Assembly: GCA_951394405.1 (NCBI GenBank)
Contig: OX596345.1
Span: 186,001 to 250,000, forward strand
DNA: 64,000 bases
Source of the DNA: Coprinellus micaceus
Taxonomy: Eukaryota; Basidiomycota; Agaricomycetes; Agaricales; Psathyrellaceae
Direction of reading: 5' to 3'
A model generated the notes under the pieces. That model did no database searches. It was not told the origin of the DNA and saw only the letters and a list, made by a program, of their open reading frames with translations. The position numbers and the translations under genes are program-made. This document shows, piece by piece, positions 1 through 64,000 of the stretch. Positions within the stretch are counted from its first letter, which is position 1. Each line of letters begins with the position of its first letter.

Positions 1-726
1 AGGAGAGTTTCTGGAATAGTAAGACTTGCTGAGGGTAGAAGGGCGAGTTTCATTCAATACTGCCTTCTAAATCTAACACCATGCCACATAAGGGATGCCT
101 TAGAGAGAGTACAAGGCGGCTCACCGGTGCAGAGTGATTGTGCCAGGTCTCAACCGTTGCTCAACATAGTCGCAAGGCCGGTCCCACTCCCCATGGTCAT
201 CTGAGCCACATCAATAGCCTAGAAGACACTGTCAAGTGAAGTCAACGTAGGGTCAACTCCAGTCCATTTGGTCCCCTGGTAGTGGTCGATGTGGTGGAAA
301 GGAAGATATGCGATCCGAGTGATTCGGACACAATATGTTTGTTTGCCGTCACCCTGGAGAACAAATGTTGGCCATGTCGGCGATACCAAACATTGATGGT
401 GGCGGCTCGAATTGTAATTGTCAGAGAACTGCCAGGTCTACCAGAACTACCAGGTCATATCAGACTGATATTGGTCTTATAAGGCCTTACCAGAGTCCTA
501 TCCAACCTCAATGATGGGTATAAAAGCCCTTTCTCCCAGGGTTCAACTTGAACGCGCCTCTCTTCTTCTTGACACCAGGACCTCCTCGTTGTTCCGCCCA
601 CTCGAACCACGACCCAGGTGAACCAGACTCTATTGAAAGTTGGAAGGAGACTTGGAAATCAAATAAAGAGGTACGCTACGCGTTGTATTACATTTTTCTG
701 GGCTTCCTGCTCACCTTCTCGAAGCT
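1..726. promoter_or_regulatory. 5' intergenic region with TATA box for the RING-like gene
   Basis: No supported gene. A TATAAAAG box lies at 519-526, about 200 bp before the ATG at 727, and fits a core promoter for the downstream plus-strand gene. An intron-like stretch in the 5' leader (GTACGC near 671 to CTCGAAG near 725) would place a splice acceptor just before the ATG. The remainder shows no coding signal. Confidence 0.5.
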
Positions 727-2824
727 ATGGAAGACACGGGCGCTTGTTCGAACCAAATTCTGTTTGATGAACTCGAACACTCGCGTGAACCGCCCGAAAT
801 TATCAGCGCGAGAAGCCTGGGTCAGGCAGCTGACGTCCTGAACACCCCACGGAAAATGTGCCTCAGTTCTCCTCCCTGCTCTCCAGAACCTCAGTACCGA
901 AGCGCTCGAAATAGCTTAGCGAATTCGATCCAGGAGGTCGATGCTATGGGGAGTTTCAACACCCCCAGTCCCGAGTCGACGACCGCAGAGCACGAACACC
1001 TTACTTTTGAACAAGAAGAGTCGTCGCTGTGCGACCCAAACATCATCCTGGAAACTCATACACCCTCGCAGCGACACGACACCGAACGATTCGTGGAAAG
1101 TTGGCCCAGGGGAACACCGCCACTTGACGACAAGGGTTCGTCTCCGCTGCGGGGGCGCGACGAAGCTCAACGTCACTCGTCCCCTCCTCTCGAATATGCT
1201 TCGGGCGCTCCTGGTTCGCCCATTCCCAGACGCCAAGGCCGACCGCAAGGCTCACAACTCCAGCCTCCTACGGCTGGTCGTCCAAAGAGCAGTTCCCGCA
1301 ACGGTGCTGAGCGCTCTCCACTCGGGGGCCAGCAATTAGAAGAGATTCACGCTGTTCCTTTGAAGAGACTCCATTTGGATACCAACGCGACTCAAACCAC
1401 CCAAGAACCTGAGGAACACTCACAGGACGTCGAAAGCCAACCCCGTATCCCAGGGCAGCTCCCCACTGACGGTGATGAGTTTCTACCTCAATGGGTCAAG
1501 ACAACGACATCCTTCCTCCTCTCTCTCGCAAAGCGCGTCCTTCTGGAATCCATCCCTCCGTTCCCCACCACGCTCTGGGATGCCCTCAAGTCCACCGTGT
1601 TCCTTCTTCTATCCTTGGCGCATGTCCTCTTCGTCATTGCCATCCCGAAGATCCTTACCACCATCCGAGATGGGTTGATCCGTGTTTACACGTGGTGCAC
1701 TCATAGACGCCCAACCACTCCGGCGCGCCCTAACCCCGAGGAAGCACCCACTCTCGGACCCCAGGACTGGGAGCGCACCCTAGCCCCGCCCAATGTCCTC
1801 AGCGCACCTCGCCGGTCTCAATGCGACCACTGCCTTTCCGATTACACCCCATACTCCATCATCCACTGTCCCTCTCGGCACGCGGTGTGCTTGGACTGCC
1901 TTTCGAGCCATGTCGCCCAGCAAGTGCCTCAGCTCGCCCAGAATCATGGAGGCGGGGAAGTAGTGTGCCTGCACTCTGGTGGATGCGGGCGGGCGTTTGA
2001 GGGGGATGAGCTTCAGAGGCTCCCCGAGGGAGTTTTGAGGCAGCTATTCGATCTTGTTCATACGACTTCGAGAAGTGAGGTTAGGCGAGGTGAAGTTGGA
2101 GGGGGTGAGATGGAGGTGAAGGCGAAAGTGAAAGTAGAGGAAGAGGAGGATCACGTAGAAGCGTTGTTGAGTGTCGATAGCGATCTAAGTGACCGACTCG
2201 AAGATGCTATATCTCGATGTACTGTTTCGCTGCGGAAACACAGTGAGTTACACATCCTTTGTTCGCTAAAATAGTGTACTGACATTTTGTGTCTTCCCAG
2301 GGAAGGCCGAATGCGAACCTGCCGAAGGATCATCCAGATACGTCTACCGAGACCATGTCGATTCAAACTCTGACGTAGAAGATTATTCCCGGTCGGTCTC
2401 CGCTTTGAAGAGCCTTGAGCGGGCCCCAGGCGACGATAGAAGCCCCCTCGGGTCCTCCCCACCGATGCAACAACCACTCGGCCGATGTCCGTTCGCTACA
2501 GCGTCCCCTCCCGACTCTCTTCGCCGTCCCGAGACGCTGCATTTCCAACGAGCTGCGTCTGCTGTGCGCCCTTCCACCGACGCAGCCGTTGAAGACCCAA
2601 CTCTAAAACATCTAGAGAAGAATCTCGGCGGCCTGAGGAAGATTCAAAGAAACGCGCAGAGCCGCCTCAGAGCTGCGAGGGAAGCGGCCAGCCATTATCC
2701 CTCCGCGAAGACTGAGGCTAAGTGGCAACTGGAGATCCAGAAGCGTAGAGAGGCGGGGGAGAAGGTGATGGAAGCGGATGCAGAAGTGAAGGCGTACAAG
2801 AGGAGGCTTGGATTGAGGTCGTGA
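727..2824 (+). CDS. RING-like (TRIAD first-half) membrane protein, two exons
   Basis: Exon 1 is 727-2242 and exon 2 is 2301-2824 (donor GTGAGT, acceptor TTCCCAG, phase 1), giving 679 aa. Residues 1-250 are low-complexity and rich in Ser, Pro, Arg and Gln. Two hydrophobic stretches at about 260-320 look like membrane segments. A RING-type Cys/His cluster follows at about 360-425: CDHC, then HCPSRHAVCLDC, then VCLHSGGC. This resembles the first RING of RBR proteins, but no IBR or catalytic second RING follows. The C-terminus (exon 2) is a charged helical region ending in a Lys/Arg-rich coiled coil. It is a paralogue of the gene interrupted at 30.3/53.5 kb, which has the same order of TM, RING and coiled coil. 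An E3-like role at a membrane is inferred from the RING only. Confidence 0.75.
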
Positions 2825-3437
2825 TCGCTATTGATCGAAGGTATAAGGTTTCGGATGTGTGTACCTGTTATTCTTTGTACATTGCCCTGACTCTGTATAT
2901 TGTACTGAACCCCCCAGAAAGTCAGTATTAATGTATCCATCATTTGGATAATTCCGACATGAAGAAGAAAGGGAAAGGAGGCTCGAGTCATTCCTTCAGG
3001 CTCCCTCTAGATGCCGCCCGGGGTGCGTGAACGGGCGCTTAGGACTCGGAGCGCCGTGCCTATTTGCCATCGTCACCATTTTGGCAAATCCAGGAACCCT
3101 GTGCTCTACAACGCTCTTTTTGAATACAGCTTGGCAAAGGGTTGATACCGCGACCCACCGTGACCTTGCACAACGCTCTTGTGTGTCAGCGGCCCTAGAA
3201 AGAAACATCGTGCTGCCAAACCATCCGAAAGTGACGGTTTATCACGTCGCCATTTGTTGTCCTCGACGATTCTACTCCCGTCCTCAACACCCCCCTCTTC
3301 ACCCCCTGTCTGAAGAAGACGCATCGGACAACCACAATGCCCAACAAACTGAAATGGAAGGATGTGGCAGCCCTCGTTGTAGGTCCAAGGTTCCTCGAAC
3401 TTCTGCATCTACTCTAATCTCTAATCTACCCCGATAG
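2825..3437. other. Intergenic stretch without a recognised gene
   Basis: Holds the 3' flank of the RING-like gene and the upstream region of the MYND-family gene starting at 3438. No open frame here has composition or motifs that support a gene. No clear TATA box was found. Confidence 0.4.
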
Positions 3438-4727
3438 ATGGAAGGGAAAGAGGACACCGTATCGGCGGCACAAATCCAAGAGTTGGTGTTCGCTGGCGAT
3501 CCAGGCGAATACACCATTCCTGTGCTACAGCTCGCGCTGAGTGGGCTGAAACTCGGCCTCGTTCCCAGCTTTCGACGGGTGAAGCAGCACGACCCGAACC
3601 CGGGAGAGAGGGCTTGGGGGTGTCTTGCCCTCCTTACGAGGACATCCCTTGAGCGTTGTCGCAGCCCTCAGCTGCAGGCAGCCGCGCTGAACCTTATCGC
3701 GAGCCAGAGCGAGGGCATCTGCTGCTGGGTCCATTGGCACGCGGTCCGTTACGTCGAGGATACCCAGGTTGCCAGCTCCGATCCACATCAAAAGGCGTAC
3801 GTAGATCTGGTTACAATCCTTCTGGACCTACTACGCCTTCCAGGCGTCCTCGATGCGTTTATGGCAACACGTCAGTACATCACGCTGTTCTTGCACATGT
3901 GGACCACCAAAGATATCCAATCCCTGTATCTGATCGACTTCGGACCCGAGGGGGAGCCTTTTCTATCTCTCCTGATGCAAACCGTCGACAATACTGGAGG
4001 AAACATTCGAGGTTTTGATATCCTTCTGGAGAGGCTCGCCTCCTCGAAGCTGGAGGCCTCGAAATTTGCGATGGCATTCACGGGCAGAGTAACTCAAGTG
4101 AGACACATGATATCAGGACCCAATCCTCACAACGAGATATGGACGTTTTCTCGGAACCTCGTCAACACCCTGGAACGCCTTCTGGATGTTGGAGACGCGA
4201 GTCACATGGTTCGCTGCTCGTTCGATAAATCAAACCTCCTCACCGAGTGTGCTTTCCTCCTCCACAGCATCGCAATCGCCTTCGAACAGGGGAAGGTCCC
4301 AGAGGCAGCACGGTTCTCCATTCACAATCTCATACCCTTCGTTGAACTCCTTACAAGGTCCGTTGACAGGAACTACCGTGTCCCTCGCGGTTGGGCGAAG
4401 CTGATAGCTGGGAAGATCGACGCTACATGCGCTAGAATTGTCCGTTCCATGGCAGAAAGCACCGATACAGTAAATCAGGGCCTTCTTGGCACAATTCTGT
4501 CCGTGTTCGAGATTCACACAGTGCATCCCGTCGTTCTTGAGGCCATCATCCCCTGGGCGGAGGGTGACATAGACCCTATCCGAGCAACGGCGATGCAGGT
4601 GCCTGACTCCAACCTCGCAATCAAGCTCAAGCAGTTCATGGTCACTGGGCTCACGCGGATGGCACTGTATCGGCTCGTCCGCGATTCAAAATCTCTATTC
4701 TTGTGCGATAACTCTTCGGTCAGTTAA
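3438..4727 (+). CDS. MYND-family helical protein, N-terminal region (429 aa)
   Basis: A single open exon of 429 aa from ATG 3438. No catalytic motif is visible; the chain is mostly amphipathic helix, compatible with a HEAT/ARM-like fold. It ends in LCDN plus a GT donor-like GTCAGT at 4719. The MYND genes at 55-63 kb splice at the same place (LCDN, then intron, then MYND exon), so I read this as the long N-terminal exon of the same kind of protein. The MYND exon is present downstream (4798-4962) but preceded by an in-frame TGA, so the product may be truncated. An identical second copy, missing its first 58 codons because of the assembly gap, lies at 14300-15416. Function unknown. Confidence 0.65.
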   Translation: MEGKEDTVSAAQIQELVFAGDPGEYTIPVLQLALSGLKLGLVPSFRRVKQHDPNPGERAWGCLALLTRTSLERCRSPQLQAAALNLIASQSEGICCWVHWHAVRYVEDTQVASSDPHQKAYVDLVTILLDLLRLPGVLDAFMATRQYITLFLHMWTTKDIQSLYLIDFGPEGEPFLSLLMQTVDNTGGNIRGFDILLERLASSKLEASKFAMAFTGRVTQVRHMISGPNPHNEIWTFSRNLVNTLERLLDVGDASHMVRCSFDKSNLLTECAFLLHSIAIAFEQGKVPEAARFSIHNLIPFVELLTRSVDRNYRVPRGWAKLIAGKIDATCARIVRSMAESTDTVNQGLLGTILSVFEIHTVHPVVLEAIIPWAEGDIDPIRATAMQVPDSNLAIKLKQFMVTGLTRMALYRLVRDSKSLFLCDNSSVS

Positions 4728-4794
4728 TGAAAAACTTGTATGTCATGTGAAGTACTCATAGAACGATGATAATATCTAGTGCAGCGGCATGAAG

Positions 4795-4962
4795 TGACAT
4801 ACACCCTCCCTGTCAAGGCAATGCACTGGCTGTTCCTCAGTCATCTATTGCTCCCCAGAGTGCCAGCAAGTTGATTGGGAGCGCCATCACCAGTCGGAAT
4901 GTGTGCACGCAAAAGCACACCACAACGGTACAGTACTATTATTGCGAAACGGCCCCAAGTAA
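4795..4962 (+). pseudogene. MYND zinc-finger exon remnant of the 3438 gene
   Basis: In the frame of 4822 the sequence reads CTGC, IYCSPEC, DW and HHQSEC, the spacing of the second half of a MYND finger (Cys-x2-Cys, Tyr-Cys-x3-Cys, His-x3-Cys). The frame is closed by TGA at 4795-4797, directly before the finger, and every acceptor upstream of it leads into that stop. A CGA to TGA change would explain it. GGTACAGT after the finger could be the next donor; no convincing further exon was found. Either the gene is broken or an unusual acceptor is used. The same state is seen in the second copy (15484-15651). Confidence 0.5.
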
Positions 4963-5862
4963 TGCACTTATCAGACTTATTCCTTTGAAATACAGCTCAG
5001 CGCTCACGTGGAACGTGGTATAGCCATCGCGCAAGGGCTTTCCACGAGAGGCTCTTAGCATCGGACTTCAACACCCGTTCTGCTGACTTCTTACGCGCCA
5101 AGTCAACTACCGACTTGGCCGACTCTTCCCGACACCCCATCCTCTCTTATTGGTCAATCGGTGGTGCGGTGCACGGGCATGAAATGGTGAATTATAGGTC
5201 GGAACGCTGGGCCGATAGGCCAGAAATCCAATACCCACAACATTACCTCATTCCGAGAATAAGGTCACTCGGGCGTAAATATTCGACAGCAGCCAAATCG
5301 ACGGCCCATGCAGACTTGCTCATAGTGGAAGGGATCTTTCCACTCATCCCACTGGCTCATCAGGTGCACTTGATAGCACTGCTCAGGAGGGTGGGACCTG
5401 AATACAAGGTGGTCTATAGTATCCCTCGTCGTGGGTGGGTGATTCCATCCCCGATGTTGTGGTTTTGCCGCTGATCCCAGTGTACTCAGCATTAGACAAA
5501 TTGGGAGTCCACGGCTGAGGACGGCATGAATTCCACTAAGGGCTTACCTGAGTCCCACCTTGTGTTATCACGTAGGTGTTTTTCTATTCGGTATGTATCT
5601 AGACCAAGTCAAGGTTGATTCGACGGTCTCCCTTGCTCGCACTTCGCCATTCCCTGTGTCCGCACTGGTGCGGCTCGTACGACAAAACGAGATCGGCTCA
5701 CCAGCACGAGGACACCAAGTCTCCGATGGGCATTCTCCTCTGTGGAACCTGACCCGTGCCTTTCCAAGTACTAGGGGCGAAACAGGATTAGAGGTTTAAT
5801 GTTCTGAAAGGGCGCTAGTTCTATTTACACACGGTACTAGCATTTTTGCGTTAGAACCGATA

Positions 5863-7224
5863 CTAGTTCATTGTCGATGGGTGGGCGAGCGGGTGCTGGG
5901 AACTGGCGGCCTCATACGCCCGTTGTACGTCATGGGCATGTTGTTCTTCGAGAGGAATTGGTTCGTACATCAGGCACTTGGTGTTGGTAGAAGGTGCACC
6001 GTTACGACCCAGAGCCTAATATTGATGGTACCGGACGTCAACAAGGTCAGGTAGATATCAGATACGTAGCGGTGACCCACGTTGTGATAGAAGTGATCAT
6101 ACCCTCCTTGTACGACCTGCCTGCAGACGTAGCAAGACGCAGTTTTGCACTGAGGGCACGTCATTTTATTGCACTGCCAATTGCCGTTAGCTGGAGAACC
6201 ATGGCGTTACAGTTGGTGAGCACGTACCCCGTCCGTCTTGATGAAGGCTTCACAGAAGCGAGGGTGAGATGCAGTTGGGGCTGTGAAAATTGCCCTATTG
6301 CTTACCTTTGTCGCAGTTCGGACAGTTCCTCACCAATGCTTTCGACATTGCCTCCTCAACGACCAATCTAATCTCCTTCTTCGCCTCATCCTCCTCGCAC
6401 GGCTTCGGGCCATGAGATTTCTTTTTGCACTTCCTACAGCTGACAACCCCACACCCGTTCTCCCAGTTGAGACAGCGCAGCAGTGGTTCTCTGTCGACGT
6501 GAACCTCCATGATACATCCCCAGTCGCAGAAGGGGCACTCCTCGAAATCCTCAAGATTCGCCGCTTTCAACTCTCTCCTCTGCACAAGTCGACTGTGAAG
6601 ACCGATTAACTTCGGTTCAAGGAAACGTCCTCGCTGGGACGCCTCAAATGGGAGATTGCATCCCGACGTTTCCATGCAGCAAAGATCGCAGTTCCCACCT
6701 CCCAACTGCGTAGATACGTATTTGACAAAACATTGTTCGCAGAAAAAGTGGTCGGCCGGGCAGCACGCCATGGAAGTGATATCGTGGTCGGAGAAGCAGC
6801 ATTGGCACTCGATGAGAAGGACAGTTGATTTGGCTTTGCCGAGGGATTTGGCTGAGGACTCAATGGAGCTGGTTGGCACCCAAAGTGGTCGCTCTCCAAA
6901 GAGTAGGAGGTCGGTGTAGTCGGCGGCGTCGCACTCGAGGTTCCACGAACATTGGGCATGTCGGCAGAGGTCGATGATGGTGCGCATCGCGGAACGGACG
7001 TAGGGTGTTGGTGATGGGAGTAGCAACAGGCCGTTTATCCAACGCTCAAGGTCCCTCGGTGGTCGAGGATCCCAAACCTCCCGCTCCCCAAAGTAAACCA
7101 GGTCGGTGTAGTCCATCCCTTGAAGGAGCTGGTTTGTCAGACGGGGGAGGGCGTTGCGTTGGTGTATGGCTGAAAGGGACGTGCTGTGCACACGAGGCGC
7201 ACCCAGATAGACCTTCACATTCAC
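5863..7224 (-). CDS. RNF216-like RBR (RING-IBR-RING) E3 ubiquitin ligase, four exons
   Basis: Exons on the minus strand: 7224-6306, 6247-6228 (only 20 bp), 6173-6081 and 5976-5863, giving 381 aa; all introns are GT-AG and phase-consistent. RING1 starts CQCC with CCPADHFFCEQC; an IBR follows (CPFC, CIMEVH, NGCGVVSCRKC); RING2 reads CPNC, GCNKMTCPQC, CYVC. The Cys in NKMTC aligns with the catalytic cysteine that carries ubiquitin as a thioester in RBR ligases. The YDHF motif right after RING2 is characteristic of the RNF216 subgroup. The N-terminal third has an internal duplication, DYTDLVYFGERE and DYTDLLLFGERP. Substrate unknown. An identical copy lies at 16552-17913. Confidence 0.85.
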
Positions 7225-9751
7225 GATCTATAAAAGACCCTCAATACAGATTAAATTGGACACGAGGCATCGATCGACGCACCAATTTTAGCGTTGTGGG
7301 ACCAGGAGTGCCTGCGCGTCTGGTATCTAACGGCTCTCCACCCCTGAGGTGATCAGGCAGACCTTCTCATGGGAGCTGGTACCGCACGTCCAACGCAGAG
7401 ATTGGGCATGGAGGTTCAGGTGGACGAAGTCGCCGGACCCTGACTCGCCAGGTTTGGCCACCTGCGTGGCATGAGCCTCGGGTCCAATCATAACCACACA
7501 TTGAAATAAGCGCCCATCCGTGGGTCCTTACTTCGGACTCCACCCAACAAGATATATAGGCGCCAACGAGTGGCCAAGCCCGCTACTATCGCACCCGCAG
7601 TCATCACCAGAATATATTTGTCTAGTCGTTTATGTTCGTAAGTTCATTCTTCTCTATTATCCTAAAAGTCGGTTTGCCCTCGTTTGCCACAACTTTCTGA
7701 ACATCCTATGTTGTGCTCGGGACCGTTTCCGCAAAACATCCACATTTGTGGGAGATTGGCTGGCTTCTAGGTAACTGGGGATTCAAAGACATGTACCTCG
7801 TAGACCCCCAGAGAGGCAAGACCGCGCATTCCTCGAAATTAAGCATCAAATCCCCAGTATCGTCCTCTTCACGGCAAGTCAGCCATCGCACTCTTTATTA
7901 CAAGACTCCGTCCAGCAATATCGCGTCGACGAGGTTTCAAGTTATCGATGTCTGAGCCAGAAGGCGCCGGGGCACCACAATACGGTGAATACCTGTGAGG
8001 AACGCCTTCCCTCGGAATGCGCGGCCCGGCTGCCCCACCGCCCCACTGATCGGCACAAAGAGAACATGAAATTTTCTTTCGTAGTTTGAGGTCCGTCCCA
8101 AGACCCTCTACTTTTCAAGTACGGGAATAAGAAACTCGAGCATTCTCTTCTTCATCAAACAGAATGCGAGCACGCAAATTATGGAAGCAATACCATGAAT
8201 GAGGACCTCTCTTCAAAACGTGAGATAGGCATTCCACGCGCTTGTTCAGATATATGTTTCGTATATCCTCCAAAGCCCGGTCCTTCGTCAATCAGTTCCG
8301 AGGATCATACGTCGTCGTAAATGCTGCACAAAATAAGCGCCCAACAGCGATTGGCTGAGCGGTAACGGAATTCACCGAACACGCCGAGATGTACATATTG
8401 CTTCATGTACTTACGGCACGTCATTCCTTCCTTCCACACACATGTCCTCACCTTTGAAGACTGTCTTTCTCCATCTACTCACAGAGCTGAACGCTTCCTA
8501 GCCATTCCACGGAACCGTACTACGGTGCACGTAGATGACAAACTCTGGATGTATCAAACTTAGAGACCGTGCCAGTGATTAGCCCCCACCGCGTGTTCTG
8601 GTACGAGGGGATCAGCCTCGGGCAAACAGCCAAGCCTGTCCAAAGAACTCACCCGTACCCATAGAATACTACCCTGGCCTGCTGATCGCGCACCTGGGGA
8701 TTTGAGGTCACTTGAAGATGAGAGTACGAGATCTGGCCCTACGAATGCTAATGGATGGCGGCAGTAGAATAGGGCAATGGTCGGGTGGTGAATCTGGCGT
8801 ATATCCTAGTATCCCGAGAATATATTTCTGTCAAAGGAAGAGAGGAGGGCTTACTTGTGGCTGAGGGGGCGATCTCGAGCATCACCTTCTCCTGGGGCTG
8901 GCTGTGGTTCGCATGCCGTCGTGCCGAGTTGCAGGCAATCGTTTCAGAATACGTAGCGAGATACCTTCTCGATGCGATAGTCGCTATCAGCAGTCACCCG
9001 GCCCAGCTCAGTCCCAGCTCCCATGATACCAGACGGTGAGCCTCACAACGATCTCTGGCTTGCATCAATTGTGCAAAGATCTCCCGAGTCTACGGAAGTG
9101 AGCTCCCGGAAGTGTACCCAATGTATAGCATGGGGCATCGACATACTGAGCTGCGAATAAACCACGCTACTCCCCTTCGACACCTCTATTGTCCATGAAC
9201 TTCGCGAACCCATGACCATCGACAATGCGAGAGTTCGCGTTTCTATTGTGCTTGGCGATTTTTTCCCTGTGGCGTGCCAAGTGTACCGTGTACGTGATCA
9301 GAGTGCAAATTATCGAAACGCAATGGAATCAGCGCTCAGACCTCAGGTCGCTTCAAGGTTCAAGTGCTGCACGATATCAAAGAGCATCGGGCCAGGGCCC
9401 TCGGTCCGATGGAGTGTTCATTTCTGAGGCAGGGTCGGAGAGGGTCGGGTCTGCAAGGATGGGGATCGAGACTGAGTGCCGGTCGCGAAAAGGCGCCCGC
9501 CGCCGATGGCGGGCGCTTAAACAGTATAAGGTGGCTGGACCCACGGACGTGAGGCGCCTACGCCGCCGATGCTCTTCGGAGAAAGGCTCCCCAGGAGTCG
9601 TGAGGTTGTAGTAACATGCCTAGAAACGACCGTGGTTAGACGCTTACCGAAAACCATGAGGAGGCATGCCGAGGAACCTCTCTGCCGAAGAGGTCCTCAA
9701 CATGGGCCCGCCACGAGGGTCGAAGGGCGATCCAATAGTCAAGGTGGCACA
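7225..9751. other. 2.5-kb gene-poor stretch left of the Gypsy LTR
   Basis: No open frame here has recognisable motifs, codon bias or splice structure that supports a gene; short ORFs such as 8785-9039 and 9225-9611 look like chance frames. The last 5 bp (GCACA, 9747-9751) are the retrotransposon target-site duplication. The same sequence recurs at 17914-20440. Confidence 0.4.
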
Positions 9752-10351
9752 TGTTACGACCTCGATGAGGGAGTTGGACAAGTGTCCGACAATTGGTCGA
9801 CTCTGGGCAGGTCAATGGTCAATGATGCAATGATTACTTAACTTAGGTATCGAGTACGATGTTGACGATCGTTGTATCTGATACTACCAAGAACTATGTT
9901 GACGATAGCTCGCTTGGACTTAGGCGTTGGTCGTTGTCTTATTGGCTTAATTGGCTTGCTCTCTTAGTTGTCTTTGGGTTTTGGCACAAGGCACTATTCG
10001 ATAACGGGGGAAAAGTATAACAAGCTAAAGTACATGGGTCTAATCTATAGGGTTTATATACCCATGGATACTAGTCGCTATGAGTCAATATAACTAACGA
10101 GTCAATATAACTATGAGTCGATTACAGTCAGAGACAAGTCATACTTAGTCTAGGCAGACTAAGAATGAGTCGAATATGAGTCATAAATAGAGTGACTCGA
10201 TAATCGTCATAACAAGTCAACGAGAGTCAACTACTTTAACCAAAACACAAATAATAATACAAAATAGTTTGGCCAAAAGAAAAAGAATAAGTCCTAGACC
10301 AGAAATAAAAATATAGCGCATATTACAAAACATGTGTAGCAAAGCGTAACA
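9752..10351 (-). repeat. Gypsy LTR (3' LTR), first copy
   Basis: 600 bp beginning TGTTACGACC and ending GCGTAACA, so TG...CA ends within an inverted TGTTACG/CGTAACA. It matches the LTR at 27682-28281 and the duplicate at 20441-21040. It is the 3' LTR of the minus-strand element whose body continues to the gap at 14100. Confidence 0.95.
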
Positions 10352-10382
10352 TTACCCCCCTCACAAACTTTGAAACACTGAT

Positions 10383-11291
10383 TCAAACCGAAGTAGAGGG
10401 GTACTCGGGTCCCCAATTCCCGTCATCTCCCCAACCGGTCTCATACTTCCACTCGTTGTCGATCTCAACCTTCTCCTCCTTCTTCTTGTTGTTACGGTTG
10501 CGGATGCGGTTGGAGCGGCGAAGCTTCTTGGGCTTCTGGGGGCAGTCGAACGGGTAGTGTCCAGGCGCCGTCTTCTTGCAATGGATGCATGACCACTTGG
10601 TGTGGTCGACTTGCCAATGGCCCGGTTGCTTGCAAGACGTGCAGGTGGCCAGCCTGCGCTTGGTCTTCTCCTCCTTCGTGAGGCTGTACATCTTCACCTG
10701 GCCGTAGGTGAGATTGCGAAAGTCGAATTCACGGAGGTAGAGGTGGGCGCGACGGACGGAGGCGCGGACCTCGGCGATGTTGGTCTCGATGGCGTTGGTG
10801 GCTAACTTCCTCCTCGATTCGGCGCACATCAACTTCATCTCGATGAAGTTCATGAACTTGGTGGGGGGTGTTCCGGGGCATTCGTATGCGGCCTCCTTGA
10901 TCTCCTTCAACTCTTCCTCCCACCTCTCCGCCCCCTCGATCTCCTCCAGGGCGTGCCCCCAATGGGCGTCGGGGTTGTTGTACTTCGCGGCTCCGAACAG
11001 GACCCCCGTTGGTCCCGTTTGCTTGATAACGTCCTTCACCGTTCTCATCTCCCTGATTTTGGCTTCGGCGACGTAGATTTCGGCCGGGGTGAAGGCGGTG
11101 CGGAGGTCGCAATTTTCGAAGTCGGTGGGAAAGGCGCGCTTCGGGAGCATGACTACGTCGGGGGCGACGGCGTAGCCATAGTCGGGGACTTGGGCAGGCT
11201 TCTGGGGAAGGTTGGGGACGACTGTCCCGATGATGATGTCGAAATCCTGGGGGGCGGTCTCATAGGCGGTGGTGGAAGTAGAGTTGAACAT
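10383..11291 (-). CDS. Extra Gypsy ORF (ORF3) with two zinc knuckles, first copy
   Basis: 302 aa, same as 21072-21980, where it is described. This copy lies in the 3' part of the element that ends at the assembly gap. Confidence 0.8.
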   Translation of the reverse strand: MFNSTSTTAYETAPQDFDIIIGTVVPNLPQKPAQVPDYGYAVAPDVVMLPKRAFPTDFENCDLRTAFTPAEIYVAEAKIREMRTVKDVIKQTGPTGVLFGAAKYNNPDAHWGHALEEIEGAERWEEELKEIKEAAYECPGTPPTKFMNFIEMKLMCAESRRKLATNAIETNIAEVRASVRRAHLYLREFDFRNLTYGQVKMYSLTKEEKTKRRLATCTSCKQPGHWQVDHTKWSCIHCKKTAPGHYPFDCPQKPKKLRRSNRIRNRNNKKKEEKVEIDNEWKYETGWGDDGNWGPEYPSTSV

Positions 11292-11371
11292 TTTTAAAAA
11301 GCTGAGAATGTTGTGGAGGGGAACTGGCTTTGGGTGGTGGAGTGGGGTAGACAGGATGAACTGGCTGAAGT

Positions 11372-13195
11372 TTAGAGTGACAGATCGTTGTCCTCTTTAT
11401 ACTCATCCAGAATTTCTTGGCAGTTTCCTAGTTCGTCCTCTCTTAGCCACTTTGACTCATTCTCATCGTACCCGAGGTACTTGATGAGAAATTCTTTTTC
11501 TCCATTGCGTTTGACTCGGTGATTGATGATTCCTTCCACCTCATACTCTTCTTCTCCATTGATAACGTCAGGTGGTGGCTGCGGATATGATGGGCCGTGG
11601 GTATCGGTGGTCTTGAAAGGTGATAGAAGCGAGATATGGAAGACGTTGTGAATCTTCCATTGACTAGGAAGTTCTAGACGGTATGCCCTAGACCCTATGA
11701 TTTCTATCACTTTGAATGGTCCCAGACGTTTGGGTTGCATCTTCTTTGATCGGTAATGAAGCTTCAAGTTCTTTGCTTCAAGCCATACTTCATCGTTAAC
11801 CTTGAAAGGCTTCCATGTTCTAGATGTTCGTTCTATCATGCGACTTCGTGCGAGTTCATGAGCGGATAAGGCTTCATTTCTTGACTTCTGAAGGTCTTTG
11901 AATCGTTCTTCGTTCGCAGGGAAGTTGGTTTTGTCGAATGCTTCCGGTAGGGCACGAGGTTGTGTACCCATGATCAATTCAAATGGGGTGTGTGTTCTAT
12001 CCGCATGTCTTCTAGAGTTGTGAACGAACTGCAGTATTGGTAAAGCTTGGCTCCAAGTTGACGGGTTCGCAGAACAATAGATAGAAAGGTATGCTTCTAT
12101 CTCTTGGTTGACTCGTTCGGTACCTCCATCGGTTTGCGGATGAAAAGCGGTTGATAACGAAGAGTCTATTTTTAACTTTTCTAGAAGGTCTCGGAATGTT
12201 TTGGCGGCGAATTGAGGGCCTCGATCGGAAATAAGTTTATCCGGTAGGCCGTAATCCGTAAAGATGCGGCGGATAAATGCGTCAGCTGTTTGTTTTGCCG
12301 TAATAGTCTTGTTGCAAGGTTCTAAAATTACCCCCTTTGTAAGCCCATGGTCTACCACGACCATGATTGAGTCATATCCCTTTGATGTCGGTAGATCGGT
12401 GATAAAGTCTATTGATAGCTGGGTAAATGGCCGATTTGACTCGGGGCCAACGATGGGAAGTAGTGTCGGTTTTACTGGTTGTCTATTGATTTTAAATTGT
12501 TGGCATTCGGCACATCCCTTGACGTATGCTTTGACGAATTTTCTCATTCCTGGCCACCAATAATGTTCTCTGACGGCGTTGAATGTTCCTAATTCTCCAG
12601 GGTGTCCGATCGTTGCTGCGTCGTGATGTAATTTTACTATTTTGCGTCTTAGTTCAATATCTTCGGGAACATAAGCTTTTCCTTTGCGAAATAGCATATG
12701 TTTATCGTCTTTGGTTTCAACAGTCCAGTCTTCTAAGTCATTCTGGAGGTCAGTGGGACCTTCTTCTAGAATGAGTCTAAGAGCGTCCGTTGCTTCTTGT
12801 TCCATTTTGTCGGAGTTGAGAATTTGTTCTTGGAGAGCGGTGTCAATCAAATTCACAAATAAGTTTTCTGGAAGCATGGTGACTTCTTTTGGGTCTTCAT
12901 CGTCTTGACATAGATCCGGTCTTCTTGATAGAGCGTCTGATTGGAACATCTTAGTCCCAGCTTGATGTTTCAATTCAAAGTCATATTTTGACAGCGTGAG
13001 ACATGCCCTTGCTTGTCGAGGGCTAAGTCGTTGTGGGTTTCTCCAATAGGTAAGGTTCTGATGGTCGGAATATACCGTGGTTGTGAAAGGGGAACCTTGA
13101 ATGAATGGTCACCATTCTTCTAATGCTCGAATTATGGCAAGTAATTCCCTGTCGTATATTTCATAATTTCTTTGAGCGCTATCGAATGTTTTGGA
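11372..13195 (-). pseudogene. pol: Gypsy pol, C-terminal part (RNase H end, integrase, chromodomain), first copy
   Basis: Same sequence as 22061-23884. Integrase and chromodomain are open from 13108 down to 11372; a TGA at 13109-13111 separates them from the RNase H fragment at 13112-13195. At 13195 pol is interrupted by a TIR transposon, so RT, protease and gag are absent from this copy because the contig ends inside that insertion. Confidence 0.85.
13188..13195. repeat. 8-bp target-site duplication (GTTTTGGA) of the TIR element in pol
   Basis: GTTTTGGA lies directly before the element start CATCTCAG at 13196. In the second copy the same octamer is present on both sides of the collapsed element (23877-23884 and 23978-23985); here the right partner is lost in the gap. 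Confidence 0.8.
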
Positions 13196-14099
13196 CATCT
13201 CAGTCACTATGGAACGACCCCCTTGAAGGCCTATTAATTTAGTGTTCCAATGGGGCCTTAAGGGGGTCATTCCACTCATGTTCCCCCTTCCACTATTCCA
13301 TTTTCTGGTCCACTGTTCCACATTTCTGTTCCAAATATCCATTCCAATTCCCCATTGGGAGCCAAATCTGTTCCATATTCCACCTTCTGTTCCACCATAT
13401 TCCACCTTCCATTCCACCCTTCTACAGCTTACGTTCCACCCATATCCAGCAATAGTAGCAGCTTCTGAATGGGTGCAGCTATGCATATAATGTATCTGTT
13501 TAAATGTTTTGTAAGCTAATAAGGCCCAAAACATGTTTAAGCACAACTGTCTTCCACATGTGGAACAGTCTACTAACACTATGACACCATCCCTGTTTGG
13601 ATTGTTTGCTATATATCTGTGTGAATTCTTGTCCAATAATTATCATTTGAGTTCTTTTAGAAAGGCTTTAGCTTCTGCCTTCCATACATGGTCTGTATGT
13701 TGCTCTTTGTCCATTTCTAACTGTGAAAACATCAAAATATATGGATTTGCTCTTATTCTGCAACAAGCAGCCTGCAGTGCTCCAGTTAATATCAGGTATT
13801 TTCAAGTCTACAGAACAGATTTAGAACATGCTTTTGCATAGAATAACAGTAGTATATAGCCTCAACCACCTAACCCAAACAATATGTGCATGCTACAAAT
13901 AAACTGGAACAAATATCAGTGTTTGGCATTTTTGGGTGGCTGTGAACATTCCCACACCTAACTATTTCTGGATTTGTAAATGGGATGCGATTTGCATTGG
14001 ATTACAAATAAACAGCTAAGGAAACAGACCACACACTCTAGAGATATCTTGGAAACACTTGTTGCACAAGAACCTGTTTCAGCAGAGTTATAGAGAACC
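13196..14099. mobile_element. Left end of a TIR DNA transposon inserted in Gypsy pol, cut by the gap
   Basis: Begins CATCTCAGTCACTATGG. The outer arm recurs inverted in the collapsed copy at 23885-23977. The first 250 bp are packed with GTTCCA/ATTCCA hexamers (more than ten), the sort of subterminal array that transposases bind. From 13450 to 14099 the sequence is AT-rich and shows no transposase domain. The 8-bp TSD fits hAT or KDZ/Zisupton elements; the family cannot be decided because the interior is missing. Confidence 0.75.
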
Positions 14100-14299
14100 N
14101 NNNNNNNNNNNNNNNNNNNNNNNNNNNNNNNNNNNNNNNNNNNNNNNNNNNNNNNNNNNNNNNNNNNNNNNNNNNNNNNNNNNNNNNNNNNNNNNNNNNN
14201 NNNNNNNNNNNNNNNNNNNNNNNNNNNNNNNNNNNNNNNNNNNNNNNNNNNNNNNNNNNNNNNNNNNNNNNNNNNNNNNNNNNNNNNNNNNNNNNNNNN
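14100..14299. other. Assembly gap of 200 N
   Basis: Exactly 200 undetermined bases. The left contig ends inside the DNA transposon; the right contig begins inside a second copy of the 3438 gene, at the base equivalent to 3611. Any open frame crossing the gap is an artefact. Confidence 0.98.
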
Positions 14300-15416
14300 G
14301 GCTTGGGGGTGTCTTGCCCTCCTTACGAGGACATCCCTTGAGCGTTGTCGCAGCCCTCAGCTGCAGGCAGCCGCGCTGAACCTTATCGCGAGCCAGAGCG
14401 AGGGCATCTGCTGCTGGGTCCATTGGCACGCGGTCCGTTACGTCGAGGATACCCAGGTTGCCAGCTCCGATCCACATCAAAAGGCGTACGTAGATCTGGT
14501 TACAATCCTTCTGGACCTACTACGCCTTCCAGGCGTCCTCGATGCGTTTATGGCAACACGTCAGTACATCACGCTGTTCTTGCACATGTGGACCACCAAA
14601 GATATCCAATCCCTGTATCTGATCGACTTCGGACCCGAGGGGGAGCCTTTTCTATCTCTCCTGATGCAAACCGTCGACAATACTGGAGGAAACATTCGAG
14701 GTTTTGATATCCTTCTGGAGAGGCTCGCCTCCTCGAAGCTGGAGGCCTCGAAATTTGCGATGGCATTCACGGGCAGAGTAACTCAAGTGAGACACATGAT
14801 ATCAGGACCCAATCCTCACAACGAGATATGGACGTTTTCTCGGAACCTCGTCAACACCCTGGAACGCCTTCTGGATGTTGGAGACGCGAGTCACATGGTT
14901 CGCTGCTCGTTCGATAAATCAAACCTCCTCACCGAGTGTGCTTTCCTCCTCCACAGCATCGCAATCGCCTTCGAACAGGGGAAGGTCCCAGAGGCAGCAC
15001 GGTTCTCCATTCACAATCTCATACCCTTCGTTGAACTCCTTACAAGGTCCGTTGACAGGAACTACCGTGTCCCTCGCGGTTGGGCGAAGCTGATAGCTGG
15101 GAAGATCGACGCTACATGCGCTAGAATTGTCCGTTCCATGGCAGAAAGCACCGATACAGTAAATCAGGGCCTTCTTGGCACAATTCTGTCCGTGTTCGAG
15201 ATTCACACAGTGCATCCCGTCGTTCTTGAGGCCATCATCCCCTGGGCGGAGGGTGACATAGACCCTATCCGAGCAACGGCGATGCAGGTGCCTGACTCCA
15301 ACCTCGCAATCAAGCTCAAGCAGTTCATGGTCACTGGGCTCACGCGGATGGCACTGTATCGGCTCGTCCGCGATTCAAAATCTCTATTCTTGTGCGATAA
15401 CTCTTCGGTCAGTTAA
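14300..15416 (+). CDS. MYND-family helical protein, second copy, 5' end lost in the gap
   Basis: Matches 3611-4727, so codons 1-58 are missing. Reading starts in frame at the first bases after the gap; the ATG at 14550 is internal and not the true start. The MYND-exon remnant follows at 15487-15651 with the same in-frame TGA (15484-15486). Confidence 0.7.
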
Positions 15417-16551
15417 TGAAAAACTTGTATGTCATGTGAAGTACTCATAGAACGATGATAATATCTAGTGCAGCGGCATGAAGTGACATACACCCTCCCT
15501 GTCAAGGCAATGCACTGGCTGTTCCTCAGTCATCTATTGCTCCCCAGAGTGCCAGCAAGTTGATTGGGAGCGCCATCACCAGTCGGAATGTGTGCACGCA
15601 AAAGCACACCACAACGGTACAGTACTATTATTGCGAAACGGCCCCAAGTAATGCACTTATCAGACTTATTCCTTTGAAATACAGCTCAGCGCTCACGTGG
15701 AACGTGGTATAGCCATCGCGCAAGGGCTTTCCACGAGAGGCTCTTAGCATCGGACTTCAACACCCGTTCTGCTGACTTCTTACGCGCCAAGTCAACTACC
15801 GACTTGGCCGACTCTTCCCGACACCCCATCCTCTCTTATTGGTCAATCGGTGGTGCGGTGCACGGGCATGAAATGGTGAATTATAGGTCGGAACGCTGGG
15901 CCGATAGGCCAGAAATCCAATACCCACAACATTACCTCATTCCGAGAATAAGGTCACTCGGGCGTAAATATTCGACAGCAGCCAAATCGACGGCCCATGC
16001 AGACTTGCTCATAGTGGAAGGGATCTTTCCACTCATCCCACTGGCTCATCAGGTGCACTTGATAGCACTGCTCAGGAGGGTGGGACCTGAATACAAGGTG
16101 GTCTATAGTATCCCTCGTCGTGGGTGGGTGATTCCATCCCCGATGTTGTGGTTTTGCCGCTGATCCCAGTGTACTCAGCATTAGACAAATTGGGAGTCCA
16201 CGGCTGAGGACGGCATGAATTCCACTAAGGGCTTACCTGAGTCCCACCTTGTGTTATCACGTAGGTGTTTTTCTATTCGGTATGTATCTAGACCAAGTCA
16301 AGGTTGATTCGACGGTCTCCCTTGCTCGCACTTCGCCATTCCCTGTGTCCGCACTGGTGCGGCTCGTACGACAAAACGAGATCGGCTCACCAGCACGAGG
16401 ACACCAAGTCTCCGATGGGCATTCTCCTCTGTGGAACCTGACCCGTGCCTTTCCAAGTACTAGGGGCGAAACAGGATTAGAGGTTTAATGTTCTGAAAGG
16501 GCGCTAGTTCTATTTACACACGGTACTAGCATTTTTGCGTTAGAACCGATA

Positions 16552-17913
16552 CTAGTTCATTGTCGATGGGTGGGCGAGCGGGTGCTGGGAACTGGCGGCC
16601 TCATACGCCCGTTGTACGTCATGGGCATGTTGTTCTTCGAGAGGAATTGGTTCGTACATCAGGCACTTGGTGTTGGTAGAAGGTGCACCGTTACGACCCA
16701 GAGCCTAATATTGATGGTACCGGACGTCAACAAGGTCAGGTAGATATCAGATACGTAGCGGTGACCCACGTTGTGATAGAAGTGATCATACCCTCCTTGT
16801 ACGACCTGCCTGCAGACGTAGCAAGACGCAGTTTTGCACTGAGGGCACGTCATTTTATTGCACTGCCAATTGCCGTTAGCTGGAGAACCATGGCGTTACA
16901 GTTGGTGAGCACGTACCCCGTCCGTCTTGATGAAGGCTTCACAGAAGCGAGGGTGAGATGCAGTTGGGGCTGTGAAAATTGCCCTATTGCTTACCTTTGT
17001 CGCAGTTCGGACAGTTCCTCACCAATGCTTTCGACATTGCCTCCTCAACGACCAATCTAATCTCCTTCTTCGCCTCATCCTCCTCGCACGGCTTCGGGCC
17101 ATGAGATTTCTTTTTGCACTTCCTACAGCTGACAACCCCACACCCGTTCTCCCAGTTGAGACAGCGCAGCAGTGGTTCTCTGTCGACGTGAACCTCCATG
17201 ATACATCCCCAGTCGCAGAAGGGGCACTCCTCGAAATCCTCAAGATTCGCCGCTTTCAACTCTCTCCTCTGCACAAGTCGACTGTGAAGACCGATTAACT
17301 TCGGTTCAAGGAAACGTCCTCGCTGGGACGCCTCAAATGGGAGATTGCATCCCGACGTTTCCATGCAGCAAAGATCGCAGTTCCCACCTCCCAACTGCGT
17401 AGATACGTATTTGACAAAACATTGTTCGCAGAAAAAGTGGTCGGCCGGGCAGCACGCCATGGAAGTGATATCGTGGTCGGAGAAGCAGCATTGGCACTCG
17501 ATGAGAAGGACAGTTGATTTGGCTTTGCCGAGGGATTTGGCTGAGGACTCAATGGAGCTGGTTGGCACCCAAAGTGGTCGCTCTCCAAAGAGTAGGAGGT
17601 CGGTGTAGTCGGCGGCGTCGCACTCGAGGTTCCACGAACATTGGGCATGTCGGCAGAGGTCGATGATGGTGCGCATCGCGGAACGGACGTAGGGTGTTGG
17701 TGATGGGAGTAGCAACAGGCCGTTTATCCAACGCTCAAGGTCCCTCGGTGGTCGAGGATCCCAAACCTCCCGCTCCCCAAAGTAAACCAGGTCGGTGTAG
17801 TCCATCCCTTGAAGGAGCTGGTTTGTCAGACGGGGGAGGGCGTTGCGTTGGTGTATGGCTGAAAGGGACGTGCTGTGCACACGAGGCGCACCCAGATAGA
17901 CCTTCACATTCAC
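16552..17913 (-). CDS. RNF216-like RBR E3 ubiquitin ligase, second copy
   Basis: Same four-exon structure as 5863-7224, offset by 10689 bp, with exons 17913-16995, 16936-16917, 16862-16770 and 16665-16552. Long translations of both copies are identical over all frames. See the first copy for the domains. Confidence 0.83.
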
Positions 17914-20440
17914 GATCTATAAAAGACCCTCAATACAGATTAAATTGGACACGAGGCATCGATCGACGCACCAATTTTAGCGTTGTGGGACCAGGAGTGC
18001 CTGCGCGTCTGGTATCTAACGGCTCTCCACCCCTGAGGTGATCAGGCAGACCTTCTCATGGGAGCTGGTACCGCACGTCCAACGCAGAGATTGGGCATGG
18101 AGGTTCAGGTGGACGAAGTCGCCGGACCCTGACTCGCCAGGTTTGGCCACCTGCGTGGCATGAGCCTCGGGTCCAATCATAACCACACATTGAAATAAGC
18201 GCCCATCCGTGGGTCCTTACTTCGGACTCCACCCAACAAGATATATAGGCGCCAACGAGTGGCCAAGCCCGCTACTATCGCACCCGCAGTCATCACCAGA
18301 ATATATTTGTCTAGTCGTTTATGTTCGTAAGTTCATTCTTCTCTATTATCCTAAAAGTCGGTTTGCCCTCGTTTGCCACAACTTTCTGAACATCCTATGT
18401 TGTGCTCGGGACCGTTTCCGCAAAACATCCACATTTGTGGGAGATTGGCTGGCTTCTAGGTAACTGGGGATTCAAAGACATGTACCTCGTAGACCCCCAG
18501 AGAGGCAAGACCGCGCATTCCTCGAAATTAAGCATCAAATCCCCAGTATCGTCCTCTTCACGGCAAGTCAGCCATCGCACTCTTTATTACAAGACTCCGT
18601 CCAGCAATATCGCGTCGACGAGGTTTCAAGTTATCGATGTCTGAGCCAGAAGGCGCCGGGGCACCACAATACGGTGAATACCTGTGAGGAACGCCTTCCC
18701 TCGGAATGCGCGGCCCGGCTGCCCCACCGCCCCACTGATCGGCACAAAGAGAACATGAAATTTTCTTTCGTAGTTTGAGGTCCGTCCCAAGACCCTCTAC
18801 TTTTCAAGTACGGGAATAAGAAACTCGAGCATTCTCTTCTTCATCAAACAGAATGCGAGCACGCAAATTATGGAAGCAATACCATGAATGAGGACCTCTC
18901 TTCAAAACGTGAGATAGGCATTCCACGCGCTTGTTCAGATATATGTTTCGTATATCCTCCAAAGCCCGGTCCTTCGTCAATCAGTTCCGAGGATCATACG
19001 TCGTCGTAAATGCTGCACAAAATAAGCGCCCAACAGCGATTGGCTGAGCGGTAACGGAATTCACCGAACACGCCGAGATGTACATATTGCTTCATGTACT
19101 TACGGCACGTCATTCCTTCCTTCCACACACATGTCCTCACCTTTGAAGACTGTCTTTCTCCATCTACTCACAGAGCTGAACGCTTCCTAGCCATTCCACG
19201 GAACCGTACTACGGTGCACGTAGATGACAAACTCTGGATGTATCAAACTTAGAGACCGTGCCAGTGATTAGCCCCCACCGCGTGTTCTGGTACGAGGGGA
19301 TCAGCCTCGGGCAAACAGCCAAGCCTGTCCAAAGAACTCACCCGTACCCATAGAATACTACCCTGGCCTGCTGATCGCGCACCTGGGGATTTGAGGTCAC
19401 TTGAAGATGAGAGTACGAGATCTGGCCCTACGAATGCTAATGGATGGCGGCAGTAGAATAGGGCAATGGTCGGGTGGTGAATCTGGCGTATATCCTAGTA
19501 TCCCGAGAATATATTTCTGTCAAAGGAAGAGAGGAGGGCTTACTTGTGGCTGAGGGGGCGATCTCGAGCATCACCTTCTCCTGGGGCTGGCTGTGGTTCG
19601 CATGCCGTCGTGCCGAGTTGCAGGCAATCGTTTCAGAATACGTAGCGAGATACCTTCTCGATGCGATAGTCGCTATCAGCAGTCACCCGGCCCAGCTCAG
19701 TCCCAGCTCCCATGATACCAGACGGTGAGCCTCACAACGATCTCTGGCTTGCATCAATTGTGCAAAGATCTCCCGAGTCTACGGAAGTGAGCTCCCGGAA
19801 GTGTACCCAATGTATAGCATGGGGCATCGACATACTGAGCTGCGAATAAACCACGCTACTCCCCTTCGACACCTCTATTGTCCATGAACTTCGCGAACCC
19901 ATGACCATCGACAATGCGAGAGTTCGCGTTTCTATTGTGCTTGGCGATTTTTTCCCTGTGGCGTGCCAAGTGTACCGTGTACGTGATCAGAGTGCAAATT
20001 ATCGAAACGCAATGGAATCAGCGCTCAGACCTCAGGTCGCTTCAAGGTTCAAGTGCTGCACGATATCAAAGAGCATCGGGCCAGGGCCCTCGGTCCGATG
20101 GAGTGTTCATTTCTGAGGCAGGGTCGGAGAGGGTCGGGTCTGCAAGGATGGGGATCGAGACTGAGTGCCGGTCGCGAAAAGGCGCCCGCCGCCGATGGCG
20201 GGCGCTTAAACAGTATAAGGTGGCTGGACCCACGGACGTGAGGCGCCTACGCCGCCGATGCTCTTCGGAGAAAGGCTCCCCAGGAGTCGTGAGGTTGTAG
20301 TAACATGCCTAGAAACGACCGTGGTTAGACGCTTACCGAAAACCATGAGGAGGCATGCCGAGGAACCTCTCTGCCGAAGAGGTCCTCAACATGGGCCCGC
20401 CACGAGGGTCGAAGGGCGATCCAATAGTCAAGGTGGCACA
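17914..20440. other. Gene-poor stretch, second copy
   Basis: Repeats 7225-9751. No supported gene. The last five bases (GCACA, 20436-20440) are the left target-site duplication of the complete Gypsy element. Confidence 0.4.
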
Positions 20441-21040
20441 TGTTACGACCTCGATGAGGGAGTTGGACAAGTGTCCGACAATTGGTCGACTCTGGGCAGG
20501 TCAATGGTCAATGATGCAATGATTACTTAACTTAGGTATCGAGTACGATGTTGACGATCGTTGTATCTGATACTACCAAGAACTATGTTGACGATAGCTC
20601 GCTTGGACTTAGGCGTTGGTCGTTGTCTTATTGGCTTAATTGGCTTGCTCTCTTAGTTGTCTTTGGGTTTTGGCACAAGGCACTATTCGATAACGGGGGA
20701 AAAGTATAACAAGCTAAAGTACATGGGTCTAATCTATAGGGTTTATATACCCATGGATACTAGTCGCTATGAGTCAATATAACTAACGAGTCAATATAAC
20801 TATGAGTCGATTACAGTCAGAGACAAGTCATACTTAGTCTAGGCAGACTAAGAATGAGTCGAATATGAGTCATAAATAGAGTGACTCGATAATCGTCATA
20901 ACAAGTCAACGAGAGTCAACTACTTTAACCAAAACACAAATAATAATACAAAATAGTTTGGCCAAAAGAAAAAGAATAAGTCCTAGACCAGAAATAAAAA
21001 TATAGCGCATATTACAAAACATGTGTAGCAAAGCGTAACA
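20441..21040 (-). repeat. Gypsy 3' LTR
   Basis: 600 bp, TGTTACG...CGTAACA. Matches the 5' LTR at 27682-28281 by eye along its length, which suggests a recent insertion. Confidence 0.95.
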
Positions 21041-21071
21041 TTACCCCCCTCACAAACTTTGAAACACTGAT

Positions 21072-21980
21072 TCAAACCGAAGTAGAGGGGTACTCGGGTC
21101 CCCAATTCCCGTCATCTCCCCAACCGGTCTCATACTTCCACTCGTTGTCGATCTCAACCTTCTCCTCCTTCTTCTTGTTGTTACGGTTGCGGATGCGGTT
21201 GGAGCGGCGAAGCTTCTTGGGCTTCTGGGGGCAGTCGAACGGGTAGTGTCCAGGCGCCGTCTTCTTGCAATGGATGCATGACCACTTGGTGTGGTCGACT
21301 TGCCAATGGCCCGGTTGCTTGCAAGACGTGCAGGTGGCCAGCCTGCGCTTGGTCTTCTCCTCCTTCGTGAGGCTGTACATCTTCACCTGGCCGTAGGTGA
21401 GATTGCGAAAGTCGAATTCACGGAGGTAGAGGTGGGCGCGACGGACGGAGGCGCGGACCTCGGCGATGTTGGTCTCGATGGCGTTGGTGGCTAACTTCCT
21501 CCTCGATTCGGCGCACATCAACTTCATCTCGATGAAGTTCATGAACTTGGTGGGGGGTGTTCCGGGGCATTCGTATGCGGCCTCCTTGATCTCCTTCAAC
21601 TCTTCCTCCCACCTCTCCGCCCCCTCGATCTCCTCCAGGGCGTGCCCCCAATGGGCGTCGGGGTTGTTGTACTTCGCGGCTCCGAACAGGACCCCCGTTG
21701 GTCCCGTTTGCTTGATAACGTCCTTCACCGTTCTCATCTCCCTGATTTTGGCTTCGGCGACGTAGATTTCGGCCGGGGTGAAGGCGGTGCGGAGGTCGCA
21801 ATTTTCGAAGTCGGTGGGAAAGGCGCGCTTCGGGAGCATGACTACGTCGGGGGCGACGGCGTAGCCATAGTCGGGGACTTGGGCAGGCTTCTGGGGAAGG
21901 TTGGGGACGACTGTCCCGATGATGATGTCGAAATCCTGGGGGGCGGTCTCATAGGCGGTGGTGGAAGTAGAGTTGAACAT
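21072..21980 (-). CDS. Gypsy ORF3: accessory protein with paired zinc knuckles (302 aa)
   Basis: Lies between integrase and the 3' LTR on the element's coding strand, 80 bp after the pol stop, with its own ATG at 21980. Residues 1-90 have no known motif; the centre is helical and acidic; near residue 220 come two Cys/His clusters, CTSCKQPGHWQVDH (Cys-x2-Cys-x4-His-x4-His) and CIHCKKTAPGHYPFDC (Cys-x2-Cys-x6-His-x4-Cys), related to retroviral-type zinc knuckles; a Lys/Arg-rich run follows, then an acidic Trp/Gly tail. The G+C content is visibly higher than in pol. It could be a captured host gene or a second Gag-like nucleic-acid binding protein; function unknown. Confidence 0.8.
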   Translation of the reverse strand: MFNSTSTTAYETAPQDFDIIIGTVVPNLPQKPAQVPDYGYAVAPDVVMLPKRAFPTDFENCDLRTAFTPAEIYVAEAKIREMRTVKDVIKQTGPTGVLFGAAKYNNPDAHWGHALEEIEGAERWEEELKEIKEAAYECPGTPPTKFMNFIEMKLMCAESRRKLATNAIETNIAEVRASVRRAHLYLREFDFRNLTYGQVKMYSLTKEEKTKRRLATCTSCKQPGHWQVDHTKWSCIHCKKTAPGHYPFDCPQKPKKLRRSNRIRNRNNKKKEEKVEIDNEWKYETGWGDDGNWGPEYPSTSV

Positions 21981-22060
21981 TTTTAAAAAGCTGAGAATGT
22001 TGTGGAGGGGAACTGGCTTTGGGTGGTGGAGTGGGGTAGACAGGATGAACTGGCTGAAGT

Positions 22061-25000
22061 TTAGAGTGACAGATCGTTGTCCTCTTTATACTCATCCAGA
22101 ATTTCTTGGCAGTTTCCTAGTTCGTCCTCTCTTAGCCACTTTGACTCATTCTCATCGTACCCGAGGTACTTGATGAGAAATTCTTTTTCTCCATTGCGTT
22201 TGACTCGGTGATTGATGATTCCTTCCACCTCATACTCTTCTTCTCCATTGATAACGTCAGGTGGTGGCTGCGGATATGATGGGCCGTGGGTATCGGTGGT
22301 CTTGAAAGGTGATAGAAGCGAGATATGGAAGACGTTGTGAATCTTCCATTGACTAGGAAGTTCTAGACGGTATGCCCTAGACCCTATGATTTCTATCACT
22401 TTGAATGGTCCCAGACGTTTGGGTTGCATCTTCTTTGATCGGTAATGAAGCTTCAAGTTCTTTGCTTCAAGCCATACTTCATCGTTAACCTTGAAAGGCT
22501 TCCATGTTCTAGATGTTCGTTCTATCATGCGACTTCGTGCGAGTTCATGAGCGGATAAGGCTTCATTTCTTGACTTCTGAAGGTCTTTGAATCGTTCTTC
22601 GTTCGCAGGGAAGTTGGTTTTGTCGAATGCTTCCGGTAGGGCACGAGGTTGTGTACCCATGATCAATTCAAATGGGGTGTGTGTTCTATCCGCATGTCTT
22701 CTAGAGTTGTGAACGAACTGCAGTATTGGTAAAGCTTGGCTCCAAGTTGACGGGTTCGCAGAACAATAGATAGAAAGGTATGCTTCTATCTCTTGGTTGA
22801 CTCGTTCGGTACCTCCATCGGTTTGCGGATGAAAAGCGGTTGATAACGAAGAGTCTATTTTTAACTTTTCTAGAAGGTCTCGGAATGTTTTGGCGGCGAA
22901 TTGAGGGCCTCGATCGGAAATAAGTTTATCCGGTAGGCCGTAATCCGTAAAGATGCGGCGGATAAATGCGTCAGCTGTTTGTTTTGCCGTAATAGTCTTG
23001 TTGCAAGGTTCTAAAATTACCCCCTTTGTAAGCCCATGGTCTACCACGACCATGATTGAGTCATATCCCTTTGATGTCGGTAGATCGGTGATAAAGTCTA
23101 TTGATAGCTGGGTAAATGGCCGATTTGACTCGGGGCCAACGATGGGAAGTAGTGTCGGTTTTACTGGTTGTCTATTGATTTTAAATTGTTGGCATTCGGC
23201 ACATCCCTTGACGTATGCTTTGACGAATTTTCTCATTCCTGGCCACCAATAATGTTCTCTGACGGCGTTGAATGTTCCTAATTCTCCAGGGTGTCCGATC
23301 GTTGCTGCGTCGTGATGTAATTTTACTATTTTGCGTCTTAGTTCAATATCTTCGGGAACATAAGCTTTTCCTTTGCGAAATAGCATATGTTTATCGTCTT
23401 TGGTTTCAACAGTCCAGTCTTCTAAGTCATTCTGGAGGTCAGTGGGACCTTCTTCTAGAATGAGTCTAAGAGCGTCCGTTGCTTCTTGTTCCATTTTGTC
23501 GGAGTTGAGAATTTGTTCTTGGAGAGCGGTGTCAATCAAATTCACAAATAAGTTTTCTGGAAGCATGGTGACTTCTTTTGGGTCTTCATCGTCTTGACAT
23601 AGATCCGGTCTTCTTGATAGAGCGTCTGATTGGAACATCTTAGTCCCAGCTTGATGTTTCAATTCAAAGTCATATTTTGACAGCGTGAGACATGCCCTTG
23701 CTTGTCGAGGGCTAAGTCGTTGTGGGTTTCTCCAATAGGTAAGGTTCTGATGGTCGGAATATACCGTGGTTGTGAAAGGGGAACCTTGAATGAATGGTCA
23801 CCATTCTTCTAATGCTCGAATTATGGCAAGTAATTCCCTGTCGTATATTTCATAATTTCTTTGAGCGCTATCGAATGTTTTGGACATCTCAGTCACTATG
23901 GAACGACCCCCTTAAGGCCCCATTGGAACACTAAATTAATAGGCCTTCAAGGGGGTCGTTCCATAGTGACTGAGATGGTTTTGGACATAAAACATATCGG
24001 GTGTCTTGCTCCGTTTTCGTCTAATTGAGTCAGGACGGCTCCTGAAGCATGTTTAGAAGCGTCCGCTTCGATTTGGTAAGGTTTGTCCGGATCTGGGAGA
24101 TGTAGGACAGGGTATGACGTGAATTTCTCTTTGAGGGTGTTGAAGGCTGTGTTGCATTCGTCAGACCAAACGAATGGAACGTCTTTTCCTTGTAGGGCGT
24201 GTAGTGGTACTGCTATTTTTGAATAGTTTTTGATGAACCTTCGATAGAAGTTTCCAAAACCTAAGAATGATCGGAGTTCTTTCAGTTTGGTGGGAACTGG
24301 CCATTCCGTTAGTCCTTTGATCTTGTCTGGATCCATACGGATTTTCCCATGTCCAATGATAAATCCGAGAAAGTCCACTTCTTCTACTTCGAAGGCGCAT
24401 TTGTCGATATTGGCTGGTAGTCCTGCTTTCCTAAGTTTAGCCAATGTGCGTTTGGCTTCTTTTCGGCATTGTTCCTTGGTTTCTCCTGCTCCTAATACAT
24501 CATCCATGTATACTTCTACCCATGGTGCTTCCTCCAATTCTTCGTGTGCGTGAACGATGTCTCTGACATTGTTCGTTCTGGTTAGTTCCATCTTGGGTGG
24601 TTCTTCGATTTCATCATGTTCGTGAATGACGTCATCCATGAGTCGTTGGAAGGTGGGCGGAGAGTTCTTTAGGCCAAAGAACATGACAGTGGGTTCAAAC
24701 AGTCCACCTTGAGTCATAAAAGCTGCCTTCCATTCGTCTCCTTTCTTGATTCGGACATTGTTGTATCCCCATTTCAAGTCAATCTTAAAAAAGTATTTCG
24801 CCTTCTGGAATCTTTTTAAAAGATCATCTATTCTGGGAATGGGGTAGGCATCTGATATCGTGTGTTCGTTGAGGTATCGATAATCCTGACAAAGTCGAAG
24901 TTTTCCGTTTTTCTTTTTCACAAAAAATACTGGTGAACCCATTGGGGATCGCGATGGTCGAATACGTCCTAATTTTAGGTTTTCTTTAAGGAAGTCTTTA

Positions 25001-25863
25001 ACCTCCTTTTCCTGGTCTGGCGAAAGTATGTACGGTTTCATCCTTCTTGGGTCGAAGGTGTCTTTAACGTTGATCGCATGATCATACTTCGTGCTAGCTG
25101 GGAATTTATCGGCGTTTTTCTTACTAAACACGTCGAAAAATTCATGGTATGCTTCCGGTAGTTTGGCCTTGATTTCTGCTTCGGTTTTCTCTTCGATTTC
25201 ATCATCGAAGTCGTCAAACTCATCAAATTCATCGGGAAGTTCGGAGTATTTGGGGAGGATGAGTTTGCGTGATAGTGTGGTTCTCGCGATGTGAACGTGG
25301 GTGTATTCTTCTTCTACGTCTTCATCGTAAAAATAGACTTCGATTTCTATTTCAGCATCGGTGTCAACGATATTGATACTAATGTCGTTTTCGATTTTTG
25401 GAATTTCGATTGGAATAGCATTAATCTCGGTATCCCGCCAAGTGAGAGTTCCGAGTTTCCAATCGATCATAGGGTTTTCATCTTGAAGCCATGGAAAACC
25501 TAAAATTAGCGTCTGTTTTCCCAAGCCACAAATTAAAAGTTGGTGTTTCTTCGTTTTCTTGCCAATCGTGAGAGGTAGTCGTACATAATGGGTGATCGTT
25601 CCGTATTTGTTGGGCGTTCCATCAACGTTCTTCGCTTCGAGGGGATAACGAAGCTTAGTGATGGGCAATTGATTTCTTTGGGCAAATTTTTCATCAATAA
25701 ATTTTCCCCCTGCTCCGCAGTCAATAAAACCTTGAGTCGTGATAGTTCTGTCGTCGTAAATGATCGTGATGGGAATGTGCATGCTTTGGTTTCTTATTTC
25801 GGCTATCAGCATGGATCGGATGCACAGCGATGGAGAGATAGTCGAGTTTTCCTCCTTCACTGA
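22061..25863 (-). pseudogene. pol: Gypsy pol: protease, RT, RNase H, integrase, chromodomain (disrupted)
   Basis: The first part runs from the gag overlap near 25860 to 23986. It holds a protease motif (FIDCGAGGKFID), RT motifs including KIDLKWGYNNV and YMDD, and the start of RNase H (EADASKHASGAVL). RNase H is split by the insert at 23885-23977 and again by TGA at 23798-23800, where a CGA arginine codon is expected. The second part (down to 22061) has the HHCC zinc site, the integrase D,D,E residues in DFITDL, SDRGPQF and GGTERVNQEIE, and a C-terminal chromodomain (YEVEGIINHR, FLIKYLGY, SKW). Pol begins one base back from the end of gag (gag stop TGA 25859-25857), pointing to a -1 shift on a run of four T. 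Confidence 0.9.
23877..23985. mobile_element. 93-bp collapsed TIR transposon with 8-bp TSD inside pol
   Basis: Element 23885-23977 is flanked by GTTTTGGA on both sides (23877-23884, 23978-23985). Its two arms are inverted repeats of about 30 bp (CATCTCAG... and ...CTGAGATG) around a 30-bp centre. Compared with the long element at 13196, the centre is the reverse complement of the first copy's subterminal segment, as expected if the left arm were joined at ACCCCCTT to the same octamer in the right end. It is thus an internal-deletion derivative at the same insertion site. Confidence 0.85.
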
Positions 25864-27680
25864 AAATCCTCTACCTTTCCAATGGAAAGTTCCTGGAATT
25901 TAGCGAAGATTTCCCTTTCTTCTTCTCCCGTGTATTGGCATAGAAGGGAGTGGATGTTAACTGCTGCTTCTTGGATAGGAACCTTCCTAGTGGAAAGTGT
26001 GGAGATTTGTCGGTTGTTCTGGTCATTTGGGGGTGGCCGTTGTCTCGGTACATAGTTTCCTGATTGAGATCCGTACCGTGGTGGATATCCTTGATTTCTC
26101 CTTGGGGAACGACAATCCCTCGCGAAGTGACCTTCCTTTCGGCAGTTGAAGCATGCCTTCTTGTTTAGGAGTTCCCTTCTTTCTTCCGTGGTAATCGCGT
26201 CGACATCCATGGCATTTGGGTCTCTGGCGGCTTGTCTTCCAGGGTTTGGCCTGAATCCTTGCGATGCGAATGGTCTTGAAAGCCCCATTCGTTGTTCTTT
26301 CTCTCTTCTCCATTTTCCATCAGAAAGGATGGCCTTCTCTACCCAATCTTCGAAAGTTTCGGGTTCATCCAAATAGGACTTCATTTTATCAACGATTGCC
26401 GGTTTGAGTACACCCTTAAGATAGTCTAGTGCGACTCGGTCGTTGTTGACAAGGGAGAAATTTGCTGCGGCAGCAATTTGTCTCCAAGTGGTTATGAAGG
26501 TTTGGGCGCTTTCCTTGTCTTGCTTCTTGTTCTTCAGGTAGTACAGAGTGTCATCTTGTACATACTTCTTCCTGAAGTTTTTCTCGAATTTGTCCCAAAA
26601 GTCTTTGTACTTGTCGGTTTTGTATTCTTCTGAATCCATGTATAGCTTCCTCCATACTTCGGCTTCTCCATCCGTGAGTTTGGATAACACAAAGATGACT
26701 TTCTTCCTATCTTTGTCTTTGTATTGTTCTTCATAATAGTCGAAGAAAAGAGAAAGAGAGTCTTTGAATGTGAGAAAATCATTTCGGTCTCCATTGTAGT
26801 TCTTGACGTTTACTTTGGCTTCGGAGTTAGTGCTAGTAACGTTGATGGAAGTGGAATCAACCATATCGACGTCTTCGTCTTTGAGTTCAACTTTAGGTGG
26901 GGATTCAATTTCCTTTACTTCTTTGATAGATTCTTGTCTTTGAATCTGTTGTGGTGGTTCGAATGACTTCTTCGATCCTCCTGGCGTATTAGTTCTGGAT
27001 CCTTTCTTGGATGTTGGGCGGGTGTACGGTTTGGTTGCTCTTCCTTTTCCTTTGGAAGATGCTTGTTCTTCTAGAAACTTTCTGGCAAGTTCTGCTTCGA
27101 ATTCTCGTTTGGCTTTAAGTTCTTTCTCTGCTTGTTCTCGATCTTCTTCGAGTTTCTGTGCTGCTTCTTCGGCTAATTTAGAGTCTTCTAGATCCTTTTT
27201 GATCTGTTCTTCGGCTTCTTTCAGCTTCTCAACCTTTTGCTTTTGGTTGAATTCTCTTGTAGCAATAATTCTTGCTTCTTCCTCAATTACTCTGTATCTG
27301 TCACGAGTTGCCTTATGTTGCTTCTCGTATGCTTGGTGTTTCTCCTTTGATTTGGTAACAAGTCTTTCGTCGTGTTCGTCTTTTTCAGTTACTGGTCTGG
27401 ATCCTGCGTCTATTTGCTGATCTTCGATTGGGTTATCAAGTCTATGTGGACACGGTTGATAATAGCAGCGGTACCAGACGGCCCCTCCCTTTTGAGATGA
27501 ATCGTCAAATGAAGTGTCAGCTTTATTGATGTAGTCGAAAGCGTGGACGTGGTCGATGCAGGAGAGTTCTTGATTAGACGAAGTTGTTGAAATAGTTTTC
27601 GGAGAACCTGGGGTAGACGTATTGGGCGAGCCGTTGTTGCGCTCGTTGATGAGGGCAACGTAATTGTGGAGCTTGTTATT
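25857..27680 (-). CDS. gag: Gypsy gag with an ATG-less N-terminal extension
   Basis: From ATG 26864 the frame gives 335 aa with a retrotransposon-gag capsid-like region and one zinc knuckle, CFNCRKEGHFARDC (Cys-x2-Cys-x4-His-x4-Cys), near residue 235-250. The same frame stays open for a further 272 codons back to the LTR border (27680), where TAA closes it at the LTR end. This upstream part is protein-like, with a Cys/Tyr segment and a long Glu/Lys-rich coiled coil, but contains no ATG. Either translation starts at 26864 and the extension is untranslated, or a spliced leader or non-AUG start is used. Confidence 0.8.
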   Translation of the reverse strand, partial: NNKLHNYVALINERNNGSPNTSTPGSPKTISTTSSNQELSCIDHVHAFDYINKADTSFDDSSQKGGAVWYRCYYQPCPHRLDNPIEDQQIDAGSRPVTEKDEHDERLVTKSKEKHQAYEKQHKATRDRYRVIEEEARIIATREFNQKQKVEKLKEAEEQIKKDLEDSKLAEEAAQKLEEDREQAEKELKAKREFEAELARKFLEEQASSKGKGRATKPYTRPTSKKGSRTNTPGGSKKSFEPPQQIQRQESIKEVKEIESPPKVELKDEDVDMVDSTSINVTSTNSEAKVNVKNYNGDRNDFLTFKDSLSLFFDYYEEQYKDKDRKKVIFVLSKLTDGEAEVWRKLYMDSEEYKTDKYKDFWDKFEKNFRKKYVQDDTLYYLKNKKQDKESAQTFITTWRQIAAAANFSLVNNDRVALDYLKGVLKPAIVDKMKSYLDEPETFEDWVEKAILSDGKWRREKEQRMGLSRPFASQGFRPNPGRQAARDPNAMDVDAITTEERRELLNKKACFNCRKEGHFARDCRSPRRNQGYPPRYGSQSGNYVPRQRPPPNDQNNRQISTLSTRKVPIQEAAVNIHSLLCQYTGEEEREIFAKFQELSIGKVEDFQ

Positions 27681-27681
27681 C

Positions 27682-28281
27682 TGTTACGACCTCGATGAGG
27701 GAGTTGGACAAGTGTCCGACAATTGGTCGACTCTGGGCAGGTCAATGGTCAATGATGCAATGATTACTTAACTTAGGTATCGAGTACGATGTTGACGATC
27801 GTTGTATCTGATACTACCAAGAACTATGTTGACGATAGCTCGCTTGGACTTAGGCGTTGGTCGTTGTCTTATTGGCTTAATTGGCTTGCTCTCTTAGTTG
27901 TCTTTGGGTTTTGGCACAAGGCACTATTCGATAACGGGGGAAAAGTATAACAAGCTAAAGTACATGGGTCTAATCTATAGGGTTTATATACCCATGGATA
28001 CTAGTCGCTATGAGTCAATATAACTAACGAGTCAATATAACTATGAGTCGATTACAGTCAGAGACAAGTCATACTTAGTCTAGGCAGACTAAGAATGAGT
28101 CGAATATGAGTCATAAATAGAGTGACTCGATAATCGTCATAACAAGTCAACGAGAGTCAACTACTTTAACCAAAACACAAATAATAATACAAAATAGTTT
28201 GGCCAAAAGAAAAAGAATAAGTCCTAGACCAGAAATAAAAATATAGCGCATATTACAAAACATGTGTAGCAAAGCGTAACA
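27682..28281 (-). repeat. Gypsy 5' LTR
   Basis: 600 bp, TG...CA ends. Contains the element promoter: TATATAAA on the minus strand (27983-27990) with GAGTC-type motifs upstream of it (28011-28157). Confidence 0.95.
27983..28157 (-). promoter_or_regulatory. LTR promoter: TATA box and cluster of TGAGTC motifs
   Basis: Reading the minus strand, TATATAAA lies at 27990-27983. Upstream are at least seven GAGTC cores within 150 bp, two of them the full TGAGTCA (28011-28017 and near 28107), the consensus of fungal Gcn4/AP-1-type bZIP factors. This suggests control by a bZIP stress or starvation regulator; binding is inferred from sequence only. Confidence 0.5.
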
Positions 28282-28286
28282 GCACA

Positions 28287-28677
28287 TCACACACCGGAAG
28301 TTATTGAACGAAGTGCAGGAAATTGTCTTGGAACTGTCGATGGTCGCAGTACTTGGCAATGGCACTTGCGGTACAACAGGGCTGGAGGAATGGCCGGCTC
28401 TCCATGGAAGTTCCAAGACATGAACCCTCTGGATAATCCCTGCTTCGAGTAGTGTACCACTGCGCTCATGGTTATGAGCTTCCTCGTAAGAACGGGGCGG
28501 CGATCCGCTCCTTCTGAATACGTCACATCCTGGGTGCAAACGGTGAGTTTGATTTCTCTAGATTTCTCTCCAGAAGAATCAAGCAGGCCACATGCTTCGT
28601 GGATCGCTGCCCCTTGGGGACAAAGTACACGCGCTTGATCGTCCTCCCGACTTTCCCAATACCTACGACCCGCGAGG
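28287..28677. other. Intergenic region right of the Gypsy element
   Basis: No gene supported. Contains the upstream region of the small secreted protein gene. Minus-strand frames here have no recognised motif. Confidence 0.35.
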
Positions 28678-28685
28678 TATATAAA
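28678..28685 (+). promoter_or_regulatory. TATA box of the small secreted protein gene
   Basis: TATATAAA, 103 bp before the ATG at 28788. Confidence 0.6.
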
Positions 28686-28787
28686 CCCACCCATCGACAC
28701 TCAGAATTCTCAGAGCCGGCCTCTTCCCAATTCACCACAAACAACTCCAACTTCACTCCATACAACTCACCCCCACATCTTGACGAT

Positions 28788-29396
28788 ATGGTTGCCACTC
28801 GCTCAATTATCGCTGTCGTTGCCTCCCTCCTCTTCGTCAACTCCATGGCGTACTCGACCTCTGAGTATGAGGATATGCTCGAGCGTCGCGCCGATGCACT
28901 CGAGGCGCGTGCTGAGCAGCTCCAGGGCCTCGCCGAAGTGTACCGACGTGCACTGACCTACGGTCCCGAGGAGATCACCGAGCTGTGAGCTTTCTTTTTC
29001 AACATTTTGCTTTTCTTTGTCAGTTCTAACCACCATCCTCATGTAGTCTTGAACGCGGAAGCAGCAGCTCGAAGCCCGATAAGAAGAAAGATGAGAAGAA
29101 GAAGGAGAAGAAGCCCCTCATCAAAGTGGCGGAGGGCTTCAACCCCTACTGCGTCAACTGCCCTCCCCATCTGCTCGACAGAGTCCACAAGACCGTCATC
29201 AAGGCTGTCAACAAGGACCCCAAGCTCAAGGGTCGGTTCACCAAGGGCCGTTGCGAGTGCGTAACCGCTGGTTCTATCCCCGTCGAATCTTGCTGACCCA
29301 TATTTTTCCAGGGTTAACGGCGACTGGATCCAAGTTCGCTTCCACAACGGGGACACATGCCCTGTTAACGCTCCCAGCACCTCTTTCAGGATGTAG
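28788..29396 (+). CDS. Small secreted protein, three exons (163 aa)
   Basis: Exons 28788-28984, 29047-29256 and 29312-29396, with GT-AG introns of 62 and 55 bp. Residues 1-22 form a signal peptide (MVATRSIIAVVASLLFVNSM). The mature part has an acidic helical stretch, a Lys/Glu-rich linker, then a compact C-terminal region with four cysteines (CVNC, RCE, TCPV) ending in SFRM. No known domain. Size, signal peptide and cysteines fit the loose class of fungal small secreted or effector-like proteins, but nothing in the sequence shows a target. It starts about 500 bp from the right LTR of the Gypsy element. Confidence 0.75.
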
Positions 29397-30274
29397 ATAC
29401 CGCATTGTATGCACGCACATTGGAGTTTGTATCGCAATACCATTGATTGGATTCTGCCGACCTTTGGACGCGTGACGAAGTGGCGACCTGGTTCCCCTCT
29501 GGTGGCGTTGGTACATCGAAAGGGATCCGGAGTATACACCCAGCTGGCAAAGGATACCTGTAGTCGCATGCCAGCCTAAGTCCGGTCCACCTATGAGCGT
29601 AGATACCCTCCGCTGGCTTAGAAGCAACGTGGCCGGGTAGGCCACCGTCATCTCAGCAAGTCGTGTGGTCCCAGAGATAGAGTATAATAGATGAGGCTTG
29701 TTTATCAGGCATGTCGGGTGCACTGGATCATGGTGCCACTATCCGTGTGTTGGTATCCTCCCTCCTCCGGTGAGATGGCCCGTCTCCCGAAGCGCGGGTC
29801 GGTCCCGTCTTTCTTTACATACGCCCGTCTAGAATCCAAGGCATCCAGTACGAGCCATCCACGGACAGTCCTACACCCGAGGAACACCAGTAGTAAGCGG
29901 GAGAGTGAAAACTATCACCCAAGAAGGGAGGTAACGACCCCACCCTAAGGAACGGCCAAGCCCATCGAATCGCGTCTCAAGGGCCAGAAGGTGCGCGTCG
30001 AATGTAACGAACGATACGCCAGAGAGGAATGGTTGTGGTTCAAGATGAAACGTCGAAACGGCATGACGGCACCAAGCGGCACCACTGGTCGGCTGCCGCC
30101 ACGTGAACGAGAGTTTGGCACGAGCAAGGACAACCAAACAGACGCGTCGCGTCGCGCCAACACGATGCGTAGATGAGGTTCAAGTGCGACACATACTACA
30201 AAGTACACTTGCGAAGTTACATGAAGACCCAAGCTGTATCTGAGCTACATATGCAGAGATACGTTGGGGCAGGA
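29397..30274. other. Intergenic stretch, nothing recognised
   Basis: Several short overlapping frames on both strands, none with motifs or splice structure that support a gene. Confidence 0.35.
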
Positions 30275-31167
30275 TTAATGACAAGCGTCCCATGCATCGA
30301 GAGCCGCCTGGGCCTCCATCTGCTTTGCACCCGCCTCCACCCTCTCTCTCTCCGCTTTGTCGAGCCTTTCAGGTGCCCACTCTCCCGCTTTAATCCTCTT
30401 TCTCGCGCTACAGAGTCGAGACTGAGCATTCCCTCTCTTCTTCCTCGCTTCCCTCAAAGCCTCTGCCAGTTCTTTGCGATGACTATGCTCGTCGGAGGGT
30501 TCGGCGGATGAAGCACGGATAGCGTCTACCTTTTCCGCCCTGCCGATGGGCTTGCGGAGGGGAGGAGGGGCTGTGACGGAATCGAGGGGAATTATCGAAT
30601 CCCAGCCTGAAGTAATGTGCTTCGAGTATGTTGCACTGGGGTTCTGAGGAAAACAAACATGGAGCGTCACTGGTGGTGGCACAAACGCCTCCTCCTCGAC
30701 GGGTGCCAAAGGTGTGTCTAGGGAACGTCAGTAAGCTCTTCAGGAGGAACGGCAAGGAAGACTCGCCTCGCTCAAATTCAGGCCACGATTCCTCGCTAGC
30801 CGCGGCTTCCACTTCCTCCAACTTCACCCGCGTCCTTCTCGGCGTTCTGACGCTTATCTGACGCGTCGATATAGCATGCTCGATATTGAAAGCAGCGTAC
30901 ATAACGCCGTCGCCGTCGTCGTCGTCGCCTTCCTCCTCCTCCTCCTCCTCAGACCCCTCTTCACGAAGTGCGTTTGCAACCGACTCGATATCCTCGTCCT
31001 CCGATTCAGCGATGATCGATAGGCGTTGCGGTTCGCCAGTGGGCTCTTCCACCGGTGCTCGAGTGCGACTGACGAGGTCCCAAAGAGTCTGTTGCGGAAG
31101 CTTCTGCAGCTCTTCGAGGTCGAACGCCAGACCACACACGGCAGGGTGTAAGCACACGAGCTCCGGG
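30275..31167 (-). pseudogene. RING-like gene, 3' part, severed by the KDZ transposon
   Basis: Resumes directly after the transposon with PELVCLHPAVCGLAF, the third cysteine group of the RING, followed by LQKLPQQTL, aligning with VVCLHSGGCGRAFEGDELQRLPEGVL of the 727 gene. A Glu/Asp-rich run (GAG/GAC repeats near 30905-30960) and a charged coiled coil ending WDACH follow. Near 30720-30765 a likely intron (GCGAGT donor, CTAG acceptor) joins the two open frames; a GC-AG intron is needed. The 5' part lies at 53489-54341. TSD GCTCCGGG is at 31160-31167. Confidence 0.8.
31160..31167. repeat. Left 8-bp target-site duplication of the KDZ element
   Basis: GCTCCGGG, repeated at 53489-53496. The flanking bases differ on both sides, so the repeat is exactly 8 bp. 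Dropping the insert and one copy of the repeat rejoins the two RING-gene parts in frame. Confidence 0.85.
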
Positions 31168-31203
31168 CAGGGCATTCAGCTTGAATCTCCATGGGCCTTG
31201 ACC

Positions 31204-31356
31204 CAATTGAGGACCCTTAATGACCAACAATATTGATCACTTGTGCTCAACTGAGCATATCTGTGATGCACTAGGCCCCATGGCTCAAGTGAGACCTTGA
31301 TTACCGCATAGCTCAGTTGAGAAAACCAATGACTCAACTAACATGGGTTAATTGAG
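31204..31356. repeat. Left subterminal motif array of the KDZ element
   Basis: Six near-palindromes of the type CTCARYTGAG: 31204-31211 (CAATTGAG), 31246-31255 (CTCAACTGAG), 31284-31293 (CTCAAGTGAG), 31312-31321 (CTCAGTTGAG), 31333-31342 (CTCAACTAAC) and 31349-31356 (TAATTGAG). Likely transposase binding sites. Confidence 0.7.
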
Positions 31357-31719
31357 AGGTGCTGCTGACATGTGTCGGGTATTCCGCACTTGCCTTCCAC
31401 AAAAGGCATTCCCCGAGTGACTTTCGCGCGGCCGTCAATCGCGTGCACCGGTGCGCGACCGAATGTCGGATGCAATATGTATTTGTGCCATGTATTGCAA
31501 CCTATGTACATCACCGGAAGTAGTCCCATAGCCTTCGTAGTACAACTCTTCGTGCGCCTGGTTGGTCTGTCCGCATAACGAGCGGCACTACAACCGCCGG
31601 CTCGCTGGGTCGCATTTCCTTGGTTGTCCGCGTGACTCACCAACCACGCGACAACATGGGCAGAATGAATACGTGGCGTTATTGTTCATTCAACCTTGTG
31701 CCGTTACATCCCGCTTCCA

Positions 31720-33098
31720 ATGTCGAATCGCGCGACAATGACTCTCCCTCCTGGACTTCAGCGAACCGAGTTGTACTCCAAGCACGCCAAGGAGTTTCTA
31801 CGTGAGCGAATGGGTGGCCCCGTTGCCCCTGTGCCCATCAATGTGCCCCCAGCCATGCAAATCGAACTGGAAATAATTGTGGACCGTTTTCACCAAGCAT
31901 TGCAGAACCAGGGTAAGAACTCCTGGGCCCGTGTCGGTCGTCTCACGCTGACAAATCACTATTTTCTATAGTCAGGCTTCCATTCCGAATCGAAGACATT
32001 CAAAGGGTCCTAGAGTCTACCCCAAAAAACAAGGACGAGGTCTTGCGATCCCGCTTCCCGGGGCCTTTCCCGGAGAACACGGAACAAGGGGCGCTCAGGC
32101 TCCTGACCAAACCAACGGCGTTTGTTGATATGGGCGAACGCGTTGTAGGGTGGTTCTTCCCAAATATGTTTACCCAAGAGCGATCGGTGAGTACCCAAAT
32201 TTCTGGTAGATCGGACCTATAATGAATGGCATACATAGGAACATGTCTACGAATCGGTCAAGGCGTTATCACGCGCTCCTAAGTCCGTGCTTGTTGAGAG
32301 CGGGACCAAACGGAGGCTAAGGAGGGGTAGGAGAAACAATTGGCGAAACGATGACACCGTGTTTCGTCCGCTCCCCGATAGCGTGTTGACACCCGGGAAT
32401 GTCGTAATGAGCATTTGCTGGTATAATCAAGGCTGGGGAGTGAGTTCGCTTTGTGATATTATTTAGCTTGCCACTGACGTTAATATCTTCCTAAGCCCCA
32501 CAACCACAAACCACCTGCACCCTCTGCTGGGCTGCGTCCCTTCGGCGGTGGCCCAGAATTTATTGCGTCCGAGTGCGATACCAACGCCTTGATTGGCGTC
32601 ATTCTCTCCCTTGTCCATCCCCACCTTTATGATCTCCAAACCCAGGTCCTAAAGGAGATTCGGGAGGGCCGGATTGAAGTTCAGCAACCACGACATTTCG
32701 AACGGCTCTTCGAAGATTGGTCCAGTCCCTTCACCGCATTCGCCCTGATCTCGAACCGAGAGACGCCGCTCCACCGGGATACCAGGGGAGGGAAAATGCT
32801 CCTCGATTTGCTCGCCACCTTTGGCCGATACACGAACTGCAGATTTGATGTTCCACTCTTCGGCTCGCGTCTTGTTTACAACCCCTCGACCGTCGTCCTC
32901 ATTCCAGGACATTTAGTACAGCATGGAGTATCGGAGGCGGATGGGGATAGAGTCTGTATCGCAAGCTTTTTTCGACCAAACATTGGATACGGTGTCCTCC
33001 CACACTATGCAGAGCTTCCGCCTCCCTGCGTCAACGATCTGACCGACGCGCTCCAGATTAGGCTCCCCACAGACTGTCGATTAGATTCGCCCAAGTAG
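31720..33098 (+). CDS. TET/JBP-family 2-oxoglutarate/Fe(II) dioxygenase (403 aa)
   Basis: Exons 31720-31912, 31972-32186, 32239-32439 and 32496-33098, all GT-AG and in phase. The double-stranded beta-helix core is in exon 4: the HxD iron motif is His296-Arg-Asp298 (PLHRD), the distal His is His346 (VQHGV), and Arg355 or Arg363 (GDRVCIASFFR) is placed to bind 2-oxoglutarate. TET/JBP enzymes oxidise 5-methylcytosine or thymine in DNA; fungal members occur next to KDZ transposons. The first 200 residues have a basic stretch (KRRLRRGRR) that may contact DNA. It converges on the minus-strand gene ending at 33157, 58 bp away. Oxidation of 5-methylcytosine is inferred from the family, not shown here. 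Confidence 0.88.
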
Positions 33099-33156
33099 AC
33101 CCCATAGCCAAAATACAAATGATAGGTACATGGATGCAGAGCAACGAAAATGGCCG

Positions 33157-33878
33157 CTATGTTCGACCGCTGACCCTATCCCACCGAACCGAGATCGCGC
33201 TGATGCGATCTAAGGAACCCTCTGTCAGTTTGATGGAAGCCATTGCTGCATCCATCGCGCTCTCCACTTGATTGGCAATGACCTCCAAGGCTGAGGTAAC
33301 TTCATCTGTTATCTCCTTGTCCAAGGAAGACCTCGTCTGACCGGCTGTCCACAACATGAAACCCTCCCACTCCTCTACAACCGAGTCGAACGTTGGGACA
33401 TCTCTTGAGGGCAGCCACCACTCCCCCACGTGCGACGCGCACAACGAGGCAAACGCTGATGCACCCGAAGGCTGGGACATGCGAAAGCAGCCCGATGTGA
33501 GTGCTATCCAAATGTCCTGGTCTGTGTCGCAGTAGGCTCCCAACTTCATGCAGATCGAAGTCAGTGATCGACTGTAGAAGGTATCGTCGAACGCCCATAG
33601 CGATCCATGGATTCCCTGGGCTCTGAAAGCTATGGCCTAATGATGCGAAGTAAGCGAAGAGGATCAACGAAAAAGGATATCTCTACCATCTCGTTGAAAA
33701 ACAGGTCAATGTAGCCCTGGTTGAAATCTCTTCGCGCGTGACCTTCTTCAAGAAATTGAAGAAATGATTCCCTTCGCTGTGTCAGAAATGACATGAATGA
33801 AACCCAATAGACCCCGGACCAAAGCGGCGCCGGCATCTTTGCAAGAACAGTGGGGGATGGAGGGGAAATAGAGTCCAT
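33157..33878 (-). CDS. KDZ-element cargo protein of unknown function (223 aa)
   Basis: Exons 33878-33687 and 33636-33157 (GTAGAG donor, CATTAG acceptor, phase 0). The protein is mostly helical, begins MDSISPPSPTVLAKM, and has aromatic-rich middle segments (WSGVYWVSF, GEWWLP) but no metal-binding or catalytic signature I recognise. It is head to tail with 33991-34832, and together they fill the space between the TET/JBP and transposase genes. GGCGATCGCC lies 66 bp upstream of the ATG. Confidence 0.6.
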
Positions 33879-33990
33879 GAGATTGAACGGTCTGGTGTTT
33901 ATATCAAGTACATGGCGGCGATCATCAATCAAGGGTGAACCAGGGCGATCGCCAGGTAGCCACAATGCATGGCCACACATTCTCGGCCGA

Positions 33991-34832
33991 CTAACTCGAC
34001 TCGCGAGTCTCGACTGCACGCCTTGCACCATCCGCCTGTGCCTTCGCTGCTTCCCTAGCCGTCACCTCTGCGACCGCCCTCTCTTCGAGAACAAGGAGCT
34101 CTGCTTTCAGAGACTTGATCGACTTGATGCTCCCAGTGAGGTTGCTCATGTTCTCCAGGCACCCTTTGATGTCCTTGTCCATCAACCTCAGGGTGTCCTC
34201 ACCCACAGCATATGCCTCGAAAAGCTCCATACCAGACAGTACGCTGACGTTTAGTTGCCCGGGGGGCTGGAGCGGAACGGGAACAGGCAGTGATGCATAC
34301 TGCTGTCTCCAGAATCTTATGATGTCGATCGCCTCTTGAGGGAACGGCGCAGCGGCGGTCGAAAAATTGGTCCACCAGTTACCGGCATAGTAATGGAGGA
34401 GGTCGTCACCACCCCCCAGCTTCTGGGTAACCGCCGTTTTCAAGCTTACAAAATCGGCAAGTCGTCCCTCGACCATCAAAGGGGTAAGCGCTTTCAGGGA
34501 TAAGGGTGCGTGGAGTCGATGCCCATGGACCATGAACCCAAGTCCCACGAGCAGGTTTCCAACAGCCTAGAGGCGGTCGCCATATAAATCGAGCGATGGA
34601 AACTCCAGTAAGTAGGCGAATTGTGTTTGGAAGGGTGATGATTACTCACTATCTCGTTGCACATTGCTTCGGCCATAGCTTCTACAGTGGCGCCCTCCAT
34701 CATACTCATCCCAACGCAACAGGTGGTCGCGGCGGCCAAGCACCTGCTACCCGAGTAATTGACCAGACCCTGGTAATTCCCTGCGTCGAGCTGTCGGACT
34801 GCAAGGACTACTTCGCGAGACAAGATGGGCAT
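33991..34832 (-). CDS. KDZ-element cargo protein of unknown function with C-terminal coiled coil
   Basis: Two exons: ATG 34832 to a GTGAGT donor near 34650, resuming near 34567 (acceptor CTCTAG, in frame as IAVGNLLVG) to the stop at 33991; about 250 aa. The N-terminus has a Cys/Met-rich hydrophobic helix (AATTCCVGMSMMEGATV) continued by AVGNLLVGLGFMV, possibly a membrane or buried hairpin. The C-terminal 80 residues form an Ala/Glu/Lys coiled coil. No homologous family recognised. It follows the transposase gene by only 56 bp. Confidence 0.6.
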
Positions 34833-34888
34833 GGTGACCGTTCGTGGGATGGGGGCTGATTACATTCAACTTCAGAATTATGCTTTAA

Positions 34889-37800
34889 CTACTCAATGCG
34901 CTCGTTTAGGTCATATTCGCTATTCTCAGAGTCATCCCGGCCAGAGACATCCAACACCATCTTCACATCCTCATCCGGCTCGGGTTTCACAAAGCTCTGT
35001 GGCGGATCTGGGGCACCAAAAAACCGATTAACTCCTTCCAGGCCAAGTCGCCTCCAGCTATCCGCGTGGCGGAGGGCGAACGCCTTATGTCCACCGCCCA
35101 AGTCCAGCATCGCCCACTTCTCTGCCCTGTTCTTCTGGAATGTCATGAAGTTGACATACCATTTCATCTCCGATTCCAGCAGAAGGACTTCCTCGGTCCA
35201 TCTATCCTTCCTAGAACGTGCCCTGATCCAATTTACCCGACGCACTTTCAAAGAAGTCGAACAGAATCAGCCATGCTCGTTCGACATTGAGTGGAAAACT
35301 CACGTTCTTCTAGGTAGTCTGAGCCGTGTGTCCCACCCATTTGCACGTTCATTGTCCAGATCCACGACAATTCGGTATTCCTCTCTCCCGGCTTGTTAGG
35401 GTCGAAGACCGCTGTAACGGCCTTGGTATCGGCCCTTGATAGAGACCTGAATCGGGAGTACTTTTCGGATACACCCAGACGCTCGAGTGCCCAGCGCGCG
35501 CTTTCGTAGATCTTGACTTGCGATCGCATCTTCTCCTCGACAGCATTGATTTCGTCGTAGCTTCTGGTTACCCCCCGCCCGCCCCCCGCCATTTGGCGCT
35601 TCCCACGATACAAGCAGGACTTGTGCACAATCTCACCTCTCAGCTCTTCGAGCGCTTCCTCTGCCTGGGCCACCCTCATACTAACCTCGATCTCGGCAGT
35701 TTCTTCCCAGCCCTCCGGAAGGGGTTCAAAGCTGGAAGGGAGGGGAAGCGGTGCGAGATCATCAGTCGTAGTATCGAAAACCGCGCGCCCAAGCGGTAGT
35801 TGCTCGAACTCCATGCATCCACACTCCTCTTCGCACACACACACCTCCACCTCATCCCTCTCCCACTGTGTTCCCTCATGAGACGCCAGATCATTATCTG
35901 GGAATAGTCTCTTCCCCTCCTTGTGGAACGCGACCACGCGGTTTGCAAGGGCTTCAGACTTTCGGGCGAGGTCCACTGATTCGGTGAGAGATGGGGAATG
36001 GGCTTTTCGGTACGCCGCTCGCAGGGAGATTCTGGAACAAGGGAGGAGTTAGGACTAGCCCCGACCAAATGAACTGCGAGGCACACTGTGATTCTTGGAT
36101 CGAGATCCCATCCGCAACCCAGTTGGCGTACCCGAGCCGGCGCTTGCTCTTCTTGTCCTCCTTTTTCTTCCGTTTCTCAGCGTCCATCAGTCTCACCTGG
36201 ACGGCCTTTTTCGGTTCCACTGGATGAGTGTCAGAATAGCCATGGAACTGCAGTGACGGGTATCAGTGACTTACCCTGTGGAATGCGGAAGTTGTAAATG
36301 TCCATTGAGGTATTATGTCCACCCCGGGCAGCGTTAGCGGCATCCATCTGATCTTGCCAAACCCCTCTGTCCCTGTCTTCCGTCGCCTCGTTCAGAAGTA
36401 AGAAGAACTTGTTGGCTGCAGTCTTCTCTTTGCGTGCGAGCTTTAGTTGGCGATCGAGATAAGATACTGGAAGTCATCACGTTAGACACATATATTAGCA
36501 GCACAGGTGTATCGCTGTCGTACCCAACCCCTGGTTTTTCCTCAGATTGCTATCCTGAATACAGGCGTCAATCATCCCCCATCGGTTTGAAGGGGTCATA
36601 TTGCGCGTTATCGGAGCAGCACCGTTTAGCGTCGACCAGAGAGACTCAATTATCTCTCCGCTCGTGACGCCACTGCCTGGGAGAAAGGTCGGCGCGAAAC
36701 GGGCGAGGCATTCGTCCTTGTGACCATGAACGTGGAACAAACCAATAACGAACTCCAGGGGCGTGTCCGATGGAAGTGAAAGGTACGGCGAGCTCTTCAT
36801 CCGGGTCTCGAGGTTGATGGAATACTGACAATTGATATCGTATGCTAACCGGATTCCACTCGTGGCGCCCGCATGTGTGGTTTTCAGGGCCTGGGATAAT
36901 GCATAGTCGACGTTGACATGACTATGGGGTCAAGTATCCCAAAGTAGTTAGAAGGTTTTAATGGCATGCGAAATGGCAGGTAGTTCAACTCACCGTTCGC
37001 CTTTCTGCATATCGACCACGCTTCCAGGCGCGAAGCACCCATGACGGGCGCATGCGACCGCCACAACCCCGGTAGCGTCATAACCCTTCTTCAACTTATT
37101 CTTTTCAGAGACCGCACGAAGCTCGGCACATGTTGATGTCTGGGTCGAAGGCATTATTATCGATAAATGGGAAACATACATGGGGAGATCTCGACCGGGA
37201 AGATGAAGGGTCATGGGCGCCTAAATCACACGCTTCTACGTCATTGCCTCGATGGCCGGGCCGGCATCGCCGCCCCCTCCCAGGATAGGCGGGACGTCTG
37301 GTATGGAACACAGATAGTCCAAATAACTCACCTCAGTGGGCTCCTTCGCCCCCTTCAAATGCTTTGCGTATCTCCTGGGCTCGGCTGTAAAGGCAGCTCC
37401 CCCCCCAAGCCCTACACTGTCCCGCGTCCCGTTCGATACCAGATGATCAAGAACGAAGTTGCCGTCAACCACGAGGTAGCGGCGGTAAAGCCACCTAATA
37501 ATGGTCGTGAAACGATTAGACGGTGTTTGTGAGTATACATAATTGAAACGCATACCCTCGAATGTCCTCCATCCAGTCGTTGGGTAGGTTGATGGAAGGT
37601 TGGGGGCACGCGGCACAGAATAAAGCCAAATCCCCGGATCCAGGGCGGTCGCCCCGTCGGTCGTGCGCAAAACCCTCCTTTCTCAACTCCATCAAATGAT
37701 TCCACTGGGCCCACACCCTCGCTAGCTCCCTTCTCCTATCCTACACGTGGTGACAAAGTCGGTATAACATTCCCGGGGAAAGCATGGCCACTCACCAATG

Positions 37801-38881
37801 ATTTGTCAGGGAAGGCAAAATTGGTGAAGCGCCGGAGCAGCGCCGCAAAGTGCTCGGTCGACATATGAGAGTGAACCTTCAGGAGATGGAACTTGTTGAG
37901 GAGATCGAAGGTGAAGACCGTGGAGACATTCTTTAGAGAAGCAGGGTAGAGCCCGACGTCTAGAAAGTCAAGGTCGTCGGTTTGAGTTTCCTTGCACCAG
38001 CATGAGAAGAGGGGGAGGTGATGGAACCCATTGATATGAACGATCACAATGACCCGACCGAGGCCAAGACTGGAGGTGGATTTGGGCTTCTCTCCGAAGG
38101 TATTGTCCGACTCTAAGTGATCGACGTTGTTGACGGATACTAGGCGGGACTGCAAGCTCTCAAGAGAGGCATTGTATTTGGGGCACGGAGCGCCGCCATG
38201 TCCAAGGCAGATGACCGATCCAACGTGCCAGAGCCAGGCAGGGCGCCAGTGTGTGCCATTCCATCGCTCGATGCGGTGCAGTGGGTGCTGGTGGTGGGTC
38301 GAACGGCAGCAATCCGTACAAGAGATAGGGTTGGGAATACAGTCTAAGCATTTCCAAAGCCCTTCCTGACAGTGACAGGAGTCGCACACAGAGCGTAGGC
38401 GGTCCTCGGCTTGGAGAATGCGATCGAGATAGGGAAGGACCTTCGAGGCCTTCCATTCTTTCATTACTTCGTGCGATGTCTAGTTGAAATGAAATCAGAA
38501 TCCCCAATAAGCCAAATGACCGAGTGTACGGACCTTCCCCAGGCTTGTTTTTCCAGTATGACGGGTCAGAACCTCTTCACGATAAGCGTCCGCTTCAGTC
38601 CAATCGTTGAAAGGATCTAGATCCGGACCAGTATTGTCATCCATGTCGATATCTATGTCGATTATTTGGGGTTTCACATCCTCGTCCAATCGCGGACGCT
38701 TGCCTGGGGCTATGGGGGGAGTAGGGGTAGGTGTATCGGTTGTTGCGATCGAAGTCTTGGGTGCGCTGTGGACGGTGTTTCGGTTCTTCTTCATGTTCCC
38801 ACTGAAGCCGTATTTCGATTTCTTCTCAACGTATCTTGCGGTGGCGACCCGATTCTTATTGATTCGGATGGGGGTGGGCAT
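34889..38881 (-). CDS. KDZ transposase with CxC2 cysteine cluster, ten exons (1110 aa)
   Basis: Exons: 38881-38534, 38479-37796, 37740-37556, 37494-37332, 37139-36994, 36921-36524, 36466-36275, 36219-36087, 36031-35304 and 35244-34889; every junction keeps phase, with no stop in 1110 codons. Residues from about 148 hold the Cys/His cluster that precedes KDZ transposases (CDSCHC, WKCLDC, CTDCC, HHQHPLH). The RNase H-like core follows: Asp416 in VDGNF, Asp537 in YDINCQY and Glu598/601 in GEIIESLW are the likely DDE residues; LARVWAQW and ARHGCFAP are typical family motifs. The C-terminal third is the long charged helical tail (SVDLARKSEALANRV, RVNWIRARSRKDRW). It shares a 152-bp divergent promoter with 39034. 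Confidence 0.9.
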
Positions 38882-39033
38882 GATGCAATGAAGGGTGATC
38901 GGGATAATGTAGCGACTGGGTTGCTGACTCTCCCTAGGGCTACGGAAATTAGCCTACCTCCATCCCCTATATATACACGTTTTCGAGTCGTACCTCTCAT
39001 ACCCTATAGTTGCTCCTATCTTCCAACGAGATT
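38882..39033. promoter_or_regulatory. Divergent promoter between KDZ transposase and HMG-like gene
   Basis: 152 bp between opposite ATGs. A TATATATA box at 38968-38975 is placed 59 bp before the plus-strand ATG. No separate TATA for the transposase is obvious. Shared control of the two genes is an inference from the arrangement. Confidence 0.45.
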
Positions 39034-42026
39034 ATGCCGCCTCTCCCCGAGAATATTCCCAGTAAAGCACCGCGTTCTCCATCTCAAGCGGACCAAGACG
39101 ACGTGCATTCAAGGGGTTCTTCATCCGCCGAGGAAGACCCCTTCTCCGACGAACCGATCGAGCGTGAGCTGCTGGATAAGCTAGCGGACCAGAAGCAACT
39201 CGATGCACGCTTCACACCCAAGCAACTCGCCTATCTCAACGAACAAAGGGACCTCTACCGCTATGCCCCAGCAAATCAACGCCGCGAAATGGCCCAAGCC
39301 ACTGGCGACTATTTTCTCAAGAAGATGCAGAAGGCTGGTCGAGACCTGAGCAAGGCACAGATATCGGCAATGTATGAAGTGAGTCAGGCAGCTCTTCCAA
39401 CAAAATGAATTGTACCTGATGCTCGGTCGAAACACAGAACGTCCAGCTCTGGTACAGCCAGAGGGCAAGGAGCCGGCATGGACCCATGCACTGGACCATT
39501 CATTGGAACGGGCGCATGGTGTTCTATAAAGAGAATATCAGTCGTATCCAGGATACCCAGAGAAAGCTCTTTGAGCTGGAAACCGGCACGGCGAGTACTG
39601 AGAATGGTGAAGGCACCGTCGATCTGGATCTGGTCGACGAGCCAACGCCGGACATGAGACCGGGGAAGAAGCCAAGTTTATTCCACTTCTTTCAGCGTGC
39701 GGTGACGGCAGAATGGATAGCTCTGACAGACAAAGAACGCTCGTCGTATGAAGCAAAGGCTCTAGTTTGGAGAGAGAGGGGCCCAAGCATGGAGGAACGC
39801 CAACGGTTCGTACCCCTTCGCATCTACACGTGGACCCACAGTGCTGATTCCGGGAAATGTATAGCCTTGCCGAGAAGGAAAGCGGCCGCGTGATACACCA
39901 ATTCGCGGACGAGATTTACCGACAAATGGGCGTACGGTTACATTTCCTTGTTACCTTTCAAGACACCACGGGCGAACACTTGGCATGTAAGCACTCCAGC
40001 GTATTGTATAGATGATTTATTTCAAACTCACCCCAATTTCTTTCATGTCACCGGCGGCCACTACAGTCAGCCTAGACTTCAACAATCAGATCGGCAGCGG
40101 TATCTCGTTCAAGCAAGCGGAAAGGGCATATTTGGAGAAGGTGGACCTGGAGAATCATTGGGCGGGATTTGTGCGGCGGACGTTGCCAGAAGAGGGGATG
40201 GATGGGAAGGATACAGAAGGGCCAATGAAGCGACCGAGAAAGCGCGGCGAACCCATCTGGGTGGAGCTCAATGAGTTCCGGGAGCCCATTGTCCCTAGCA
40301 TTGGTACACTCCCGGCAAATGTGAAAGCTCATCGGTACTTCCCTGACCTCATTCGATCGATTATGCGCCACGACTATGGTTAGTGCCATTAGTCCTGTCA
40401 CCCCGAGCGCTGCTGACACCCCTTTTGGCTAGCTGCCGCCAGAGATCTCCCCGTGACCGACAAGGACTCCGCACCCCCTTGGAAGGAGATGGCGGCCAAG
40501 TGGTACAACTGGGTGGGCGAGGAGTATTGGCCCAAGGATTGGCCAATCGGTGATCCAGGGGGTTACGGAGTGCCGAAGTGCAGGATGATCCTTGAGGCCT
40601 GGTACGCTCGCCAGAAACGGGGCGAGATACCTTTCCAATTCCACAGCTATTGGGTGGGGGGAGAGGAATGGGTACCTCGCGAACCACGTCACGAGGTGCA
40701 TGCAGACTCCAGCGACGATGAGAAGTCGAAGAAGAAGGGAGCAGGAAAAAGGAAGAAATCGAAAGCAAAGCCGAAGGCGCGAAAGCCAAAGGATAGCGCC
40801 GCCCGCTCCATGCCAAAAACGACAGCGAGGCAATCAGCGTCCGTCGCAATGAAGAGCGCTCGCGCTCCGTGCGAGGAAACGGATGAGCTTCAGGTATCGA
40901 TTACTTCCCCAGCACATGGAACCAAGTCGACATCACAACTTCCGCCTCAACCGGTACAATCACCCCCATCTCCGGTCACTGAACCCGCTCACCCATCTGG
41001 CTCCGTGAATGTTCTAATGGCCCCGAAGAAAGGGAAAGGGAGGAGGACTGTTGTGGAGTCCAGTTCGGATGGCGAGGAGAGTCCTGGTAAGAGTGAGGTT
41101 GACAATGATGGTACGCTCAACACTTTCGATCGCCCACATAAACGATGGTCCTTTAAATTTGATTGTCTCAATTTGCAGGTGACGATTCTGTTCGCGTTCT
41201 TCGACCTCGACATGATACCCCTCTCACCGAGAGGCTAGTAGGGGCTACGAAGGATCTGACTTTGAGGACACCCAGCAGGGAGGGATCGGCAATGGACATT
41301 GATCTAGCAGAGCCTCAGGGAGCGGGAACCGGGAGAGCAGGGAAGAGGAACCCACAGGAAAGGTATAGGCCTGCTGTTGAATACCCCAACGCGACCGAGA
41401 CCCGGGAATTCAAAGAGTGGGGGCGGGACGACCAGGAGGAGCCAGAAGTCGAGGTATCGGCGGAGCAAAGGCGGGAGCAGATTCGACAAGCAAGGCTGAA
41501 TGGAGCAAGAGCTAGGGCAGCCGAAAGGGGGCTCAAGGGCAAGGCCGCCGAGAGCGACAGGATGGAGGTGGACGACAGAGAGATTGGGGAAGATCGTGCG
41601 CCTCAGGGTCCAACTCTGTCCATTGCCCCAATAGCGGCTGATACCGACGTGAATCGACCAGGTCTTGAAGGGGGGGAGCACGCGGTGAAGCAGGGAGCCA
41701 AAGAGGGAGGCGAGGAGCGCGAACCAGCTAGATCTCTTGGTCGGGGTAAGTCCACAGGCCGTAGGGGCCATGGTGGACGATGGGGGAACACGTCAAAAGC
41801 GGCGAACGACACAGGTGATGAGGCGACGAGCGGTGCGGACGACGGGAACACTACTCCACCACCAAAGGCAGGGCCAAGTGCTGTCAAGGTGTCAGCTCAG
41901 GATCAGCTCCTCCTTGAAGCGGCGGCACGACATCTTCCTACGTCTGCCAAACGCCCAACCAAAAAAGCGGTACGGTTCGGGGAAGAGGCTCCCCATGCAA
42001 AGCCGAGACTGAGGGGTAGAAAGTGA
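39034..42026 (+). CDS. HMG-box-like KDZ cargo protein with long basic/low-complexity tail (890 aa)
   Basis: Exons 39034-39378, 39438-39805, 39865-39986, 40067-40378, 40433-41110 and 41179-42026, phases consistent. Around residues 180-250 is a helical segment resembling an HMG box (LFHFFQRAV, WIALTDKERSSYEAKALVWR), continuing into IHQFADEIYRQMGVRLHFLV and a segment beginning FNNQIGSGISF. Residues after about 480 are Lys/Ser/Pro-rich (KKKGAGKRKK) and then alternating acidic and Arg/Gly-rich, like a nuclear DNA- or chromatin-binding tail. I believe this architecture recurs in other Agaricomycetes but cannot verify that here. A DNA-binding role is plausible, not shown. Confidence 0.7.
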
Positions 42027-42550
42027 ACAACACGTAGACAGATTTTGAATATTCATTGATAGCCTTTGGTATGGACATCACGTCTGAACCGATACAACCC
42101 CACTGTAATACGCGCCGGGCGAAAGCAAAACCGAGGGAGGGGTGACTTCACCTGGAATTTCCTCTTCTCTTCATCTCATCCGAACTTGCGTCGACCATGC
42201 CCAATACCATGTCCTTTGAGAGTTCAATTTCGTCGATCGAGAAACGTCCGGGGATACAGGGCCAGGTTACCGTCATGGTGGTCGAGGTGAAAGTGATATG
42301 CTGCAAGGGATCAAATCCCGATCAGAACTCACACGCACTCAATCAATACCTGGTTCAAGCTCTGGCCCGTACTTGGCTAGTTCTAGACTCCATGCTTACT
42401 CCTCACAAATGCATGATCTGTCGAATACACAGAGTGCAGTACGAGCGGATGGTGTAAAAACTAAGGTCCCGTGCGTGACGCAGGTGAAATGGTGGCTCTG
42501 TTATACGGGTGAGCGATGATGGTTATCGAATCGGGTGAGTTGGTGCTCAC
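42027..42550. other. Intergenic stretch between cargo genes
   Basis: A short plus-strand frame, 42197-42457 (86 aa, MPNTMSFESSISSIEKRPGI at its start), might be a first exon, but no continuation was found; not called as a gene. Confidence 0.3.
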
Positions 42551-43048
42551 TCATTGAAAAACTAGACCAGTGGTTGGAACCTGCTGAGAAAGGGGAGTGG
42601 GAGCGAAGCACATGAGGAGCTGGAGTTGCTGAATTAAATTGTGCTGCGTTGCGAGCATTTCATCATTCCTCCCAATCTCCCAATCTATCGCCGCATGCAA
42701 CTCTCGGTTGATTTCTTCCAAGACCCGCTCCCGCTCGCGCGCCTTCTCCAGTTCATGGATAAGAACCTCGGTTCGAGCCAACTGCTTAGCAGTTGCGATC
42801 GCGTAAGATCGACGGTGGTTCTCTTCGCTTTGGAGCATAGCTTCAAACTTGGTATTGACTTCTTTGGCAGCGTTGAACTTGGTTTGAAGGGCTGCAAGCG
42901 TATCTCCCAGCTCGAGCATTCTGTGTGTCTGTTGCTCGATGAATGGGCCATGGGAGCATGTAGGCGAACGTGCAGGGTCATTGGGAGTGTGTTCCATGAT
43001 GGGGGTGGACTCGAGTCGGGATGTATTCTTAACAAGACCCTGGCACAT
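42551..43048 (-). CDS. Small coiled-coil cargo protein 1
   Basis: 165 codons from ATG 43048, or 148 from the second ATG (42997, MEHTPNDPARSP), which looks the more natural start. From about residue 40 the chain is one continuous heptad-like coiled coil (LELGDTLAALQTKFNAAKEV, LEKARERERVLEEINREL). No other domain. It is the first of a row of single-exon coiled-coil genes on the minus strand (42.5-47.4 kb). Function unknown. Confidence 0.6.
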   Translation of the reverse strand: MCQGLVKNTSRLESTPIMEHTPNDPARSPTCSHGPFIEQQTHRMLELGDTLAALQTKFNAAKEVNTKFEAMLQSEENHRRSYAIATAKQLARTEVLIHELEKARERERVLEEINRELHAAIDWEIGRNDEMLATQHNLIQQLQLLMCFAPTPLSQQVPTTGLVFQ

Positions 43049-43350
43049 ATCGATGTATTTATGAGAAGAGTATTCACCCTACCTGGACGGGCTGGCCAAT
43101 AACGGACCTCTCCGCTTCTATTCACCGACAGGATATAGCCACACGGATGCCAAGGCATTCCGGATCAGGGGGCCGTTCTCGCCGGCTAGCGCTTAAAACC
43201 CTGAAGCTGAGTCCATGCGCCTGATGGACAGTCGAATAATGTGTGGGAATCGCTAGTAGAATGACACGAACGACAGGGCGCACGAACGTGGTACATCGTG
43301 GCAAGCATATGGAATATATCCAACACAATACATGCAGAGTTCGACACTGT

Positions 43351-43977
43351 TCAATCATTACGAGTAAGTTGAGCGATACGAGACAGCTGTTCCTCGAGCC
43401 GGGAGATTTGTAAAGCGAGATCCAGGTTCTCCTTGTGAAGGTCACGCTGCCCACTCCTCCATTCTTCAGCCTCATTCTCCTGCAGGATACTCTCCTCTCG
43501 CTCTCTCTCTAACCTCTGTTTGATCTTGCTATTCTCGCTTAGCAGGATATGCTCCTCCTTCCACAGCTCTTGCAGGACCCGAGCAAGGAGTTTGTGCTTA
43601 GCCCAGATGGACAACCTAAGGGCCGAAGCACTCTCAGGCCAGTTGGGGTCGCTCGCGACTTGTGCTTGCTCTTGGGCGAGTATGTCCACGAGGGAGATCT
43701 CGTCTTCCCCTTCCGCCGATGGGCCCACACCATCACCCCTCTCCACCGTAACTTCTGCCTCGTCGCCACACGGAGTTTCGGCTTGCTGAAATATAGCCCC
43801 CTCTACATCCTCCAACCTCTGCTGTAAGTCGAAGTTCCTTTTCCTCGCAACGGCCAACCGCGCTTGGAGGTCAAGAACCTGGGTCTTGTAGTGGTGGACA
43901 TCCTGGGCTAGATCGCACTGGCATTGGACCTGGTGGGCCGGAGATTTAGACGGGCCCCTTTGTGAGACCGAGGACAT
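43351..43977 (-). CDS. Small coiled-coil cargo protein 2 (208 aa)
   Basis: ATG 43977 (MSSVSQRGPSKSP); a TATATAAA-like box lies about 50 bp upstream (near 44024) next to GCGATCGC (44018-44025). After a short Cys pair (QCQCD) the chain is a coiled coil (YKTQVLDLQARLAVARKRN, then KIKQRLERERE and a final LEEQLSRIAQL) with an acidic interruption. No enzyme motif. Function unknown. Confidence 0.65.
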   Translation of the reverse strand: MSSVSQRGPSKSPAHQVQCQCDLAQDVHHYKTQVLDLQARLAVARKRNFDLQQRLEDVEGAIFQQAETPCGDEAEVTVERGDGVGPSAEGEDEISLVDILAQEQAQVASDPNWPESASALRLSIWAKHKLLARVLQELWKEEHILLSENSKIKQRLEREREESILQENEAEEWRSGQRDLHKENLDLALQISRLEEQLSRIAQLTRND

Positions 43978-44405
43978 AGTGGATGATCGCGCGACTGGAG
44001 GGATCGGATTTGAATGAGCGATCGCTATATAAAGAAAGCTCGCGACCGCGAAGAACCCCTGACCTTGGAATCCATTTGTGCACCGAAACGTGGCTCGATA
44101 TCCCAGTCTTGTACGGAATATCGAGTTCACCGTGATGAATGAATCCACTATCCTGGTGTCGGGAGACGGGCAGAGTAGCGCCGTATGGCCTTCAATTCAT
44201 TGTGGGTGACTGATGACTTTGACAGACCCTACCCGACCAAGAACGCCTGTGGTAATCGTCGGTGTCAGGTAAAACGGCACAGGGTCTCATTTGTAACTCT
44301 GTCACATAACGCGGTGCTTCGTTCGGTGGATTTCAAATACTCATACTTCTGGATCCCTGGATGTCCTTATCACAAATACCCTGTTCCAGCCCCGAACTCC
44401 AGATC

Positions 44406-44917
44406 ATGTCCTCGGTCGCAGAGGCTTTCAAAGATTTTGGGAAACGACTGACGCGCCAGGTACACGCAGAGGTACGTTTTAAACGGCCTTCCCTTAGTAC
44501 ATGCCATGGGCACACTGATACGCTCACACAGGACCAAGGAGGCACCACGCTCCTACTCAATCGAGAAAGGCGGATGAAATTAGCGGACGCGGAAGTTCTG
44601 AGGGAATGCGGTCACATAGGGAGGGCTATGGTCCTCCCGGTTGTGTTTGCCCAGGGTGTCGCATTTGGAGGCGTGTGCAGGAGTTGGAGAATATTGAGGC
44701 CGAAGACTCAGACAATGCGACTGAGAGCGATGACGGGGGCCAAGGCGAACAACTGGAGTGCCCTAAATCGGAAGAAGGGGACTTGAACAAGGCGCCTCAT
44801 TTCAGTAGCTGCTGTCCTTCCCCCGGGTCACAAAAGCAGGACCCTTCCTGCAAATCGGGCGAAGAAATTTCTGATGGTAAGCTCACAGTGGCCCTCTTCT
44901 CTGTCAGCCTTATCTAA
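44406..44917 (+). CDS. Possible small Cys-motif cargo protein, frame uncertain
   Basis: ATG 44406 opens MSSVAEAFKDFGKRL, then a GTACGT intron to an ACACAG acceptor near 44531. After it two overlapping frames look coding: first a charged helix (RERRMKLADAEVLREC), then in another frame GYGPPGCVCPGCRIWRRVQELE, a CxCxxC cluster with an acidic Ser/Asp/Glu tail to 44917. A missed intron or a 1-base indel between them is needed to join them. It is the only plus-strand gene within the coiled-coil row. Confidence 0.4.
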
Positions 44918-45261
44918 ATGACCCCGCCCCAGGCTCTACCGAGATCGTATAGGAAGGATCTCCTCTTTCTATTCCTCATTTGACTTCTCAATGATTATTG
45001 CTTTGAATCGTACGTATACCATTTGGGAGTTGAATACATTCATTCCTGGACATTGTTTCCCAATCCAAATTATGGGGACTTCCGATACCCACCACCCTCG
45101 TATCCTGTGCGGCGTGTGATACGGTTGCCTTCCCTCCGACACGAGCCCCAATAGTTCTAGCACTCGTCCACAGGTGACCCTCGCTACTTGTACCTTCGCT
45201 TTTTTTTAATCCGACATTTCTATTAGGAAACACGCTACTTCGGACGATCACAATTGCAAGC

Positions 45262-45765
45262 TCATTCGATAAACGTTTCAATCGCCCTTGGGAAATTACT
45301 ATCATTAGACATTGGCAACCGAGCATGTGATGGTCCATTTCCCCGGGGAAGAATTACTGTGTTGCAATGAGAGTTGTGTTGCAAAATGCAAAGTATGCGC
45401 TCGCGTACCTGGGGAATGCGAAGGTTTAGCTGCTCTACAGCCCTGGTTAACCCCACGATCTGCGCTTCCTTCTCCTCGAGCTTCTCCTCCAAGGAGTGAA
45501 TGGATGCCGTCAGTTTGGCGTTCTCCGTCGTGAGCCTATTGATCTCCCTCCCCACACCCGCCGCGTGTTCCATAAGCATCACAACCCTTTCCCCCTGTTC
45601 CTGTATATCCCCGTTGACCTTGATGAAGTGGTCCTTAGTTTGTTCGCTCAGCTTCAGGATGTTGTCGCGGAGACCCTGGAGGACGATCAGGGTCCGCGCC
45701 ATGTCTTCGATGGGTTGGAGGCGAGCTTGCAACATAGTAGTGAGCGTCGAGTGGGGGGTGGACAA
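45262..45765 (-). CDS. Small coiled-coil cargo protein 3
   Basis: 167 codons from ATG 45765. Coiled coil from about residue 15 to 115 (TMLQARLQPIEDMARTL, EINRLTTENAKLTASIHSLE, VEQLNLRIPQ). After RIPQ a GTACGC donor suggests an intron to an acceptor near 45307, so the listed C-terminus may be partly intronic. Function unknown. Confidence 0.55.
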   Translation of the reverse strand: MSTPHSTLTTMLQARLQPIEDMARTLIVLQGLRDNILKLSEQTKDHFIKVNGDIQEQGERVVMLMEHAAGVGREINRLTTENAKLTASIHSLEEKLEEKEAQIVGLTRAVEQLNLRIPQVRERILCILQHNSHCNTVILPRGNGPSHARLPMSNDSNFPRAIETFIE

Positions 45766-46064
45766 GAAGCCCCATATCTAGGGTTTTATTTCATTTTGTG
45801 ACCCATGCCGATCGCTCCCCGTTCTTTACCTCCCTCGCCGTTCGACGATGGTCCTCTTACCGCATTTGGGCCGTCTTTGTCGCCGCTGTCAATTTCTGAT
45901 CATGCACATGTCCATTGCCATAACAGGATATAATCTACGGTGCCAATACGCGAATCCAACTACACCTGGAAAGTGATGTTCAGCGTCCAAACCAAGGGGT
46001 CAGGGTATAGAAATTCCATACCCACTATCCCTGTCGTCTCCATCAAGGTCTCCCGGTGGCAACG

Positions 46065-46523
46065 TCAAACCATGGGCTTGGTGGCCCAAACGACCATGTC
46101 CTTAGCCTCCAACCCTGCCAACTCTGCGATCGCCTGCCTCGACTTAATAAACATGTCCACCACCCGCCCCATTTCCTCGGGGAATGCTCCCACTTCAGCC
46201 TCGGCCATGCGTTCGACGGCGTTCACAAGTTGTCCAAGGAGGGTGGAAATACTGTCGAAGTGTTGTGTTGATTGGCGATTCTCCAATGTCTCTCTAAGCT
46301 GGTACCGAGCGATAGTAATTTGAAGGCGCGCGATCTCTCGTGCCTGCTCCGCAATCGTATCCATAAGGGATTGCTGGATGGAAGATGCCGTCTCGTCGTC
46401 GTTGTCGGCAAGACTGGCAATGAGCTCAGATTCCGTGGCGGATAGAGTAGAAAGTGGTGAAGAGGTGGGTGACAGAGTGTCGCGCGAGGTGGCGTCGTTT
46501 GAGTGGAGGTCGTTAGCTGCCAT
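46065..46523 (-). CDS. Small coiled-coil cargo protein 4 (152 aa)
   Basis: ATG 46523 (MAANDLHSND). A Ser/Thr-rich N-terminus is followed by a helix with heptad spacing (AEQAREIARLQITIARYQLR) and a second amphipathic helix (SISTLLGQLVNAVERMAEAE), ending DMVVWATKPMV. No known domain. Part of the coiled-coil row. Confidence 0.6.
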   Translation of the reverse strand: MAANDLHSNDATSRDTLSPTSSPLSTLSATESELIASLADNDDETASSIQQSLMDTIAEQAREIARLQITIARYQLRETLENRQSTQHFDSISTLLGQLVNAVERMAEAEVGAFPEEMGRVVDMFIKSRQAIAELAGLEAKDMVVWATKPMV

Positions 46524-46900
46524 GGGATGTACGAAAATGTTAAGGTATAATTGGGTGCCTACAGCTCCACAATTTATGGAGTGTAGGGTCGCCTTGTTGA
46601 GACGCGTGTGTGCTGCATGGCGATCGAGGGTGACATCTCATACCCCCGACACTGCCCAGGGTCGGTGACACTTGATACATCCAAGGGCCCGCTCATGGAG
46701 CACATTCATGGTTCGCCAAATACTCGGTTTCAAAGGAGATGTGTAGATAGGTACAGGGGCTAGGCCTAAGGCTGATGGAACACTATGCATAAGGACTAGA
46801 ATCCGAATCGCACGTCAAAGTGCCAGGTGGTCCGTCTAATGGGTTTGGGTGACTCAGTCTGGGTCACATTGGAGCGAAGGTCTAGGTGTACTTACAATGG

Positions 46901-47425
46901 TCACGCCTCGCTCTTCTGGCACTTGCAGGCCGCGAGGGCCTTGGCTTGCTCCTCCTGGCGTTCTTCAATACGCTGGATGCTTCGGTCAAGGGCCTCGTCC
47001 TTCTCGCTCAAGGTCTTCATAAGCGCGACGGTGGAATTAATGTGCCCATCGAGGATGAGCGACTGTTGCTGCAACGTTTCAACCAAAGCCTCCATATTGC
47101 TGGCTTTAGCGGCATGGCGCCCAGTCATCTCTTCAGCTTGTTCTCGAATGGTGACTATTTCCTCCAGCAGGACCGTATGCTTCGCAAGCAGCGCATCACG
47201 CTGTTTCCAGCATTCCTGAGTCTCCGCCAGCAACCTTACGTTATCCTCCCTCGCAGCAATTTGTTGGGCGATGCTCTCCTGCCAATCTTGGGACAACTTC
47301 TTGTTCCGGGCGACCACCACATCCAGCTCTGCCATCAGGGTTGCGTTCAAGCCCGAGAGAAGTGCAGCGCGTTCATCCGCTATCTTCACCAGCTCGGCGT
47401 GCGTCTTGGGGGGTTCGGTGGACAT
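46901..47425 (-). CDS. Small coiled-coil cargo protein 5 (174 aa)
   Basis: The first ATG in frame is 47425 (MSTEPPKTHAELVKIADERA); a TATATATA box lies about 80 bp upstream (near 47508) and GCGATCGC at 47555-47562. Nearly the whole chain is coiled coil, with a Lys/Cys end (ACKCQKSEA). Function unknown. Confidence 0.65.
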   Translation of the reverse strand: MSTEPPKTHAELVKIADERAALLSGLNATLMAELDVVVARNKKLSQDWQESIAQQIAAREDNVRLLAETQECWKQRDALLAKHTVLLEEIVTIREQAEEMTGRHAAKASNMEALVETLQQQSLILDGHINSTVALMKTLSEKDEALDRSIQRIEERQEEQAKALAACKCQKSEA

Positions 47426-47807
47426 ATCGGCGGAGGTTGGAGATGTGATAAAGTAGATAGGTTGGGTCGAGAGGGGTATGGTAGGATTGGAGAGAGACAC
47501 CCCTCGTTATATATATCCCTTCACTTGCGTGCGCACGAGGAACGTACCGAGTATGCGATCGCCTGTCAGACCTGACTATGGTCCATCGAGCCCCCATTTG
47601 GAAGCTGCTGTCCCTGACCTGGTTCATACACTCGGTTAATATATATGAAATGGGGGAAGAAATGATACAGTTATATGACGCATTACAGGAATGGTATGCA
47701 TGGGCCAATGTAGCGTACGATAAGTGAACGTGTCCCAAAAATACGGCGATGTTTGCGATCGGTACCTACCCGCCTCTATGAAAGGAGTGCTCGCATAGCT
47801 AGGATCT

Positions 47808-50800
47808 TCAGTTGTTGGAGGTGTTGGAAGGTCCCACAGAGCCCATGTTGGACGAGGGTGCCTCCGTCAAAGGAGAGCCGGGATGCGACCACCCCACCGA
47901 AATCCCACCGACTGACGTCAGAGCTGATGGACGAGGTGGGGCACTCCCAAAGAGCGCTTCGTTCGTCCCTCGACTTATCGCGCTCGCATAAGATAGTGCG
48001 GCGGTAGGGGGTATGAGTGTGGACCCTCCCTGCCTGTGGCTACCGGAACGAGAGCCGGACCTTCGCGAGATGGAAGAATCGTGTTCTGGGAGGGGCGCTT
48101 GCAGGTACGCAGTCATGCCTCCAGGCGGGATACCGCCAAAATCATCGTAAGAGCTGTCAGCCAGGCTCCCTGCGTTCTGCGCCTCTACACCCTCTACACC
48201 CTGGTCCTCGCCATTCGAGGGCCGATCCGTAGATGGAGGAGGATAGGGCAATACGCCCTGGGCCCAATTGTGTCCTGACTGTACCAAGCCACCATCGGCG
48301 TCGCTGAAGGTGATCGGAGGCGCGTCGTAGATGCCAGTGGGGACATCCTTGGCGTCGAATTGATGTTGCTGGCGAATGCCGGATAGTGCCTGAGTGTATC
48401 CCGATTGCGTTGGAGCGTCACCTTGGCGGCTGGTGATGGGCGCGGGATCGTCGCCCGCAGGCAAGACACCGCTGTTCGATTGAGGATGGGCGACGAACAT
48501 CGAAGGAGCTTGGAGATCCTGCGGACCGGGGTTGCGACGACTCTGGACGGAGGTGCGGTTATTATGATGATAGGGAGCCGGGGCGGAGTGAGGCAGGGGT
48601 TGATTGGGATTGGGAACGAGGTCAGGGGCTCCCAATGATGGTTGAGCGGATACGGCAGTCGTGCGATGGCCTGCGGCCTGATGCGCTTGACGATGACCCA
48701 ATTGGGAAGGATTGGCCGCCCTGCGAGCGCCGTGTGGCCCAAGGTTGGCAACCGCGTTCCCACGAGTATGAGCGATCGATCCAGACAGAGGTGGGTTTGG
48801 GAAGACTCCTCCAGTGGTCCTAGCACTCGATAGAGAGTGGAAATCCTGGACCTGGGAAGGGCCTTGCAGTGGAGCTGAGGCACTTGTTCCTCCCGGCGCG
48901 ATGGGCTGGGGATGGTGTTGATTGTCGTTCCAGGAAATCCCGGTGGCCACTGAGGCTGAGGCACCATCGTGTGGAACACTTGGTAGCGGGACGACAGCCT
49001 GGGTGCTTGTGCCAGAATGTCCGATCGCAGCGGCCAGCAGCTTCTCCATCCGAGCCTCCAGCCCGGAGATTGCCGCGTTAATGTCGGCCTGGACGTCGAT
49101 ACGGTGAGACCTCAGCATCTGCTCTAGGCGCTCAATGATGTCTGGGACACCAGCCGACGCTTCAGCAGGGGCTAAGGTGGGTGCGGTTAACGTCGTCGGT
49201 CGCTGGCCTTCGATGACGCTAAGGCGAGTGTTGTGATGGGCTTCGAGGGTGTTCACTCTCTGGGAAACGGTCTCGATGAAGGCATTGCTAATCCGGAGGC
49301 TGTCTTGCTGCTTGTCGATCTTTTCCTCCAGAGTTCGAACCTGGTCGTGGTATGCCCCTCGATCCTGGCTGTGCGCTGTCGTCAGGCCGGCGATCTCACC
49401 ATTAGTCACTGCAAGCCGCTCCTCGAGTTCGCCGATCCGCCGATTCGATACCCTTAGAGTGCTATCCACCATAGTCACTCGCTGTTCGAGACGGACATGG
49501 TCGTCCGTAAGACGTCCCAGTGCTCTTGGGGTTTCGTCTTCGTCGACTCCGGCAGGAGCGACTCGACGAAAGGTGAAGGTTGTCTCAGCCGCCTGAGAAT
49601 CAATACAAATAAGGTTTCGATCGCTCCCAAAATAACGTGATGCATTGCTCACCCTAGGTCTGCCGTCTCCTTCCATCTCGTTCGCTACGGATGCAAGTTC
49701 TGGCCGCTTGCCCCTGGCGATCGTAGAGGAACCGGCTGTCTGAAGTATTCGTGAGTGTCTGTCCAAACACTGAACAATGAATTTGGCCTACGGTAGAACG
49801 AACCCGAGCGCTCTTCCCAGCCCCCTGGGTACTCCTTCTCTCAGTTCCATTCCCATCGAGACCTCCACCCACAGGGACCTTGTTGCTCTGAACTCGCTTG
49901 GTACGACTGGAAGCTGGTACACCGTCAAGCGCTTCACTCGTCTCCGGGTTGCTGGGCGGGTTGATCTTGGGACGAGACACTGACCGGGTAGGCGCCCCTT
50001 CCGGCTGGAGGGATCTCACACCTTGGGCCTTTCCCTTCTTAGATGAGCCCCTGGCGCGATTCCCATTCTCTACTCCGTTGTCCACATCCAACTCCTGCGT
50101 AGCGATATCGCGCTTTGGGTCATCAACTTCCGCCTTGACGCGGGTCTGAACGCGCTTCTCCTTCCTTCCACCGCCAAGAGATGTCGCTCCCATCTCATTC
50201 CCCGCCCCATCACCGCTCATCGGTTCGTGACATCCACCATCGACCTTACCACCCTTTTTGGTCCTAGGCACATGTTCTCGCTCGCCCGCCTTCGATTTCG
50301 CCCTCTCTCTATTGCCCTTGGTCGTCGTCATCTGCTCGCTTCCACCCATAACTCGATCTCCGGTCGTGATCCGCCTCGTTCCCACTGAGTCACTATCATC
50401 CCCCTCGTCTCGTGAGCTAACGTCGCTATTTTGCGCCAGCACCACTCGCTCCGTATTCTGGGGCCCGGTTTCTTCAGCCTCCTCGGTCGCTCGCTTATCA
50501 TCATCTCCGCTATCATCGACTTGAGCTGTTTTACCCCTCGCCACATTGAAAGAACACCCCTTTCCCTTCTTCCGGCACGGATAGCAGCACAGCGCTACGC
50601 GCTTGAGTGAGGTGGGATCCTGCTTAAAGCAGAGCTGGGCAGGCTTCTCCATACAAAGTTCGCATTTGGGGGAGTGTACCTCCATGCCTGGTAGTCCGCG
50701 TATAATACCACGAGGTTCCTTGATGTTCTTCTTCGGCGACTTGTATAGCTTACGCCTTTTCTGCTCCTGGCGGTCGTATCCCTCCTCGAAGTCCTGGGCT

Positions 50801-51856
50801 CTCTTCTCGATGATGCCCGCCCGATCTCGCTCATTGGTGCTAAACCCGCCAGTGAAGGGATCTGCGCCGTCCTCCGTCTCGCTAGCTTCGTTATCGGGGC
50901 CTCCCTCGAGATCTCCATCGTCATCGCCTCCATCGGCGCCCCCTTCCTCATCTGTGGCCTCCGTCTCCGACACCTCTGTCTCTCCCTCCGCATCTGTCTC
51001 GGTCAATAACTCGACATCCATCTGTCCTCCCTTATCCTCGTAGGTATCTCCCTGGCCTGTAGAATCGTCGAGGTCCATACCCTCGTTCGAACCCTCGGCA
51101 TCTTCATCGTCCCCAACACTCTCCAACTTTCCGGACACTGCGACTTTCGCGATAGTGGGGGTCTGAGGCGCGTTCGCTGCACCACCGTGCTCGGGGGCGT
51201 TAGTGGGGGTGCTCACTCGAGGGACGTTCACCACAGCGGCGTTTGAGGGTGCGCTCTCAGTAGCTCCACTCTTGGCGGTGCCCCCAGTGGTCTTAACCTT
51301 GGACCCCTTCTCACCGGAAGCTTCGAGGACGGGGTTAACGAGCGGGGTGAGATCGGTCGGATCCCTTTGATTGCCCACGTCGGCCCTGCTTCGCTCGTTC
51401 GCGTCCGTGGCCCCGCTTGGCGCGGTGGCGACCGCATCTTGACTGATGGTGACACCGGATGCGCGGTACGTCTTCTGGTAGGCCTCATGGAGGAACTCCG
51501 ACAAGTCCAATTCGAGGTTTTGCTCAAGGAAGATCTGGGGGTTAACGCGGCAATATTCCAGCCACTTGTCGAGGGCCGGAGTGCGCTCGTAGTCGCGTCC
51601 ATGGGTAACCTGGCCCTTCAGGATAATGAACTGGGGTGGTGTTCGTTAGTTAGAAATCTCCTGCCCAGCCCGTACTCCAACTCACAGCTGGTTTGCAGAG
51701 TTTGCGCCGTGCTTCGACAAGATCTATCTTGCCCGCCGTCCAAGTTGCAGTTTCCAGGAGTAGCTTCTCCATCTGTGGGACTGTAGCCCGGAACTCTTGA
51801 AGGCTGATGCCTTTCGTTCGATCGTTTTGATTCTGGTTGGTGTGGGCCTTTGACAT
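47808..51856 (-). CDS. Large cargo protein with Cys cluster and coiled coil (about 1290 aa)
   Basis: First exon from ATG 51856 (MSKAHTNQNQNDRTKGI), intron to FIILKGQVTHGRDY near 51630, a long exon to about 49797, a short exon (TAGSSTIARGKRPELAS) near 49747-49655, and a final exon ending at 47808; junctions were placed by eye. The middle is acidic/Thr-rich, followed by a Cys cluster (CELCMEKPAQLCFK, then CCYPCRKKGKGCSF) that resembles a zinc-binding module. After it come Lys/Ser-rich segments, then a coiled coil (RIGELEERLAVTNGEIAGL) and 400 residues of Pro/Gln/Ser/His low complexity. Nuclear scaffold or DNA binding is possible; function unknown. Confidence 0.6.
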
Positions 51857-52152
51857 TGCGACGGTTGCGATTGGGGGTAGAAATTGGGGGGTATGATACT
51901 GAGTAGACGATGGATATACAAAGGGTCTGTATCGGACACAATGCAGTGACAGCACACCGATAATCGATGGATGGTCGGACGTTCTTTCCCTGTCTATGCG
52001 TTCGGCTATTTCCCGGTTTTCACTTCCTGGTCACGCCCCTGGTGCGTGCCAGCATTTAATATCTTTCCCCTTTGCACTGGTTGATCTCGTCACCTCACAG
52101 ACCCTCGCCTGGCAAGAAATTCTTCGTATCACCAATTGCTTTCTGTTCTAGA

Positions 52153-52900
52153 ATGAGCCTAGGAAAGAAAAAAAGGATCGGGGATGACGGTAAGCACGTC
52201 TCGCAGAGGTCGAGTTTGACATTGGCCCAAGCTGTATGTTCTTAGATTTCGAGATGCGGGATGCCGAGGGGACGATTGTCCTCGATTCCCCCTTCACAAC
52301 TCCAAAGCAGTCATCCTCTCAGAAGGGTAAGATCATCTGAATATTGGATCGGTATGACCTCTCACGTTTCACGGTTTAGGTGCACCGGAGAATAATTGGG
52401 CAGCGCAAATGAACCCTGCCATGTTCGCGTTCGGGGACTCGCCTGCACCCCAGAGAGCAATGCCGCAAGCCCCAGCCGCCACCGCCGACGACGACGACAA
52501 AAAAATACCGGAGGGTTCTGCAGCTTCGCCAAACACGACTAACGACAGTTCCCACAATATCCCCCATTCTCATAGGATTACCTCAAATCCCCCCAGACCG
52601 GACGGTTTCATCCGAGCTTCTGGCTCGCATCCAGGTGATCACGTTGCCGTTGGAGAGGCGATCCACTGGAACTTCCACTCTTTGGAAGCTATCCGAGTGG
52701 CGGTAGGATTCGTGGACACCCACTTGAATGACCTCTTGTGGTTTCATGACCGTGTGGTCGACCACAATGCAAATCTTGTCCGCACCCGTAACCTCGTCCG
52801 AAAGGCCTTGGATGGTGTTGCAAGGGCGGCGTACTCAAGGGAACAGCTCGACGATCTAGCCGCCACCGGAGGCCAGGAACGACGAGATGCCGAGCGATGA
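52153..52900 (+). CDS. Cargo protein of unknown function, three exons (212 aa)
   Basis: Exons 52153-52189, 52246-52326 and 52380-52900, in phase. Begins MSLGKKKRIGDD, a basic start, then a Pro/Ala/Asp-rich disordered part, and a C-terminal helical domain of about 90 residues (AIHWNFHSLEAIRVAVGFVD, RTRNLVRKALDGVARAAYS). No recognised family. It is the last gene before the right end of the KDZ element. Confidence 0.6.
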
Positions 52901-53488
52901 GGGGGAGGTCTCTATTCGATCGACGGATCTCATACCCTTCCCTCATTGGTCAAATTGTCTTCTATAAACCCCACTACTGTATATACGTTAACGCGATCTC
53001 GATCCATGGCCATCCCTTCCTCAGATCACCCCAGTGCTAAATTAAGATATCGTTATCTCCGTGGTTGGGCCGCCGAGCGTACGGGATCCTTTCGGGCGCT
53101 TGTACCCGGAGACCACATGCCTCTTTTGTGAAGGGTGGCACTCTCTATCGCCACGCCCAACGTGTGACGTCCGACCTTCATCCGCTAATAGGGCCATGTT
53201 GGGTTGCGATGGGCGGCCCAGGTCGTTTGTCCCGGGCTAAATGATCAAATATGGGAAGTCGTTCGGTTGTCCGTACATTGCCCTATTTGGCAGGGCTCTG
53301 GACCGGCCGTACTGGGATCAGAGGTGGCTGTTGACTCATGGAGATTGGCTCACCTGAGCGCATCTCAACTGAGCCACATTCCATGAGTCAAGGGCGGTGC
53401 TCAGTTGAGAAATACTAGCCCTTCAGTTTTATGTCATCTAGGCACTCAATTGACTCATAGTGAATTGGTCATTGGGAGGTTATAGGGT
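52901..53488. other. Right end of the KDZ element, non-coding
   Basis: About 590 bp without a supported gene, carrying the right subterminal motif array and ending at the TSD. Confidence 0.6.
53349..53453. repeat. Right subterminal motif array of the KDZ element
   Basis: CTCACCTGAG 53349-53358, CTCAACTGAG 53364-53373, CTCAGTTGAG 53400-53409 and CTCAATTGACTC from 53445. Same motif as at the left end (31204-31356); CTCAACTGAG and CTCAGTTGAG occur at both. Confidence 0.7.
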
Positions 53489-53496
53489 GCTCCGGG
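53489..53496. repeat. Right 8-bp target-site duplication of the KDZ element
   Basis: GCTCCGGG, identical to 31160-31167. Confidence 0.85.
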
Positions 53497-54341
53497 TCGC
53501 CTTTCGAAAGTTGAACATCGGCATGCTCGGAGAGGCATTCAAGACAAACGACGTGATTGGCTGGGCATCGAATGATGGGAGGTTCAACCATGGTCGAAAG
53601 GCAGTGGTCGCAGTGGGGTACTGGCTCGCTAGAGACCTCGTCCTGGACTGAAGGTGTTTCATTGGCGACGGGATGATCGTGGGGCACGTCGACTTCTGCG
53701 GGTTGGGGTACTCGTTCTGTGGGTAATTCGTCCCGGGTTTGTAGTGGCTCACTGTCTGCAGGAGTGACGTTCGGCGTCTCGACTTCGCTCGAGCCCCCAT
53801 TGTTCACGTTCTCGATAGACGTCCCAGAGGACGATACCTCGAAAATAAGGCCGACATAGTCCATGTTATTGAACCACATAAGAATCGATATCCAAACATC
53901 GCAGAGGAGTAGGAAAGCGCTGGGAACGATGTAGAAGAGGACCAGGTCGGCCTTGTCGACAGCGTATAAACGGATGGGTTGGAAGTGTCTGGGCGAGTAG
54001 GGTTCGAGGAACTCTGAATCGTCCACCGGCATCGTTGAAAGTTGGGATTCTGAAGGTACAGCCTGTGAGCGTGCAGGAAAGGCTACGCGAGCAAGACTCA
54101 CGAGAATGAAGATGGTTGAATAATCTTCTCCGAAGCAATCGTCGAAGGATGTGTTCAAGCAGAGAACGGAGAACTGAGCGATTCGGGAAGAACAAGAAGC
54201 TCGCAGGGCTGCGGGGCAGTCGGAGCGCTCGCAGAGGTGGGAGTTCGGCTCAGCATTTCCCTGAAGGTCGTTGGGTATGTATAGTCCTCGGAGGACATTC
54301 AGTCGAGGAGGAGAAGGTCCCCGAGCCATTAAGGCTGTCAA
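53489..54341 (-). pseudogene. RING-like gene, 5' part, severed by the KDZ transposon
   Basis: The coding frame ends at the TSD with LSKGDPE; beyond it the frame runs into the transposon and stops within 10 codons (53469). The likely start of the main exon is ATG 54032 (MPVDDSEFLEPY) or an upstream exon beginning near 54341 with an intron between. It contains one hydrophobic segment (LVLFYIVPSAFLLLCDVWI) and the first half of the RING (CDHC, CPANHVVCLEC). The matching 3' half is at 30275-31167. The paralogue at 727-2824 shows the unbroken arrangement. Confidence 0.8.
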
Positions 54342-55433
54342 AAAATCGTCGTTTCCATCAGAAACAAGCTCTAGTTTCGATGGGAGATGTCATGGGAGCC
54401 ACGCCGCGCCCCAATTTTGAATGGGAGGTTGACGTTGCAGGTACGGTGAGAAGCGTTGTTGGAGGAAGACCCCGACAACCATCCATACAGGGACGAAACC
54501 GTGCCTTTTCGGGCTGCCCCGGTTTACGGTGACCGACGGCGTGATGCCGAGTGTCACAGTCACACTCCATCCGGGCGCTTAACGGACTCGATGCCTACAG
54601 TAATACACCGGCCCGTGATACACCATGGGTCACTGATACAGCGCGCTTTGGGGTGTTTTTCTCGATAACCGGAAGACCCATGGCTCCGATTCTTTTTGTG
54701 AGGGTGGAACTATGTTCTGTCTATTATATTTACAGGCTGTCGCGTTTTCTTCTCAACTCATTGAAATGCCAGAAATTGAACTCGGTCGGTGGGACACCAT
54801 TTTGATGGCACCAATTTAGCCCTTGTTTGGGCTCCAACGCTCGCAAGGCATACTCTTCCGCTGCAAAAACTACCGTGCATGACTGAAAGCAATGTCTTTT
54901 GTTGCTTTAACACGTTTAAGAGGGCGGAATGTGAGTGTGTCGCTGACGGATGAGGTGAACATACCGCCGTGAAACACCCAGTTGTCACGCGGTGTCACGC
55001 CCTCTCACCCAAATTTGGCGCAGTCACACACTGTCACGGGTGTATCAAGGAGCCGATTCTCGAGTGCATCGTCTGATACCGTGTATCCAGGAGTGCATAG
55101 TCCGCCCACTCCCCCTAAAATATTCATGTGCATGCCAAAGGAGCAGATCGTCAGCCTCAAAAAAACCCAGAGCCAATCGACGATGAATTGCTGCCTGCAG
55201 AACCCGATTACCGTGGACTGTATCACGGACCGGTGTATTACTGTATTCAATCGCCGCTCAAAATTGGGCCCAGTCGGCAGTAAACGGAGTCGGGCGACAA
55301 TAAATGCCATTCGATGATAGAACAGGAGTAAACCATATGTACAGTGACTTATATATAATGAACGAAGTGCTTACAATCCTTTTCTTCCCCAATTCTCCCC
55401 TGAATATAGGACTGAACACGGGGAGGTAGATCA
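54342..55433. other. Intergenic stretch, nothing recognised
   Basis: About 1.1 kb between the RING gene and the MYND gene. Short frames only, without motifs. Contains local TCAC-rich repeats near 54984-55040. Confidence 0.35.
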
Positions 55434-57011
55434 TCACTCAGAGAAAGGGTCATCGGGAAAGCGAACAGGCTCGAAGTCCTCTGGTTTCATCTGATGTAAG
55501 TTACCAGTCATCGTTGCAGCAGTATTATTCTTCTCGATAGTCCAACCTGAGGGAGGCCTGGGGTGGTGGGTCAGTCTCGTTTTCCATCGGAGAAGGTCTA
55601 ATCACTTACGACATGTACGCCAGAGCGCCTTGAATCATATACTCTGGGTTTGTTGCCGGCCCTCGCTCTCGGTAGTTCAGCGCGTATTGGAGTCTTGCCC
55701 AGCTAGGAAGCTGTGCCGCGAGTGCCGTCGTCCATCTGACTCGCTGCAGAAGCAACAGCAGATTCACGTCCTCATTTCCAAAGCGGAAGGAGCGGTACAC
55801 CAGCCGGCATTTCTGAGTCCTGAGAACATCTGGATCGTTCCCGCGATCCTCCCCGTTCGTGTCACTGAACGTCTTCAAGAATGCAAAGAACCTGGGCCGA
55901 AGGTGGGCTGGAACGCGTCCGGAAGGAACTTCACGGGAGATGAACGAGCCGAGAGGTGTGTTGCAGTTGTACACGGGGCGAAAGAGGTCGATACAAACAA
56001 CCCCGTCTCGTCCCCACGTATATGGAGTACCATCCGGGTTCCCATCATGCCGCGACGTCGGGAAGAGGGTCTCGAAGGCGTACCGTACGATGGCTGACTG
56101 GAACGAGCGACTGGCGTAGCTATACACTTGTCCTCTCCGTTTCCTCTCTATACTCGACGGTGTGAATGTCCAATCGGTGATTATCACAGGAACGAAAACG
56201 CACCCCCGTAATCCTTCGACAACTGCGGGCACTCATTGCGATGAAAGGCCCTCCAATCTTCCTTCTGGCATTGGTCCGAGCAATATCCAACGGAATGACA
56301 GCCTGAACATGTGCGCTCCGGTTGCGTCTTCTGCTCGTGGGCGCGACAATCCCCGCCTCCGTGCTGTAAATTCGGGGTCAGTCACCAATATCATGAGCGG
56401 TGGCGCCTCACATACCCTCAGGTTATCGCAAAGATGAAATCGATGTGCTTTGTCGGAAAAGTAGGACATGAGGTCCAGACACTCGAGATCCATACCCATC
56501 GAATGCTCTCGTTGTGTGCGAGGAAGGCCAGTAGCCTGCCACTTCAAAGGGCTTGGGAAGATACCCTTGAGGTGGGTCGAAACGTGTTCAAACAAGGTTG
56601 GGAAAACTTCGACGAAGGGCCCATAGAACGCGAGCATGTCGAACACTTCGTCAAGGTAGCCCCGGGCTTCGGAAGAACGCAGTACGGCTCCGCTGAACAC
56701 GAGTTGAACTGCGCCGTTGGAAATCATGTCCTTCACCTGACGTAGGGTGTCCGTATCAGAGGAATCCACCCAGGCAATAACTTGGTATGCGAGCAACAGG
56801 AGACATTTGATATACTCGGCCCCCGTACCAAGGTTGCTTGGTACGGTGGAGAGCGTCATACCCGTTCGCACCGTCGTTTCCATCAAGTCGCCCAGAGTAG
56901 CGAGCACTTTCATGAACGCGCCAGGGGCGCACTGCTCCATAAACAGGCGGTGGAGTCGAGGCTCGCATTTCGCGAGTTGAATAGCTGCCGTTACCGTCCA
57001 GAGCATGTTTG
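55434..57011 (-). pseudogene. MYND-finger gene A, 3' part, severed by a TIR transposon
   Basis: Continues the 5' part (59422-60388) after the 2.4-kb insertion, reading NMLWTVTAAIQLAKCEPRLH. It ends the long exon at LCDNL, followed by an intron, a MYND exon (RTCSGCHSVGYCSDQC, DWRAFHRNEC), an intron, the exon AFETLFPTSRHDG to ALAYMS, and a last exon (PPSGWTIEKNNTAA) to the stop at 55434. The finger has the second MYND Cys pair, the Tyr-Cys-x3-Cys and His-x3-Cys; the first pair is not obvious. MYND fingers bind proline-rich peptides; the long helical region has no known activity. Paralogue of gene B (60926-63320). Confidence 0.75.
57005..57011. repeat. Left target-site duplication (ATGTTTG) of the 2.4-kb element
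   Basis: ATGTTTG is repeated at 59415-59421 (7 bp; 8 if one mismatch is allowed). Removal of the insert and one repeat rejoins gene A in frame. Confidence 0.8.
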
Positions 57012-59414
57012 CAAAAGCACGATGGCATTTGATTAAATGATCCACTGTTACACGAGAGCCAAACCATTAAATGCATTGTGTTTAAATGACTGCATTTAAA
57101 CACCCCTGCGCATAGCACATATTTCCCGGACGCGAGTGCTTTGCTACCATTTAAACAGTAATTAAATGAGTCGCGACGCGGAGAATGTTGTCCCACCCGC
57201 GTGATTCAAACACATGACTGGCATTTAATCAGATCGGCCGAGCTGGAAACGAGTTATACTTGAATCTTGATTAAACACAACATAGAAGGCTCTGTGGAAA
57301 GCTACGTACAAGCGGGTAGGTACAATTAAATACGGTGAGCTCAAGCATTTAAACGTTCGCCAAAACCTCGAGCTCGTTCAATCAGGTGGAACCCCTGATC
57401 GGACTGAGCCAGAGGGCGAGAGGCCCCAGCAATAGACAGGGGGTCTCTCAGCGTCTGCACGGCCCTTGCGGGGATTGCGGGATGCAACCGTTAAAGACAC
57501 GGGTGCCAGTTTCGGGGTCGAGCGCGTTTAATCAGGTGGGAGCCCTGTTTAAACGGAGCTCGAATACCCCTGATGGCCCGAACCCTCGCCGACGCCAACC
57601 CAAAGGCCGACGCGCCTTTCCCTGCAAGCCCCTCGACACCAAGTCCGGTGGTGGTGGTCGAGGGAAGAGAGGGGATGGGACCGTTGATAAAAGGCCGCCG
57701 ACTTATATATCCCTCGGGTGTTTGGCTGATCCAAACAGTCGCGTCGCGTTGCGAAATCACGAGGCGACTTCGTTGAACGAAAACAAACACGGCTAAGCAT
57801 GGCACGCTCGGCCAAGCTTTAGCCGGTGATAAATATGGGGGACATCGCGAGTCCACCCCCACTTCTCTTTCTTCCTTCCCACACTGTGCCGGCAGTGGAG
57901 GGAGGGGACTTGGAGAATGTCGATGACTTCGTCCCCCGTTACCAGCGGCGAGGGGAGGTTGGCGGTGATGCGAGACAGGGGTTCGAGCGCCGATTTAATC
58001 ATTGATTAATCGGCGTTCGCATCCTGACTCGCACCGCCCCTCTCGTCACGCCACGTCCACTCCACGTACTTAATCGAGAGACCGGGAGTCCTTTAGATAC
58101 GTGCACGTAGTAATAAAATTAAGCCTTCAATTCATCCAAATCTCGCTCTCTTCACGCACATGAACGTTTAAACGGTTGTGGTAATTAAATCGTGTGGTGT
58201 AGAACAGTCAGTTCACGTTCAACATTCAGCCCGCACAAACCACTAGCTCAAGGATTTAAATGCGATGATATAAATGCGACATATTTAATCGTTGGCCCCT
58301 GTATACCCAGTGAGATCCGACATCGCTGGGACAAATCCCCAGTAATTACCAGTCACCAACCTAACCCCGATTACTCGAGACGCCTCGGGTCGCCTCCGGA
58401 TGGCCAGATTCCCCTCAATTTGCTCACGGGAATATTCGCCAGTACTCGGTAGGATAGGGACAAAATGATACCATTGTAGTTGTACAATAAACGGGGGCTA
58501 ATGTAATTATACTATACATTACACGCCACCCGGGCGCCTACGCAGCGAAGACAACTCGGCGAGATGTCGAGAGGCACTGAAGGGGTTACTTACCGAGACA
58601 ATGCGTGACCACTGAAGAGGTGCCAAGACGAATGGCGCAGCCATGCTGGGCGGGTGCGCCGAGGTCAAAGGAACACCCTGAAGAAAGGTGAAGCAATATG
58701 TCAGAAGGGGTGAGCACGGTGAAGGGATGACAGAGCCAATACTTAGGCGCGCCCGTTAGACGCGTGACGAACGTGTTCGAGGTTCCCGCCAAGCGGCATC
58801 TTGGGACCTATGCTTCCAACAACTCACACCTTTGAGAGCGGGTAGTCGACCCTCAGAGTCACATTGAGTGCAGTTTGGCGACGAAAGGGAACTACGACTC
58901 ACCTGAGTGCCCCAGCCGTCCATCTGGCTATCATCCTCCGCCCTCCGGCTCCCTGTACTGCCCACATCTCCTTCGGTCGTTCTTGTGCAATTCTGTTCCA
59001 TCAGTCGTCTTCTTCGTAGCAAGAAACGTCAGTAAGATGGTTCTTACACTTGGCGGGGCGGTGGTCGGGTGGCAGTCGGCGCACGCCCTGATAATGGTGG
59101 TGGTGCGGGGGAAGGGACTTGGAGCTCGTGAACGAAGTCACAACGAAGTCATGCACACCCTTTAGAATATAAAACAAAAATTTATTGTGTTCTGGGATAT
59201 CATTACATAGCGCCAACACGGCGTTGTGAGGAGCCGAGGTGACTGGGGATGATTGGGCATCGAGCAAAATGAGGGGAAGCGCCTGCGGACTCCTGTGGAT
59301 TATTGGAGGTCCGCGTTTGTCCACTGGGGACTACTGGTGAATTGTTCCCGCCATGTCGGGTTTCACTGGGCTGTATAACAGGGGATCATTTAAACAAATC
59401 CCATCGGGTTACAG
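57012..59414. mobile_element. 2.4-kb non-autonomous TIR transposon in MYND gene A
   Basis: The ends form an imperfect terminal inverted repeat of about 42 bp: the left end and the reverse complement of the right end share CGATGG, ATTTG, TTAAATGATCC and CTGTTA in register, 33 of 42 positions by my count. The first 1.3 kb is dense in TTTAAA/TTTAAT motifs (for example CATTTAAAC, TTTAATCAGG), another kind of subterminal array. No transposase domain was found, so it depends on an enzyme in trans. The TSD length fits hAT- or KDZ-like elements. Confidence 0.8.
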
Positions 59415-59421
59415 ATGTTTG
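59415..59421. repeat. Right target-site duplication (ATGTTTG) of the 2.4-kb element
   Basis: Same heptamer as 57005-57011. Confidence 0.8.
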
Positions 59422-60388
59422 AGGCCTCAGCGGTGACGGGAGGGAGGTGGGATAAATGGCGGAGGGAACAGATGGTCGCAAGTGGTCGCATCCGCCCAAT
59501 CGTCCTGCGAACGAAGGTCTCCGGCGAGCATATCTTCCCGTGCGTGATGGCTACAGCCACCCTTTTTGGATCGCCAGTGACGAGGTCGTGGAAAAGGTGG
59601 GTGGAAGGATCGGTAGAGACGATGTTTGGGTCTGGGTTCTCGCGTTGGCGCAGGGGGTAGATGGGCGGTTCGCCGTCGATTAAGCTGGTCCACCACGCAA
59701 TCGCAACATCGAGCATCAAAGGCTTCATACTCGGAGGGAGTGCTCGAGGAGTGATGGAGGGAACTTTGAATAAGGTGTGGAAGAAAGTAGTGGTGTGGTG
59801 GTACAGTGTTCGAAGGATGTGGGGTGTAAGAAACTGGAGGGCAGGGTCGGGCGAGGTGGGCGAGGCGGGTATTCCCAACATACGGAGTGCCCAAAAGAGG
59901 TACTTCCCACCAAGTTCATCAGAGATTAGCGCCTTCGGGTCAATGGGGTGGTTAGAGTTGGGATTTGCGATGTACCAATGGGCAACCTCGGCGAGACATA
60001 GGAATGTGCTGAGGGCTGCAGAGAGCTGGCGGTGATTAGCTTCGAACTCTTCGATGCGTTTGGGAATCGTCAGATTCGCGGAGATCGCGTCGAGGATAGC
60101 CTGTCCATGGACTCGATATTGTTCGGGAATGTGATCTACGAGCTTCGAAATGTCGTGGGGAGGTCCTTGGCGGGCATGAGCAAGTACCTGTTTTTACGGC
60201 GAGGCCGAGAGTTAGACCCGTCGACAACTGTCCAGCAGAAGCTCACATACCTCTTCGAAAGAGTCTGTCTCTGCGGAGGAGGATGATATCGTGAACAAGG
60301 CGTGGTCCAGGGTCGCACCGATGGGAGAGAAGGGATCTCCTAGGGAGGGTACCCGCGCAGATATCGAGGGGGTTGCGGTGTTCAAGGC
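59422..60388 (-). pseudogene. MYND-finger gene A, 5' part
   Basis: Exons 60388-60251 (ALNTATPSISARVPSLG) and 60187-59422 (from VLAHARQGPPHD), joined by a GTATGT...ACAG intron in phase 0. The chain aligns throughout with gene B, including IVHHIP/LVDHIP, LFKVPSI, GEPPIYPL and ICSPETF, up to VTAEASN, where the transposon begins. One or more further 5' exons upstream of 60388 carry the start codon and were not identified with confidence. After insertion the frame stops 8 codons into the transposon. Confidence 0.7.
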
Positions 60389-60724
60389 CTGACCAGCGGC
60401 TTATGAGCAGCCATGAACTCTAAGTAAGCTCACATCGACAGCTATCTTGATTGTTCCCGTGGGCCCGTCGAAGAAAAGGCTTCTAGGACCCTGTATCATA
60501 GGAGGGTAATCGGGGTTAGACAACTTTGCTAAGTTAGTGAAAGGCAAATGAATTGAAGTACATATAAGGCTCTCGCCCCCTTACCCGATTGGTTTCGGTG
60601 TGCCGAAGCTAGGGAGTGCAGCGTCAGAGAACCGATCGAAGCTTCTCAAAGTTGATCTTAGAATAACATTCCCTTCGTCGTTCCCACTACTTATCCATTC
60701 TAGGCGACAGGACAAAAACTCCCT

Positions 60725-60790
60725 GCGCAGCCACCCACAGAACGCAGCCACCTATAGCGCGCAGCCACCAAGAGAGCGCAGCCACCCATA
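60725..60790. repeat. Short imperfect tandem repeat (CGCAGCCACC, four copies)
   Basis: Four copies of CGCAGCCACC spaced about 16-19 bp apart with short variable linkers, in the spacer between MYND genes A and B. Confidence 0.6.
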
Positions 60791-60925
60791 GACGACCTAA
60801 TTCGGTACCACCCCATAACGTCGTGCGTGGCATTCATGTTGAATCTGGACCATTTGCTGGGAGGCATATGAATGAGACGAGAGTGTCGTGGAAAGGAGAT
60901 GATGGTACATACAGTACATTGGAGT

Positions 60926-63320
60926 CTACCTACTACCCTCTTCCTCGAATTGCGCCATGTTTAAGTTACCAATCGCCTCTGCCGCATCATTATTCTTCTC
61001 GGATGACCAAGGTGTTGGAGGCCTGTATACACCGTCAATTTGCCTTTTCAGCGAAAGGGGCAACCACTTACGTCGTGTACGCCAGAGCCCCTTGGATCAA
61101 ATATTCTGGTGGGGCCTCGGGGCCTCGTTCTCGGTAGTTAAGTGCGTATTGAAGCCTCGCCCAGCTCGGGGCCTTGGACGCAACTGCGGTGGTCCACCTG
61201 ACCCTCTGGAGAAGCAAGAGCAGATTCACGTCGTCCTTCCCGAAGCGGAAGGACCGGAACAGCAGTCGACATTTCTGGGTCCGAATGATACTTGGGTCGT
61301 TCCCTCTGTAGTCCCCATTTGTGTCCTTGAAAGTCTTCACGAAGGCGGAGAACCTTGGGTGGAGGTGAGCGGGGAAGTATCCGGACTCAAGCTCGCGGGA
61401 GACGAAGGAGCCGAGAGGGATCTCGATAGTGTAGACAGGGCGATAGAGATCAACAAAGATTACACCTTCTCTTCCCCAAGTATATGGCGGGTCACCACTA
61501 GAGTTTGCGTCGTACCGAGTACTCGGGAGGAGGGTCTCGTACGCATACCGTACAATGGTTGACTGGAACGAGCGACCGGGACAGGTATACACATGTCCCC
61601 TGTTTTCCTCTCTGTATTCGGTACCATAAGCATCAAGTCAATGATTGGGTCAGAAAGGGTAACTCACCTTCGTATTCCTTCCACATCTGTGGGCATTCCT
61701 TGCGATGGAATGCCCTCCAATCCTCCTTCTGGCATTCGCTGGAGCAATAGACCACAGAATGGCACCCTGAACATGTACGCTCCGCTTGCATCTTCTGCTC
61801 GTGGGCCTTATCGTTACCGGCTCCGTGCTGGAAAGTACATCTTCAGCCTGATATGTTATTGCATACGATCGAAATTTCCATACCTTCAGATTATCGCACA
61901 AATGGACTCGGTTTTCCTTGTCGGAAAAGTAGCCCATCATTTCCAGGCAATCAATGTCTCCAGCGAACGAATGCTCTCGTTTGGAGTTAGGGAAGCGCCC
62001 AGTAGTTTTCGACTTTAGCGAACTTGGAAACATGGGCCTGAGGAGGGTGGAAACGCGCTCAAATAAGATAGGGAAAACTTCAACGTAGGGTGCATAGAAG
62101 GTGAGGATGTCGAAAATGTTGTCGAGGTAGCCGTGGTCTTCGGACGGGCGTAATAAGACGGCTCCGCTGAAAACGAGTTGCACGGCGCCGTTAGATACCA
62201 CATCCCTGACCTGCCGCAAGTCCGTATTAGACGAGTTCAACCAGCCCATAATTTGCGCCCCGAGCAATAGGACGCCCTCGATATAATGCGAACCTGTTAC
62301 TGGGTTGCTTGGTATGGTGGTCCTGGTCATGCCCGTCCGTACCGTCGTCTCCATCACGTCACCCAGGGTAGAGAGCGCCTTCATGTATGCTCCAGGGGCG
62401 CCCTTCTCCATAAAGAGGCGATGGAGTCGAGGCTCGCGTCTCGCGAGGTCAATGGATGCCATCGCGATCATGATCATGTTGGAGGCCTCGACGGTGACGG
62501 GAGGGAGGTGGGATAGGTGGCGAAGGGAGCAGAGGGTTACGAGAGGCTTCATCCGCCCAATCGTCCTAAGGACGAAGGTCTCCGGTGAACATATCCTCCC
62601 ATCCATGATGGCTGCAGCGATCTCGTTCGAAAGGCCTGAGAGGAGATCGGTGAAAAGGCGGGTAGAACCGTCGATAGAGGAGACGTTGTGTTCCGGGTTG
62701 TCGCGCTTTCCAAGGGGGTAGATGGGCGGATCGCCGCCAACCAAGTTGGTCCACCACGCGATCGCGACATCGGATATCATAGGCTTCAAGTTTGGTGGAA
62801 ATTCTTGGGCGGAGATGGAAGGGACTTTGAATAGGACGAGAAAGAATGCGGTGGTGTGGTGGTATAGCGTTAACTGAAATTGTGGTCCGAGAAACTGGAG
62901 CGTAGAGTTTGGGGAATTGGAGGAGGCGGGGACCCCTAGGAGGCGGAGTACCCAGAAGAGATACTTCCCCGCAATTTCGCTTGAAACTAGGACTGAGGGA
63001 CCGATGGGATAGTCGGAGCTGGGATCCGCGGTGTACCATTTGGCGACTTCAGCGAGGCACATGAAGCTGCTAAGAGCCGCGGAGAGGTCGCCGTAATTGG
63101 CTTCGAACCCTTCGATGTGTTTAGGAAACGCCAAATTGCCAGAGATAGCGTCGAGTATGGCTTGTCCATCGGATCGATAGTACTTGGGGATGTGATGTAC
63201 GATATCGGAAAGGTCCTGCGGGGGTCCTACTCGCCTGACGCGAGCAAGCATCTGAACGGTGAGGTTTGGCGTCAGTCTTGTCGACAACCGTCCAAAAGAG
63301 GGCGGCATCGTAAATTGCAA
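60926..63320 (-). CDS. MYND-finger protein, gene B
   Basis: A long exon from about 63320 to the LCDNLK donor near 61890, then a MYND exon (RTCSGCHSVVYCSSEC, DWRAFHRKEC) near 61690-61830, an exon 61592-61074 (RSFQSTIVRYAYETLL to GALAYTT) and a final exon (PPTPWSSEKNNDAAE) ending with TAG at 60926. The start is unsure: the frame is open upstream of the internal ATG in LLQFTMPPSF, and gene A suggests an exon boundary at MLARVRR (near 63250). The helical part of about 500 residues has no recognised domain. A and B are neighbouring duplicates with similar upstream sequence (60.54-60.65 and 63.58-63.67 kb). B shows no insertion. Confidence 0.72.
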
Positions 63321-64000
63321 TAGCTTGGGGCAATGCTGGCGGCAGAATAGGTGGGGTGGATCAGGAATGCCTTGCCAGGTGAGCTCGCGTAGATATCGAG
63401 GGGGTGGCGCTGTGCAAATTCAGACCAGCGCCTTATAAGCACCCTGGAACTCTAATTAAACTCACCTCCACAGCTCTAGCGTTCTCACGTGAGTCCATTG
63501 AGGAAGAAGGGTTATGGAACCCTCTATCCCGGTGCGGTACTAGGGTTAGAAATTTCCAAAATTAGTAATAGTCAAATTGAATTGAAGGACATATAAGGCA
63601 CTCACCTCCTACTTCGTTCATCCTGGGTGTACCGAAGTCAGATATTGGGGTGTCAAAGAACCAGTCGAAGCGTCACATTGTCCATTATCTAAAATTACAC
63701 TGCCTTCGCCGGTCCTGTTTCTTATCCATCCAGAGCCATGAAAAGACGACATCCCCAATCGCCGGCACCCACGTCCGATCTAAGCCAACCCTGGCATAAC
63801 ATCGTCCATATTCACCTTAAATCTCGACCACTTGCCGCGCGGCCTAGAAGCAATGCGATGGGTGAGGGCAAAGGCGAGGGAAGGGGCGGTACTCACGACA
63901 TAAAGGACATCACCCCCTGAACGAGATAGTCCGATTTCGCCTCAGGACCACGATATTTGTAATCGGTGGTCTTGTTGAAGACCTCAGCATCATTTCCTTC
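63321..64000. other. Upstream region of MYND gene B and window end
   Basis: Contains a stretch similar to the upstream of gene A (ACATATAAGGC motifs near 63588 and 60560) and probably a 5' exon of gene B with a splice donor near 63470; no complete reading was possible. No other gene seen to the end of the window. Confidence 0.4.

Follow-up and report, generated by a model that had tools for sequence, protein, structure and literature searches.

A complete Kyakuja-type KDZ DNA transposon lies inside a RING-like ORF in the window, the whole 64,000-bp stretch of Coprinellus micaceus DNA that we analyzed. Judged from its sequence, this 22.3-kb unit is very probably an autonomous-looking, cut-and-paste transposon whose proteins would serve the roles proposed for them here. 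Its extent and the flanking target-site duplications (TSDs) are as follows.

31168-53489, plus strand: Kyakuja-type KDZ transposon, full length, 22,322 bp; starts CAGGGCATTCAGC, finishes GTTATAGGGTG; ends common to five genomic copies
31161-31167, no strand: left 7-bp TSD, CTCCGGG (octamer count and five-copy comparison)
53490-53496, no strand: right 7-bp TSD, CTCCGGG (octamer count and five-copy comparison)

The initial annotation had placed an insert between two copies of the octamer GCTCCGGG, and this sequence indeed occurs exactly twice in the window (31160-31167 and 53489-53496). Since such a pair on its own is chance-like (2.39 expected in shuffles), proof of the element boundaries was taken from other genomic copies. 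The search for copies sharing both ends, which had been suggested as a check, matched four more places in the genome, with the ends paired 22.3-24.6 kb apart, giving five full-length copies of ~22-25 kb each (the window element and four relatives). All five start with CAGGGCATTCAGC, end with GTTATAGGGTG and have CA..TG termini; their flanks differ, and each is bordered by a perfect 7-bp TSD, with five different 7-mers. The ends and 7-mers recur in diverged elements: a 7-bp TSD is also present in two C2 copies (with the caveat of a scaffold gap), and in one further copy the 7-mer repeat agrees at 6 of 7 bases. The eighth base agrees in just 2/5 copies, and the 8-bp TSD of Zisupton/Dileera type was not found; the five-copy comparison resolves the octamer into 7 bp plus one chance base, and the TSD length of eight was rejected. 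On the right side, the element ends with the first G of the octamer (..GGGTG), while on the left that G is a chance match. No terminal inverted repeats (TIRs) were detected, an ungapped comparison of one end with the other giving 9-11 matches in 30 positions.

The element separates the two halves of the RING-like ORF.

53490-54329, minus strand: RING-like ORF, 5' half, from the first in-frame Met (joined-site ORF, profile match, paralogue alignment)
30483-31167, minus strand: RING-like ORF, 3' half, as unspliced frame (joined-site ORF, paralogue alignment)

Deletion of the insert plus one repeat yields the continuous frame that had been predicted, a 525-aa ORF in which GDPE is joined to LVCLH, and the unbroken paralogue in the window (727-2824) aligns across the junction over positions 1420-2067 (30% identity, E 2.9e-17). 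The interruption of an ORF is upheld; support for calling it RING is weak, as Sina_RING scores 19 bits (E 0.0016) vs. a cut-off of 29.3. Removing the element and one 7-mer gives ORFs spanning the insertion site for all five copies (525, 598, 185/203, 918 and 389 aa). The ORFs spanning the third site are short (185 and 203 aa). Paralogous, uninterrupted empty sites were recovered for two junctions: for one they align without gaps at 97% and 94%, and for the other the matches spanning it are at 74% and 73%. Together with the shared ends, different flanks and perfect 7-bp TSDs of the five full-length copies, these empty sites support the proposal that 31168-53489 moves as a whole unit.

That the RING-like gene was instead split by segmental duplication or an assembly mis-join is scarcely credible. 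The assembly is not flawless, as a near-identical 9.6-kb duplication lies beside an N run upstream in the window and there are N runs in other copies, but the window element itself contains no N, five separate sites each have a perfect 7-mer at identical boundaries, and paralogous empty sites exist. One C2 copy shows an additional left end that follows the 7-mer of the other copy, but an N run lies in between; scaffold mis-join is therefore the simpler reading, and a composite element (‘macrotransposon’) was rejected.

Twelve genes were modeled within the element. All are predictions from sequence, with Pfam domain hits obtained on draft exon strings for 10 element sequences (E2 and F3a left out).

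31738-33098, plus strand: TET/JBP dioxygenase, AG type; 4 modeled exons, 397 aa (Pfam; CcTET 7vpn, E 3.1e-33)
33157-33549, minus strand: B2, conserved small protein, probably modeled only in part; dN/dS 0.30 vs. C1b
33991-34832, minus strand: B1, conserved protein; fold model of poor quality, with a long helix at the C terminus
34889-38881, minus strand: KDZ transposase (CxC2 + KDZ); 12 modeled exons, 1088 aa (Pfam)
39034-42026, plus strand: HMG-box-like protein; 870 aa in model; HMG_box_2 match
42551-42919, minus strand: E2, small protein; coiled coil judged by eye; ORF open to ~43078
43351-43977, minus strand: E1, 208 aa; coiled coil judged by eye
45354-45735, minus strand: F3a, small protein; coiled coil judged by eye
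46065-46523, minus strand: F3b, 152 aa; coiled coil judged by eye
46901-47425, minus strand: F3c, 174 aa; coiled coil judged by eye
47808-51856, minus strand: F, 1313 aa; cysteine cluster CxxC..CCxxC
52153-52900, plus strand: G, conserved protein, 212 aa

Both enzymes named in the initial annotation were recovered. The transposase matches PF18758 over 217/217 profile positions (4.9e-46) as well as CxC2 (6.2e-17), and the dioxygenase matches Tet_JBP (PF12851, 7.5e-20), with CcTET (7vpn) as its closest solved relative. The window copy retains the residues characteristic of AG-type TETs (H-x-D and the equivalents of Gly331 and Asp337); the CcTET Asp337 and Gly/Ser331 equivalents are both present in 4/5 copies, C1a having Asn at 337. 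HMG_box_2 was matched in all four aligned copies of the HMG-like gene (best E 5.1e-4); the HMG-like alignment, used as query against a protein database suspected to be poor in fungi, gave no match at E ≤ 0.001. Searches of solved structures gave only weak matches, from which no function was drawn (best E 0.15 for the HMG-like protein, its top match being the HMG protein NHP6A; 0.032 for B1; 0.38 for F). The B1 fold is poor (mean pLDDT 53.9, 5 sequences), and only its C-terminal helix was used.

We considered whether a smaller KDZ element might sit within a larger one of a different type (Starship, Polinton, Helitron) that owns the observed ends. While its size and gene number exceed those of the ~9-11 kb Cryptococcus KDZ elements in the excerpted text of PMC12810828, the combination of CA..TG termini, a 7-bp TSD and no TIR is that published for Kyakuja (excerpts of PMC12730594), and the 10 scanned sequences (E2 and F3a left out) had no hit to Pfam profiles of tyrosine recombinases, DNA polymerases or Rep/helicases, making nesting highly improbable.

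Gene content is largely shared among copies. All twelve genes are collinear in three of the other copies; the fourth, C13, keeps the order for 11 of the 12, and E1 was not found there. Values of dN/dS against the diverged copy C1b range from 0.13 to 0.38 for 12/12 modeled genes; at the sequence level, these genes are under purifying selection between diverged copies. Between two copies that are 99% identical, dN/dS is near 1 for TET, KDZ, F and G and 0.58 for the HMG-like gene, so recent constraint is not visible. A TET-B1-KDZ-HMG-like module occurs in fixed order in 16 of 18 four-gene loci. The initial annotation described a cargo of about ten genes, and multi-gene content is borne out by the twelve models. 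In a Starship-like arrangement, KDZ and TET would form the mobile core and the remaining genes would be passive host cargo, as might be suggested by the ~nine genes without a recognizable transposition domain and by variation in the small genes (the diverged C2 element has no E1, E2, F3a or F3c homologue at E ≤ 1e-3, and its F3b-like gene is displaced to the opposite end). We regard this arrangement as unlikely: the twelve genes are collinear and constrained between copies, homologues of B2, F and G are present in unchanged order in C2, and B1 (21/21 typed loci) and HMG-like genes (24/24) were found only within 16 kb of KDZ genes, an area that makes up 3.8% of the genome.

Short motifs are concentrated near the element ends; those located by motif scan in the window (no strand) are listed below.

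31247-31254: subterminal motif TCAACTGA, left end
31313-31320: subterminal motif TCAGTTGA, left end
53365-53372: subterminal motif TCAACTGA, right end
53401-53408: subterminal motif TCAGTTGA, right end
53446-53453: subterminal palindrome TCAATTGA, right end

Across 114.9 kb of element sequence, 23/23 TCAAYTGA/TCAGTTGA motifs lie within ~200 bp of an element end; one copy of the core motif is internal in the C2 element. Enrichment of the palindrome across the genome is modest (87 and 94 vs. 60 and 65 for the control).

Polarized C-to-T changes between the two 99% identical copies number 87 vs. 19. On the branch of the sister copy (C1a), 81 of the 87 are in CpG and five created stops (CGA to TGA); in the more decayed copy, the TET gene contains a stop. 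Decay of this CpG type is what cytosine methylation would be expected to leave behind; because the changes fall at CpG, RIP at CpA was rejected. Considering the collinear, constrained genes, the fixed-order module, the end motifs and the CpG-type decay of the sister, the supposed cargo looks like element backbone rather than passengers.

We propose that the KDZ transposase, perhaps via its CxC2 cluster, would bind the candidate TCAAYTGA/TCAGTTGA motifs and cut beside CA/TG with a 7-bp stagger, while TET would oxidize 5-methylcytosine of the element, allowing silencing to be escaped; the HMG-like, B1, coiled-coil and F/G proteins may be transposition or anti-silencing machinery, not host cargo. 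We see about an even chance that TET+ Kyakuja are 22-25 kb multi-gene units in which TET, B2, B1, KDZ, HMG-like, coiled coils, F and G make up the backbone and co-evolve as a single machine for transposition and anti-silencing, which acts on end-specific subterminal motifs and whose race against CpG methylation is recorded in copies dying by CpG deamination. A single genome here provides end-proven, full-length TET+ Kyakuja-type elements together with sister copies, a conserved set of genes and empty sites in paralogues, turning a loose association of KDZ and nearby TET genes into a defined unit that has candidate binding sites. The role of the unassigned genes, and whether an element-borne TET guards its own DNA from methylation, become testable with this set.

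Starships, which occur in Pezizomycotina, combine a tyrosine recombinase with variable cargo. They resemble the window element in being large multi-gene fungal elements (abstract of PMC12134995); in contrast, the transposase of the window element is of KDZ type and its gene set is largely fixed. KDZ1-KDZ3 of Cryptococcus neoformans, as described in the excerpts of PMC12810828, share the KDZ transposase domain, and an insertion within a gene was observed there, but they are 9.2-11 kb long with TIRs of 139-241 bp, TSDs of 4-8 bp and CxC1, and those excerpts make no mention of TET, which the window element has. Zisupton and Dileera belong to the KDZ superfamily, with TET genes in some families, but have 8-bp TSDs, and Zisupton has TIRs (excerpts of PMC12730594), unlike the 7-bp TSD and lack of TIR seen here. 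The closest likeness is to TET+ Kyakuja, already delimited with 7-bp TSDs by Kojima 2025 (PMC12730594), whose excerpted text partly anticipates the ‘new view’ of such elements claimed in the initial annotation. Those elements share with ours the KDZ transposase, a TET of AG type that keeps the equivalents of Asp337 and Gly331, TSDs of 7 bp, CA..TG termini and no TIR. Since the tested features fit, the window element is of a known kind and matches TET+ Kyakuja as a new member, placed by these features and not by a transposase tree. Further conserved genes, subterminal motifs, empty sites and interrupted ORFs, all present here, are not described in the excerpts of that paper; beyond its excerpted text, our analysis would add the twelve collinear genes, the TET-B1-KDZ-HMG-like module, the subterminal motifs and the CpG-type decay of the sister copy.

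The octamer that the initial annotation read as a target-site duplication (TSD) at both insert ends occurs in the window only at 31160-31167 and 53489-53496, a count close to the shuffle expectation, so that the octamer alone proves nothing and comparison with the genome (50.3 Mb, 17 contigs; the window is C12:186001-250000) decides. The left end of the element has matches at four other genomic places (100, 88, 76 and 71% identity) and the right end in the same four neighbourhoods (100, 79, 72 and 74%), besides three short opposite-strand matches that arise from palindromes; left and right matches pair up at 22.3-24.6 kb. All five copies, i.e., the window copy and four full-length relatives named by contig, start with CAGGGCATTCAGC, end with GTTATAGGGTG and are flanked by perfect 7-bp repeats. 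The eighth base is the same in just 2 of the 5; the TSD is thus 7 bp and the element spans 31168-53489, so the repeat proposed at both ends stands, shortened by one base. The ends match each other at 9-11 of 30 positions and are therefore not inverted repeats. A run of N lies inside the C13 copy and none inside the window copy.

Copies of the element, with length, flanking 7-bp repeat, and ORF spanning the junction once the element and one 7-mer are removed
Window copy: 22,322 bp; CTCCGGG; 525 aa (RING-like)
C1a: 24,593 bp; GGTTGTG; 598 aa
C1b: 22,328 bp; GAGAAGC; 185 and 203 aa
C7: 22,420 bp; TGCCCAG; 918 aa
C13: 23,215 bp; ACGTCGG; 389 aa

Junction-spanning ORFs are recovered at all five joined sites. 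The broken RING-like gene of the initial annotation is borne out by the restored 525-aa ORF, and a RING-like paralogue within the window aligns across the junction (30% identity). RNase H (1.4e-27) and RVT_1 (2.2e-25) both match the 918-aa ORF, which places the C7 copy inside a retrotransposon ORF. The short ORFs of 185 and 203 aa at the C1b site faintly hint at ORF insertion. A genome search for empty sites covered the joined C1a and C7 sites. Two other loci match the former gap-free over 320/320 bases (97% and 94%) with a single GGTTGTG, and a third matches at 75% over 301 bases; two loci match across the C7 junction, one at 74% over 301 bases and the other at 73% over 286 bases. Elsewhere in the window, 3611-13231 and 14300-23919 form a 9.6-kb repeat (99.99% identity, with a run of N between) that carries RING-like fragments; either a recent tandem duplication or an error of assembly could account for it.

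Based on a home-made codon and splice model, the element has twelve genes: TET, B2, B1, KDZ, HMG-like, E2, E1, F3a, F3b, F3c, F and G. Among the ten draft sequences scanned (all except E2 and F3a), Tet_JBP, KDZ and CxC2 exceeded Pfam cut-offs. HMG_box_2 matches all four aligned HMG-like copies (best E 5.1e-4), with the window member at 14.8 bits, below the cut-off of 22.4. By eye, the small proteins look like coiled coils. Searches with the window proteins recovered the full set of twelve genes, collinear, in three of the other copies, and eleven of them in C13. Against C1b, dN/dS is 0.13-0.38 for all twelve; in the comparisons with C7 and C13, synonymous change is saturated or nearly so at many sites, and between the two 99% copies values near 1 for TET, KDZ, F and G show no constraint.

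The five copies (114.9 kb) contain 23 instances of a subterminal motif chosen after the ends were inspected (TCAAYTGA or TCAGTTGA), all of them no more than ~200 bp from an end. Both TCAACTGA and CAGTTGAG are present at 8/8 ends of four copies and absent from 82.3 kb of interior. The motif also appears in ends read later, those of a sixth element on C1 and of a more diverged relative on C2 (the C2 element), which has one further copy inside. Genome-wide, CTCARTTGAG also occurs beyond these elements, with counts of 87 and 94 (reversed control: 60 and 65).

For the greater part of their length, the window copy and its sister C1a share 98.9% identity. C1a (C1:931491-956084) harbours an apparent Mutator-type passenger 1.72 kb long; its ends are inverted (AGTACTTTACACTCCCCCAT..) and CATAACGCG is its probable 9-bp repeat. 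With C1b as outgroup, which left 65 differences unpolarised, the C1a branch has 87 C-to-T changes (both strands), 81 in CpG, and the window-copy branch 19, 17 in CpG; CpG holds about a quarter of cytosines. Judged from sequence, these changes bear the signature of 5-methylcytosine deamination and, provided equal time since the split, the difference between the branches would suggest unequal methylation of the two copies. The modelled C1a exons have five new stops, all CGA to TGA (TET 1, KDZ 2, HMG-like 2), none of which is in the window copy under the gene models. C1a TET also has Asn at the position of Asp337 in CcTET, a solved relative; according to the text of Kojima 2025 (PMC12730594), this residue is required for 5mC but not 6mA oxidation.

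Genome-wide there are 107 exon-level KDZ matches (104 over cut-off) and 31 for Tet_JBP (28 over cut-off). When typed positions were clustered at 16 kb (63 KDZ, 28 TET, 24 HMG-like and 21 B1 rows), 21 of 23 TET clusters included KDZ, 35 clusters were KDZ alone, and 18 combined TET, B1, KDZ and HMG-like. Sixteen of the 18, some with a second TET gene, have the order TET+ B1- KDZ- HMG+; the other two have TET inverted on the far side. The distance to a KDZ row is at most 16 kb for all 21 B1 loci (at most 6 kb for 20) and all 24 HMG-like loci (at most 6 kb for 23); the 16-kb surroundings of KDZ rows make up 3.8% of the genome. TET inverted beyond the HMG-like gene forms a second architecture (C2:3807763-3825500, C6:885468-902140 and probably C10:1929718-1951531). 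Side-by-side TET pairs are at C2:4541923/4544726, C2:5138664/5141467, C4:4180977/4183752, C7:2652017/2654798 and C13:1578621/1582153.

A genome search with one 101-aa query matched the cysteine cluster of F in the five copies only. Direct comparison with the C2 element (~24.2 kb, excluding a stretch beyond a run of N) found F (1e-6), B2 (1.4e-9) and G (4.7e-17) homologues in unchanged order, KDZ pieces at 38-58% identity and an F3b-like gene at the opposite end, and no homologues of E1, E2, F3a or F3c. Its two near-identical copies have the 7-mers GCTATCC and CCTACGC, the left flank of the latter being displaced in the scaffold. The ends of the sixth locus (C1:4577885-4602490) are CA..TG, and its repeat matches at 6/7 bases. 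Another element is represented at C1:924753 (+), ~5 kb from the C1a right end, by a left end, a palindrome and TET fragments (926121-926517) that score under the family cut-off.

In the sections of Kojima 2025 (PMC12730594) consulted, we found no mention of a conserved gene set or a fixed module order, nor of subterminal motifs, empty sites or CpG decay; we do not claim that the size and gene number of the element are unpublished. The same text gives TET+ Kyakuja 7-bp TSDs, CA..TG ends, no TIR and an AG-type TET. The window element has all four features, and on these features we file it as a further member of TET+ Kyakuja.
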